From: Ascidia mentula
Lineage: Eukaryota; Chordata; Ascidiacea; Phlebobranchia; Ascidiidae
NCBI GenBank assembly: GCA_947561715.1
Contig: OX387199.1
Location: 10,607,001-10,671,000, forward strand
Direction: 5' to 3'
Length of the DNA: 64,000 nt
A program made the translations under genes and the position numbers. The notes under the pieces are model-generated. The model did no database searches. It worked only from the letters and a program-made list of their open reading frames with translations, and was not told the origin of the DNA. Positions 1 through 64,000 of this stretch are shown here, in pieces (position 1 is the first letter of the stretch; every line of letters starts with the position of its first letter).

Positions 1-140
1 ATTGTAAGTATAGGAGGGATAATGTTCAAGGAAGGAAGCGTGCCATGCAGGAGTGCTGGAAGCAACAACGTGATCACACGTTTTCTCACAACTATCCACA
101 CAAACTTGATAAACTTGATCACCAGGACAGGATCCAGTTT
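1..140 (-). CDS. Gene A array unit 12 (only exon 1, cut by the window edge)
   Basis: The first 140 bases match exon 1 (TIL start) of the other units, beginning in transcription order at 140. The gene and the array therefore continue to the left of the window; the number of further units cannot be told. Confidence 0.9.
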
Positions 141-3100
141 CTAAAATTAATTTAAACAGTCGTGATTGACAATTCTGTTACGATGCACAATAAAATATTC
201 ATGTACCAGTGTCGCAATTAAAAACGGAATCATAATCTTCACAATATCCTTCGTTTTCACAATATGAAACATGTTGTTGAATAAAGTTGGACGTGCAAAT
301 GGTACATTGAGCTTCGATGGCCGACAGATCGTCTGCATCGGTGTAACATTGCTCCTCGTAACATTGAAGTTCTAATTGACTGACATCGATCCCTTGATGA
401 CATTGGGCTGGAATCAATTTAATATGGTTGTATTACGCACACATACAGTTTCGGTGTTGTCGTACTAAAGTCTTGTAACACTTACCAAAAGCAGCATTAC
501 TCAATTCCAAACATGGGTCATTAAATCCAAAACTCGTGCAGTTTTTGCAAACAACGCAAGGTACGATGTTTTTGCAAGACTCCTGCTGGCAAGAGTCGCC
601 TGTACCGCAAGGTGGCGCACATGTAGAGTCTGTAACAAATTCTTGTTGGTCGACTGGTGGAATATCTGGACATTCACCGTCGCTATTTCCATCCCCGTTG
701 CAGTTTCCTGTGTGAAATTTGTCACAATGCAATAACCCAATCACTATAAGAAAACCTTTTAAAATCACTTAAACCTACCGCATAAACCTGATGTTCCATT
801 TTCGGTGTGACTCGAATACTGATAGATGTCAAAACTTCCTGTTGCATTGGGATTTGTCGCAACTTCCGGGTTTCGATATTCCACCAATAAACCGAACGGT
901 GATATATCCAACGTTATATGTGTGGCATACGCAATGGAACCGTGGTTAATTACACTTCGTTCTAACTTCAAACCGCCTTGATCGTATCCGGTAATAACGA
1001 CGTCATTAAGTTCGACCTACATCATCACAATTTAGTAAGAAGAACAAAAGAGATACTGACGTATCCAAATAATACAGATAAACAAACCTGGCTGGTGATT
1101 GGAAATATTTCAAACATGAAACTGTAATATCTAACAGATACACTTTCCAAACAAAGTTGGTTGGCAGTAAATTGTCTTGCTGGATATAATTCAGTGCAGA
1201 AGCCCTGCTTGGCAGTCACTTCGTAATCGTCACTGTCCACTGGCTAAAAATTAAATAACAATTACTTTAAATGAACCGAGGATGGTTTTGTTATTTAGTG
1301 ACAAAAACATAATTGATTTCTAAACACTCCGTATTTTGTAACAATAGAAAAAGAACATATTCTGCAACATGCAAACTATCAATGTAAAAAACTTTAAAAC
1401 TAACAACATAAACAAAAGAAGGTTTTGCCAAACAAGTAATCCATGCGTTTAAACCACTTGAAATCATTTTGGTAAGTTAAATAATAGATTTGGAAATAAC
1501 AAAATCATATTTGTAGAAAACTCACCTTTGTTACAAGGTAGGTACAATTTCCTGTAAAGTCCAAGGCTTGTTTGCATTGAAATATTTCGGGATTTCCAGT
1601 TCCGAGGCCACTACATTTGCCTTCAATAAAGTTGTCAAACGTAAAAAACATATAAACAAATAATTTCTTCCTCAAGTTCACTTACATCTACATTCGTACT
1701 CTTCACAACAAGTCGAATTTGATTTCAAAACCCTTTCCTGATCATCGCCGCATGTTATGTTTGAACACGTCTTGGGGACTGCAACAAAATATACAAACTG
1801 TATCAGGCGACAAAATTCATGAAACACAAAGTAAAAAGCACGAAAGTCTGTTAAGGACCTATATAGGTATTAAATGGGGCAAATTCTGTTTTCAAGGCCC
1901 TCTGCAATAATGCACCTGGTGACTGTTCCACTTGTTTCCCAACAACCGTTGATGGGTCTTGTGACTTACATAGGGACCTAATATTCTTCAAGGTTAAAAA
2001 AAAAATGCTGCTCCTGGATGAAACTGTACAGAGCAAGGACTTTTTACGCCTCCTGGAAGATCATATCACTAACAGGGGGGGGGGGGGGGGGGTCATAACC
2101 AGCCCTGGAGGGTTGCTTAGGTACTTTTTCAGCAGCTAACTTTGATGCCATTGCATAGAGAAGAGTTGGGACTTACACAAAAACGGAAATGAGTGGGCAG
2201 TTAAACGATTCAATTTTCTGCAAAATTAGGTTTCATTTTTTGTTGCTTGTTTTACCAAAATACTGAGTAACCAGGGTGGCAAATGGCCCCAGGGGGGCGG
2301 CTAAACCATTTTTTCACACACTAATTTTCATCAAAATTTGTAGATATGGGATCAATCTTTCAAAAAATCAAAAATGATTGGACACTTAAACGATTCATTT
2401 TTTCACAAATACAGCCTGAATTTTTTGCTCCATTTTCACCATAATTTTCAGCAGCACCCACCATCAAGTAACTACCTCATTAAAATAGCCGAAACCCCAC
2501 TAAAACTGCCCCAAACATCCTAAAATTCGCCATGACAACAGCACGCACATGTGCGCTCATTCAACCGTAAATTTAACTTAATTGCGTCACTGCTTTGCTT
2601 GCTGATGCATGACTTTGCATTGTGACACAGGTCTACACGTTGGGCATTTCCCAGCACCAAAACTAATTTTCATAGAAATACCAATATGCGTCCTTCAGAA
2701 ATATCATAAAACAGCAAATATGATTCATTTTCTATTTTGACTTACCACACTTGTTTACGATCCCACAACAAATATCATCATAGTCAAACACTTCTTCTCC
2801 ACAAACGCCACAATCAATATTAGGACAAGTGTATGTTGGTTCATATTCTATAGATGGACAATTGGACAGATTTCGACTGACAACCACAATCTCTTGACAG
2901 TCCGGATCGTTAGGATCAGGAAGGGTATCTCCCACCTTCACAAATTAACAATAAAGAGTTATGACAACACTAAAGATAACCCGAAACTTATCACCACTTG
3001 ACCCATACCTCATACTGAACACCGTCGATCGTATAATATTTGCATTCTGAAAAACATTAAGTGTAAAACTGGGAAATGTGTTGAGAATGAAATGGTTGTC

Positions 3101-6100
3101 TTACCGCATCTGTAAGTATGACAGCAACTGCTGCCAACTGGATCGTATTCGTGGCGAAAGTCATTGACGCCATTAGGACAATCCGGTGGACCCGCACACT
3201 GGCCAATATTTCGTGAAATTGTTGTGAAGCAGTTATCGTCTGGATTCGGTTGACACGTATACTCCATGCACCCATCAGTCCAAGTCTCACCAACCTAAAT
3301 TTAACGCACTTTCTTGTAAACTGGCGACATAACAAGTGATTTCAAACCTTACCTGATATGTTGTATCTCCAACAACACACCCCGAACATACTATAATACC
3401 AAAACAAGAAATAATTGAAAGAAACAATACACTTGAGTTTGATAAACGATTTACTCACCGCATCTTCCTGTGAAAATTGTACATCCGCAATCATCGGTCT
3501 GATTAGTTTCAGGAATAAAGTTGGTGTTTATATCACTGCATGGAGGTGTATCGTCACAGCAACCTAATTAAACAAAACCATTTGACCTCGACCTTGTCGA
3601 AACGGTTTCATCTTTAGTAAAATACATACATTCTTCCTTCACACATTCACTTTCACTTGAAGTTTTCAAAACGTAACCCTGAGGACATTCGCATTTGGAA
3701 ACAATATTTGTTTCACATCCTTCAGCCTGTCGAAGATATAAGTCTGGTTTAAGGTATCATCTGCAGGAAATGATAACAACTAACTATCTCATACCGATTG
3801 TGGCGCCGTAGGAGGATTGTAAGTATAGGAGGGATAATGTTCAAGGAAGGAAGCGTGCCATGCAGGAGTGCTGGAAGCAACAACGTGATCACACGTTTTC
3901 TCACAACTATCCACACAAACTTGATAAACTTGATCACCAGGACAGGATCCAGTTTCTAAAATTAATTTAAACAGTCGTGATTGACAATTCTGTTACGATG
4001 CACAATAAAATATTCATGTACCAGTGTCGCAATTAAAAACGGAATCATAATCTTCACAATATCCTTCGTTTTCACAATATGAAACATGTTGTTGAATAAA
4101 GTTGGACGTGCAAATGGTACATTGAGCTTCGATGGCCGACAGATCGTCTGCATCGGTGTAACATTGCTCCTCGTAACATTGAAGTTCTAATTGACTGACA
4201 TCGATCCCTTGATGACATTGGGCTGGAATCAATTTAATATGGTTGTATTACGCACACATACAGTTTCGGTGTTGTCGTACTAAAGTCTTGTAACACTTAC
4301 CAAAAGCAGCATTACTCAATTCCAAACATGGGTCATTAAATCCAAAACTCGTGCAGTTTTTGCAAACAACGCAAGGTACGATGTTTTTGCAAGACTCCTG
4401 CTGGCAAGAGTCGCCTGTACCGCAAGGTGGCGCACATGTAGAGTCTGTAACAAATTCTTGTTGGTCGACTGGTGGAATATCTGGACATTCACCGTCGCTA
4501 TTTCCATCCCCGTTGCAGTTTCCTGTGTGAAATTTGTCACAATGCAATAACCCAATCACTATAAGAAAACCTTTTAAAATCACTTAAACCTACCGCATAA
4601 ACCTGATGTTCCATTTTCGGTGTGACTCGAATACTGATAGATGTCAAAACTTCCTGTTGCATTGGGATTTGTCGCAACTTCCGGGTTTCGATATTCCACC
4701 AATAAACCGAACGGTGATATATCCAACGTTATATGTGTGGCATACGCAATGGAACCGTGGTTAATTACACTTCGTTCTAACTTCAAACCGCCTTGATCGT
4801 ATCCGGTAATAACGACGTCATTAAGTTCGACCTACATCATCACAATTTAGTAAGAAGAACAAAAGAGATACTGACGTATCCAAATAATACAGATAAACAA
4901 ACCTGGCTGGTGATTGGAAATATTTCAAACATGAAACTGTAATATCTAACAGATACACTTTCCAAACAAAGTTGGTTGGCAGTAAATTGTCTTGCTGGAT
5001 ATAATTCAGTGCAGAAGCCCTGCTTGGCAGTCACTTCGTAATCGTCACTGTCCACTGGCTAAAAATTAAATAACAATTACTTTAAATGAACCGAGGATGG
5101 TTTTGTTATTTAGTGACAAAAACATAATTGATTTCTAAACACTCCGTATTTTGTAACAATAGAAAAAGAACATATTCTGCAACATGCAAACTATCAATGT
5201 AAAAAACTTTAAAACTAACAACATAAACAAAAGAAGGTTTTGCCAAACAAGTAATCCATGCGTTTAAACCACTTGAAATCATTTTGGTAAGTTAAATAAT
5301 AGATTTGGAAATAACAAAATCATATTTGTAGAAAACTCACCTTTGTTACAAGGTAGGTACAATTTCCTGTAAAGTCCAAGGCTTGTTTGCATTGAAATAT
5401 TTCGGGATTTCCAGTTCCGAGGCCACTACATTTGCCTTCAATAAAGTTGTCAAACGTAAAAAACATATAAACAAATAATTTCTTCCTCAAGTTCACTTAC
5501 ATCTACATTCGTACTCTTCACAACAAGTCGAATTTGATTTCAAAACCCTTTCCTGATCATCGCCGCATGTTATGTTTGAACACGTCTTGGGGACTGCAAC
5601 AAAATATACAAACTGTATCAGGCGACAAAATTCATGAAACACAAAGTAAAAAGCACGAAAGTCTGTTAAGGACCTATATAGGTATTAAATGGGGCAAATT
5701 CTGTTTTCAAGGCCCTCTGCAATAATGCACCTGGTGACTGTTCCACTTGTTTCCCAACAACCGTTGATGGGTCTTGTGACTTACATAGGGACCTAATATT
5801 CTTCAAGGTTAAAAAAAAAATGCTGCTCCTGGATGAAACTGTACAGAGCAAGGACTTTTTACGCCTCCTGGAAGATCATATCACTAACAGGGGGGGGGGG
5901 GGGGGTCATAACCAGCCCTGGAGGGTTGCTTAGGTACTTTTTCAGCAGCTAACTTTGATGCCATTGCATAGAGAAGAGTTGGGACTTACACAAAAACGGA
6001 AATGAGTGGGCAGTTAAACGATTCAATTTTCTGCAAAATTAGGTTTCATTTTTTGTTGCTTGTTTTACCAAAATACTGAGTAACCAGGGTGGCAAATGGC

Positions 6101-9100
6101 CCCAGGGGGGCGGCTAAACCATTTTTTCACACACTAATTTTCATCAAAATTTGTAGATATGGGATCAATCTTTCAAAAAATCAAAAATGATTGGACACTT
6201 AAACGATTCATTTTTTCACAAATACAGCCTGAATTTTTTGCTCCATTTTCACCATAATTTTCAGCAGCACCCACCATCAAGTAACTACCTCATTAAAATA
6301 GCCGAAACCCCACTAAAACTGCCCCAAACATCCTAAAATTCGCCATGACAACAGCACGCACATGTGCGCTCATTCAACCGTAAATTTAACTTAATTGCGT
6401 CACTGCTTTGCTTGCTGATGCATGACTTTGCATTGTGACACAGGTCTACACGTTGGGCATTTCCCAGCACCAAAACTAATTTTCATAGAAATACCAATAT
6501 GCGTCCTTCAGAAATATCATAAAACAGCAAAAATGATTCATTTTCTATTTTGACTTACCACACTTGTTTACGATCCCACAACAAATATCATCATAGTCAA
6601 ACACTTCTTCTCCACAAACGCCACAATCAATATTAGGACAAGTGTATGTTGGTTCATATTCTATAGATGGACAATTGGACAGATTTCGACTGACAACCAC
6701 AATCTCTTGACAGTCCGGATCGTTAGGATCAGGAAGGGTATCTCCCACCTTCACAAATTAACAATAAAGAGTTATGACAACACTAAAGATAACCCGAAAC
6801 TTATCACCATTTGACCCATACCTCATACTGAATACCGTCGATCGTATAATATTTGCATTCTGAAAAACATTAAGTGTAAAACTGGGAAATGTGTTGAGAA
6901 TGAAATGGTTGTCTTACCGCATCTGTAAGTATGACAGCAACTGCTGCCAACTGGATCGTATTCGTGGCGAAAGTCATTGACGCCATTAGGACAATCCGGT
7001 GGACCCGCACACTGGCCAATATTTCGTGAAATTGTTGTGAAGCAGTTATCGTCTGGATTCGGTTGACACGTATACTCCATGCACCCATCAGTCCAAGTCT
7101 CACCAACCTAAATTTAACGCACTTTCTTGTAAACTGGCGACATAACAAGTGATTTCAAACCTTACCTGATATGTTGTATCTCCAACAACACACCCCGAAC
7201 ATACTATAATACCAAAACAAGAAATAATTGAAAGAAACAATACACTTGAGTTTGATAAACGATTTACTCACCGCATCTTCCTGTGAAAATTGTACATCCG
7301 CAATCATCGGTCTGATTAGTTTCAGGAATAAAGTTGGTGTTTATATCACTGCATGGAGGTGTATCGTCACAGCAACCTAATTAAACAAAACCATTTGACC
7401 TCGACCTTGTCGAAACGGTTTCATCTTTAGTAAAATACATACATTCTTCCTTCACACATTCACTTTCACTTGAAGTTTTCAAAACGTAACCCTGAGGACA
7501 TTCGCATTTGGAAACAATATTTGTTTCACATCCTTCAGCCTGTCGAAGATATAAGTCTGGTTTAAGGTATCATCTGCAGGAAATGATAACAACTAACTAT
7601 CTCATACCGATTGTGGCGCCGTAGGAGGATTGTAAGTATAGGAGGGATAATGTTCAAAGAAGGAAGCGTGCCATGCAGGAGTGCTGGAAGCAACAACGTG
7701 ATCACACGTTTTCTCACAACTATCCACACAAACTTGATACACTTGATCACCAGGACAGGATCCAGTTTCTAAAATTAATTTAAACAGTCGTGATTGACAA
7801 TTCTGTTACGATGCACAATAAAATATTCATGTACCAGTGTCGCAATTAAAAACGGAATCATAATCTTCACAATATCCTTCGTTTTCACAATATGAAACAT
7901 GTTGTTGAATAAAGTTGGACGTGCAAATGGTACATTGAGCTTCGATGGCCGACAGATCGTCTGCATCGGTGTAACATTGCTCCTCGTAACATTGAATTTC
8001 TAATTGACCGACATCGATCCCTTGATGACATTGGGCTGGAATCAATTTAAATGGTTGTATTACACACACATACAGTTTCGGTGTTGTCGTACTAAAGTCT
8101 TGTAACACTTACCAAATGCAGCATTACTCAATTCCAAACATGGGTCATTAAATCCAAAACTCGTGCAGTTTTTGCAAACAACGCAAGGTACGATGTTTTT
8201 GCAAGACTCCTGCTGGCAAGAGTCGCCTGTACCGCAAGGTGGCGCACATGTAGAGTCTGTAACAAATTCTTGTTGGTCGACTGGTGGAATATCTGGACAT
8301 TCACCGTCGCTATTTCCATCCCCGTTGCAGTTTCCTGTGTGAAATTTGTCACAATGCAATAACCCAATCACTATAAGAAAACCTTTTCAAATCACTTAAA
8401 CCTACCGCATAAACCTGATGTTCCATTTTCGGTGTGACTCGAATACTGATAGATGTCAAAACTTCCTGTTGCATTGGGATTTGTCGCAACTTCCGGGTTT
8501 CGATATTCCACCAATAAACCGATCGGTGATATATCCAACGTTATATGTGTGGCATACGCAATGGAACCGTGGTTAATTACACTTCGTTCTAACTTCAAAC
8601 CGCCTTGATCGTATCCGGTAATAACGACGTCATTAAGTTCGACCTACATCATCACAATTTAGTAAGAAGAACAAAAGAGATACTGACGTATCCAAATAAT
8701 ACAGATAAACAAACCTGGCTGGTGACTGGAAATATTTCAAACATGAAACTGTAATATCTAACAGATACACTTTCCAAACAAAGTTGGTTGGCAGTAAATT
8801 GTCTTGCTGGATATAATTCAGTACAGAAGCCCTGCTTGGCAGTCACTTCGTAATCGTCACTGTCCACTGGCTAAAAATAAAATAACAATTACTTTAAATC
8901 AACCGAGGATGGTTTTGTTATTTAGTGACAAAAACATAATTGATTTCTAAACACTCCATATTTTGTAACAATAGAAAAAGAACATATTCTGCAACATGCA
9001 AACTATCAATGTAAAAAACTTTAAAACTAACAACATAAACAAAAGAAGGTTTTGCCAAACAAGTAATCCATGCGTTTAAACCACTTGAAATCATTTTGGT

Positions 9101-12100
9101 AAGTTAAATAATAGATTTGGAAATAACAAAATCATATTTGTAGAAAACTCACCTTTGTTACAAGGTAGGTACAATTTCCTGTAAAGTCCAAGGCTTGTTT
9201 GCATTGAAATATTTCGGGATTTCCAGTTCCGAGGCCACTACATTTGCCTTCAATAAAGTTGTCAAACGTAAAAAACATATAAACAAATAATTTCTTCCTC
9301 AACTTCACTTACATCTACATTCGTACTCTTCACAACAAGTCGAATTGGATTTCAAAACCCTTTCCTGATCATCGCCGCATGTTATGTTTGAACACGTCTT
9401 GGGGACTGCAACAAAATAAACAAACTGTATCAGGCGACAAAACTCATGAAACACAAAGTAAAAAGCACGAAAGTCTGTTAAGGACCTATATAGGTATTAA
9501 ATGGGGCAAATTCTGTTTTCAAGGCCCTCTGCAATAATGCACCTGGTGACTGTTCCACTTGTTTCCCAACAACCGTTGATGGGTCTTGTGACTTACATAG
9601 GGACCTAATATTCTTCAAGGTTAAAAAAAAAAATTGCTGCTCCTGGATGAAACTGTACAGAGCAAGGACTTGTTACGCCTCCTGGAAGATCATATCACTA
9701 ACAGGGGGGGTCATAACCAGCCATGGAGGGTTGCTTAGGTACTTTTTCAGCAGCTAACTTTGATGCCATTGCATAGAGAAGAGTTGGGACTTACACAAAA
9801 ACGGAAATGAGTGGGCAGTTAAACGATTCAATTTTCTGCAAAATTAGGTTTCATTTTTTGTTGCTTGTTTTACCAAAATACTGAGTAACCAGGGTGGCAA
9901 ATGGCCCCAGGGGGGCGGCTAAACCATTTTTTCACACACTAATTTTCATCAAAATTTGTAGATATGGGATCAATCTTTCATAAAATCAAAAATGATTGGA
10001 CACTTAAACGATTCATTTTTTCACAAATACAGCCTGAATTTTTTGCTCCATTTTCACCATAATTTTCAGCAGCACCCACCATCAAGTAACTACCTCATTA
10101 AAATAGCCGAAACCCCACTAAAACTGCCCCAAACATCCTAAAATTCGCCATGACAACAGCACGCACATATGCGCTCATTCAACCGTAAATTTAACTTAAT
10201 TGCGTCACTGCTTTGCTTGCTGATGCATGACTTTGCATTGTGACACAGGTCTACACGTTGGGCATTTCCCAGCACCAAAACTAATTTTCATAGAAATACC
10301 AATATGCGTCCTTCACAAATATCATAAAACAGCAAAAATGATTCATTTTCTATTTTGACTTACCACACTTGTTTACGATCCCACAACAAATATCATCATA
10401 GTCAAACACTTCTTCTCCACAAACGCCACAATCAATATTAGGACAAGTGTATGTTGGTTCATATTCTATAGATGGACAATTGGACAGATTTCGACTGACA
10501 ACCACAATCTCTTGACAGTCCGGATCGTTAGGATCAGGAAGGGTATCTCCCACCTTCACAAATTAACAATAAAGAGTTATGACAACACTAAAGATAACCC
10601 GAAACTTATCACCATTTGACCCATACCTCATACTGAATACCGTCGATCGTATAATATTTGCATTCTGAAAAACATTAAGTGTAAAACTGGGAAATGTGTT
10701 GAGAATGAAATGGTTGTCTTACCGCATCTGTAAGTATGACAGCAACTGCTGCCAACTGGATCGTATTCGTGGCGAAAGTCATTGACGCCATTAGGACAAT
10801 CCGGTGGACCCGCACACTGGCCAATATTTCGTGAAATTGTTGTGAAGCAATTATCGTCTGGATTCGGTTGACACGTATACTCCATGCACCCATCAGTCCA
10901 AGTCTCACCAACCTAAATTTAACGCACTTTCTTGTAAACTGGCGACATAACAAGTGATTTCAAACCTTACCTGATATGTTGTATCTCCAACAACACACCC
11001 CGAACATACTATAATACCAAAACAAGAAATAATTGAAAGAAACAATACACTTGAGTTTGATAAACGATTTACTCACCGCATCTTCCTGTGAAAATTGTAC
11101 ATCCGCAATCATCGGTCTGATTAGTTTCAGGAATAAAGTTGGTGTTTATATCACTGCATGGAGGTGTATCGTCACAGCAACCTAATTAAACAAAACCATT
11201 TGACCTCGACCTTGTCGAAACGGTTTCATCTTTAGTAAAATACATACATTCTTCCTTCACACATTCACTTTCACTTGAAGTTTTCAAAACGTAACCCTGA
11301 GGACATTCGCATTTGGAAACAATATTTGTTTCACATCCTTCAGCCTGTCGAAGATATGAGTCTGGTTTAAGGTATCATCTGCAGGAAATGATAACAACTA
11401 ACTATCTCATACCGATTGTGGCGCCGTAGGAGGATTGTAAGTATAGGAGGGATAATGTTCAAAGAAGGAAGCGTGCCATGCAGGAGTGCTGGAAGCAACA
11501 ACGTGATCACACGTTTTCTCACAACTATCCACACAAACTTGATACACTTGATCACCAGGACAGGATCCAGTTTCTAAAATTAATTTAAACAGTCGTGATT
11601 GACAATTCTGTTACGATGCACAATAAAATATTCATGTACCAGTGTCGCAATTAAAAACGGAATCATAATCTTCACAATATCCTTCGTTTTCACAATATGA
11701 AACATGTTGTTGAATAAAGTTGGACGTGCAAATGGTACATTGAGCTTCGATGGCCGACAGATCGTCTGCATCGGTGTAACATTGCTCCTCGTAACATTGA
11801 ATTTCTAATTGACCGACATCGATCCCTTGATGACATTGGGCTGGAATCAATTTAAATGGTTGTATTACACACACATACAGTTTCGGTGTTGTCGTACTAA
11901 AGTCTTGTAACACTTACCAAATGCAGCATTACTCAATTCCAAACATGGGTCATTAAATCCAAAACTCGTGCAGTTTTTGCAAACAACGCAAGGTACGATG
12001 TTTTTGCAAGACTCCTGCTGGCAAGAGTCGCCTGTACCGCAAGGTGGCGCACATGTAGAGTCTGTAACAAATTCTTGTTGGTCGACTGGTGGAATATCTG

Positions 12101-15100
12101 GACATTCACCGTCGCTATTTCCATCTCCGTTGCAGTTTCCTGTGTGAAATTTGTCACAATGCAATAACCCAATCACTATAAGAAAACCTTTTAAAATCAC
12201 TTAAACCTACCGCATAAACCTGATGTTCCATTTTCGGTGTGACTCGAATACTGATAGATGTCAAAACTTCCTGTTGCATTGGGATTTGTCGCAACTTCCG
12301 GGTTTCGATATTCCACCAATAAACCGATCGGTGATATATCCAACGTTATATGTGTGGCATACGCAATGGAACCGTGGTTAATTACACTTCGTTCTAACTT
12401 CAAACCGCCTTGATCGTATCCGGTAATAACGACGTCATTAAGTTCGACCTACATCATCACAATTTAGTAAGAAGAACAAAAGAGATACTGACGTATCCAA
12501 ATAATACAGATAAACAAACCTGGCTGGTGATTGGAAATATTTCAAACATGAAACTGTAATATCTAACAGATACACTTTCCAAACAAAGTTGGTTGGCAGT
12601 AAATTGTCTTGCTGGATATAATTCAGTGCAGAAGCCCTGCTTGGCAGTCACTTCGTAATCGTCACTGTCCACTGGCTAAAAATAAAATAACAATTACTTT
12701 AAATCAACCGAGGATGGTTTTGTTATTTAGTGACAAAAACATAATTGATTTCTAAACACTCCGTATTTTCTAACAATAGAAAAAGAACATATTTCGCAAC
12801 ATGCAAACTATCAATGTAAAAAACTTTAAAACTAACAACATAAACAAAAGAAGGTTTTGCCAAACAAGTAATCCATGCGTTTAAACCACTTGAAATCATT
12901 TTGGTAAGTTAAATAATAGATTTGGAAATAACAAAATCATATTTGTAGAAAACTCACCTTTGTTACAAGGTAGGTACAATTTCCTGTAAAGTCCAAGGCT
13001 TGTTTGCATTGAAATATTTCGGGATTTCCAGTTCCGAGGCCACTACATTTGCCTTCAATAAAGTTGTCAAACGTAAAAAACACATAAACAAATAATTTCT
13101 TCCTCAAGTTCACTTACATCTACATTCGTACTCTTCACAACAAGTCGAATTGGATTTCAAAACCCTTTCCTGATCATCGCCGCATGTTATGTTTGAACAC
13201 GTCTTGGGGACTGCAACAAAATAAACAAACTGTATCAGGCGACAAAATTCATGAAACACAAAGTAAAAAGCACGAAAGTCTGTTAAGGACCTATATAGGT
13301 ATTAAATGGGGCAAATTCTGTTTTCAAGGCCCTCTGCAATAATGCACCTGGTGACTGTTCCACTTGTTTCCCAACAACCGTTGATGGGTCTTGTGACTTA
13401 CATAGGGACCTAATATTCTTCAAGGTTAAAAAAAAAAATTGCTGCTCCTGGATGAAACTGTACAGAGCAAGGACTTGTTACGCCTCCTGGAAGATCATAT
13501 CACTAACAGGGGGGGTCATAACCAGCCCTGGAGGGTTGCTTAGGTACTTTTTCAGCAGCTAACTTTGATGCCATTGCATAGAGAAGAGTTGGGACTTACA
13601 CAAAAACGGAAATGAGTGGGCAGTTAAACGATTCAATTTTCTGCAAAATTAGGTTTCATTTTTTGTTGCTTGTTTTACCAAAATACTGAGTAACCAGGGT
13701 GGCAAATGGCCCCAGGGGGGCGGCTAAACCATTTTTTCACACACTAATTTTCATTAAAATTTGTAGATATGGGATGAATCTTTCATAAAATCAAAAATGA
13801 TTGGACACTTAAACGATTCATTTTTCCACAAATACAGCCTGAATTTTTTGCTCCATTTTCACCATAATTTTCAGCAGCACCCACCATCAAGTAACTACCT
13901 CATTAAAATAGCCCAAAACCCCACTAAAACTGCCCCAAACATCCTAAAATTCGCCATGACAACAGCACGCACATATGCGCTCATTCAACCGTAAATTTAA
14001 CTTAATTGCGTCACTGCTTTGCTTGCTGATGCATGACTTTGCATTGTGACACAGGTCTACACGTTGGGCATTTCCCAGCACCAAAACTAATTTTCATAGA
14101 AATACCAATATGCGTCCTTCACAAATATCATAAAACAGCAAAAATGATTCATTTTCTATTTTGACTTACCACACTTGTTTACGATCCCACAACAAATATC
14201 ATCATAGTCAAACACTTCTTCTCCACAAACGCCACAATCAATATTAGGACAAGTGTATGTTGGTTCATATTCTATAGATGGACAATTGGACAGATTTCGA
14301 CTGACAACCACAATCTCTTGACAGTCCGGATCGTTAGGATCAGGAAGGGTATCTCCCACCTTCACAAATTAACAATAAAGAGTTATGACAACACTAAAGA
14401 TAACCCGAAACTTATCACCACTTGACCCATACCTCATACTGAATACCGTCGATCGTATAATATTTACATTCTGAAAAACATTAAGTGTAAAACTGGGAAA
14501 TGTGTTGAGAATGAAATGGTTGTCTTACCGCATCTGTAAGTATGACAGCAACTGCTGCCAACTGGATCGTATTCGTGGCGAAAGTCATTGACGCCATTAG
14601 GACAATCCGGTGGACCCGCACACTGGCCAATATTTCGTGAAATTGTTGTGAAGCAATTATCGTCTGGATTCGGTTGACACGTATACTCCATGCACCCATC
14701 AGTCCAAGTCTCACCAACCTAAATTTAACTCACTTTCTTGTAAACTGGCGACATAACAAGTGATTTCAACCTTACCTGATATGTTGTATCTCCAACAACA
14801 CACCCCGAACATACTATAATACCAAAACAAGAAATAATTGAAAGAAACAATACACTTGAGTTTGATAAACGATTTACTCACCGCATCTTCCTGTGAAAAT
14901 TGTACATCCGCAATCATCGGTCTGATTAGTTTCAGGAATAAAGTTGGTGTTTATATCACTGCATGGAGGTGTATCGTCACAGCAACCTAATTAAACAAAA
15001 CCATTTGACCTCGACCTTGTCGAAACGGTTTCATCTTTAGTAAAATACATACATTCTTCCTTCACACATTCACTTTCACTTGAAGTTTTCAAAACGTAAC

Positions 15101-18100
15101 CCTGAGGACATTCGCATTTGGAAACAATATTTGTTTCACATCCTTCAGCCTGTCGAAGATATAAGTCTGGTTTAAGGTATCATCTGCAGGAAATGATAAC
15201 AACTAACTATCTCATACCGATTGTGGCGCCGTAGGAGGATTGTAAGTATAGGAGGGATAATGTTCAAAGAAGGAAGCGTGCCATGCAGGAGTGCTGGAAG
15301 CAACAACGTGATCACACGTTTTCTCACAACTATCCACACAAACTTGATACACTTGATCACCAGGACAGGATCCAGTTTCTAAAATTAATTTAAACAGTCG
15401 TGATTGACAATTCTGTTACGATGCACAATAAAATATTCATGTACCAGTGTCGCAATTAAAAACGGAATCATAATCTTCACAATATCCTTCGTTTTCACAA
15501 TATGAAACATGTTGTTGAATAAAGTTGGACGTGCAAATGGTACATTGAGCTTCGATGGCCGACAGATCGTCTGCATCGGTGTAACATTGCTCCTCGTAAC
15601 ATTGAATTTCTAATTGACCGACATCGATCCCTTGATGACATTGGGCTGGAATCAATTTAAATGGTTGTATTACACACACATACAGTTTCGGTGTTGTCGC
15701 ACTAAAGTCTTGTAACACTTACCAAATGCAGCATTACTCAATTCCAAACATGGGTCATTAAATCCAAAACTCGTGCAGTTTTTGCAAACAACGCAAGGTA
15801 CGATGTTTTTGCAAGACTCCTGCTGGCAAGAGTCGCCTGTACCGCAAGGTGGCGCACATGTAGAGTCTGTAACAAATTCTTGTTGGTCGACTGGTGGAAT
15901 ATCTGGACATTCACCGTCGCTATTTCCATCCCCGTTGCAGTTTCCTGTGTGAAATTTGTCACAATGCAATAACCCAATCACTATAAGAAAACCTTTTAAA
16001 ATCACTTAAACCTACCGCATAAACCTGATGTTCCATTTTCGGTGTGACTCGAATACTGATAGATGTCAAAACTTCCTGTTGCATTGGGATTTGTCGCAAC
16101 TTCCGGGTTTCGATATTCCACCAATAAACCGATCGGTGATATATCCAACGTTATATGTGTGGCATACGCAATGGAACCGTGGTTAATTACACTTCGTTCT
16201 AACTTCAAACCGCCTTGATCGTATCCGGTAATAACGACGTCATTAAGTTCGACCTACATCATCACAATTTAGTAAGAAGAACAAAAGAGATACTGACGTA
16301 TCCAAATAATACAGATAAACAAACCTGGCTGGTGATTGGAAATATTTCAAACATGAAACTGTAATATCTAACAGATACACTTTCCAAACAAAGTTGGTTG
16401 GCAGTAAATTGTCTTGCTGGATATAATTCAGTGCAGAAGCCCTGCTTGGCAGTCACTTCGTAATCGTCACTGTCCACTGGCTAAAAATTAAATAACAATT
16501 ACTTTAAATGAACCGAGGATGGTTTTGTTATATAGTGACAAAAACATAATTCATTTCTAAACACTCCGTATTTTGTAACAATAGAAAAAGAACATATTTC
16601 GCAACATGCAAACTATCAATGTAAAAAACTTTAAAACTAACAACATAAACAAAAGAAGGTTTTGCCAAACAAGTAATCCATGCGTTTAAACCACTTGAAA
16701 TCATTTTGGTAAGTTAAATAATAGATTTGGAAATAACAAAATCATATTTGTAGAAAACTCACCTTTGTTACAAGGTAGGTACAATTTCCTGTAAAGTCCA
16801 AGGCTTGTTTGCATTGAAATATTTCGGGATTTCCAGTTCCGAGGCCACTACATTTGCCTTCAATAAAGTTGTCAAACGTAAAAAACACATAAACAAATAA
16901 TTTCTTCCTCAAGTTCACTTACATCTACATTCGTACTCTTCACAACAAGTCGAATTGGATTTCAAAACCCTTTCCTGATCATCGCCGCATGTTATGTTTG
17001 AACACGTCTTGGGGACTGCAACAAAATAAACAAACTGTATCAGGCGACAAAATTCATGAAACACAAAGTAAAAAGCACGAAAGTCTGTTAAGGACCTATA
17101 TAGGTATTAAATGGGGCAAATTCTGTTTTCAAGGCCCTCTGCAATAATGCACCTGGTGACTGTTCCACTTGTTTCCCAACAACCGTTGATGGGTCTTGTG
17201 ACTTACATAGGGACCTAATATTCTTCAAGGTTAAAAAAAAAATTGCTGCTCCTGGATGAAACTGTACAGAGCAAGGACTTGTTACGCCTCTTGGAAGATC
17301 ATATCACTAACAGGGGGGGTCATAACCAGCCCTGGAGGGTTGCTTAGGTACTTTTTCAGCAGCTAACTTTGATGCCATTGCATAGAGAAGAGTTGGGACT
17401 TACACAAAAACGGAAATGAGTGGGCAGTTAAACGATTCAATTTTCTGCAAAATTAGGTTTCATTTTTTGTTGCTTGTTTTACCAAAATACTGAGTAACCA
17501 GGGTGGCAAATGGCCCCAGGGGGGCGGCTAAACCATTTTTTCACACACTAATTTTCATTAAAATTTGTAGATATGGGATGAATCTTTCATAAAATCAAAA
17601 ATGATTGGACACTTAAACGATTCATTTTTCCACAAATACAGCCTGAATTTTTTGCTCCATTTTCACCATAATTTTCAGCAGCACCCACCATCAAGTAACT
17701 ACCTCATTAAAAGAGCCCAAAACCCCACTAAAACTGCCCCAAACATCCTAAAATTCGCCATGACAACAGCACGCACATGTGCGCTCATTCAACCGTAAAT
17801 TTAACTTAATTGCGTCACTGCTTGCATTTCCCAGCACCAAAACTAATTTTCATAGAAATACCAATATGCGTCCTTCACAAATATCATAAAACAGCAAAAA
17901 TGATTCATTTTCTATTTTGACTTACCACACTTGTTTACGATCCCACAACAAATATCATCATAGTCAAACACTTCTTCTCCACAAACGCCACAATCAATAT
18001 TAGGACAAGTGTATGTTGGTTCATATTCTATAGATGGACAATTGGACAGATTTCGACTGACAACCACAATCTCTTGACAGTCCGGATCGTTAGGATCAGG

Positions 18101-21100
18101 AAGGGTATCTCCCACCTTCACAAATTAACAATAAAGAGTTATGACAACACTAAAGATAACCCGAAACTTATCACCACTTGACCCATACCTCATACTGAAT
18201 ACCGTCGATCGTATAATATATGCATTCTGAAAAACATTAAGTGTAAAACTGGGAAATGTGTTGAGAATGAAATGGTTGTCTTACCGCATCTGTAAGTATG
18301 ACAGCAACTGCTGCCAACTGGATCGTATTCGTGGCGAAAGTCATTGACGCCATTAGGACAATCCGGTGGACCCGCACACTGGCCAATATTTCGTGAAATT
18401 GTTGTGAAGCAATTATCGTCTGGATTCGGTTGACACGTATACTCCATGCACCCATCAGTCCAAGTCTCACCAACCTAAATTTAACGCACTTTCTTGTAAA
18501 CTGGCGACATAACAAGTGATTTCAAACCTTACCTGATATGTTGTATCTCCAACAACACACCCCGAACATACTATAATACCAAAACAAGAAATAATTGAAA
18601 GAAACAATACACTTGAGTTTGATAAACGATTTACTCACCGCATCTTCCTGTGAAAATTGTACATCCGCAATCATCGGTCTGATTAGTTTCAGGAATAAAG
18701 TTGGTGTTTATATCACTGCATGGAGGTGTATCGTCACAGCAACCTAATTAAACAAAACCATTTGACCTCGACCTTGTCGAAACGGTTTCATCTTTAGTAA
18801 AATACATACATTCTTCCTTCACACATTCACTTTCACTTGAAGTTTTTAAAACGTAACCCTGAGGACATTCGCATTTGGAAACAATATTTGTTTCACATCC
18901 TTCAGCCTGCCGAAGATATGAGTCTGGTTTAAGGTATCATCTGCAGGAAATGATAACAACTAACTGTCTCATACCGATTGTGGCGCCGTAGGAGGATTGT
19001 AAGTATAGGAGGGATAATGTTCAAGGAAGGAAGCGTGCCATGCAGGAGTGCTGGAAGCAACAACGTGATCACACGTTTTCTCACAACTATCCACACAAAC
19101 TTGATAAACTTGATCACCAGGACAGGATCCAGTTTCTAAAATTAATTTAAACAGTCGTGATTGACATTTCTGTTACGATGCACAATAAAATATTCATGTA
19201 CCAGTGTCGCAATTAAAAACGGAATCATAATCTTCACAATATCCTTCGTTTTCACAATATGAAACATGTTGTTGAATAAAGTTGGACGTGCAAATGGTAC
19301 ATTGAGCTTCGATGGCCGACAGATCGTCTGCATCGGTGTAACATTGCTCCTCGTAACATTGAATTTCTAATTGACTGACATCGATCCCTTGATGACATTG
19401 GGCTGGAATCAATTTAATATGGTTGTATTACGCACACATACAGTTTCGGTGTTGTCGTACTAAAGTCTTGTAACACTTACCAAATGCAGCATTACTCAAT
19501 TCCAAACATGGGTCATTATATCCAAAACTCGTGCAGTTTTTGCAAACAACGCAAGGTACGATGTTTTTGCAAGACTCCTGCTGGCAGGAGTCGCCTGTAC
19601 CGCAAGGTGGCGCACATGTAGAGTCTGTAACAAATTCTTGTTGGTCGACTGGTGGAATATCTGGACATTCACCGTCGCTATTTCCATCCCCGTTGCAGTT
19701 TCCTGTGTGAAATTTGTCACAATGCAATAACCCAATCACTATAAGAAAACCTTTTAAAATCACTTAAACCTACCGCATAAACCTGATGTTCCATTTTCGG
19801 TGTGACTCGAATACTGATAGATGTCAAAACTTCCTGTTGCATTGGGATTTGTCGCAACTTCCGGGTTTCGATATTCCACCAATAAACCGATCGGTGATAT
19901 ATCCAACGTTATATGTGTGGCATACGCAATGGAACCGTGGTTAATTACACTTCGTTCTAACTTCAAACCGCCTTGATCGTATCCGGTAATAACGACGTCA
20001 TTAAGTTCGACCTACATCATCACAATTTAGTAAGAAGAACAAAAGAGATACTGACGTATCCAAATAATACAGATAAACAAACCTGGCTGGTGATTGGAAA
20101 TATTTCAAACATGAAACTGTAATATCTAACAGATACACTTTCCAAACAAAGTTGGTTGGCAGTAAATTGTCTTGCTGGATATAATTCAGTGCAGAAGCCC
20201 TGCTTGGCAGTCACTTCGTAATCGTCACTGTCCACTGGCTAAAAATTAAATAACAATTACTTTAAATGAACCAAGGACGGTTTTGTTATTTAGTGACAAA
20301 AACATAATTGATTTCTAAACACTCCGTATTTTGTAACAATAGAAAAAGAACATATTTCGCAACATGCAAACTATCAATGTAAAAAACTTTAAAACTAACA
20401 ACATAAACAAAAGAAGGTTTTGCCAAACAAGTAATCCATGCGTTTAAACCACTTGAAATCATTTTGGGAAGTTAAATAATAGATTTGGAAATAACAAAAT
20501 CATATTTGTAGAAAACTCACCTTTGTTACAAGGTAGGTACAATTTCCTGTAAAGTCCAAGGCTTGTTTGCATTGAAATATTTCGGGATTTCCAGTTCCGA
20601 GGCCACTACATTTGCCTTCAATAAAGTTGTCAAACGTAAAAAACATATAAACAAATAATTTCTTCCTCAAGTTCACTTACATCTACATTCGTACTCTTCA
20701 CAACAAGTCGAATTGGATTTCAAAACCCTTTCCTGATCATCGCCGCATGTTATGTTTGAACACGTCTTGGGGACTGCAACAAAATAAACAAACTGTATCA
20801 GGCGACAAAATTCATGAAACACAAAGTAAAAAGCACGAAAGTCTGTTAAGGACCTATATAGGTATTAAATGGGGCAAATTCTGTTTTCAAGGCCCTCTGC
20901 AATAATGCACCTGGTGACTGTTCCACTTGTTTCCCAACAACCGTTGATGGGTCTTGTGACTTACATAGGGACCTAATATTCTTCAAGGTTAAAAAAAAAA
21001 CTGCTGCTCCTGGATAAAACTGTACAGAGCAAGGACTTGTTACGCCTCCTGGAAGATCATATCACTAACAGGGGGGGTCATAACCAGCCCTGGAGGGTTG

Positions 21101-24100
21101 CTTAGGTACTTTTTCAGCAGCTAACTTTGATGCCATTGCATAGAGAAGAGTTGGGACTTACACAAAAACGGAAATGAGTGGGCAGTTAAACGATTCAATT
21201 TTCTGCAAAATTAGGTTTCATTTTTTGTTGCTTGTTTTACCAAAATACTGAGTAACCAGGGTGGCAAATGGCCCCAGGGGGGCGGCTAAACCATTTTTTC
21301 ACACACTAATTTTCATTAAAATTTGTAGATATGGGATGAATCTTTCATAAAATCAAAAATGATTGGACACTTAAACGATTCATTTTTCCACAAATACAGC
21401 CTGAATTTTTTGCTCCATTTTCACCATAATTTTCAGCAGCACCCACCATCAAGTAACTACCTCATTAAAAGAGCCCAAAACCCCACTAAAACTGCCCCAA
21501 ACATCCTAAAATTCGCCATGACAACAGCACGCACATGTGCGCTCATTCAACCGTAAATTTAACTTAATTGCGTCACTGCTTTGCTTGCTGATGCATGACT
21601 TTGCATTGTGACACAGGTCTACACGTTGGGCATTTCCCAGCACCAAAACTAATTTTCATAGAAATACCAATATGAGTCCTTCACAAATATCATAAAACAG
21701 CAAAAATGATTCATTTTCTATTTTGACTTACCACACTTGTTTACGATCCCACAACAAATATCATCATAGTCAAACACTTCTTCTCCACAAACGCCACAAT
21801 CAATATTAGGACAAGTGTATGTTGGTTCATATTCTATAGATGGACAATTGGACAGATTTCGACTGACAACCACAATCTCTTGACAGTCCGGATCGTTAGG
21901 ATCAGGAAGGGTATCTCCCACCTTCACAAATTAACAATAAAGAGTTATGACAACACTAAAGATAACCCGAAACTTATCACCACTTGACCCATACCTCATA
22001 CTGAATACCGTCGATCGTATAATATTTGCATTCTGAAAAACATTAAGTGTAAAACTGGGAAATGTGTTGAGAATGAAATGGTTGTCTTACCGCATCTGTA
22101 AGTATGACAGCAACTGCTGCCAACTGGATCGTATTCGTGGCGAAAGTCATTGACGCCATTAGGACAATCCGGTGGACCCGCACACTGGCCAATATTTCGT
22201 GAAATTGTTGTGAAGCAATTATCGTCTGGATTCGGTTGACACGTATACTCCATGCACCCATCAGTCCAAGTCTCACCAACCTAAATTTAACGCACTTTCT
22301 TGTAAACTGGCGACATAACAAGTGATTTCAAACCTTACCTGATATGTTGTATCTCCAACAACACACCCCGAACATACTATAATACCAAAACAAGAAATAA
22401 TTGAAAGAAACAATACACTTGAGTTTGATAAACGATTTACTCACCGCATCTTCCTGTGAAAATTGTACATCCGCAATCATCGGTCTGATTAGTTTCAGGA
22501 ATAAAGTTGGTGTTTATATCACTGCATGGAGGTGTATCGTCACAGCAACCTAATTAAACAAAACCATTTGACCTCGACCTTGTCGAAACGGTTTCATCTT
22601 TAGTAAAATACATACATTCTTCCTTCACACATTCACTTTCACTTGAAGTTTTTAAAACGTAACCCTGAGGACATTCGCATTTGGAAACAATATTTGTTTC
22701 ACATCCTTTAGCCTGTCGAAGATATAAGTCTGGATTAAGGTTTCATCTGCAGGAAATGATAACAACTAACTATCTCATACCGATTGTGGCGCCGTAGGAG
22801 GATTGTAAGTATAGGAGGGATAATGTTCAAAGAAGGAAGCGTGCCATGCAGGAGTGCTGGAAGCAACAACGTGATCACACGTTTTCTCACAACTATCCAC
22901 ACAAACTTGATACACTTGATCACCAGGACAGGATCCAGTTTCTAAAATTAATTTAAACAGTCGTGATTGACAATTCTGTTACGATGCACAATAAAATATT
23001 CATGTACCAGTGTCGCAATCAAAAACGGAATCATAATCTTCACAATATCCTTCGTTTTCACAATATGAAACATGTTGTTGAATAAAGTTGGACGTGCAAA
23101 TGGTACATTGAGCTTCGATGGCCGACAGATCGTCTGCATCGGTGTAACATTGCTCCTCGTAACATTGAATTTCTAATTGACCGACATCGATCCCTTGATG
23201 ACATTGGGCTGGAATCAATTTAAATGGTTGTATTACACACACATACAGTTTCGGTGTTGTCGTACTAAAGTCTTGTAACACTTACCAAATGCAGCATTAC
23301 TCAATTCCAAACATGGGTCATTAAATCCAAAACTCGTGCAGTTTTTGCAAACAACGCAAGGTACGATGTTTTTGCAAGACTCCTGCTGGCAAGAGTCGCC
23401 TGTACCGCAAGGTGGCGCACATGTAGAGTCTGTAACAAATTCTTGTTGGTCGACTGGTGGAATATCTGGACATTCACCGTCGCTATTTCCATCCCCGTTG
23501 CAGTTTCCTGTGTGAAATTTGTCACAATGCAATAACCCAATCACTATAAGAAAACCTTTTAAAATCACTTAAACCTACCGCATAAACCTGATGTTCCATT
23601 TTCGGTGTGACTCGAATACTGATAGATGTCAAAACTTCCTGTTGCATTGGGATTTGTCGCAACTTCCGGGTTTCGATATTCCACCAATAAACCGATCGGT
23701 GATATATCCAACGTTATATGTGTGGCATACGCAATGGAACCGTGGTTAATTACACTTCGTTCTAACTTCAAACCGCCTTGATCGTATCCGGTAATAACGA
23801 CGTCATTAAGTTCGACCTACATCATCACAATTTAGTAAGAAGAACAAAAGAGATACTGACGTATCCAAATAATACAGATAAACAAACCTGGCTGGTGATT
23901 GGAAATATTTCAAACATGAAACTGTAATATCTAACAGATACACTTTCCAAACAAAGTTGGTTGGCAGTAAATTGTCTTGCTGGATATAATTCAGTGCAGA
24001 AGCCCTGCTTGGCAGTCACTTCGTAATCGTCACTGTCCACTGGCTAAAAATTAAATAACAATTACTTTAAATGAACCAAGGACGGTTTTGTTATTTAGTG

Positions 24101-27100
24101 ACAAAAACATAATTGATTTCTAAACACTCCATATTTTGTAACAATAGAAAAAGAACATATTTCGCAACATGCAAACTATCAATGTAAAAAACTTTAAAAC
24201 TAACAACATAAACAAAAGAAGGTTTTGCCAAACAAGTAATCCATGCGTTTAAACCACTTGAAATCATTTTGGGAAGTTAAATAATAGATTTGGAAATAAC
24301 AAAATCATATTTGTAGAAAACTCACCTTTGTTACAAGGTAGGTACAATTTCCTGTAAAGTCCAAGGCTTGTTTGCATTGAAATATTTCGGGATTTCCAGT
24401 TCCGAGGCCACTACATTTGCCTTCAATAAAGTTGTCAAACGTAAAAAACATATAAACAAATAATTTCTTCCTCAAGTTCACTTACATCTACATTCGTACT
24501 CTTCACAACAAGTCGAATTGGATTTCAAAACCCTTTCCTGATCATCGCCGCATGTTATGTTTGAACACGTCTTGGGGACTGCAACAAAATAAACAAACTG
24601 TATCAGGCGACAAAATTCATGAAACACAAAGTAAAAAGCACGAAAGTCTGTTAAGGACCTATATAGGTATTAAATGGGGCAAATTCTGTTTTCAAGGCCC
24701 TCTGCAATAATGCACCTGGTGACTGTTCCACTTGTTTCCCAACAACCGTTGATGGGTCTTGTGACTTACATAGGGACCTAATATTCTTCAAGGTTAAAAA
24801 AAAAACTGCTGCTCCTGGATAAAACTGTACAGAGCAAGGACTTGTTACGCCTCCTGGAAGATCATATCACTAACAGGGGGGGTCATAACCAGCCCTGGAG
24901 GGTTGCTTAGGTACTTTTTCAGCAGCTAACTTTGATGCCATTGCATAGAGAAGAGTTGGGACTTACACAAAAACGGAAATGAGTGGGCAGTTAAACGATT
25001 CAATTTTCTGCAAAATTAGGTTTCATTTTTTGTTGCTTGTTTTACCAAAATACTGAGTAACCAGGGTGGCAAATGGCCCCAGGGGGGCGGCTAAACCATT
25101 TTTTCACACACTAATTTTCATTAAAATTTGTAGATATGGGATGAATCTTTCATAAAATCAAAAATGATTGGACACTTAAACGATTCATTTTTCCACAAAT
25201 ACAGCCTGAATTTTTTGCTCCATTTTCACCATAATTTTCAGCAGCACCCACCATCAAGTAACTACCTCATTAAAAGAGCCCAAAACCCCACTAAAACTGC
25301 CCCAAACATCCTAAAATTCGCCATGACAACAGCACGCACATGTGCGCTCATTCAACCGTAAATTTAACTTAATTGCGTCACTGCTTTGCTTGCTGATGCA
25401 TGACTTTGCATTGTGACACAGGTCTACACGTTGGGCATTTCCCAGCACCAAAACTAATTTTCATAGAAATACCAATATGAGTCCTTCACAAATATCATAA
25501 AACAGCAAAAATGATTCATTTTCTATTTTGACTTACCACACTTGTTTACGATCCCACAACAAATATCATCATAGTCAAACACTTCTTCTCCACAAACGCC
25601 ACAATCAATATTAGGACAAGTGTATGTTGGTTCATATTCTATAGATGGACAATTGGACAGATTTCGACTGACAACCACAATCTCTTGACAGTCCGGATCG
25701 TTAGGATCAGGAAGGGTATCTCCCACCTTCACAAATTAACAATAAAGAGTTATGACAACACTAAAGATAACCCGAAACTTATCACCACTTGACCCATACC
25801 TCATACTGAATACCGTCGATCGTATAATATTTGCATTCTGAAAAACATTAAGTGTAAAACTGGGAAATGTGTTGAGAATGAAATGGTTGTCTTACCGCAT
25901 CTGTAAGTATGACAGCAACTGCTGCCAACTGGATCGTATTCGTGGCGAAAGTCATTGACGCCATTAGGACAATCCGGTGGACCCGCACACTGGCCAATAT
26001 TTCGTGAAATTGTTGTGAAGCAATTATCGTCTGGATTCGGTTGACACGTATACTCCATGCACCCATCAGTCCAAGTCTCACCAACCTAAATTTAACGCAC
26101 TTTCTTGTAAACTGGCGACATAACAAGTGATTTCAAACCTTACCTGATATGTTGTATCTCCAACAACACACCCCGAACATACTATAATACCAAAACAAGA
26201 AATAATTGAAAGAAACAATACACTTGAGTTTGATAAACGATTTACTCACCGCATCTTCCTGTGAAAATTGTACATCCGCAATCATCGGTCTGATTAGTTT
26301 CAGGAATAAAGTTGGTGTTTATATTACTGCATGGAGGTGTATCGTCACAGCAACCTAATTAAACAAAACCATTTGACCTCGACCTTGTCGAAACGGTTTC
26401 ATCTTTAGTAAAATACATACATTCTTCCTTCACACATTCACTTTCACTTGAAGTTTTCAAAACGTAACCCTGAGGACATTCGCATTTGGAAACAATATTT
26501 GTTTCACATCCTTCAGCCTGTCGAAGATATAAGTCTGGTTTAAGGTATCATCTGCAGGAAATGATAACAACTAACTATCTCATACCGATTGTGGCGCCGT
26601 AGGAGGATTGTAAGTATAGGAGGGATAATGTTCAAAGAAGGAAGCGTGCCATGCAGGAGTGCTGGAAGCAACAACGTGATCACACGTTTTCTCACAACTA
26701 TCCACACAAACTTGATACACTTGATCACCAGGACAGGATCCAGTTTCTAAAATTAATTTAAACAGTCGTGATTGACAATTCTGTTACGATGCACAATAAA
26801 ATATTCATGTACCAGTGTCGCAATTAAAAACGGAATCATAATCTTTACAATATCCTTCGTTTTCACAATATGAAACATGTTGTTGAATAAAGTTGGACGT
26901 GCAAATGGTACATTGAGCTTCGATGGCCGACAGATCGTCTGCATCGGTGTAACATTGCTCCTCGTAACATTGAATTTCTAATTGACCGACATCGATCCCT
27001 TGATGACATTGGGCTGGAATCAATTTAAATGGTTGTATTACGCACACATACAGTTTCGGTGTTGTCGTACTAAAGTCTTGTAACACTTACCAAATGCAGC

Positions 27101-30100
27101 ATTACTCAATTCCAAACATGGGTCATTAAATCCAAAACTCGTGCAGTTTTTGCAAACAACGCAAGGTACGATGTTTTTGCAAGACTCCTGCTGGCAAGAG
27201 TCGCCTGTACCGCAAGGTGGCGCACATGTAGAGTCTGTAACAAATTCTTGTTGGTCGACTGGTGGAATATCTGGACATTCACCGTCGCTATTTCCATCCT
27301 CATTGCAGTTTCCTGTGTGAAATTTGTCACAATGCAATAACCCAATCACTATAAGAAAACCTTTTAAAATCACTTAAACCTACCACATAAACCTGATGTT
27401 CCATTTTCGGTGTGACTCGAATACTGATAGATGTCAAAACTTCCTGTTGCATTGGGATTTGTCGCAACTTCCGGGTTTCGATATTCCACCAATAAACCGA
27501 TCGGTGATATATCCAACGTTATATGTGTGGCATACGCAATGGAACCGTGGTTAATTACACTTCGTTCTAACTTCAAACCGCCTTGATCGTATCCGGTAAT
27601 AACGACGTCATTAAGTTCGACCTACATCATCACAATTTAGTAAGAAGAACAAAAGAGATACTGACGTATCCAAATAATACAGATAAACAAACCTGGCTGG
27701 TGATTGGAAATATTTCAAACATGAAACTGTAATATCTAACAGATACACTTTCCAAACAAAGTTGGTTGGCAGTAAATTGTCTTGCTGGATATAATTCAGT
27801 GCAGAAGCCCTGCTTGGCAGTCACTTCGTAATCGTCACTGTCCACTGGCTAAAAATTAAATAACAATTACTTTAAATCAACCGAGGATGGTTTTGTTATT
27901 TAGTGACAAAAACATAATTGATTTCTAAACACTCCATATTTTGTAACAATAAAAAAGAACATATTTCGCAACATACAAACTATCTATGTAAAAAACTTTA
28001 AAACTAACAACATAAACAAAAGAAGCTTTTGCCAAACAAGTAATCCATGCGTTTAAACCACTTGAAATCATTTTGGGAAGTTAAATAATAGATTTGGAAA
28101 TAACAAAATCATATTTGTAGAAAACTCACCTTTGTTACAAGGTAGGTACAATTCCCTGTGAAGTCCAAGGCTTGTTTGCATTGAAATATTTCGGGATTTC
28201 CAGTTCCGAGGCCACTACATTTGCCTTTAATAAAGTTGTCAAACGTAAAAAACATATAAACAAATAATTTCTTCCTCAACTTCACTTACATCTACATTCG
28301 TACTCTTCACAACAAGTCGAATTGGATTTCAAAACCCTTTCCTGATCATCGCCGCATGTTATGTTTGAACACGTCTTGGGGACTGCAACAAAATAAACAA
28401 ACTGTATCAGGCGACAAAATTCATGAAACACAAAGTAAAAAGCACGAAAGTCTGTTAAGAAATATCATAAAACAGCAAAAATGATTCATTTTCTATTTTG
28501 ACTTACCACACTTGTTTACGATCCCACAACAAATATCATCATAGTCAAACACTTCTTCTCCACAAACGCCACAATCAATATTAGGACAAGTGTATGTTGG
28601 TTCATATTCTATAGATGGACAATTGGACAGATTTCGACTGACAACCACAATCTCTTGACAGTCCGGATCGTTAGGATCAGGAAGGGTATCTCCCACCTTC
28701 ACAAATTAACAATAAAGAGTTATGACAACACTAAAGATAACCCGAAAACTATCACCACTTGACCCATACCTCATACTGAATACCGTCGATCGTATAATAT
28801 ATGCATTCTGAAAAACATTAAGTGTAAAACTGGGAAATGTGTTGAGAATGAAATGGTTGTCTTACCGCATCTGTAAGTATGACAGCAACTGCTGCCAACT
28901 GGATCGTATTCGTGGCGAAAGTCATTGACGCCATTAGGACAATCCGGTGGACCCGCACACTGGCCAATATTTCGTGAAATTGTTGTGAAGCAATTATCGT
29001 CTGGATTCGGTTGACACGTATACTCCATGCACCCATCAGTCCAAGTCTCACCAACCTAAATTTAACGCACTTTCTTGTAAACTGGCGACATAACAAGTGA
29101 TTTCAAACCTTACCTGATATGTTGTATCTCCAACAACACACCCCGAACATACTATAATACCAAAACAAGAAATAATTGAAAGAAACAATACACTTGAGTT
29201 TGATAAACGATTTACTCACCGCATCTTCCTGTGAAAATTGTACATCCGCAATCATCGGTCTGATTAGTTTCAGGAATAAAGTTGGTGTTTATATCACTGC
29301 ATGGAGGTGTATCGTCACAGCAACCTAATTAAACAAAACCATTTGACCTCGACCTTGTCGAAACGGTTTCATCTTTAGTAAAATACATACATTCTTCCTT
29401 CACACATTCACTTTCACTTGAAGTTTTTAAAACGTAACCCTGAGGACATTCGCATTTGGAAACAATATTTGTTTCACATCCTTCAGCCTGTCGAAGATAT
29501 AAGTCTGGTTTAAGGTATCATCTGCAGGAAATGATAACAACTAACTATCTCATACCGATTGTGGCGCCGTAGGAGGATTGTAAGTATAGGAGGGATAATG
29601 TTCAAAGAAGGAAGCGTGCCATGCAGGAGTGCTGGAAGCAACAACGTGATCACACGTTTTCTCACAACTATCCACACAAACTTGATAAACTTGATCACCA
29701 GGACAGGATCCAGTTTCTAAAATTAATTTAAACAGTCGTGATTGACATTTCTGTTACGATGCACAATAAAATATTCATGTACCAGTGTCGCAATTAAAAA
29801 CGGAATCATAATCTTCACAATATCCTTCGTTTTCACAATATGAAACATGTTGTTGAATAAAGTTGGACGTGCAAATGGTACATTGAGCTTCGATGGCCGA
29901 CAGATCGTCTGCATCGGTGTAACATTGCTCCTCGTAACATTGAATTTCTAATTGACTGACATCGATCCCTTGATGACATTGGGCTGGAATCAATTTAATA
30001 TGGTTGTATTACGCACACATACAGTTTCGGTGTTGTCGTACTAAAGTCTTGTAACACTTACCAAATGCAGCATTACTCAATTCCAAACATGGGTCATTAA

Positions 30101-33100
30101 ATCCAAAACTCGTGCAGTTTTTGCAAACAACGCAAGGTACGATGTTTTTGCAAGACTCCTGCTGGCAAGAGTCGCCTGTACCGCAAGGTGGCGCACATGT
30201 AGAGTCTGTAACAAATTCTTGTTGGTCGACTGGTGGAATATCTGGACATTCACCGTCGCTATTTCCATCCCCGTTGCAGTTTCCTGTGTGAAATTTGTCA
30301 CAATGCAATAACCCAATCACTATAAGAAAACCTTTTAAAATCACTTAAACCTACCACATAAACCTGATGTTCCATTTTCGGTGTGACTCGAATACTGATA
30401 GATGTCAAAACTTCCTGTTGCATTGGGATTTGTCGCAACTTCCGGGTTTCGATATTCCACCAATAAACCGATCGGTGATATATCCAACGTTATATGTGTG
30501 GCATACGCAATGGAACCGTGGTTAATTACACTTCGTTCTAACTTCAAACCGCCTTGATCGTATCCGGTAATAACGACGTCATTAAGTTCGACCTACATCA
30601 TCACAATTTAGTAAGAAGAACAAAAGAGATACTGACGTATCCAAATAATACAGATAAACAAACCTGGCTGGTGATTGGAAATATTTCAAACATGAAACTG
30701 TAATATCTAACAGATACACTTTCCAAACAAAGTTGGTTGGCAGTAAATTGTCTTGCTGGATATAATTCAGTGCAGAAGCCCTGCTTGGCAGTCACTTCGT
30801 AATCGTCACTGTCCACTGGCTAAAAATTAAATAACAATTACTTTAAATGAACCGAGGATGGTTTTGTTATTTAGTGACAAAAACATAATTGATTTCTAAA
30901 CACTCCGTATTTTCTAACAATAGAAAAAGAACATATTTCGCAACATGCAAACTATCAATGTAAAAAACTTTAAAACTAACAACATAAACAAAAGAATCTT
31001 TTGCCAAACAAGTAATCCATGCGTTTAAAACACTTGAAATCATTTTGGGAAGTTAAATAATAGATTTGGAAATAACAAAATCATATTTGTAGAAAACTCA
31101 CCTTTGTTACAAGGTAGGTACAATTTCCTGTAAAGTCCAAGGCTTGTTTGCATTGAAATATTTCGGGATTTCCAGTTCCGAGGCCACTACATTTGCCTTT
31201 AATAAAGTTGTCAAACGTAAAAAACATATAAACAAATAATTTCTTCCTCAAGTTCACTTACATCTACATTCGTACTCTTCACAACAAGTCGAATTGGATT
31301 TCAAAACCCTTTCCTGATCATCGCCGCATGTTATGTTTGAACACGTCTTGGGGACTGCAACAAAATAAACAAACTGTATCAGGCGACAAAATTCATGAAA
31401 CACAAAGTAAAAAGCACGAAAGTCTGTTAAGGACCTATATAGGTATTAAATGGGGCAAATTCTGTTTTCAAGGCCCTCTGCAATAATGCACCTGGTGACT
31501 GTTCCACTTGTTTCCCAACAACCGTTGATGGGTCTTGTGACTTACATAGGGACCTAATATTCTTCAAGGTTAAAAAAAAAAATTGCTGCTCCTGGATGAA
31601 ACTGTACAGAGCAAGGACTTGTTACGCCTCCTGGAAGATCATATCACTAACAGGGGGGGTCATAACCATCCCTGGAGGGTTACTTACGTACTTTTTCAGC
31701 AGCTAACTTTGATGCCATTGCATAGAGAAAAGTTGGGACTTACACAAAAACGCAAATGAGTGGGCAGTTAAACGATTCAATTTTCTGCAAAATTAGGTTT
31801 CATTTTTTGTTGCTTGTTTTACCAAAATACTGAGTAACCAGGGTGGCAAATGGCCCCAGGGGTGCGGCTAAACCATTTTTTCACACACTAATTTTCATTA
31901 AAATTTGTAGATATGGGATGAATCTTTCATAAAATCAAAAATGATTGGACACTTAAACGATTCATTTTCCACAAATACAGCCTGATTTTTTTGCTCCATT
32001 TTCACCATAATTTTCAGCAGCACTCACCATCAAGTAACTACCTCATTAAAATAGCCCAAAACCCCACTAAAACTGCCCCAAACATCCTAAAATTCGCCAT
32101 GACAACAGCACGCACATGTGCGCTCATTCAACCGTAAATTTAACTTAATTGCGTCACTGCTTTGCTTGCTGATGCATGACTTTGCATTGTGACACAGGTC
32201 TACACGTTGGGCATTTCCCAGCACCAAAACTAATTTTCAAAGAAATACCAATATGCGTCCTTCAGAAATATCATAAAACAGCAAAAATGATTCATTTTCT
32301 ATTTTGACTTACCACACTTGTTTACGATCCCACAACAAATATCATCATAGTCAAACACTTCTTCTCCACAAACGCCACAATCAATATTAGGACAAGTGTA
32401 TGTTGGTTCATATTCTATAGATGGACAATTGGACAGATTTCGACTGACAACCACAATCTCTTGACAGTCCGGATCGTTAGGATCAGGAAGGGTATCTCCC
32501 ACCTTCACAAATTAACAATAAAGAGTTATGACAACACTAAAGATAACCCGAAAACTATCACCACTTGACCCATACCTCATACTGAATACCGTCGATCGTA
32601 TAATATATGCATTCTGAAAAACATAAAGTGTAAAACTGGGAAATGTGTTGAGAATGAAATGGTTGTCTTACCGCATCTGTAAGTATGACAGCAACTGCTG
32701 CCAACTGGATCGTATTCGTGGCGAAAGTCATTGACGCCATTAGGACAATCCGGTGGACCCGCACACTGGCCAATATTTCGTGAAATTGTTGTGAAGCAAT
32801 TATCGTCTGGATTCGGTTGACACGTATACTCCATGCACCCATCAGTCCAAGTCTCACCAACCTAAATTTAACGCACTTTCTTGTAAACTGGCGACATAAC
32901 AAGTGATTTCAAACCTTACCTGATATGTTGTATCTCCAACAACACACCCCGAACATACTATAATACCAAAACAAGAAATAATTGAAAGAAACAATACACT
33001 TGAGTTTGATAAACGATTTACTCACCGCATCTTCCTGTGAAAATTGTACATCCGCAATCATCGGTCTGATTAGTTTCAGGAATAAAGTTGGTGTTTATAT

Positions 33101-36100
33101 CACTGCATGGAGGTGTATCGTCACAGCAACCTAATTAAACAAAACCATTTGACCTCGACCTTGTCGAAACGGTTTCATCTTTAGTAAAATACATACATTC
33201 TTCCTTCACACATTCACTTTCACTTGAAGTTTTCAAAACGTAACCCTGAGGACATTCGCATTTGGAAACAATATTTGTTTCACATCCTTCAGCCTGTCGA
33301 AGATATAAGTCTGGTTTAAGGTATCATCTGCAGGAAATGATAACAACTAACTATCTCATACCGATTGTGGCGCCGTAGGAGGATTGTAAGTATAGGAGGG
33401 ATAATGTTCAAAGAAGGAAGCGTGCCATGCAGGAGTGCTGGAAGCAACAACGTGATCACACGTTTTCTCACAACTATCCACACAAACTTGATAAACTTGA
33501 TCACCAGGACAGGATCCAGTTTCTAAAATTAATTTAAACAGTCGTGATTGACATTTCTGTTACGATGCACAATAAAATATTCATGTACCAGTGTCGCAAT
33601 TAAAAACGGAATCATAATCTTCACAATATCCTTCGTTTTCACAATATGAAACATGTTGTTGAATAAAGTTGGACGTGCAAATGGTACATTGAGCTTCGAT
33701 GGCCGACAGATCGTCTGCATCGGTGTAACATTGCTCCTCGTAACATTGAATTTCTAATTGACTGACATCGATCCCTTGATGACATTGGGCTGGAATCAAT
33801 TTAATATGGTTGTATTACGCACACATACAGTTTCGGTGTTGTCGTACTAAAGTCTTGTAACACTTACCAAATGCAGCATTACTCAATTCCAAACATGGGT
33901 CATTAAATCCAAAACTCGTGCAGTTTTTGCAAACAACGCAAGGTACGATGTTTTTGCAAGACTCCTGCTGGCAAGAGTCGCCTGTACCGCAAGGTGGCGC
34001 ACATGTAGAGTCTGTAACAAATTCTTGTTGGTCGACTGGTGGAATATCTGGACATTCACCGTCGCTATTTCCATCCCCGTTGCAGTTTCCTGTGTGAAAT
34101 TTGTCACAATGCAATAACCCAATCACTATAAGAAAACCTTTTAAAATCACTTAAACCTACCGCATAAACCTGATGTTCCATTTTCGGTGTGACTCGAATA
34201 CTGATAGATGTCAAAACTTCCTGTTGCATTGGGATTTGTCGCAACTTCCGGGTTTCGATATTCCACCAATAAACCGATCGGTGATATATCCAACGTTATA
34301 TGTGTGGCATACGCAATGGAACCGTGGTTAATTACACTTCGTTCTAACTTCAAACCGCCTTGATCGTATCCGGTAATAACGACGTCATTAAGTTCGACCT
34401 ACATCATCACAATTTAGTAAGAAGAACAAAAGAGATACTGACGTATCCAAATAATACAGATAAACAAACCTGGCTGGTGATTGGAAATATTTCAAACATG
34501 AAACTGTAATATCTAACAGATACACTTTCCAAACAAAGTTGGTTGGCAGTAAATTGTCTTGCTGGATATAATTCAGTGCAGAAGCCCTGCTTGGCAGTCA
34601 CTTCGTAATCGTCACTGTCCACTGGCTAAAAATTAAATAACAATTACTTTAAATGAACCGAGGATGGTTTTGTTATTTAGTGACAAAAACATAATTGATT
34701 TCTAAACACTCCGTATTTTCTAACAATAGAAAAAGAACATATTTCGCAACATGCAAACTATCAATGTAAAAAACTTTAAAACTAACAACATAAACAAAAG
34801 AATCTTTTGCCAAACAAGTAATCCATGCGTTTAAAACACTTGAAATCATTTTGGGAAGTTAAATAATAGATTTGGAAATAACAAAATCATATTTGTAGAA
34901 AACTCACCTTTGTTACAAGGTAGGTACAATTTCCTGTAAAGTCCAAGGCTTGTTTGCATTGAAATATTTCGGGATTTCCAGTTCCGAGGCCACTACATTT
35001 GCCTTTAATAAAGTTGTCAAACGTAAAAAACATATAAACAAATAATTTCTTCCTCAAGTTCACTTACATCTACATTCGTACTCTTCACAACAAGTCGAAT
35101 TGGATTTCAAAACCCTTTCCTGATCATCGCCGCATGTTATGTTTGAACACGTCTTGGGGACTGCAACAAAATAAACAAACTGTATCAGGCGACAAAATTC
35201 ATGAAACACAAAGTAAAAAGCACGAAAGTCTGTTAAGGACCTATATAGGTATTAAATGGGGCAAATTCTGTTTTCAAGGCCCTCTGCAATAATGCACCTG
35301 GTGACTGTTCCACTTGTTTCCCAACAACCGTTGATGGGTCTTGTGACTTACATAGGGACCTAATATTCTTCAAGGTTAAAAAAAAAAATTGCTGCTCCTG
35401 GATGAAACTGTACAGAGCAAGGACTTGTTACGCCTCCTGGAAGATCATATCACTAACAGGGGGGGTCATAACCATCCCTGGAGGGTTACTTACGTACTTT
35501 TTCAGCAGCTAACTTTGATGCCATTGCATAGAGAAAAGTTGGGACTTACACAAAAACGCAAATGAGTGGGCAGTTAAACGATTCAATTTTCTGCAAAATT
35601 AGGTTTCATTTTTTGTTGCTTGTTTTACCAAAATACTGAGTAACCAGGGTGGCAAATGGCCCCAGGGGTGCGGCTAAACCATTTTTTCACACACTAATTT
35701 TCATTAAAATTTGTAGATATGGGATGAATCTTTCATAAAATCAAAAATGATTGGACACTTAAACGATTCATTTTCCACAAATACAGCCTGATTTTTTTGC
35801 TCCATTTTCACCATAATTTTCAGCAGCACTCACCATCAAGTAACTACCTCATTAAAATAGCCCAAAACCCCACTAAAACTGCCCCAAACATCCTAAAATT
35901 CGCCATGACAACAGCACGCACATGTGCGCTCATTCAACCGTAAATTTAACTTAATTGCGTCACTGCTTTGCTTGCTGATGCATGACTTTGCATTGTGACA
36001 CAGGTCTACACGTTGGGCATTTCCCAGCACCAAAACTAATTTTCAAAGAAATACCAATATGCGTCCTTCAGAAATATCATAAAACAGCAAAAATGATTCA

Positions 36101-39100
36101 TTTTCTATTTTGACTTACCACACTTGTTTACGATCCCACAACAAATATCATCATAGTCAAACACTTCTTCTCCACAAACGCCACAATCAATATTAGGACA
36201 AGTGTATGTTGGTTCATATTCTATAGATGGACAATTGGACAGATTTCGACTGACAACCACAATCTCTTGACAGTCCGGATCGTTAGGATCAGGAAGGGTA
36301 TCTCCCACCTTCACAAATTAACAATAAAGAGTTATGACAACACTAAAGATAACCCGAAAACTATCACCACTTGACCCATACCTCATACTGAATACCGTCG
36401 ATCGTATAATATATGCATTCTGAAAAACATAAAGTGTAAAACTGGGAAATGTGTTGAGAATGAAATGGTTGTCTTACCGCATCTGTAAGTATGACAGCAA
36501 CTGCTGCCAACTGGATCGTATTCGTGGCGAAAGTCATTGACGCCATTAGGACAATCCGGTGGACCCGCACACTGGCCAATATTTCGTGAAATTGTTGTGA
36601 AGCAATTATCGTCTGGATTCGGTTGACACGTATACTCCATGCACCCATCAGTCCAAGTCTCACCAACCTAAATTTAACGCACTTTCTTGTAAACTGGCGA
36701 CATAACAAGTGATTTCAAACCTTACCTGATATGTTGTATCTCCAACAACACACCCCGAACATACTATAATACCAAAACAAGAAATAATTGAAAGAAACAA
36801 TACACTTGAGTTTGATAAACGATTTACTCACCGCATCTTCCTGTGAAAATTGTACATCCGCAATCATCGGTCTGATTAGTTTCAGGAATAAAGTTGGTGT
36901 TTATATCACTGCATGGAGGTGTATCGTCACAGCAACCTAATTAAACAAAACCATTTGACCTCGACCTTGTCGAAACGGTTTCATCTTTAGTAAAATACAT
37001 ACATTCTTCCTTCACACATTCACTTTCACTTGAAGTTTTCAAAACGTAACCCTGAGGACATTCGCATTTGGAAACAATATTTGTTTCACATCCTTCAGCC
37101 TGTCGAAGATATAAGTCTGGTTTAAGGTATCATCTGCAGGAAATGATAACAACTAACTATCTCATACCGATTGTGGCGCCGTAGGAGGATTGTAAGTATA
37201 GGAGGGATAATGTTCAAAGAAGGAAGCGTGCCATGCAGGAGTGCTGGAAGCAACAACGTGATCACACGTTTTCTCACAACTATCCACACAAACTTGATAA
37301 ACTTGATCACCAGGACAGGATCCAGTTTCTAAAATTAATTTAAACAGTCGTGATTGACATTTCTGTTACGATGCACAATAAAATATTCATGTACCAGTGT
37401 CGCAATTAAAAACGGAATCATAATCTTCACAATATCCTTCGTTTTCACAATATGAAACATGTTGTTGAATAAAGTTGGACGTGCAAATGGTACATTGAGC
37501 TTCGATGGCCGACAGATCGTCTGCATCGGTGTAACATTGCTCCTCGTAACATTGAATTTCTAATTGACTGACATCGATCCCTTGATGACATTGGGCTGGA
37601 ATCAATTTAATATGGTTGTATTACGCACACATACAGTTTCGGTGTTGTCGTACTAAAGTCTTGTAACACTTACCAAATGCAGCATTACTCAATTCCAAAC
37701 ATGGGTCATTAAATCCAAAACTCGTGCAGTTTTTGCAAACAACGCAAGGTACGATGTTTTTGCAAGACTCCTGCTGGCAAGAGTCGCCTGTACCGCAAGG
37801 TGGCGCACATGTAGAGTCTGTAACAAATTCTTGTTGGTCGACTGGTGGAATATCTGGACATTCACCGTCGCTATTTCCATCCCCGTTGCAGTTTCCTGTG
37901 TGAAATTTGTCACAATGCAATAACCCAATCACTATAAGAAAACCTTTTAAAATCACTTAAACCTACCGCATAAACCTGATGTTCCATTTTCGGTGTGACT
38001 CGAATACTGATAGATGTCAAAACTTCCTGTTGCATTGGGATTTGTCGCAACTTCCGGGTTTCGATATTCCACCAATAAACCGATCGGTGATATATCCAAC
38101 GTTATATGTGTGGCATACGCAATGGAACCGTGGTTAATTACACTTCGTTCTAACTTCAAACCGCCTTGATCGTATCCGGTAATAACGACGTCATTAAGTT
38201 CGACCTACATCATCACAATTTAGTAAGAAGAACAAAAGAGATACTGACGTATCCAAATAATACAGATAAACAAACCTGGCTGGTGATTGGAAATATTTCA
38301 AACATGAAACTGTAATATCTAACAGATACACTTTCCAAACAAAGTTGGTTGGCAGTAAATTGTCTTGCTGGATATAATTCAGTGCAGAAGCCCTGCTTGG
38401 CAGTCACTTCGTAATCGTCACTGTCCACTGGCTAAAAATTAAATAACAATTACTTTAAATGAACCAAGGATGGTTTTGTTATTTAGTGACAAAAACATAA
38501 TTGATTTCTAAACACTCCGTATTTTCTAACAATAGAAAAAGAACATATTTCGCAACATGCAAACTATCAATGTAAAAAACTTTAAAACTAACAACATAAA
38601 CAAAAGAATCTTTTGCCAAACAAGTAATCCATGCGTTTAAAACACTTGAAATCATTTTGGGAAGTTAAATAATAGATTTGGAAATAACAAAATCATATTT
38701 GTAGAAAACTCACCTTTGTTACAAGGTAGGTACAATTTCCTGTAAAGTCCAAGGCTTGTTTGCATTGAAATATTTCGGGATTTCCAGTTCCGAGGCCACT
38801 ACATTTGCCTTTAATAAAGTTGTCAAACGTAAAAAACATATAAACAAATAATTTCTTCCTCAAGTTCACTTACATCTACATTCGTACTCTTCACAACAAG
38901 TCGAATTGGATTTCAAAACCCTTTCCTGATCATCGCCGCATGTTATGTTTGAACACGTCTTGGGGACTGCAACAAAATAAACAAACTGTATCAGGCGACA
39001 AAATTCATTAAACACAAAGTAAAAAGCACGAAAGTCTGTTAAGGACCTATATAGGTATTAAATGGGGCAAATTCTGTTTTCAAGGCCCTCTGCAATAATG

Positions 39101-42100
39101 CACCTGGTGACTGTTCCACTTGTTTCCCAACAACCGTTGATGGGTCTTGTGACTTACATAGGGACCTAATATTCTTCAAGGTTAAAAAAAAAAATTGCTG
39201 CTCCTGGATGAAACTGTACAGAGCAAGGACTTGTTACGCCTCCTGGAAGATCATATCACTAACAGGGGGGGTCATAACCATCCCTGGAGGGTTACTTACG
39301 TACTTTTTCAGCAGCTAACTTTGATGCCATTGCATAGAGAAGAGTTGGGACTTACACAAAAACGCAAATGAGTGGGCAGTTAAACGATTCAATTTTCTGC
39401 AAAATTAGGTTTCATTTTTTGTTGCTTGTTTTACCAAAATACTGAGTAACCAGGGTGGCAAATGGCCCCAGGGGTGCGGCTAAACCATTTTTTCACACAC
39501 TAATTTTCATTAAAATTTGTAGATATGGGATGAATCTTTCATAAAATCAAAAATGATTGGACACTTAAACGATTCATTTTCCACAAATACAGCCTGATTT
39601 TTTTGCTCCATTTTCACCATAATTTTCAGCAGCACTCACCATCAAGTAACTACCTCATTAAAATAGCCCAAAACCCCACTAAAACTGCCCCAAACATCCT
39701 AAAATTCGCCATGACAACAACACGCACATGTGCGCTCATTCAACCGTAAATTTAACTTAATTGCGTCACTGCTTTGCTTGCTGATGCATGACTTTGCATT
39801 GTGACACAGGTCTACACGTTGGGCATTTCCCAGCACCAAAACTTATTTTCATAGAAATACCAATATGCGTCCTTCACAAATATCATAAAACAGCAAAAAT
39901 GATTCATTTTCTATTTTGACTTACCACACTTGTTTACGATCCCACAACAAATATCATCATAGTCAAACACTTCTTCTCCACAATCGCCACAATCAATATT
40001 AGGACAAGTGTATGTTGGTTCATATTCTATAGATGGACAATTGGACAGATTTCGACTGACAACCACAATCTCTTGACAGTCCGGATCGTTAGGATCAGGA
40101 AGGGTATCTCCCACCTTCACAAATTAACAATAAAGAGTTATGACAACACTAAAGATAACCCGAAACTTATCACCACTTGACCCATACCTCATACTGAATA
40201 CCGTCGATCGTATAATATTTGCATTCTGAAAAACATTAAGTGTAAAACTGGGAAATGTGTTGAGAATGAAATGGTTGTCTTACCGCATCTGTAAGTATGA
40301 CAGCAACTGCTGCCAACTGGATCGTATTCGTGGCGAAAGTCATTGACGCCATTAGGACAATCCGGTGGACCCGCACACTGGCCAATATTTCGTGAAATTG
40401 TTGTGAAGCAATTATCGTCTGGATTCGGTTGACACGTATACTCCATGCACCCATCAGTCCAAGTCTCACCAACCTAAATTTAACGCACTTTCTTGTAAAC
40501 TGGCGACATAACAAGTGATTTCAAACCTTACCTGATATGTTGTATCTCCAACAACACACCCCGAACATACTATAATACCAAAACAAGAAATAATTGAAAG
40601 AAACAATACACTTGAGTTTGATAAACGATTTACTCACCGCATCTTCCTGTGAAAATTGTACATCCGCAATCATCGGTCTGATTAGTTTCAGGAATAAAGT
40701 TGGTGTTTATATCACTGCATGGAGGTGTATCGTCACAGCAACCTAATTAAATAAAACCATTTGACCTCGACCTTGTCGAAAAGGTTTCATCTTTAGTAAA
40801 ATACATACATTCTTCCTCCACACATTCACTTTCACTTGAAGTTTTTAAAACGTAACCCTGAGGACATTCGCATTTGGAAACAATAATCGTTTCGCATTCG
40901 TACTGTAGAAAAAATTACAGTGTTTGTTTTTGTTATAGGCTCTATGACAAAAGTATTTACGGCTTGCGGTGCATTGGGAGGATTGTAAATATAGGAGGGA
41001 TAATGTTCAAAGAAGGAAGCGTGCCATGCAGGAGTGCTGGAAGCAACAACGTGATCGCACGTTTTCTCACAACTATCCACACAAACAGCAAAAACCTGAT
41101 TTCCCGGGCAAGTTCCAGTTTCTGGCGAGAAACAAGAACTTATATTTCAATCTAGCAAAAACTTGATTTACAAACTACATTAAAAATATGTTACTCAGAT
41201 TAAGACCTCGAATTGATTGTTTTTTTGCTCTTTGTTTTTTTTAATTGATATAAATCTGTTTATTTCGACAAAGCCATACCCTTGATATTTTGATTTTGGT
41301 CGAAGTGTTTTAACATTATTTAGGAATAAACTAGGAATATATTCATATGTTAGTACCCGACGAGTCAACAACCTCTTGTACCGAAATGCATTGATTTTTT
41401 TTTAAATTAAACTTTCCGAAATTGTTGTCATAAAATTTAATTTGGTAGTCAACAGAATGTACCAGTGTCGCAGTTAAATTCAGAGTTGTAATCTTCACAA
41501 TATCCTTCGTTTTCACAATGAGAAATATGTTGTTGAATAAAGTTGGACGTGCAAATGGTACATTGAGCTTCGATGGCGGACAGATCGTCATCGTCAGAAA
41601 AACATTGGTCTTGGTAGCAGAGTTCCATCAGCCGAGTAAAGTCAACATCTTGGTGACACTCAGCTGAAAAATAATGATTTAAATTAAATTGCTTTATGTT
41701 TGTACTGCACTGTGTTAAAATTACACATATATTCACAACACTTACCTAGAATGGAATTACTTAGTGCTATACATGGGTCACCAAATCCGTAGTCACTACA
41801 GTTTTTGCAGGTTACGCAAGGTACCACGTTCTTGCATTCCTCAGTTTGGCAGCTGTCGCCAGTTCCGCATGGTGGCGGGCAAGTGTCGTCTTCGATAAAA
41901 TCTTCTAGATTTATATCCGGGAACTCCGGGCAATTTTCTTCTTCCTCTTCGTTCGTGTTACAGTTTCCTAAAAAAAAATTAATCATTTTACGCTGTAAAA
42001 AGATTGTATTCCGCGTCGCCATTCCAAAGTTTACAGCAAAAATCATGCGTGAGTTGATGTCCGATGTCAATGTTAAAAAAGTATCCTACAATAAACCGGA

Positions 42101-45100
42101 AGTACAATAGGTCGAAGGATTTCGTTTCAAACTGCAGCATACGCTTCGTTTTTAAGATTTTATAAAACTCTCACCACATATTCCAGTAGTTGTAGTGCTG
42201 GCATGGCTTGTGGTTTGGTACACAGTGAAACTGCCTTTAGCATTGGGATCCGTATATACGCCGGGGTTCCGATAGAGCAATGTCAAGCCAAGGGTTTCAA
42301 AGCTTAAGCTTACATAGGTCGTGAAGCGCTGATCCCCGTGAAAAACACTTCCACGCAACAACACCACGCCAGCTTGGTTGTAGATATGCGCCGATATACC
42401 GTTTATTTCCACCTGTGTTGAAGGTTTGGTTCAAACGCTTTCACAGTGAAGTAAAGAAATCAATACCTCTCCGCTTTGTGGGAAAATTTCGAACTCGGTA
42501 TTGTAATATCGCAAAGTAACTTTGGCAATGCAGATTTGGTTGTTGGTGAAAACCAATGTGGGATACAACTCCTTGCAGTAACCTTGTTTTGCTAAAATGT
42601 CGTAGTGTTCGCTCGACAGTTCCTGCACATGTAATAAACCAAACTACTGTTTGTCTTGTAAACATTAGGAATTTTGTGAGCGAAGCCAAAAACCACAGCC
42701 CAATATTGACAATGGTGACACTATGTGGTTTGGAATCACATATTATCAGACAACTTCTATGATTATCAAAAGAATAAGTATTTTAAAAAAAAATTAATTT
42801 ATGGTTTCTAGATACACCGTACGCCTCTACATAACATGTAACAACAAATATTTATAGCCAAGTATTTTTTACATTACAAGCACTAAATTTTATATCCCCA
42901 ACACATAAATAAACATACCGTAGAGATAAGGTATGTACAGTTTCCTGTAAAATTCGCATGTTTTTCGCATTCATAAGTTTGTGTTTCCGAAGTCCCAATT
43001 CCGTCACATTTGCCTGCGTGGATCAGACCATGTATTTCATTAACTCAATGGTAGTCACACATATACCAAACACAACTTACATCTGCATTCGTATTCTTCA
43101 CAACAGCTCGTGTTCGTTTTCAAAATCCGTTCCTGGTCAGACCGACATGTTGTATTTGCCGCACAAGGATGATCGACTAAAGCAAAATTATGCAATCAGT
43201 TTTTTGAGATAATCTTTGTTCCATTATCTTTTACACAATTATTGTTAGCATAGATTGTAAATTTATGCATAAAGATCGAAAATTAGTGTAGAAATAAGTG
43301 ATTAAAGTACACACTTATTATTGACAATATTTAACTCAAAAAGAAAACCCACGGTGACTCACCACAAACAAAAACATCTCCACAACACGGGTCGGTGTAA
43401 CTAAGTGTTCGGGTTTGACAAGAATTACATTCCACATCGTCACATGTTTGCTTCGGTAAACGCTCGATTTCGGGACATTCGTTTGCCGAGAGTTGAATCA
43501 CTTTTTTCTTGTAACACTCGGGGTCATCTGGGTCGTCAAATTCGAAACCCACCTTTGCACAAGACGACATTCAGGTAATTTACTGATAAAAAGTTTACTG
43601 AAACGTATTCTTCCATCAGACTTTAAACGGGTTATTCAGGATCAACTTCTAATTGGAAAACTATGACCTCCCGTTGATATTTATAACAAAGTATTAACTT
43701 TATATAAAGATTTCCTGCCGATCAGTGCACAATAAATTAAAACCGTAGTGAGTTGACACCAATTGTTGCAAGGTTTAGAAACAGTTTTTTAGTTGATATT
43801 GCCAATAAAACAAATAAAATGAATACAACCATCCCCACTCACAGGTTGAGCAACTCCATTTACGTCTGCATATTTGCATTCTGTAAAAAAAACATGTATT
43901 TAATTTGACTGACATTCATTACTTGACTTGGTAATGTTTTGCTAAATTTCTACATTAAAAATGGTTTATAAACGCTTGCATTTTGCGTCAAAAAAATTCA
44001 CAAATGTGTGTGTTTTATTCTGAGATATTTGAACATACCACAGTAATGATCAGGACAGCATTCATCGCTGCTAGTTGTATTTTCAAATTTTTCGTAAAGA
44101 TTCGGATCCGGACAAGTTATTTCGGGCGGGCAATATACAGGTCCTGTTTCGATGGTTTCGTAAATTCGCGACGTTTCGTTGAAAATACATGTGTAGTTGA
44201 CACAGTTTTCCGTCCACACTGTTCCTGGCTGCGTAAATGAGAAAGGTTGTTAATATCATGCGTTTTTGTGGAAGCACCAATATACAGACAAATCAGACAG
44301 GGCCACTATCTCAATCTACTGGGACCCATCAATACAGCTTGGTGACTGAATTCAGGTGACGATTGGTCGAAACAGTGGTCCCATCTACAGTTAACTTTAT
44401 CGTATTTGGTTGTATTGCTTTTATACAAATATTTGGCTAAACGTAATTCGCAATAAATTACAAACACTTGTTAATTGATTCCAAACATCAAAAGGAAGCT
44501 ACTGCAAGCGGTTTCTATACCTCAATACACGTGAAATAACGTGAATAAAAGAAAATGACATTCCAGGAAACCTTACCTCAAATGTGACTCCGCGAAATAT
44601 ACACCTCACGCTCTCTGTAGAAATTAAAAACAGGAAATATCTTGAAGGAACACTTTGATCAATTTGCGATTAGAATATATTCCGATTATTATTTTTTTAC
44701 TTTACTACGAAACGTTATTTCTTACCACAAGTTTCTTCATTACAGCATCTTTCAACACCGTCCGCTTCACGCACAGTTACCTTTGTTTCAGTGCTGGGAT
44801 CACATGTGATTACAGTACAGGTCCGATTGTCACAAACTGAAAGTTAATATAAAGCTAGAAATGATTTTTGTTCACAAATTGACAATAATTTATGAATTTT
44901 CAATGATTAAAAAGAATCTTTGTCTTTGGCAAAAGACGAAAAAATATTTTCTTAAAACATTTAGTCAGTTTTGACGATGTTGAATTATTCAATTATCAAA
45001 CAACCTGATACCAAAGTATATTACGTGTAAAATTAAAAAGCGGTAGAATAACAAGAAACATACCACACTCAAATTCATAACAACATGGACTTTCTGATTG

Positions 45101-48100
45101 GAAAGAGGACGAAATAATAGGATAGTAATTGCTTTCTTCACACTCGTAAGTACAGTTTGGTGCAACGCACGATTCTTCTGTTGTCGGCGGATCTGTTTCT
45201 AAACAAACTCTCGAACAACATTTCTCTTCGTATAGGAAATGAATTGTGCCCTGAGGAAGAAGGTAGTGATCGTACCGAATCATTTATACAAAACAACGTG
45301 CGAAACAATTATTTTACCGTAAATGGAGCTCCTTCCGGGTCAGGACATGGCGGCTTGACTGAAAACAAAAGAACCTCGTGTTTATATCTCTTTGCTGATA
45401 TTTAATGTCGAGTTTTAAACTCACCGCACTCAAAAACAGGACAACAATTGCTGCTTGCTGATGAAGTTCCCAGAAAGTTTCTGGTCTCATGTTCACCACA
45501 CTGGTAGTCATACCACTGTGAGCAAATATCTCTAACCTCCGGTTTGCATTCTACAGAACAACGAACAGAATTTTTTTTAAAACAACTCAGCAATTTTGGC
45601 ATTTGCGCCTGTATCAACCTATAATGTCCATTAGTAGCTAAAGCATCAGGATTAAGAATCCAAATACAGTTTAATGAAGTTAAATTAATAAAACAGGAAA
45701 ATTTTATATTTTAAATCACTTTACAAGCACATCTCATGACTTTGTGTTGACAGATCATTTCCAACAAAAAATAACAAGTGGTAAATTAAACGTTACTAAC
45801 CACAAGAAAACACTGGGCAGCACTGAGAGGAATCATAATAATAACTTTCCATCTTCGGTTGTTCATACTCGGTACAATTTGTTCTATCATGCCACTGAGG
45901 GCAGGACAAACTGAGGGCAGTCTCGTTGCAACGACACTCATATTCAGGGCAACACACGTCTGGGTCTTTACTGGCGTTATTATACGTCACCTGCAAATAC
46001 GTCATCACGAGTGTTTTGAATGCAAGTGGTTATATTTTGTCATCGTACCTCGTAAAGCTCTTCATATTGAGTGCAGATATTTTTGGATGGTGTAGTACAA
46101 GTACTCGAACGGTCGTAGAGAACTTGCAGCTCAGGGCAGTCGTTAATCTCCCGGCACACTTTGGTTACGCAGCTGTCCACCACCACTGTTTGGCCAACCT
46201 TTGAAAAATGTACTTTTAATGTCGATTTGCTGATTGCACCATTGTTTTTTATGTGTATTGTTATGTACGGTGATCCATCACTATTATAATAAACCCGCCT
46301 CATTTTAACTGAGACGAAACAGGCAGATTTCAAAGGTTTCGACAACACGGATGTAAATGTCTCACTTCTAGTTGCAGGGTACTGTTGTAAACACATCGCT
46401 TGCACCGACATTCATATACCGGGCAGCAGGAGTCGTCCGGCAGAGGGAACCGATCGTAGCCAGCAGGACATTGTTTATCCCAATCAGGACACAATGTGGC
46501 AAGTTCTGAATTGTTTCGGCATTCTGTGGAAAAGTTTCCAATTATTAGTTTGTTATTATCGCGAAGCCATGTGGATTGTAGAAAAATCATAAATGTCAGA
46601 GAAAATACGAATGTAGTGAGAATGTTGTTACACCAAATTTTGCAACACTCGGTGCAGACATAGACGTTGTAAGGCGCACCAGTATTCAAAGGACAAACCC
46701 TTCAACTCCAAAGCAATTACATAACCATGCGCACTACATGGACATTGTAAAAAAGCAGCCTAATTTTTTTTAAATAAACTTTCGTGCAACTCACCACACT
46801 CATAATCAGGACAACAGCCGTTAGTATCCGGATACAATCCAACGTAGTTCCGTATCTCGGTGTGATGACAAGTGAATGTTGTTTCCCACTCCTCACATTC
46901 CGATGCCAGTGCGGAGGAAGGTTTACAAACTGAAATTTTAATCACGTGTTCATAGACTGACTTTTCATGTAAATTTATTACATGAATCAGAAGACATGCA
47001 TTTCTCCTCAACATAACCTTCAAAACTTCCACGTTTTCGGTTTACATTTAAAAAATGTTTAGTATAAGCCAGTCCCCGTATCACTCAACTCAACTTTTTT
47101 ACACATGTACCAAAAACTACCTGCAACCACATACAATAGACACAGAGGAAAGCGCAGTAAGAAAACATCAAATCAAATAATTACTTTTCCAAATTTGTGC
47201 ACAGTCCACAAAGTATGTATTAAAGTGGAACTTGATCTGTTGCCGCTTACTGGTAAATGTCATGGTTTTTATTTATACAACCTATTTTTAAACAAAGCAC
47301 GGATCAAACTTATTTGAAAAAAAATTATTACAGACATAAAAGTAAATAAAATACTCTTGGGAAACTTCCATTTCCTGAACCGGGATAAAAAGAAATAAAA
47401 TTGAGTTACTGTGTTATGAATATAATTTGTTAAATTCAGCAGAATTACAATGTAAAGTGTTTAACCGATCTCACCGCATTCAAGTTCATCACAACAAGGG
47501 TCGGGATCATTAGCGGAATCGTTGTATGTTACAACCTGGGATGTTTTGTATTGAGGACAGGAGATGGACAACAAGCATGAATTGCTGTCCTCGTTGTTCT
47601 TAACGCTTGGACACGAGTTAGCGTAGAAACTACATTCCAACTTGGTACATGCGTCGTCGAACCAAACCTGACCAAGCTGTAGCAATGCGAAAGTTGTATA
47701 TGTCATTTATGTGTTGAACATATTCCCATAGCTTACAGTTACATGGACTTAAAAACGCGTAAATCCAGTGATTAAACTATCATCTACCAAAATTTTACAT
47801 TGAAACAAATTTGGTTTCAAAAACAGGAAAAAATTAAAGGGTAATCAATATTCATATGGTTTGACCTCAGGAGGGTATTTTGTATGTAAACTTGCAAAAT
47901 ACTCACAGCTCTCTGAATCCCGTTGTGGTCAATGCAGTAGTTGGGACAACCTGGAGGCAAGACAACTGCCTGTGTGGTAGTGGTTGCTGGGGTGGTGGTT
48001 GCTGTAGTTGCTGTGGTTGTTGTTGAAACAGCAGTGGTCACTTTTGTGGTGGTTACGGCGGTTGGTGTTGCTGAAAAACGGCAAAAATACACTAATAAAC

Positions 48101-51100
48101 CATGTACATAGTTGCAAAAAGCGATTAATGCTAAAAAGATAAACCAACAATTTCAATTTGTACACATGGATGACTCGCGGTTAATGAAGACTAATTCGCA
48201 CCGATATTGGTCCTTATATTTACTAAAATGTAAAAAGTTACCAAATTATTTGTTTTCATATATTCTGCCTCTTTGTCCTATTGATCTCGTTTTTCAAAAA
48301 CTATCCGTGTACTTACTAGTTGTGGTCACTACTGTGGTGTAAATGGTTGTTGGTGTGGTGGTGACAATAGTAGTGGTCGCTGGACAGGTAGGACAGCTCA
48401 CCTCCGGTATGCAAGTTTGAGAATCCTCACTAAATAAATTACAGGCTGTCGATTAATTACCGTACCGCAAGTAGTATTTTCATATAAGTTTGAAAACACA
48501 GTCATGGGGACTGATTCTATTGGAATAAGTTGCAAAAACTGCTGAAACCTTGTCAGGCGAAATATATTTTTCTAGCTGTGATCGATAAGTGAGGACCTGC
48601 GCAGTTGGACGATCCTGCTAATCATGCGATTGCATAAAACTTGGCATATAGAAATAAATACAAAAAATTATACAAATACAGTTTTTACAACGGTTTCAAG
48701 AAATATATATGCAACATATAACACAAACACACGATTTTTGTACAGACTGGTGATTGCTGAACTAACCTAGATCAATAATTAATAATTCTTATTCGCTTTT
48801 GCACACGTTACTATGATAGCCTTAGTTTGCCAGAATTGATGTTAAAACCAACCTTCTAACCAACCCAAGTAAGTGCAATTGCTTCTTGTGAAACTTCTAA
48901 TTATCGCCGGTTATGTTAATATGCAAATAACGTGCAAACAGTTAATAATTTACTTTAAATTTCGCTTACTCGAAAACGAATCCCAATGAGCACTTCGGTT
49001 GGCAACCTTCGAGACATGGCAGACCGCAGTGTTGTTGGCTGTTTCTGTTGCAGCAAGTATCAGGACATGATGTTCCACACACTTCGTAATGCCACTCGCA
49101 CGTGTCGTTCTTGTTGTACAACTCACACATTGTGGCTAAAATGGATTGAAAGTTATTGCATTGTTTAACACACATTGTGGAAATAATTTCTTACGGCAAA
49201 GAGTTGGAGATCTCCAGTCTATATAGATTCCTATCTGGCTGCAAGCATGGGAATAAGCGGCCACGGCGTTGCAGAAGCACTCGCAGTCTCCACCGGCTTC
49301 ACACCCGCAAGTATCAGACAAGCAATGTTCGTGGTACTTTGTGTGATCGATCTACGAGATATTAGTAATGAAATGTTATATATGGTGTTTGTGGTGACGT
49401 ATACACTTAAAGGAAGGAAAATCTCAACGGATAGAAAACAGACATGGGCCCCTGGCACAACATAATTCGAAATTTATGGCAAAACAATTTTGGCCCGGAA
49501 TCGTTAAATGTGTTATTTACTGGAAATTCTAGAAGTAAACTTTTCCGAATTAACGAGTTTTGACTCTGAATACAATTGTCAGAAGATACGACAGACCACG
49601 TGAGAGAATTGCATATGTTATAATATTTATCCATCAACCTGCTTTCAAACCCCAACGTACAGTGGATGTGAGGAACACGTACCTCGTCTCTACATTCCTT
49701 AAACACGTCACCCTCAATAATCTTGCATTGTCTGATCGCCCACGCCCGTCTATTGGGATATACGTCACACATGTCTTCCGTCTTATTGTAGTTGGTTTGA
49801 GGACACGACTCCTTGAGGCGCCAATTGTTGCCGAACACGTTGCTACTGGCAACAATCTCCTGACTCCGCATGAGAAAGTCGTTGTTTTCGTCGCCGTCAA
49901 AATTTCCGCAAAGACCACAAACTTTGTTCTACACCGAAACAACAGGCAAGTATGAGTGCAAAAAAAACAATATTGTGGAACAACGTTTTCTCCTGATGCA
50001 ATGCGTCAACATACGAAGTGATGAAAGCCACAGAAACTGATGATGCTTATGTGCGAGAAATCGATTTTAGAATTAACTATAGCTGACTTAATTTTGAAAC
50101 CTTATTTTTTAAACACCTTAATTTGTTATAAAAATCACTATTTTTAGCCAAATTTCGAACTCGTTTAGGCAAAAAGAAAGAAATACCTGTCGGAAGCTGG
50201 CAAGTTCAAGGTAAATCCTGGTTCCCTCGTCCCAATACACAGTTAAACCAATCGCTGTTTCCACAACAACGAAGAAACCGTGTTTTGAGATTTGGTAGTG
50301 GACGTCAATACCGTTCGACTCGGCAAGTGAAGTTTCATCAGGAACATGACCATGTTGAAGAACGATCTGGTTTATCTGGTAATGTGGAAAAAGGATAAAA
50401 ATTCACAATGCACGTACCAAAATAACGAGACGTAACATAGATACAATGTGTATACATGTAAGCACTAAATCTTACCCCGATCTGGATGGTGACAATACGC
50501 GAGCAGAGATAACCAAGTGTTTCGCATGGTACCGATTTAAAGTAAATTTTAAAAGAGCCCGGAGTGGATCCGCATTCGTCCTATATGGTGGAAAATAAAA
50601 GGTGGTTGCATTGATAATATCACGTAAAAAAATAAATGATTTTCGCAACAGATAAATTGTTGTATTACAAAATGAACATCAATACAGCCGTCAAGTGATT
50701 AAAACAAATCAATCATGTACAATATAATTAAAAAAAATATTTTTTCACTTTCTTAAACAGAAAACAAGACATCTCACCGTGCTTAGAATATATTCGCAAT
50801 CTCCAGCGAAATCAAACCACTTATGATCGTAGGTCCGGAAATGTGATTCTCCTGATACAACACACTGAGCTCCACACAACTTCTCCGTGCACTTCCACTT
50901 CCCCGTACGACATGTGCTGGTTGAAAATACATATCATATTAAATTTGGTGTAAAACAAGCTAGTTGTGGACTGCATGGTTACGTTTTAATTTTTGTAACC
51001 CAGATTATCCAAATAATTAAAATAGGAAAAGGTAAAGCGCTTCCCTTCACAATAAAGCGTAATATTATGCAATTCCTTGACTGTTTATGTCAGATATTTT

Positions 51101-54100
51101 GAGCAAAACCAAAATACAACATGTAGAATCTAACTTACCACGTATTACAATCCGCGTCGATCGTCTGACCTTCGTCGTACTCTTTGCTGTTATGGTAACA
51201 TGGACATGTAACAGGTTCGATACAAGCCTCGTTGTGATAAACCAATCCGTGTGGACAACTGCAACCTGCAGAAGAATATAAACAATATACTACAGTGCAG
51301 TCAATAAATTAAAACAGCAGTAAACATCTGTCGAACCAAATCTGCATTAAATTTTCGCGAATCACGTGGTCATAACTCTGTGGTTATTTGTTAAAGGCAA
51401 AAGACAACAATTTATTTTTACAAAAGGCTATGTATGTGTAAGTACTGACGATTGATGGTCGTTTCAACTGTTAAATACATGATCATTTCTACCAAAATGG
51501 TTTCCTTGTACAGGGAATTTAAAAGCAATATTTATTAATTCCAGGGTTAAAAAAGCAGGACAAGATAACAACAGTGCCTAAAATATAGTGATTTACAAAA
51601 TAAAATCGAGATTTTTCTGACAGTACGCCGGAAACATTTTTTTTCTTTTGGGGAATCAAGGTCGCCGGGCCGGATGAAAGGTAATATTATGACGTCATGA
51701 TACCTGAAATACACAATGTGTGGGGACAAGGCAGGTCTTTGTTGGTGCAAGTTTTTGAACATTCAGCGCCAGACACTGATGAGATGTCGAATGTTCCTTT
51801 TTGTGTGCAGTTGTGATAGATTTGTCCGACGGGACACAATGTGGGAGCAGTTCCATGTCCTTCACACTCGATGTGACCACGAATACATTGGCTTACCAGA
51901 AAAACAGAAATCTCAATTTTCAGGTGTGGAAAAACAAATACACGTATGTTATTCAACAAAAGTAATAATAGGTCTGATGAAGAAATTTTACAAATAGCGG
52001 AATCCCCGGAGTGCCTTATTGCTATCACATTACATGGACCAGGATTACAGAATGTGATTACTGTTAAGAACCATGATAAACTGCAAGTAGTTACTTTAAC
52101 TCACCACATAACCCCTGGTGTGTGAATGGTTTGTCCTGGTTGATACCATGTTCCAAGATGATAACATGGGCATGCACTATCTTCAACACATTCACCTGAA
52201 ACATTAACAGTATTTACAAGAAAACTACAATAACGAAAGTGAACAGTTTAGGTATAATGCGAAGATTGAAATACTTTTTACAAATGGTGCTGGACTTACG
52301 TACAGTCACGGTTGAGTGCAGAGAGGTCAACAGTAAAACAAAATAGAATTTGACAACGAACCTTGCTGGTTAAAATACATTCCATCTGGGCAGTTGCAAC
52401 CTTCCACACATTGCAGTGTGCATTCCTCTGGGACAGATAGAGATCTGCAACTACATCCACAACCGGTTCCACACGATTTATAGATCTGACCTCCCTTGCA
52501 CGTCACACCTTTCAAACAAAAATGTCAGTTTTCAAAATTGTTTACATTTTCAAATATATCAGATTGGAAACTAAACAAACTTGGAGTCCGCATTTAATCT
52601 AAAGAAAAACTCTATAATATTATCAATTACAAAACAAAACCTACCGCAAAAACCTTCAGTCCTCCAGTTCAATACTACTCCGGAAAAGGAGCATTTTTGT
52701 GCGTAAACCGCAAGGGCGTCACACATGCAGTCGGTGTTCATTTCCTTGGTGCATTCACAGAACTCGTACATACAGTTACGATAATAGGGATCAGGACTGA
52801 CAGTGCTGTGGCATGCAGTGAACTTTTCGTGGTATATGTGACTGCAAGCTTCCCGCGCAGAACTTTCTGCAATTACAGAATAAAAACACTCATGTTTTAC
52901 AAAGCTAAAACAAACCATATTTTAATTTAAAATATACTGCTGTACGTTAATTTTATGCCAGAAGAGAGTTTTATATTTTTAATAACTAACACATCATTAA
53001 ATAATATTATGTAATGCAGTATTTGCAAATTTGCCGATAAACAATTGTAATTTTAAAAGCAATGTGGGCATGGTTAGCTTATTGGAATACCCCGTTATGT
53101 ATACGCTTAATTTTTGGACAATAAAAAGGGTCCAATTTCAGTGACGTTAACCCACCTTTGTCGCTGTTAAGTTCGCACGGGTTAATGATATCGGTGTTGA
53201 CGTTGTCACAATCATCGTTAAGTTTCCACGAGTTGCCAAAAGATGCCGAAGTACTTTCAAGTATGTTTTGTGAAGATATAAAATCATCAGCAGCATTTCC
53301 GTTGTAGTTCCCAGCCAAGCCACAGAGTTTACCTTCGAAAGTTTGCGGTTAGATCTCTTTCTTAACGTGAACAAATCTTTAAAAGGTTTTATCGATAATA
53401 ACAAAACAGTCAGAGTGTTTTGTAACTTTGTTGTTAGCGTTTATTGGTGATGTGTTAACAACTACAGGTAACGACATTTTTTGGCACGCCAACATACAAA
53501 CTTCAGCAATTTAACATAAATTCCCGAACATACATTCCTAGATCATTGCAAAATTCGGAAATTTTTAGATTGCTATCGTACCTTGATAATCCTGGGAAAC
53601 CGTCACATACATCGAATCGTGGCCATTCCACAAAACATCCAAGCCCGTATGACCATGATGAAGATGAATGTATAAAGAAGACTCTTGATATATGTATACG
53701 TCCCCTGTTATAACATCGAGTATATTTAACACAGCTTGATGTCTCAGTAGATTGCAGAATGTAAAGTTGATCTAACAATACCTGATTGATATGGAAGTTG
53801 GACGTCGTACCGATTGATACTCACAGTGTTTCCTTCACGCAAAGAAATTTCCTTCAAATAAATATGTAAATTTTTTTCACCACATTTCTTGAAGTCTGTC
53901 TCGTGCATAATGTAATAAAATGATTTAACTAAACACACAACCCCTTTACATGAGAATAAAACCACACCATGACAACTTACGAACCACAACCTGATTAAAA
54001 AATGTCTACAACCATTATTCGCTTCAATGTTTTTTCACAGAACTCACTTGAGTTTGTCCGTTGATCGTCAATTCTATAGTAATCACTTTCACGCAGCTTA

Positions 54101-57100
54101 TTCCAGGATCAGCACCACATTCGTTACCCTCAATGAATATTGTAAATGTTCCACCCACACAATCCTTTGCAAACACGTACTTGCATTTCCCGTCAAATGT
54201 ATAGAAGTTGTCGTCAAAGGTTTTGAAGTGAGCGAACCCGAATATGATCGCCATTCCAGGACACATGGAAGAGGAACAAATCCATTGCCCGGCATTGCAT
54301 GTGCTGTAAAATTCGTGTAAAGGGGAACATTACCTTTTGTTTGCGATTGCTTGCAAGTCCTGAGTGGAACAGCAAGAGCGGGGAACTAACTCCAATTAAA
54401 TTCATACAATTTATATATAGGCATAACGTTTATCGGATTCGGTAAAGTTGTTCCATTACGGCTAACTATGCCCAATTCATGTTCGTCATTGAACAAAAAT
54501 CGTTGAGTTGCTGTTGACAAAGAACATTTACAAACCAGTTATTGCAGTTGTAGATACTGGTCTTTTCTCCAGGTCGATACTCAGAGCCCTTAAATATGCA
54601 CGGGCAATTTGATAGAACGGTGCAATCTCCCCCATGCTCGTACGTGTCTGTGAGATATCTTTGTCATACTTTTTTGCAATTATCATGGCGAAGGCGTTAT
54701 TTCCATATTTGGTAAAAAGTCAAAAAACTTGGCTATGCTTGCAAGCACAAAACGCGTGGCTACTACTTTTTTCATTTAAAGCTTACCATATGGACACTGG
54801 CATCTGTCGAAACAAAGTTGGTTGGGTAGAAGGTGTGGAACAATGCAAGATTGCGGGGATTCCTTTCCGCATTCAATCCATTCTTGCTGGGCTGGACAAT
54901 CTCGTACTGAGCAAAACAACGAAGATAATAATGGTTTGATCTTTCGGGTTGTTGACAGTAATATATCAGAGTCAGACCAGGACTTCGTATTATATTAAGA
55001 CAGAATGGAAAGTGTTTTGACTTAGATCGATACTGATTTGTACCTGGCAATGGCATATGGTTTATGAACTGTAATAAGATTTGCAACAGTATTTGTTTTA
55101 TATTTGTCGGGATAAACTTGATGGTTTCTCGGCGACCCTTCCTGTTTTGGAAACGATTTGATTTTATCTGTGTGTGCATAACTTCACATTACATCTCATA
55201 CAATTTATTTCCATGGGTTACAATTTCCCTCAATGTCAGAAAACCTGCGCACACTAATTTACATGAAAATCATGTGCAAAACATATTTTTTTACATAATA
55301 AGACAGCACAACCCTAGTAAAACTATGCTGCCGTCAGTAGGGTTTTATAACTATACACTGCACTTACAGCATTGATTTACCATTCTCCAATCAGGGGGTT
55401 CTCCACCTGCCAGGGCACAACTTCTTGAATACAAAGTAACGACTTCACATTGGCAGTCTGCCCTGTTCATAAAGTCGCATCTGCATAGCTCAGTTTTGCA
55501 AAGGTCAAAAAAACGGCTAGGGTTCAGAACAGAGTGACATGAAGCAAAATATGCCCAAAGAATGTTGCACACTTTGGCCACACCCTTAAAAAAGATAAAT
55601 GTTTCAATTTTACTTGTAAAAAACTTGTTCCCTTTTTGTTTATTATATATTAAAGCTGCAAAAGTCTATGACACTTTTACAGTGACAAAAGCCAGAAAAT
55701 ATTGTACAACTTTGCTGATGGTAAAAGTCGTTTGACCTAATAATGTATTATTTATTTTACTGAGTAGGTCTGATAAATGCATGTGACGTATCGGTTGATC
55801 AACCATTACAAGAAAATATTTTGGCATACCACGCTAGCCCGGCACTGATCAAAATCCTCCGATACAGTTTCGATATCATTGCACAACTCATTTACATCTC
55901 TCTCTATCCATGTTTTAGCGACGATGTGGCCGGTGGAACCTTCAACCAATCCACCTGTGAAAAAATAAAGTAGAGTGTGCATATGTTGAAAAAAAGTTTA
56001 AGTAAATAATTTAATTGACTTGTTATGGGCTCATTTGACTGATTTTACCCAACCTTTAGGCGGGCTCGGTGCTTTGAAAGGGGACCCTGCAGTTTAACAC
56101 GAAAGCAAAAACGTCGAATCTGTAAATTTTACTTTCTCCAATTGTAATAGCCTTTTTCGTGAAATACAGACCCCATATTCGTTTTTAAATTTGGGAACCG
56201 CATTTTCTAGAAAGCGCAGGTTTTTACTGTTTCATAAAAGTATAAATTTGTGTGGTTTGCATCTGAAACCCAAACTCAGGTACCTTGTTTAGAAAGAAGA
56301 TCATCCGATTCCATGCCATTGAAGTTGCCACACAAACCAACCGTTTTATTGCGATAGCGATCTGAGTCAAGAATCACGTGGACAGAACTTGTATCACGAT
56401 CAAATTTCACTGTAATTTCTCCCAAAGAAAGGACAGTAAATGGATGAAGTCGACTGACAAGAATTCCATATCCATCAAAGGGCAATGATAGTCTGGAAAT
56501 AATAGGTTGGCAAGTCACTGGAGGCTATGAAGAATCACCATCAATGCATGTGAAAATTTTACCAAGTACTCATGTAAAGCCAAATGTTTCTGTTATAAAA
56601 TTTACTAACTGTTTTACACACACAAAGCAATTGATTAAATACAGGATCTGCTGGTATATTATGTATATTTTTTATGTAGCTACTTGTGTAGTTTATTGCG
56701 TCAATATGCATTGCATATTTTAAAATTTGATAAATTCTGTTGATAAACGTTATAACAATGTTCTTACATTTTATCATCCAGTTTAACATGGGTGTCGGTA
56801 ATGGATATTTTTTTGTTGGAAGCAGCAATATAGATGGTGATTTTTTCAATACACTTTCCAGATGTAAGTACATATTTACCTCCACTTGTGCAATTTGGGT
56901 TTTTTCGAACAAGAACCTGTCAGTGACAAATATTTTACAAAAAGTTTACAAATTCAGTGTTTCAACATTTTATTAATTATCCACTTTTGCACAAACTATT
57001 TAAATTTGGTTAAGTAACCTTATTAAGCAATTTATATAAAAAAGGAATTATTAGAATGAAACTACCTTCTGTTAGTAAGAAGATACATATAGTTTTGATA

Positions 57101-59588
57101 TTGATTTAGCATATGGGATAATATAATTTGACATAAAAGAAAGGTTAGTTATATCTGACATAATGTTATGAATTCATAATACTACATGGAGTAATACAGT
57201 GGTGGAGTTTAGACTAGTTTATACATTGTAAAAATGGGCTGCGAGGCCTGTAAAGCTAATAATAGTAAAAAATATTGCAGGAATATTAAGTAGCATATTA
57301 TCAGAGATTTGATTTATCCTAATGTGATAACTCAATCGAAACCTGGGTAAAATCACCACAAAACACTGTCAATGGCCAGAACACATTATTTAAAACCTAG
57401 TGCAATCTTGTCATTACATAAAAATAAGCTTCAAGTTTAATATATTATGGCACATATATTAAATGAAATTTTAAACCTTTTAAGATGCATATAAAGCAAT
57501 AAAATCATTTAAAATTAAACACAAAAAAATGTTTTTTTGCAACAAACTTGCTTACTCACTTTAAAGTCAGGCAAACCAGCTGATGAAACCATCTCGTACT
57601 GACAAGAACCAGGAAAATCATAAATATGGCCATCAAATGTCATAACATTCCCAGCTCCGAACATGGAACACATTCTTCCACCTATATTGCTGTTTAGATT
57701 TATGACTGAATCCATACTTCGACTGTAGCCGGCTGTAAAACAATGCAAAGTGTATCATCCCAAATCTTTTTAAACTTTAAAGAAATGTAATATTAGTAAG
57801 CTTTTTTTAAATTTCAGAGATGAAATACTCACATTTGTAGCAACTTAAGTACAAAAACTAGATTTATTTTATTAATTAGTGGTTTTGAGTATAAAGAGAC
57901 TGGCCCATATTGTTATTAACACTGTCATGTTAAAATAAGACGTTTCGACAAAAACTTATGTCATCATTAGATTGAATGACACGATTGGTGTAGCTCCATT
58001 ATAAGGAGAATTATGAGAAAACCCGTGAGTTGTGTTCCTAAATTAGTGGTTGATATGAAACTTAACCATACCAACTAATTCAGTAATGTTAAACAAAGTA
58101 AAATTGTAATAAAACAAAAATTTTGTGTTCTTATTTTACTTACTATACTGGCATCGGTAACCATGGTAATCACCAGAGCATTCACACAGATTTGTCCCAA
58201 CACAAGATCCACCATTCAAACATGTTTCTTGACACAAATCTGACAAATTCAAAATTATAAATCGAACCCAAGTGAAAAGTGGCGCTAACTTGTTGGCAAT
58301 TACCCACCTAAATTTGCGACGTACTCGCAACCGCTGACCAGTTCCGCATCAACGCAAACTCCTGACCCAGAATCGAATGCAAGTTTTGCCGAACATTTCG
58401 TGGTGAACAGTTGTCCCATGTAGCACATATGAAACTCAACGCAAATGTCGGGGTCATGAAATGTGAAAAACTCCTTGTTCGTTCCGTCCTCATTTTTGCA
58501 GTAGTCAGATGTCACTGTCGTGGACGCAGCGGAAAGAAAAAAGCAACGTGAGAGAAAAGACTCAAAGCAGACTTTGTTATGCAACGACTGCAAACAATGT
58601 TTAGCAGCTTACACAAAAATATTGTTTGACTTACGAGAGTCTGAAAACTCCACGTCCTCCGATGCTGCATTGCTAACCTGTCGCTTAACTGAAACAATAT
58701 ATTTGTTGTTTATAATTTGCTAGTTTATTTGTTTGTTTAGACCTAAGCTACTTGTAAAAATATTTATCAAAGTTGCAATGACAATTACGTTAAGTAACCT
58801 ACCTATCTCGGAGACATGTCGCAGCACTTCTCAATCCCTGTGAATTGAAACGCAAATCAGTTAATTTTCACAGGAAACTATAGCGTGAGAAAATGCTTCC
58901 AACAACATTTTACTGTCCGCGCTGAACCTTTTTGGTCCATTTTACGGTTATGCGATGTAATTGGCCGTAACCAATCACTTCCACTGTGACTGGCCGCGAC
59001 CCTGTTGCGACCGCGCACTTTTGTTTTGCATTAACATATGAGCGCCTCTCAAGACTAAGGTTGCGACCCCATTTGAGGACGCCAAATGGTATTTTGAGTC
59101 GAGAAATAAATTAATTTGCAGGGGAAATTTGTTATTTACGTTTTTTCGTATTGGAAATTGAGGTAGAAATTTACCTCAAAAAAATAAATTTCTCAGCTAC
59201 CCCATTTATAAAAAATGCGCGACCTTCTGTTAAACAACCAAATGCGTGTAGAACTGGATTGTCCTGACAAACGCCAATAGTCTTATGTTCTGCGACCCCA
59301 AAATTACATTCCGTAGTTTGAGTATGGGTTAGAAAAGTATAGTTTAAGAAGCTCTGCTTTAGAACACAACATTTAACATAAAAATGTTACAAAATTGCAG
59401 CGGGTAAAGCAAAACACAATAACCTTTCGACGTATTCGGCACCACTGCATAAAACGACGCACAACCCTGCGAAAATAACGCAGAATATCAATTATTTTAT
59501 GATATAAAAAACCAATCGTCGATAGATTTATTTACCTTGTAACACGATGAGAAACGCTGTCTTTAAGTCTAAGATATCCATCCGCCAC
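1..59588 (-). CDS. Gene A: giant secreted CBM14-EGF-VWD/C8/TIL-Thr-rich-VWC protein with tandem 608-aa modules (5' part; 3' end lies left of the window)
   Basis: A single multi-exon gene is read right to left. I followed GT-AG boundaries and codon phase exon by exon; from the CBM14 exon (58514) to position 1 every junction kept an open frame. Order: signal peptide, CBM14, EGF, three VWD-C8-TIL blocks, Thr-rich segment, VWC-like modules, a diverged VWD unit, then 11 near-identical 608-residue units. About 2,330 residues precede the array and about 6,690 lie in it. VWD-C8-TIL assemblies are known from VWF, gel-forming mucins, otogelin, zonadhesin and FCGBP, where they form extracellular polymers or mucus; a gel- or matrix-forming role is inferred. 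CBM14 suggests binding to chitin-like glycans. No membrane segment was seen. The C-terminus is not in view, so a final cystine knot cannot be judged. I do not recognise a named orthologue. Confidence 0.9.
207..3955 (-). CDS. Gene A array unit 11 (reference for exon map)
   Basis: Exons in transcription order: 3795-3955, 3630-3726, 3459-3563, 3353-3390, 3105-3294, 3009-3046, 2746-2935, 1686-1778, 1526-1620, 1088-1243, 779-1016, 486-707, 207-407; sum 1,824 nt, 608 codons. Modules: TIL (exons 1-2; TGSCPGDQVYQVCVDSCEKTC and KCECPQGYV); CCCDDTPPC...DDCGC linker (3); VWC a (4-5; CSGCVVGDTTYQ, VGETWTDGCMEYTC, SSCCHTYRCG); VWC b (6-7; ECKYYTIDGVQYE, CCGIVNKCG); CCEEYECRC (8); VWD (9-11; FTGNCTYLVTK to SGLCGNCNGDG); C8 (12-13; FNDPCLELSNAAF, AIEAQCTICTSN). 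Sequons occur in exons 3, 7, 8 (two), 9, 11 (two) and 12. Every intron is GT-AG. Confidence 0.93.
1855..2693 (-). mobile_element. Non-autonomous TTAA-target DNA transposon (piggyBac-like MITE), copy in unit 11
   Basis: An ~830-bp insertion in the intron between exons 7 and 8. The ends are imperfect inverted repeats: left AAGGACCTATATAGGTATT, right (reverse complement) AAGGACGCATATTGGTATT. The left flank is TTAA (1851-1854) and the right flank TTCA (2694-2697), read as a TTAA duplication with one old substitution. No transposase frame is present. The interior holds a diverged ~70-bp direct duplication (about 2189-2257 and 2373-2440, both with TTAAACGATTCA) and an 18-nt G tract. Orientation cannot be set without a transposase; the strand is nominal. 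Family assignment rests on the TTAA target, since the GGAC terminus is not the most common piggyBac end. Confidence 0.7.
2075..2092. repeat. Poly-G tract (18 G) in unit 11 transposon
   Basis: An uninterrupted run of 18 G on the plus strand, against 16 in unit 10 and 7 at the same place in the other filled units. Confidence 0.95.
4022..7768 (-). CDS. Gene A array unit 10
   Basis: Complete 13-exon unit of 3,747 bp. It forms a tight pair with unit 11: both have SQLELQC in exon 13, ISPFGLL in exon 11, TTTGATTTC in exon 8 and an expanded G tract in the transposon (16 G here). The right part (exons 1-2) carries the AAAGAAGG and TTGATACAC forms of units 5-9, so the pair identity does not span the whole unit. 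Confidence 0.92.
5670..6506 (-). mobile_element. Same DNA transposon, copy in unit 10
   Basis: Same position, ends and flanks as in unit 11 (TTAA at 5666-5669, TTCA at 6507-6510). Contains a 16-nt G tract at 5890-5905. Confidence 0.7.
7835..11573 (-). CDS. Gene A array unit 9
   Basis: Complete 13-exon unit of 3,739 bp. Exon 10 has a private Ile-to-Val change (FPVTSQ). Exon 13 is GQLEIQC; exon 11 is ISPIGLL. The G tract in the transposon is 7 nt, the array norm. The transposon is at 9482-10311. Confidence 0.92.
9482..10311 (-). mobile_element. Same DNA transposon, copy in unit 9
   Basis: TTAA on the left, TTCA on the right. G tract of 7. The base after TTCA is C (TTCACAAAT), as in units 1 and 5-8. 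Confidence 0.7.
11640..15378 (-). CDS. Gene A array unit 8
   Basis: Complete 13-exon unit of 3,739 bp. Exon 6 carries a silent Cys codon change (TGC to TGT at about 14465). Exon 12 has a silent Gly change near 12125. Exon 13 is GQLEIQC and exon 11 has the ISPIGLL form. The transposon is at 13287-14117. Confidence 0.92.
13287..14117 (-). mobile_element. Same DNA transposon, copy in unit 8
   Basis: Same ends and flanks. Carries TTTTCCACAAATAC and GCCCAAAACC variants shared with units 5-7. Confidence 0.7.
15445..19135 (-). CDS. Gene A array unit 7
   Basis: Complete 13-exon unit of 3,691 bp. It is about 48 bp shorter than its neighbours because of a deletion inside the transposon near 17822. 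The coding modules are intact and in frame. Exon 13 is GQLEIQC; exon 6 has ATATATGCATT as in units 2-4. The upstream flank of exon 13 carries a private GCACTAAAG variant. Confidence 0.92.
17092..17873 (-). mobile_element. Same DNA transposon, internally deleted copy in unit 7
   Basis: 782 bp; about 48 bp are missing near 17822, where GTCACTGCTT joins directly to GCATTTCCCAG. The lost stretch is bounded by short TTGCATT/GGGCATT-like similarity, so a simple replication slip or end-joining deletion is likely. Confidence 0.7.
19202..22941 (-). CDS. Gene A array unit 6
   Basis: Complete 13-exon unit of 3,740 bp. Private changes are Phe to Tyr in exon 12 (CTSFGYNDPC) and Glu to Lys at the start of exon 2 (AKGC for AEGC). 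Exon 13 is SQLEIQC although its nearest relative, unit 5, carries GQLEIQC, another sign of conversion between units. The transposon is at 20850-21679. Confidence 0.92.
20850..21679 (-). mobile_element. Same DNA transposon, copy in unit 6
   Basis: Same site. The right inverted repeat has the ATGAGTCC variant in place of ATGCGTCC. Confidence 0.7.
23008..26746 (-). CDS. Gene A array unit 5
   Basis: Complete 13-exon unit of 3,739 bp. Unit-specific coding changes are Asp to Asn in exon 3 (CSNIN for CSDIN, near 26324) and Asn to Asp in exon 13 (SVFDCDT). The transposon at 24655-25484 shares the ATGAGTCC right-end variant with unit 6, and the exon 9-10 intron shares AACCAAGGACGG with it, indicating close ancestry of units 5 and 6. 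Exon 13 is GQLEIQC. Confidence 0.92.
24655..25484 (-). mobile_element. Same DNA transposon, copy in unit 5
   Basis: Same site and same ATGAGTCC right-end variant as unit 6. Confidence 0.7.
26813..29716 (-). CDS. Gene A array unit 4 (short: lacks the intron transposon)
   Basis: Complete coding unit with 13 exons but only 2,904 bp long. The intron between exons 7 and 8 (28383-28506) is 124 bp because the ~830-bp transposon is absent; a clean TTAA remains at 28455-28458. Coding differences: Gly to Glu in exon 12 (GNCNEDG) and Glu to Lys in exon 13 (EGYCKDYD). Exon 13 is GQLEIQC while the exon 5-8 side resembles units 2 and 3, so this copy looks mosaic. Confidence 0.92.
28455..28458. other. Empty TTAA site in unit 4 (transposon absent)
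   Basis: The junction reads AGTCTGTTAAGAAATATC. It equals the left flank of the filled units through TTAA followed directly by the right flank after TTCA, with no extra or missing base. Confidence 0.85.
29783..33522 (-). CDS. Gene A array unit 3
   Basis: Complete 13-exon unit of 3,740 bp, the near twin of unit 2. The encoded modules show no unit-specific change that I could see. Exon 13 is SQLEIQC. The transposon lies at 31431-32260. Unlike unit 2, the last base region of exon 11 reads CCACATAAACC instead of CCGCATAAACC on the plus strand, a variant shared with unit 4. Confidence 0.92.
31431..32260 (-). mobile_element. Same DNA transposon, copy in unit 3
   Basis: Same site; right flank TTCAGAAAT. 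Shares CCAGGGGTGCGG and CATCCCTGGAGGGTTAC with units 1 and 2. Confidence 0.7.
33589..37328 (-). CDS. Gene A array unit 2
   Basis: Complete 13-exon unit of 3,740 bp. Protein modules as in unit 11. It shares with unit 3 a set of private intron variants: ACATAAAGTG in the exon 5-6 intron, GAATCTTTTGCC in the exon 9-10 intron and TTTCAAAGAAATACC in the transposon. Exon 13 is the SQLEIQC type. Units 2 and 3 are offset by exactly 3,806 bp across all exons I compared, so one is probably a recent duplicate of the other. Confidence 0.92.
35237..36066 (-). mobile_element. Same DNA transposon, copy in unit 2
   Basis: Same site and nearly base-for-base the unit 3 copy. Confidence 0.7.
37395..41121 (-). 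CDS. Gene A array unit 1 (first in transcription order)
   Basis: Thirteen exons; exon 1 is 40961-41121 and exon 13 starts at 37395. This is the transitional copy. The outer parts of exon 1 and the 58-bp exon 1-2 intron are diverged, while the exon-1 core (about 40977-41089) and everything to the left match the array. Exon 2 (40809-40902) is 94 nt instead of 97 and begins Y-E-C rather than A-E-G-C, so this unit is one codon shorter but still in frame. Exon 7 has a unit-specific Val-to-Asp change (CGDCG for CGVCG). Carries the intron transposon at 39043-39872. Confidence 0.9.
39043..39872 (-). mobile_element. Same DNA transposon, copy in unit 1
   Basis: Same site; the first copy in transcription order. 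The founder unit to its right has no copy, so insertion came after the founder split off and before the array spread. Confidence 0.7.
41122..41462. other. Intron of gene A between unit 0 and unit 1 (341 bp)
   Basis: This AT-rich intron separates exon 13 of the founder unit from exon 1 of unit 1; in the array the same intron is 66 bp. It shows no similarity to the array intron and no recognisable element. Confidence 0.7.
41463..44836 (-). CDS. Gene A: diverged founder-like unit (unit 0), VWC-VWC-VWD-C8
   Basis: Eleven exons with the same order, phases and almost the same sizes as array exons 3-13: 44726-44836 (111 nt), 44577-44614 (38), 44039-44228 (190), 43843-43880 (38), 43363-43552 (190), 43081-43176 (96), 42919-43013 (95), 42467-42622 (156), 42175-42412 (238), 41746-41967 (222), 41463-41663 (201). 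Outside short patches the protein is clearly diverged from the array (VEINGISAHIYNQAG against VELNDVVITGYDQGG), so this copy split off long before the array homogenised. It lacks the DNA transposon: the matching intron 43177-43362 is only 186 bp. The VWD has the same eroded start, ending in ANFTGNCTYLIST. Confidence 0.88.
45064..47676 (-). CDS. Gene A: run of VWC-type cysteine modules before the founder unit
   Basis: Eight exons: 47475-47676, 46795-46929, 46366-46523, 46049-46198, 45801-45990, 45425-45550, 45318-45358 and 45064-45250. Each cysteine module ends in the signature C-C-P-x-[YF]-[ES]-C (for example NGCCPDYECG, DDSCCPVYECRCKRC, DVCCPEYECRC, SQCCPVFSC, SNCCPVFEC, SPCCYEFEC). Two open with the VWC-like GQVWFDDACTKLEC and GQTVVVDSCVTKVC. 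All phases join (0 or 1) with no stop. VWC-like modules in VWF, mucins and chordin/kielin relatives form extended rods or bind BMPs; a rod role is more likely in this context, by inference. Confidence 0.82.
46930..47474. other. Long AT-rich intron (545 bp), nothing recognised
   Basis: Lies between two VWC exons. No open reading frame with cysteine spacing and no repeat was seen. Confidence 0.6.
47907..48429 (-). CDS. Gene A: Thr-rich mucin-like (PTS) segment
   Basis: Two exons (48317-48429 and 47907-48070). The first reads CIPEVSCPTCPATTTIVTTT and continues TPTTIYTTVVTTT. The second is about half Thr (AVSTTTTATTATTTPATTTT) before LPPGCPNYCIDHNGIQRA. Such Thr/Pro/Ser tracts are O-glycosylated in mucins. 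At about 50 residues it is very short for a mucin domain, so it is more likely a stiff spacer between the D1-D3 head and the cysteine-rich body. The codons mix ACC, ACA and ACT, with no minisatellite-like DNA repeat. Confidence 0.87.
48970..49351 (-). CDS. Gene A: C8 (second half) and TIL of D3
   Basis: Exon 49195-49351 carries the distal C8 half: HEHCLSDTCGCEAGGDCEC, FCNAVAAYSHACSQIGIYI, DWRSPTLC. Exon 48970-49135 is a TIL module: PTMCELYNKNDTCEWHYEVC, then TCCNRNSQQHCGLPCLEGC. Phases are 0-1-2. The following intron (48430-48969, 540 bp) shows nothing recognisable. Confidence 0.85.
49683..50916 (-). CDS. Gene A: VWD domain 3 (D3)
   Basis: Four exons (50778-50916, 50476-50580, 50187-50375, 49683-49928). 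The domain begins GESHFRTYDHKWFDFAGDC (a TFDG variant, RTYDHKWFDF). It continues with DECGSTPGSFKIYFKSVPC, a hydrophobic middle (HGFFVVVETAIGLTVYW), and NKVCGLCGNFDGDENNDF. This is the only one of the three N-terminal D domains with an intact CGLC. The last exon ends in the first C8 half (MCDVYPNRRAW ... VFKECRDE). Confidence 0.88.
51139..51891 (-). CDS. Gene A: extra TIL domain (D'-like)
   Basis: Exon 51704-51891 reads IECEGHGTAPTLCPVGQIYH, then NCTQKG and AECSKTCTNKDLPCPHTLC. Exon 51139-51265 reads GCSCPHGLVYHNEACIEP then TCPCYHNSKEYDEGQTI. Together they form a second TIL plus E module without its own VWD or C8, in the position of VWF D' between D2 and D3. The phase chain is 2-1-2. The intron 51266-51703 (438 bp) holds no further exon. 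Confidence 0.8.
52105..52508 (-). CDS. Gene A: TIL domain 2 and linker
   Basis: Exon 52362-52508 encodes a canonical TIL domain: TCKGGQIYKSCGTGCGCSC, EECTLQCVEGCNCPDGMYF. The C-V-E-G-C-x-C-P-x-G signature is characteristic. Exon 52105-52195 adds GECVEDSACPCYHLGTWYQP and GQTIHTPGVMC, the E-like segment after TIL. Equivalent to the end of VWF D2. Confidence 0.87.
52645..52866 (-). CDS. Gene A: C8 domain 2
   Basis: A 222-nt exon gives a full C8 core: REACSHIYHEKFTACHSTV, YRNCMYEFCEC, NTDCMCDALAVYAQKCSFSG and NWRTEGFC. It matches the C8 consensus closely, including the C-x-C pairs and the W-R before the last cysteine. Phase 1 in and out. Confidence 0.88.
53156..54303 (-). CDS. Gene A: VWD domain 2 (D2)
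   Basis: Four exons (54048-54303, 53782-53851, 53582-53704, 53156-53332). The domain opens with MCPGMAIIFGFAHFKTFDDN then FYTFDGKCKYVFAKDC, runs through a beta-rich middle (TGLDVLWNGHDSMYVTV), and closes with GKLCGLAGNYNGNAADDF. The Ca-binding-type N-Y-N-G-N..D-D loop is present. The CGLC motif reads CGLA: here the second cysteine is lost, the mirror image of D1. The last exon also carries the start of C8 (NPCELNSDK). Confidence 0.87.
54536..54906 (-). CDS. Gene A: TIL domain 1 and following cysteine-rich segment
   Basis: Exon 54787-54906 encodes a TIL-type module: RDCPAQQEWIECG then PQSCIV and NQLCFDRCQCPY. Exon 54536-54647 continues with GGDCTVLSNCPCIFKGSEY and PGEKTSIYNCNN, the short E/VWC-like region that normally follows TIL in VWF D domains. 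Both junctions are phase-consistent (1 in, 2 out). Confidence 0.8.
55368..55954 (-). CDS. Gene A: C8 domain 1
   Basis: Two exons (55830-55954, 55368-55584). The first is the linker ending in LCNDIETVSEDFDQC. The second holds the C8 core: AKVCNILWAYFASCHSVLNP, FDLCKTELCRC, then DCQCEVVTLYSRSCALAGG and DWRMVNQC. The spacing of cysteines and the final W-R..C match C8 domains that follow VWD in VWF and mucins. The intron 55585-55829 contains no exon candidate. Confidence 0.85.
56284..57732 (-). CDS. Gene A: VWD domain 1 (D1)
   Basis: Three exons (57560-57732, 56768-56916, 56284-56492) form a VWD domain. The first carries GGRMCSMFGAGNVMTFDGHIY and the C-x-Y of strand two. The middle exon reads KCIEKITIYIAASNKKISI. 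The last ends in DRYRNKTVGLCGNFNGMESD. Its acceptor is taken after TTATTTCCAG because that keeps the frame. The motif that is CGLC in the VWF propeptide reads VGLC here: the first cysteine is missing. VWD domains pack with C8 and TIL in extracellular polymers. The intron at 56917-57559 (643 bp) is AT-rich with nothing recognisable. Confidence 0.85.
57733..58143. other. Intron (411 bp) with possible old repeat fragment
   Basis: On the minus strand it contains GATGACATAAGTTTTTGTCG followed by AAACGTC at about 57950-57975. Motifs of the type GATGA...GTCGAAACG are common near the ends of some dispersed retroelement relics, but there is no coding remnant or clear boundary, so this remains a weak hint. 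Confidence 0.25.
58144..58239 (-). CDS. Gene A: single EGF-like domain exon
   Basis: A 96-nt phase 1-1 exon encodes one compact EGF repeat: C-Q-E-T-C-L-N-G-G-S-C then LCECSGDYHGYRC. All six cysteines and the Gly-Tyr before the last one are present. There is no Ca-binding DxxE signature, so a non-calcium EGF is expected. It links CBM14 to the first VWD domain. Confidence 0.85.
58308..58514 (-). CDS. Gene A: chitin-binding peritrophin-A (CBM14) domain exon
   Basis: One 207-nt exon encodes a complete CBM14-type module. It begins TSDYCKNEDG, carries the family core C-x-E-F-H-M-C-Y-M-G, then TTKCSAKLAFDS and a closing VCVDAELVSGC. The six-cysteine spacing and the aromatic HDP..CVEFHMCY stretch are typical of peritrophin/CBM14 domains, which bind chitin in arthropod peritrophic matrix and in chordate gut and tunic proteins. 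It sits right after the secretory leader, so it should display the N-terminus of the protein on chitinous or related glycans. Phase 1 on both sides, typical of shuffled extracellular modules. Confidence 0.85.
58635..58688 (-). CDS. Gene A linker exon between signal peptide and CBM14
   Basis: A 54-nt exon flanked by an AG acceptor and a GTAAGT donor. In the frame demanded by the CBM14 exon it reads KRQVSNAASEDVEFSDS, a short hydrophilic mature N-terminus starting with a dibasic KR. Its phase (1 in, 1 out) fits the CBM14 exon exactly. The join to the signal-peptide exon depends on which exon-2 donor is used. Confidence 0.6.
58689..59423. promoter_or_regulatory. First large intron with clustered GCGACC motifs and a CCAAT palindrome
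   Basis: This 735-bp stretch is locally GC-richer than its surroundings. GCGACC occurs at 58996, 59007, 59063, 59219 and 59292, and TTGGCCGTAACCAA (58961-58974) is an inverted pair of CCAAT boxes. It may be an internal enhancer or alternative promoter. A 27-nt exon-like block at 58803-58829 has splice-like ends but the wrong phase. Confidence 0.3.
59424..59588 (-). CDS. Gene A first coding exons: signal peptide
   Basis: The ATG is at 59581-59579, in an exon ending at a GTAAAT donor (left edge 59536). It reads MDILDLKTAFLIVLQ and continues in a second small exon (right edge 59466) as GLCVVLCS, a typical hydrophobic signal peptide for the secretory pathway. The end of exon 2 is uncertain. A donor after AAAG (left edge 59424) gives a good peptide but leaves a phase that hits a stop in the next clear exon. 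A donor after CAGTG (about 59443) joins in frame to the 58635-58688 exon. The exon is preceded at 59589-59590 by an acceptor-like AG with a pyrimidine tract, only 7 nt before the ATG, so an upstream 5'UTR exon or a trans-spliced leader is expected. Confidence 0.65.
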
Positions 59589-60915
59589 CTGAAAGAAAAG
59601 CAATTATTCACAATTACTTTGAAAACTGAACCAAAATCGTTTTGTCATTTTCCTACACAAATATTTGCCTACCTTTTCCATTAACGGTGACAAAAAAACC
59701 TGTTTTCAAAACAGGACTCACTTGGTATTGGTCAAGTGCATCGCTTTTATGCTAACGGCAATGATTTATGATATCACTTTATGACATGAAGTTCCGAAAC
59801 TCTTGCTCAATCGATGACTTTATTCACATCCTGGAAGGAAAAATGTTATTCATCCTGGAAGGAAAAATGACTTTATATTTACAATTTTGAGTCAGTTTTG
59901 TACAATTGCTTTAAACCGTGAATGCCCAAATCAGATTTGTTATCCAACCGCTTGAAATTTTTTTTTTCATATTTACACAAAATATTTGCCCGAATGAAAC
60001 GCCCAAATGAAATGTAGCTGGGATTCAATGCTTCGATGACATTTTTTCCTCTTGCTCGGAGGTCAAACTTGAGCGTACAAAAAGTTAGTTGGATCTTTAT
60101 TGTTTACTAAACAAAAACATGCCGTAACTAAGAGATTATATGGATGCCAAACCCATCACCGGCAGATGAATTTGACGTAAACTTATTTAGTATACCAAAT
60201 TATACAGTGAAACGTATTCAGCATATTACTTAACTTTTTTAGTGCCTTGGTACTTATTGAGACAGATTGATTTTCCTCTACAATTGTTTAATCGTTTACC
60301 TTTTTTTTATTGCTACTTGGGCATCGATTACTTCGCCGTGTATTTGATTCATGATTTAAGTACCGACATCTAAGCCACTTTAAGTAGAAAAAGGAACTAT
60401 ATTCTATTAAAAACAATTTATCTTCCAAAAGAGTAAGACCACCTTCCTGTGCTGAAAAAAGCTAAACACACAGGAATGTTCGTTGATATAGGTTGTATTC
60501 ATTCAATATCACCATTCAATTGTCAATTTTAAACCACCAATACACAAATCCACCAAGATAACATTCCATGAAAATCATAAATCACTTGTGTGAACACATT
60601 GCGTTTAATGGGAACATGGAAATTCGTCAATCAATAAAAGCAGCTTCTACACGGTCAATTTTTCAATTCTAATTTCAAAGAACAAGCTCACATAATCGCT
60701 TGTACAGCGGATGAGATTGGTTGATTAAATGCGACAAATAGTAAAGATTGGCACAAAAGTCAGGTCAGTTCAGTATCTTGGTCATTTGGCGAGAAGCAGA
60801 AAATATACGAGCTTGGCAACAATGGTTTGGATACGCGGTTATACGAGAAAGTAAAACAAAATTTCCAATACTCGGTTCGTTTCAGTTCCGGTCCGTCGTC
60901 CGTTTATGTTAGTTT
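59589..60915. other. Intergenic region between gene B stop and gene A start
   Basis: About 1.3 kb with no supported gene. It must hold the 3'UTR of gene B and the promoter/5'UTR of gene A. Minus-strand AATAAA is seen as TTTATT at 60306-60311, about 600 bp after the gene B stop, and ATTAAA as TTTAAT at 60604-60609; either could be the gene B poly(A) signal. No clear TATA box was identified for gene A. Confidence 0.5.
59819..59872. repeat. Short direct duplication upstream of gene A
   Basis: CATCCTGGAAGGAAAAATG occurs twice in tandem (about 26-bp period) roughly 240-290 bp upstream of the gene A start codon. Confidence 0.8.
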
Positions 60916-61626
60916 TTACTTTTGACAAGTTGTCTCGTGGCAACCACACTCAACTACATAGTCGTACTGGTAGTTATAGTTAAAGCCGTCGTTGCAACTG
61001 AGGGAGACCTGTTTCTTTTGGCTGTGTGATGGCATACAACATCGACACTTTGATTCGAACGCGTTGGTCTTGCTGTAACATAAATATCAACACGTCTCGA
61101 TTACAATACGACTGAAGCAAACTGAATATTTGGAGTTGTGCAAATAATGGTTTATCTACCTATCTCTAAACTCACATTGTTTGTCAAAATAACCACTACA
61201 AACGTCTTTAAATTAAACGTCTTTAAATAGTTAGTCAAATACCATACTTGTGCGTTTTATTAAATGAAACAAGAGTGAAGTCTTGGCGACCCCTAAAATT
61301 AGGTTTGGAAAGGCCTGCTTTACAGCACATTTTATTTAAAAGAATTCGACTAGGTGTTTTGAAAATATTTTGGGATTTTGACTTGCGAGGTGGAAAGCAA
61401 AGACAAATACATTGCAAACTTACACATTGTATATTGAAGTTGTCTTGCACGCTCCAGTACAAGTTGGAACGTTGACTTTTTCCTCTGACACACAAACCAC
61501 ATCCTCTCCATCACCATTTACCCCGGAAACTATCTTGATTTCTTCAAAGTTATCTTCTGGTGTGCACATCTTGCAAGCCTGGCAACATCCTTCCGTCTTG
61601 GTGGTGGGGAACAGTTGACCGCCGGC
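60916..61626 (-). CDS. Gene B: C-terminal cystine knot (CTCK) exons
   Basis: Exon 61424-61626 begins AGGQLFPTTKTEGCCQACKM and ends VNVPTCTGACKTTSIYN. Exon 60916-61072 continues KTNAFESKCRCCMPSHSQKK, then VSLSCNDGF and YVVECGCHETTCQK-stop. C-T-G-A-C, K-C-x-C-C-x-P, and V-E-C-G-C-x-x-x-x-C are the CTCK landmarks. In VWF and mucins this domain forms disulfide-linked C-terminal dimers. Confidence 0.9.
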
Positions 61627-64000
61627 CTAATTATCGGGTTGTTAGATTTGTTTATTAAAGCTAGTAGTTTCGCTGTCACTGGCAATGTTGTTTGTATGTA
61701 ACTGTATAATAAACACGAAAAATTACCAACCCAAATTTTGAAATATACCGATCAGACAGACAGTTCTAATGATGTTTTATAACAGAAAATATATTTCGCC
61801 TAAAAAAGAATCTTCAGTTTCTGTGACTTATTCAAATAGACTTGAATTTTATTTGAATGAATATTACCTCAGAACATTCTGTTTCGTTGACTGGTTCACA
61901 AGTATATCTTTGGCTGCTTCTGGTCGCAGGGCAGTTTGGTTCTTCTTGGTAACACTCCATCATGGTACAATGGTCTTCGCTATCTTTCCAACTAACGCCC
62001 ACCTATTACAAATTACAACGATGAGATGCGGTTGCCTTGCTTTATTTGTGCCAAATACACATATCTCTATTTTGCACTTTTGTATAAACCAAAAAGTGTT
62101 TAAAAAATGCATTTTATTTTACTGGTGCTGATTTATAAGTTATGTTGTGGTGAGTTAACCTAACACTGGCTTAAATCATAAAAAACAGATGGACATCATC
62201 GTGTTGAATAAGTATGAGATACTGTACCGGGTAGGCGACGCCGTTCACCACGCACGCGACACATTTGCAACCGTATTCCGCACAACATTCATCTATCGAG
62301 TTGTTTCGGTAAGGTTTGAATCCAATTGGACAAGTGAAGTTCGCAAACGGACATTCCGAGGACAAATACTCAGTAGGTTTGCAAACACATTCATATCTAT
62401 GAAAAGCAACAATAGAAGCCGTTTGGATTTCATGTAAAGTAGCAATAAAAATCTTTCGTATATTTTTGAGTTCCTTTTATGAAATGTATTTTAAGACCAT
62501 ATAATGTGAACTTAATTACATTAAAACATAAAACCAAAAACACATACGTGGGACAGCAACCGTCCATGACCCCGGTGGGTTTGGCGACTTCGTATTCACC
62601 ACACTTCAATACAGGACAGCATGTCTCAGCATCCTGGCAAATCACTTTCTTCTCTGGGCAACACTTGCTGTTCGGGTTTTCTTCGTTATTCTTTTCAACG
62701 ATCGCCTCGCACAGTTTTAAGTCTTCTGCCCTGGGATCTTCGTGTTCGCGACATTCCTTACACACGCACTCATACGCAGGACAACATGGATGCTCCGACT
62801 CCACCTGGTTTTTCATCTCGCCGTAGTCGCATTGCATCTGTTCTGACTGGCACTTGTGTAGCTGTGTGTCATCACATACGATCTTCACCATGGGACAACA
62901 TCCCTGGTTGGGATTTTCGTCCAGAGTGCGGTTTAGTTTTACTTCGTACCATTCAGGCTCGCGAACATCTGCTGGGTTTTCATAATCTTCACCGCATTCT
63001 TCGCAGACGCATTCATATGTCGGGCAACATTCGCTCGCGTGGAAAATCGACTTTGGTACGTGATATGGTGGACAATCTGGCATTCCAGGGCAGGTCTTGC
63101 GTTTTTCATCAAACCTGTACGTACACGTTCCATCGGCAACCACCTTAACACATAGGAGATCTATACACGGGTTGTTGGTTTTCACAATTGCACCGGGAGG
63201 ATAGCTGCTGCCTTCATGCTCACATTTGGGTGGAATTCGTTTTGGAACGTAACACAAATCGACGTTGCGGTCATTGCTGCACTCGTATTGTGCGCAAGGT
63301 TCATCTGGATCCGTCCAAGTTTCCCCAAGATCGTACAAACTGTTCTTGAAGTTGCAAACTTTGCAAACGCATCGTTCCCTCCGACAACAGTTCAGTTCAT
63401 TCGTGCATCCATAATCCACATCCACGTATTCATTGTCGATCACCAACTCGTAACCGTCAGCGCAATCTTTTTTCGGGCAAGCGCTGGTTTTGCATTTCAC
63501 TGTATAACTTTCACAGCAACCATCATAATTAGTGTAAACTTGCTCCAATTCGCAGACTTCTGGCTTGGGTGTATAGGGACAGGGCGTTCGCTTGCATGTG
63601 TAACTCTCGCAGGTTGGTTGGCATTCACCAACGCCTGGCAGAGGGCCGTCGGAAACTGCCTGGTAACACGTATCGCACTCTTTCTTCGGAGGGCACAAAC
63701 TTGGATCGTAAACGCATGTGGAATTGGTCACGCAATCGCATGCGTCACGTCCGGTTACCTCCGGTCTGCATCCGGTCTTCGTCCTGCAGTTTTCAACGTC
63801 GGCGTTCACCGGGCATTCCAAAGATTCCGGACACCTGCAGTATGATGTTGGACACACAGATTTAGTTTTGTAAACTTGTTCGGGAGGAACACAACCAGCA
63901 GTAGCGTTGACATCTGGTGGACAAACACAATCATAAGTGTTGCAACATGGATCTGATGCTCCGGTTAGTTTTAGTTCTTTGGGCGATTCACAAACAGGTT
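60916..64000 (-). CDS. Gene B: secreted cysteine-rich VWC/CTCK protein (3' part; 5' end lies right of the window)
   Basis: Five minus-strand exons: 62548-64000 (open at the edge), 62228-62396, 61868-62002, 61424-61626, 60916-61072 with TAA at 60918-60916. Phases join without stops. The long exon encodes serial cysteine modules with repeated C-C-P-x-Y-E-C-V-C signatures (ECCPTYECVCEEC, HPCCPAYECVCKEC, DGCCPTYECVCK) and VWC starts such as LGETWTDPDEPCAQYEC. The protein ends in a CTCK cystine knot. VWC runs followed by CTCK are the C-terminal plan of VWF, gel-forming mucins, otogelin and SCO-spondin, where the knot makes dimers in the ER. Upstream domains are not visible, so the exact family is open. 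It lies head-to-tail with gene A, 1.3 kb apart. Confidence 0.88.
62548..64000 (-). CDS. Gene B: large VWC-repeat exon (≥1.45 kb)
   Basis: An uninterrupted frame runs from the GTATGT donor at 62547 to the window edge. It is exceptional in a region where most exons are 40-260 nt, and suggests intron loss or a retained ancestral long exon. Its product is about 12% Cys, with modules like GCVPPEQVYKTKSVCPTSYC and SCYPKKECDTC-like pairs spaced for VWC or TIL folds. No repeats at DNA level. Confidence 0.85.

Follow-up and report, generated by a model that had tools for sequence, protein, structure and literature searches.

A predicted giant mucin/VWF-superfamily gene with a homogenised array of D4-like modules in Ascidia mentula

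The window analysed here is a 64,000-nt stretch of Ascidia mentula contig OX387199.1 (positions 10,607,001 to 10,671,000 of assembly GCA_947561715.1); coordinates are those of the window, negative numbers lie left of its first letter, and features are on the minus strand unless stated otherwise. Two paralogous genes were found. Gene B occupies 1..58514 from its chitin-binding (CBM_14) exon leftward and runs on to about -19381, while the 3' end of gene A lies at 60916..64000, with the gene continuing to 100613. The view that the window holds one complete gene was rejected, since gene B goes about 19 kb further left and the right-hand part belongs to a paralogue. The gene B model comprises 13,255 aa, 241 exons and 1,462 Cys, exceeding the more than 9,000 residues proposed by the sequence-only reading of this DNA, and the gene A model comprises 6,441 aa and 92 exons with three D4-like modules. 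The gene finder was run with a heavier coding weight, a remedy for a missed exon and tiny introns that worked within the array described below, so that exon calls outside the array are approximate. A scan upstream of 58514 gave no candidate for the first exon(s) or signal peptide of gene B.

The CBM_14 exon of gene B (58308..58514) scored 29.0 bits in Pfam against a cut-off of 22.1, and the domain exceeded this cut-off in both genes. It is followed by an EGF-like exon (58144..58239; under Pfam cut-offs) and by the D1 (54536..57732), D2 (52105..54303) and D'D3 (48970..51891, with CGLCG) assemblies. The D1-D2-D'D3 core is thus present at the N-terminal side of both proteins, by Pfam and alignment in gene A and by exon-by-exon pairing with gene A in gene B. 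The exons of D1 are 55-84% identical to those of gene A D1, whose region gave VWD, C8 and TIL in Pfam and aligned to VWF and MUC5B; D2 was placed by exon pairing, the Pfam result of gene A and translation, and part of its VWD near 53571-53890 is missed by the gene B model. Within residues 1-1,468 of gene A, Pfam returned VWD (1.7e-81), C8 (5.6e-43) and TIL (2e-15) and no MAM domain, and the D1-D3 region of gene A aligned to VWF (6e-224) and MUC5B (3.5e-221). Every cysteine of the gene A C8-3 stretch aligned to one in MUC5B, MUC5AC, MUC2 and VWF, and by eye the D3 cysteines of gene B fall in the same places as those of gene A; those that form inter-chain bonds in the family are among them. Both genes carry K/VGLCG in D1 (VGLCG in gene B) and CGLAG in D2, and CGLC was absent from D1 and D2 of both, occurring once per gene, in D3. 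The VWF propeptide uses the CGLC of D1 and D2, so multimerisation in the ascidian proteins may differ from that of VWF.

Leftward of D'D3, translation showed two exons with a linker rich in Thr and some 60 aa long (47907..48429) at the place where mucins have their long PTS domain, and no such long domain was found in gene B. Cys-rich VWC/Fn1-like modules (43363..47676) precede a diverged D4-like module, B0 (39925..43176). Beyond the array lie a second diverged module, B14 (starting at -8742), a 6,436-bp exon (-11434 to -17869) and, at -19381, the end of the gene with its cystine knot. A 54-bp "intron" that had split the long exon into pieces of 2,267 and 4,115 bp was dropped in favour of the single open exon. 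The best match of the cystine knot was the CTCK of VWF (2.6e-5 and 3.6e-5), and in Pfam it reached 22.1 bits for Cys_knot, below the 24-bit cut-off. The motif GDPH occurred nowhere in either gene model, and no VWA domain was found in the scanned pieces of gene A and gene B, the latter scanned in part.

Starting at 41123, in the 3' part of B0, the array runs leftward out of the window as far as about -8679, spans 49.8 kb free of N and contains 13 tandem units within gene B. When phased from the 93-bp exon, the whole units run from 38966 to -8679 as follows: U1 (36119..38966), U2 (32313..35160), U3 (28507..31354), U4 (25537..28382), U5 (21732..24578), U6 (17926..20773), U7 (14170..17015), U8 (10364..13210), U9 (6559..9405), U10 (2746..5593), U11 (1..1778 in the window, with its other end at -1069), U12 (-2027 to -4874) and U13 (-5833 to -8679). 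Each has 13 exons, with lengths of 93/95/156/238/222/201/161/97/105/38/190/38/190 in 13/13 units, and each encodes 608 aa with 64 Cys, 8 NXS/T sequons and no stop. The period is about 3.8 kb (2,970 bp for U4), the coding length between phase-1 introns is 1,824 bp, and phase 1 was found at 14/14 module starts, so that whole units can be gained or lost in frame. Splice sites are kept in 13/13 units, a result to be read with the fact that the gene finder itself requires them; the 156-bp exon uses the donor CAG|GTTTGT. Relative to U1, U2 and U3 differ at no residue and the other units at 2-5.

The array that the sequence-only reading had described is therefore confirmed in the assembly and is larger than claimed; its 13-exon, 608-residue unit, its roughly 64 Cys per unit and the difference of only a few residues between modules all hold. 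Its 11 complete units are recovered if the count is begun with the 161-bp exon whose start is 41121 (exon starts at 41121, 37328, 33522, 29716, 26746, 22941, 19135, 15378, 11573, 7768, 3955 and 140), as 11 then end within the window, with two and a part further left. The module at 43176-39925 is near-identical to the array unit only from 41123 on, its 3' part (41123-39925) being 94.3% identical. The repetition exceeds chance: mean 24-mer counts in 1-kb bins were about 8.5-12.5 in the array (maximum 14) and 1.0 in 31/31 bins to its left and 24/24 to its right, and both array ends pass in frame into the diverged modules. Farther left, unrelated repeats reach 24-mer counts of up to 34. A comparison of the array stretch with phage DNA gave no match, which is uninformative for this locus. 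The unit counts are those of one haplotype; a second is deposited as GCA_947561685.1.

Comparison of full and empty introns showed an 834-bp interspersed element (for example 39044..39877, strand not given) in 12/13 between-unit introns. It is missing from the intron preceding U4 and bears a 48-bp deletion in the copy preceding U7; copies elsewhere are up to 97% identical, with edges agreeing within about 8 bp. The mean pairwise difference among units was 0.0045 in exons and 0.0114 in introns, element included, so the proposal that introns are as alike as exons did not hold, the introns differing 2.5 times more. The intron value is close to that of synonymous sites (pS 0.0110), pN/pS was 0.255, and variable codons numbered 14 synonymous versus 16 nonsynonymous (P 0.0012). 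Divergence grew with separation, from 0.42% between neighbours to 1.18% between the array ends (Mantel r 0.80, p 1e-4), and 395/1,891 site pairs had all four gametes (Rm 14). The low exon difference, the pN/pS ratio, the distance trend and the element in 12/13 introns indicate that the array is a predicted coding array under purifying selection, kept alike by unequal exchange or gene conversion. A homogenised multi-exon cassette within one gene, as first suggested, is thereby supported for predicted gene B.

As judged from sequence, the predicted unit is a diverged D-assembly, from VWD to TIL, with two candidate VWC/Fn1-like modules. Aligned with hhalign to the D1-D3 assemblies of the locus itself, the modules gave 98.2% (E 3.6e-14), and Pfam detected VWD in 2/6 modules (best 1.5e-7), TIL in 4/6 and C8 in 0/6, so that of the VWD-C8-TIL module named earlier the VWD type is supported and the C8 is not. 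Scanned singly for VWC, four modules gave one weak VWC (0.0011) and, in the array, one weak Fn1_2 (1.2e-4), both below cut-offs, while two of the four and one three-module piece gave no match at all, and profile A2 had no PDB match at E 10; Pfam thus does not confirm the naming of two VWC modules. A single array unit had only TIL (0.03) in Pfam and no PDB match at E 1, and residues 1-269 of one gene A module had a single chance match (E 1.7). A six-module profile, however, found as its best whole-sequence match MUC2 7qcn (2.4e-8), which we take to be the D4 assembly, and 7qcn was also, among PDB sequences, the only match at E up to 10 of module B14 alone (6.7e-5). Since the best single stretch was that of the MUC2 D2 region (7pov, 3.6e-6, better than the 1.5e-4 of 7qcn, which had high composition bias), the choice of D4 over other D types rests on the whole-sequence score, the B14 match and the position between D3 and the knot. 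The unit is most likely, on this sequence evidence, of the D4 type, and gene B would then hold 15 D4-like modules, 13 of them near-identical.

With human MUC2, MUC5B and VWF, gene B shares the D1-D2-D'D3 order, the D3 cysteines and the knot cysteines, and among solved structures MUC2 7qcn stands closest to the unit. The human proteins have one D4 each and CGLC in D1 and D2, and none is known to have a CBM_14. The many tandem VWD assemblies recall FCGBP and zonadhesin, and FCGBP was the top whole-sequence match of gene A D3 alone (5e-154, versus 3e-143 for MUC5AC and 1e-124 for VWF). However, the plan of the gene is not that of these two, which the sequence-only reading had named for comparison, but the gel-forming mucin/VWF plan, with D1-D2-D'D3 upstream of the array and a cystine knot after it; the lack of GDPH, a motif found in many VWD domains according to excerpts of PMC10880436, differs from FCGBP-type proteins, and the lack of MAM in the scanned part of gene A differs from zonadhesin. 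The earlier interpretation is therefore partly supported. In excerpts of PMC6109156, mucins have a long PTS region and VWF has VWA domains mid-protein, and Ci-GFM1 of Ciona (2,880 aa) has a chitin-binding domain, D1, D2, D'D3, one D4 assembly, VWC and a cystine knot, with a PTS segment of 50 aa. Gene B resembles it in the described domain plan and small PTS segment, and differs in length (13,255 versus 2,880 aa) and in having 15 D4-like modules rather than one. As an in-frame multi-exon coding unit with homogenised exons and introns, repeated within one gene, the array resembles NEB and LPA kringle IV-2, whose unit is described as having two exons in about 5.6 kb (PMC11201333) and as occurring 1-40 times per allele (PMC11462820); gene B differs from the latter in that its 3.8-kb unit holds 13 exons and encodes unrelated domains. 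Judging by titles and abstract openings, none of the papers retrieved on the subject reports tandem D4 assemblies.

An assembly artefact is unlikely because the array contains no N, 100 SNP columns vary among its units and the assembly is reported at 74-fold HiFi and QV 64.9 (contig N50 11.9 Mb). We consider it very improbable that the assembler expanded a locus of really just one or a few units, or miscounted them: the N-free stretch reaches from contig position 10547001 to 10691000, private variants occur in 9/13 units, one unit lacks the mobile element and the array ends continue in frame into diverged modules. U1-U3 differ at just 3-10 sites and U10 and U11 at one substitution, however, and an error of one or two units is conceivable. 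A neutral, decaying repeat in which most units have no product fits the intronic mobile element with its copies elsewhere, and is scarcely credible given the absence of stops and equal length in all units, the pN/pS ratio and the splice sites, which the gene finder demands.

Rather than a mucus component, the product could be a VWF-like clotting or matrix protein of haemocytes or tunic; it shares the core plan of VWF, and excerpts of PMC2527998 describe a Botryllus allorejection library containing ESTs whose top match is Ciona "von Willebrand factor like 1". This is unlikely, as no VWA was seen in the scanned pieces, CBM_14 suggests a chitinous surface and the Ciona protein of the same plan was found in a gut membrane proteome (excerpts of PMC6109156). 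Zonadhesin, a VWD protein, is also implicated in sperm-egg binding, self/non-self recognition occurs in ascidian fertilisation, and the array length could be polymorphic, so that a zonadhesin- or egg-coat-like protein might label self by individually varying repeat number or sequence; we hold this for distinctly unlikely, because CBM_14, D1-D2-D'D3 and the cystine knot make up a polymer-gel plan, MAM is lacking in the scanned part of gene A, and selection is purifying with homogenised copies.

The product of gene B is probably a giant secreted member of the gel-forming mucin/VWF superfamily that belongs to its chitin-binding ascidian type (Ci-GFM1-like) and contains an array kept uniform by exchange. 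Its chains would join tail to tail via the cystine knot and head to head via D3, giving disulphide-linked polymers that bind chitin. Since tandem near-identical units make up much of the predicted protein, it would be largely a chain of disulphide-rich links, and the D4 array may act as an extended spacer, stapled by disulphides, in place of the sugar-coated PTS of vertebrate mucins. The product would most likely be an extracellular gel, for example the endostyle mucus net or a gut envelope, the tissue being a guess. Unequal crossing-over and gene conversion may account for both growth and uniformity of the array, with purifying selection holding the protein while silent sites and introns drift.

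Few members of the superfamily are known that would exceed the gene B protein in size or Cys content, and it would carry in 15 copies a module that Ci-GFM1, MUC2 and VWF each have once. The locus also appears to be a clear natural example of how a large cassette of exons and introns evolves in concert within a gene, and the insertion of a mobile element serves as tracer. More tentatively, and to us doubtful as yet, it may represent a second route to a mucus polymer, in which a chain of D4 rods, variable in length and stapled by disulphides, takes the place of the PTS spacer; an in-frame VNTR with 13 exons per unit would encode it, and the mesh of the feeding net or gut envelope of ascidians would depend on allele length. 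The polymers of ascidian mucus or gut envelope may in this way gain length without a long O-glycosylated domain.

We cut the array carried by the minus-strand gene B into 13 near-identical units (U1 to U13, numbered leftward) on the minus strand, phased at the intron that bears an interspersed 834-bp element (for example at 39044-39877; coordinates are window-relative, negative values lying left of the window start). From U1 to U13 the units measured 3806, 3806, 3806, 2970, 3805, 3806, 3756, 3806, 3805, 3813, 3815, 3805 and 3805 bp, and the set of 13 exon lengths was equal in 13 of 13. Every unit starts in phase 1 and encodes 608 amino acids with 64 cysteines, 8 sequons and no stop; the protein is identical in U1, U2 and U3, and the other ten units are 2-5 residues off U1. 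All 170 introns within and bordering the array are GT-AG, as the gene finder largely requires. The near-identity starts at 41123, within B0, the diverged D4-like module before U1 (94.3% down to 39925), and ends at -8679; B14, the diverged module after U13, gave a single match, 71% over 77 bases.

The genome searched comprised 195.8 Mb in 79 contigs. We found no N across contig positions 10547001-10691000, and the mean 24-mer count was ~8.5-12.5 per 1-kb bin over the array (~10598001 to 10648000) and 1.0 in its flanks (31 left-hand and 24 right-hand bins); unrelated repeats lie beyond the left flank. The next predicted gene (-23413 to -29688), on the same strand as gene B, presumably resembles a cytosolic asparaginyl-tRNA synthetase. 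The window, C52:10607001-10671000, is taken to lie on A. mentula chromosome 3 (C52, 23,172,987 bp); the genome note describes a slightly larger assembly of 197.0 Mb in 95 scaffolds, with a 23.17-Mb chromosome 3 and a 19.46-kb mitogenome, from 74-fold HiFi reads at QV 64.9 (PMC11109543). The mitochondrial genome here is C79, whose 19,461 bp are long beside the 14.48-18.4 kb given for four other named ascidian mitogenomes. Its recognisable long frames share a single strand, and COX1 has 16 AGA/AGG codons, used as under the ascidian code, many of them at glycine positions in MIGGFGNW, LPGFGMIS and TVGMDVDA, where glycine is conserved.

The mean pairwise difference among units was 0.0114 in introns versus 0.0045 in exons, with gaps dropped pairwise and the 834-bp element included in the intron figure. 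The difference was 0.0110 at silent and 0.0028 at replacement sites (ratio 0.255). Variable codons comprised 14 synonymous and 16 nonsynonymous ones, with synonymous sites making up 20.5% (P = 0.0012, treating columns as independent). These contrasts indicate that the unit DNA is homogenised at large and that the protein is kept by selection. Units farther apart diverge more, 0.42% rising to 1.18% (Mantel r 0.80, p 1e-4), and all four combinations occur at 395 of the 1,891 informative pairs of sites (Rm 14), pointing to exchange mainly between neighbouring units, with mosaic tracts. The 834-bp element is present in 12 of the 13 units, and U4 has a clean empty site; exchange may have carried the element into almost every unit, or else U4 lost it. 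Copies on C1, C2 and C69 reach 97%, with edges agreeing within ~8 bp (40 of 1,456 candidates scored), and no target-site duplication was evident. Relatives at ~89% stand in rows, one about every 1,891 bp, as at C2:2.99-3.02 Mb, and similar rows of its 316-bp end occur at C52:614-625 kb.

Gene models came from a custom splice-aware Viterbi gene finder retrained on the locus, so exon ends beyond the array are predictions. Gene B runs on the minus strand from ~58514 to -19381 (13,255 aa, 241 exons, 1,462 Cys and 183 sequons, in a model whose start is not fixed and whose second VWD is partly missed), and its neighbour to the right, gene A, from 100613 to 60916 on the same strand, mostly outside the window (6,441 aa, 92 exons). 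An earlier setting fused the two into one model; we read them as two tandem paralogues rather than one gene, on the evidence of a second start with CBM_14 and a first end with a knot. Single exons of 6,436 bp (-11434 to -17869) and 4,471 bp (67018 to 62548) encode many Cys-rich modules, and similar modules upstream are divided over 38 + 190 bp exon pairs. Gene A has three D4-like modules, in all of which 203-225 bp around one exon are 98.5-99% identical, and 567 bp of the large exons are 92% identical between two of them; patchy gene conversion is therefore likely there too.

Outside the units, both genes carry the VWD-type assemblies of VWF and gel-forming mucins. Residues 1-1468 of gene A matched Pfam VWD (1.7e-81), C8 (5.6e-43) and TIL (2e-15), its D1-D3 aligned to VWF (6e-224) and MUC5B (3.5e-221), and gene B pairs with it exon by exon in this region. 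In the C8-3 stretch, every gene A cysteine has a counterpart in MUC5B, MUC5AC, MUC2 and VWF. CBM_14 opens both genes above the cut-off of 22.1 (36.8 and 29.0 bits), and the final 99 aa of gene B resemble the VWF cystine-knot domain (2.6e-5, 3.6e-5), the Pfam knot model scoring slightly below cut-off. Both genes have K/VGLCG in D1 and CGLAG in D2; in both models CGLC is absent from D1 and D2 and present in D3 only, a point relevant to the way in which multimers would assemble. A genome search for VWD gave 117 matches (150 of 215 candidates scored), with many further loci on C67, C69, C72, C73 and C2; some, such as those near C67:12.65 Mb and C72:5.22 Mb, match D3 as well and may, at a guess, be single-D4 relatives.

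A single unit gave TIL alone against Pfam, at 0.03, and no PDB match. We aligned six modules, three of gene A (two hand-trimmed) with B0, U1 and B14, and at E up to 1 this profile matched five PDB sequences: MUC2 7qcn (2.4e-8), which we take to be the D4 part of MUC2, MUC2 7pov (3.6e-6), MUC5AC (0.0021), BSTI (0.006) and one unrelated (0.063). By best single stretch, 7pov (D2 region) came ahead of 7qcn (1.5e-4). B14 alone matched 7qcn only (6.7e-5, E up to 10), and the N-terminal 269 aa of one gene A module gave nothing in PDB besides a chance match at 1.7. Pfam found VWD in 2 of the six modules, TIL in 4 and C8 in none, and hhalign against the locus's own D1-D3 gave 98.2%. On the profile, B14, Pfam and hhalign matches, the unit is a diverged VWD assembly, most likely of the D4 type, with two 75-aa modules after that assembly, each encoded by a 38-bp and a 190-bp exon. 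When four modules of this type were scanned singly against Pfam, one gave a weak VWC, the array one a weak Fn1_2 and two nothing, and a seven-row profile had no PDB match at E 10. The unit protein had 135 genome matches (72 of 120 candidates scored, which may leave out weaker ones), each of those listed lying on C52 within genes A and B.

Intragenic multi-exon coding repeats are already known, as in LPA KIV-2, where such a unit is repeated within the gene (PMC11201333), as is the plan of D1-D2-D'D3, D4 and knot. In the titles and abstract openings of the papers listed by literature searches, no gene of this plan with a D4 cassette of 13 exons repeated 13-fold was apparent, which is no proof of absence. 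Ciona Ci-GFM1, which shares the domain plan of gene B, is described as a gel-forming mucin of 2,880 aa that binds chitin and has a single D4 and a PTS of 50 aa, ranking third by abundance in the gut-membrane proteome, and tunicates are reported also to catch food with mucus nets from the endostyle (PMC6109156). The gene B product would be a secreted polymer that is held together by disulphides and binds chitin, and its D4 links may act as the spacer.
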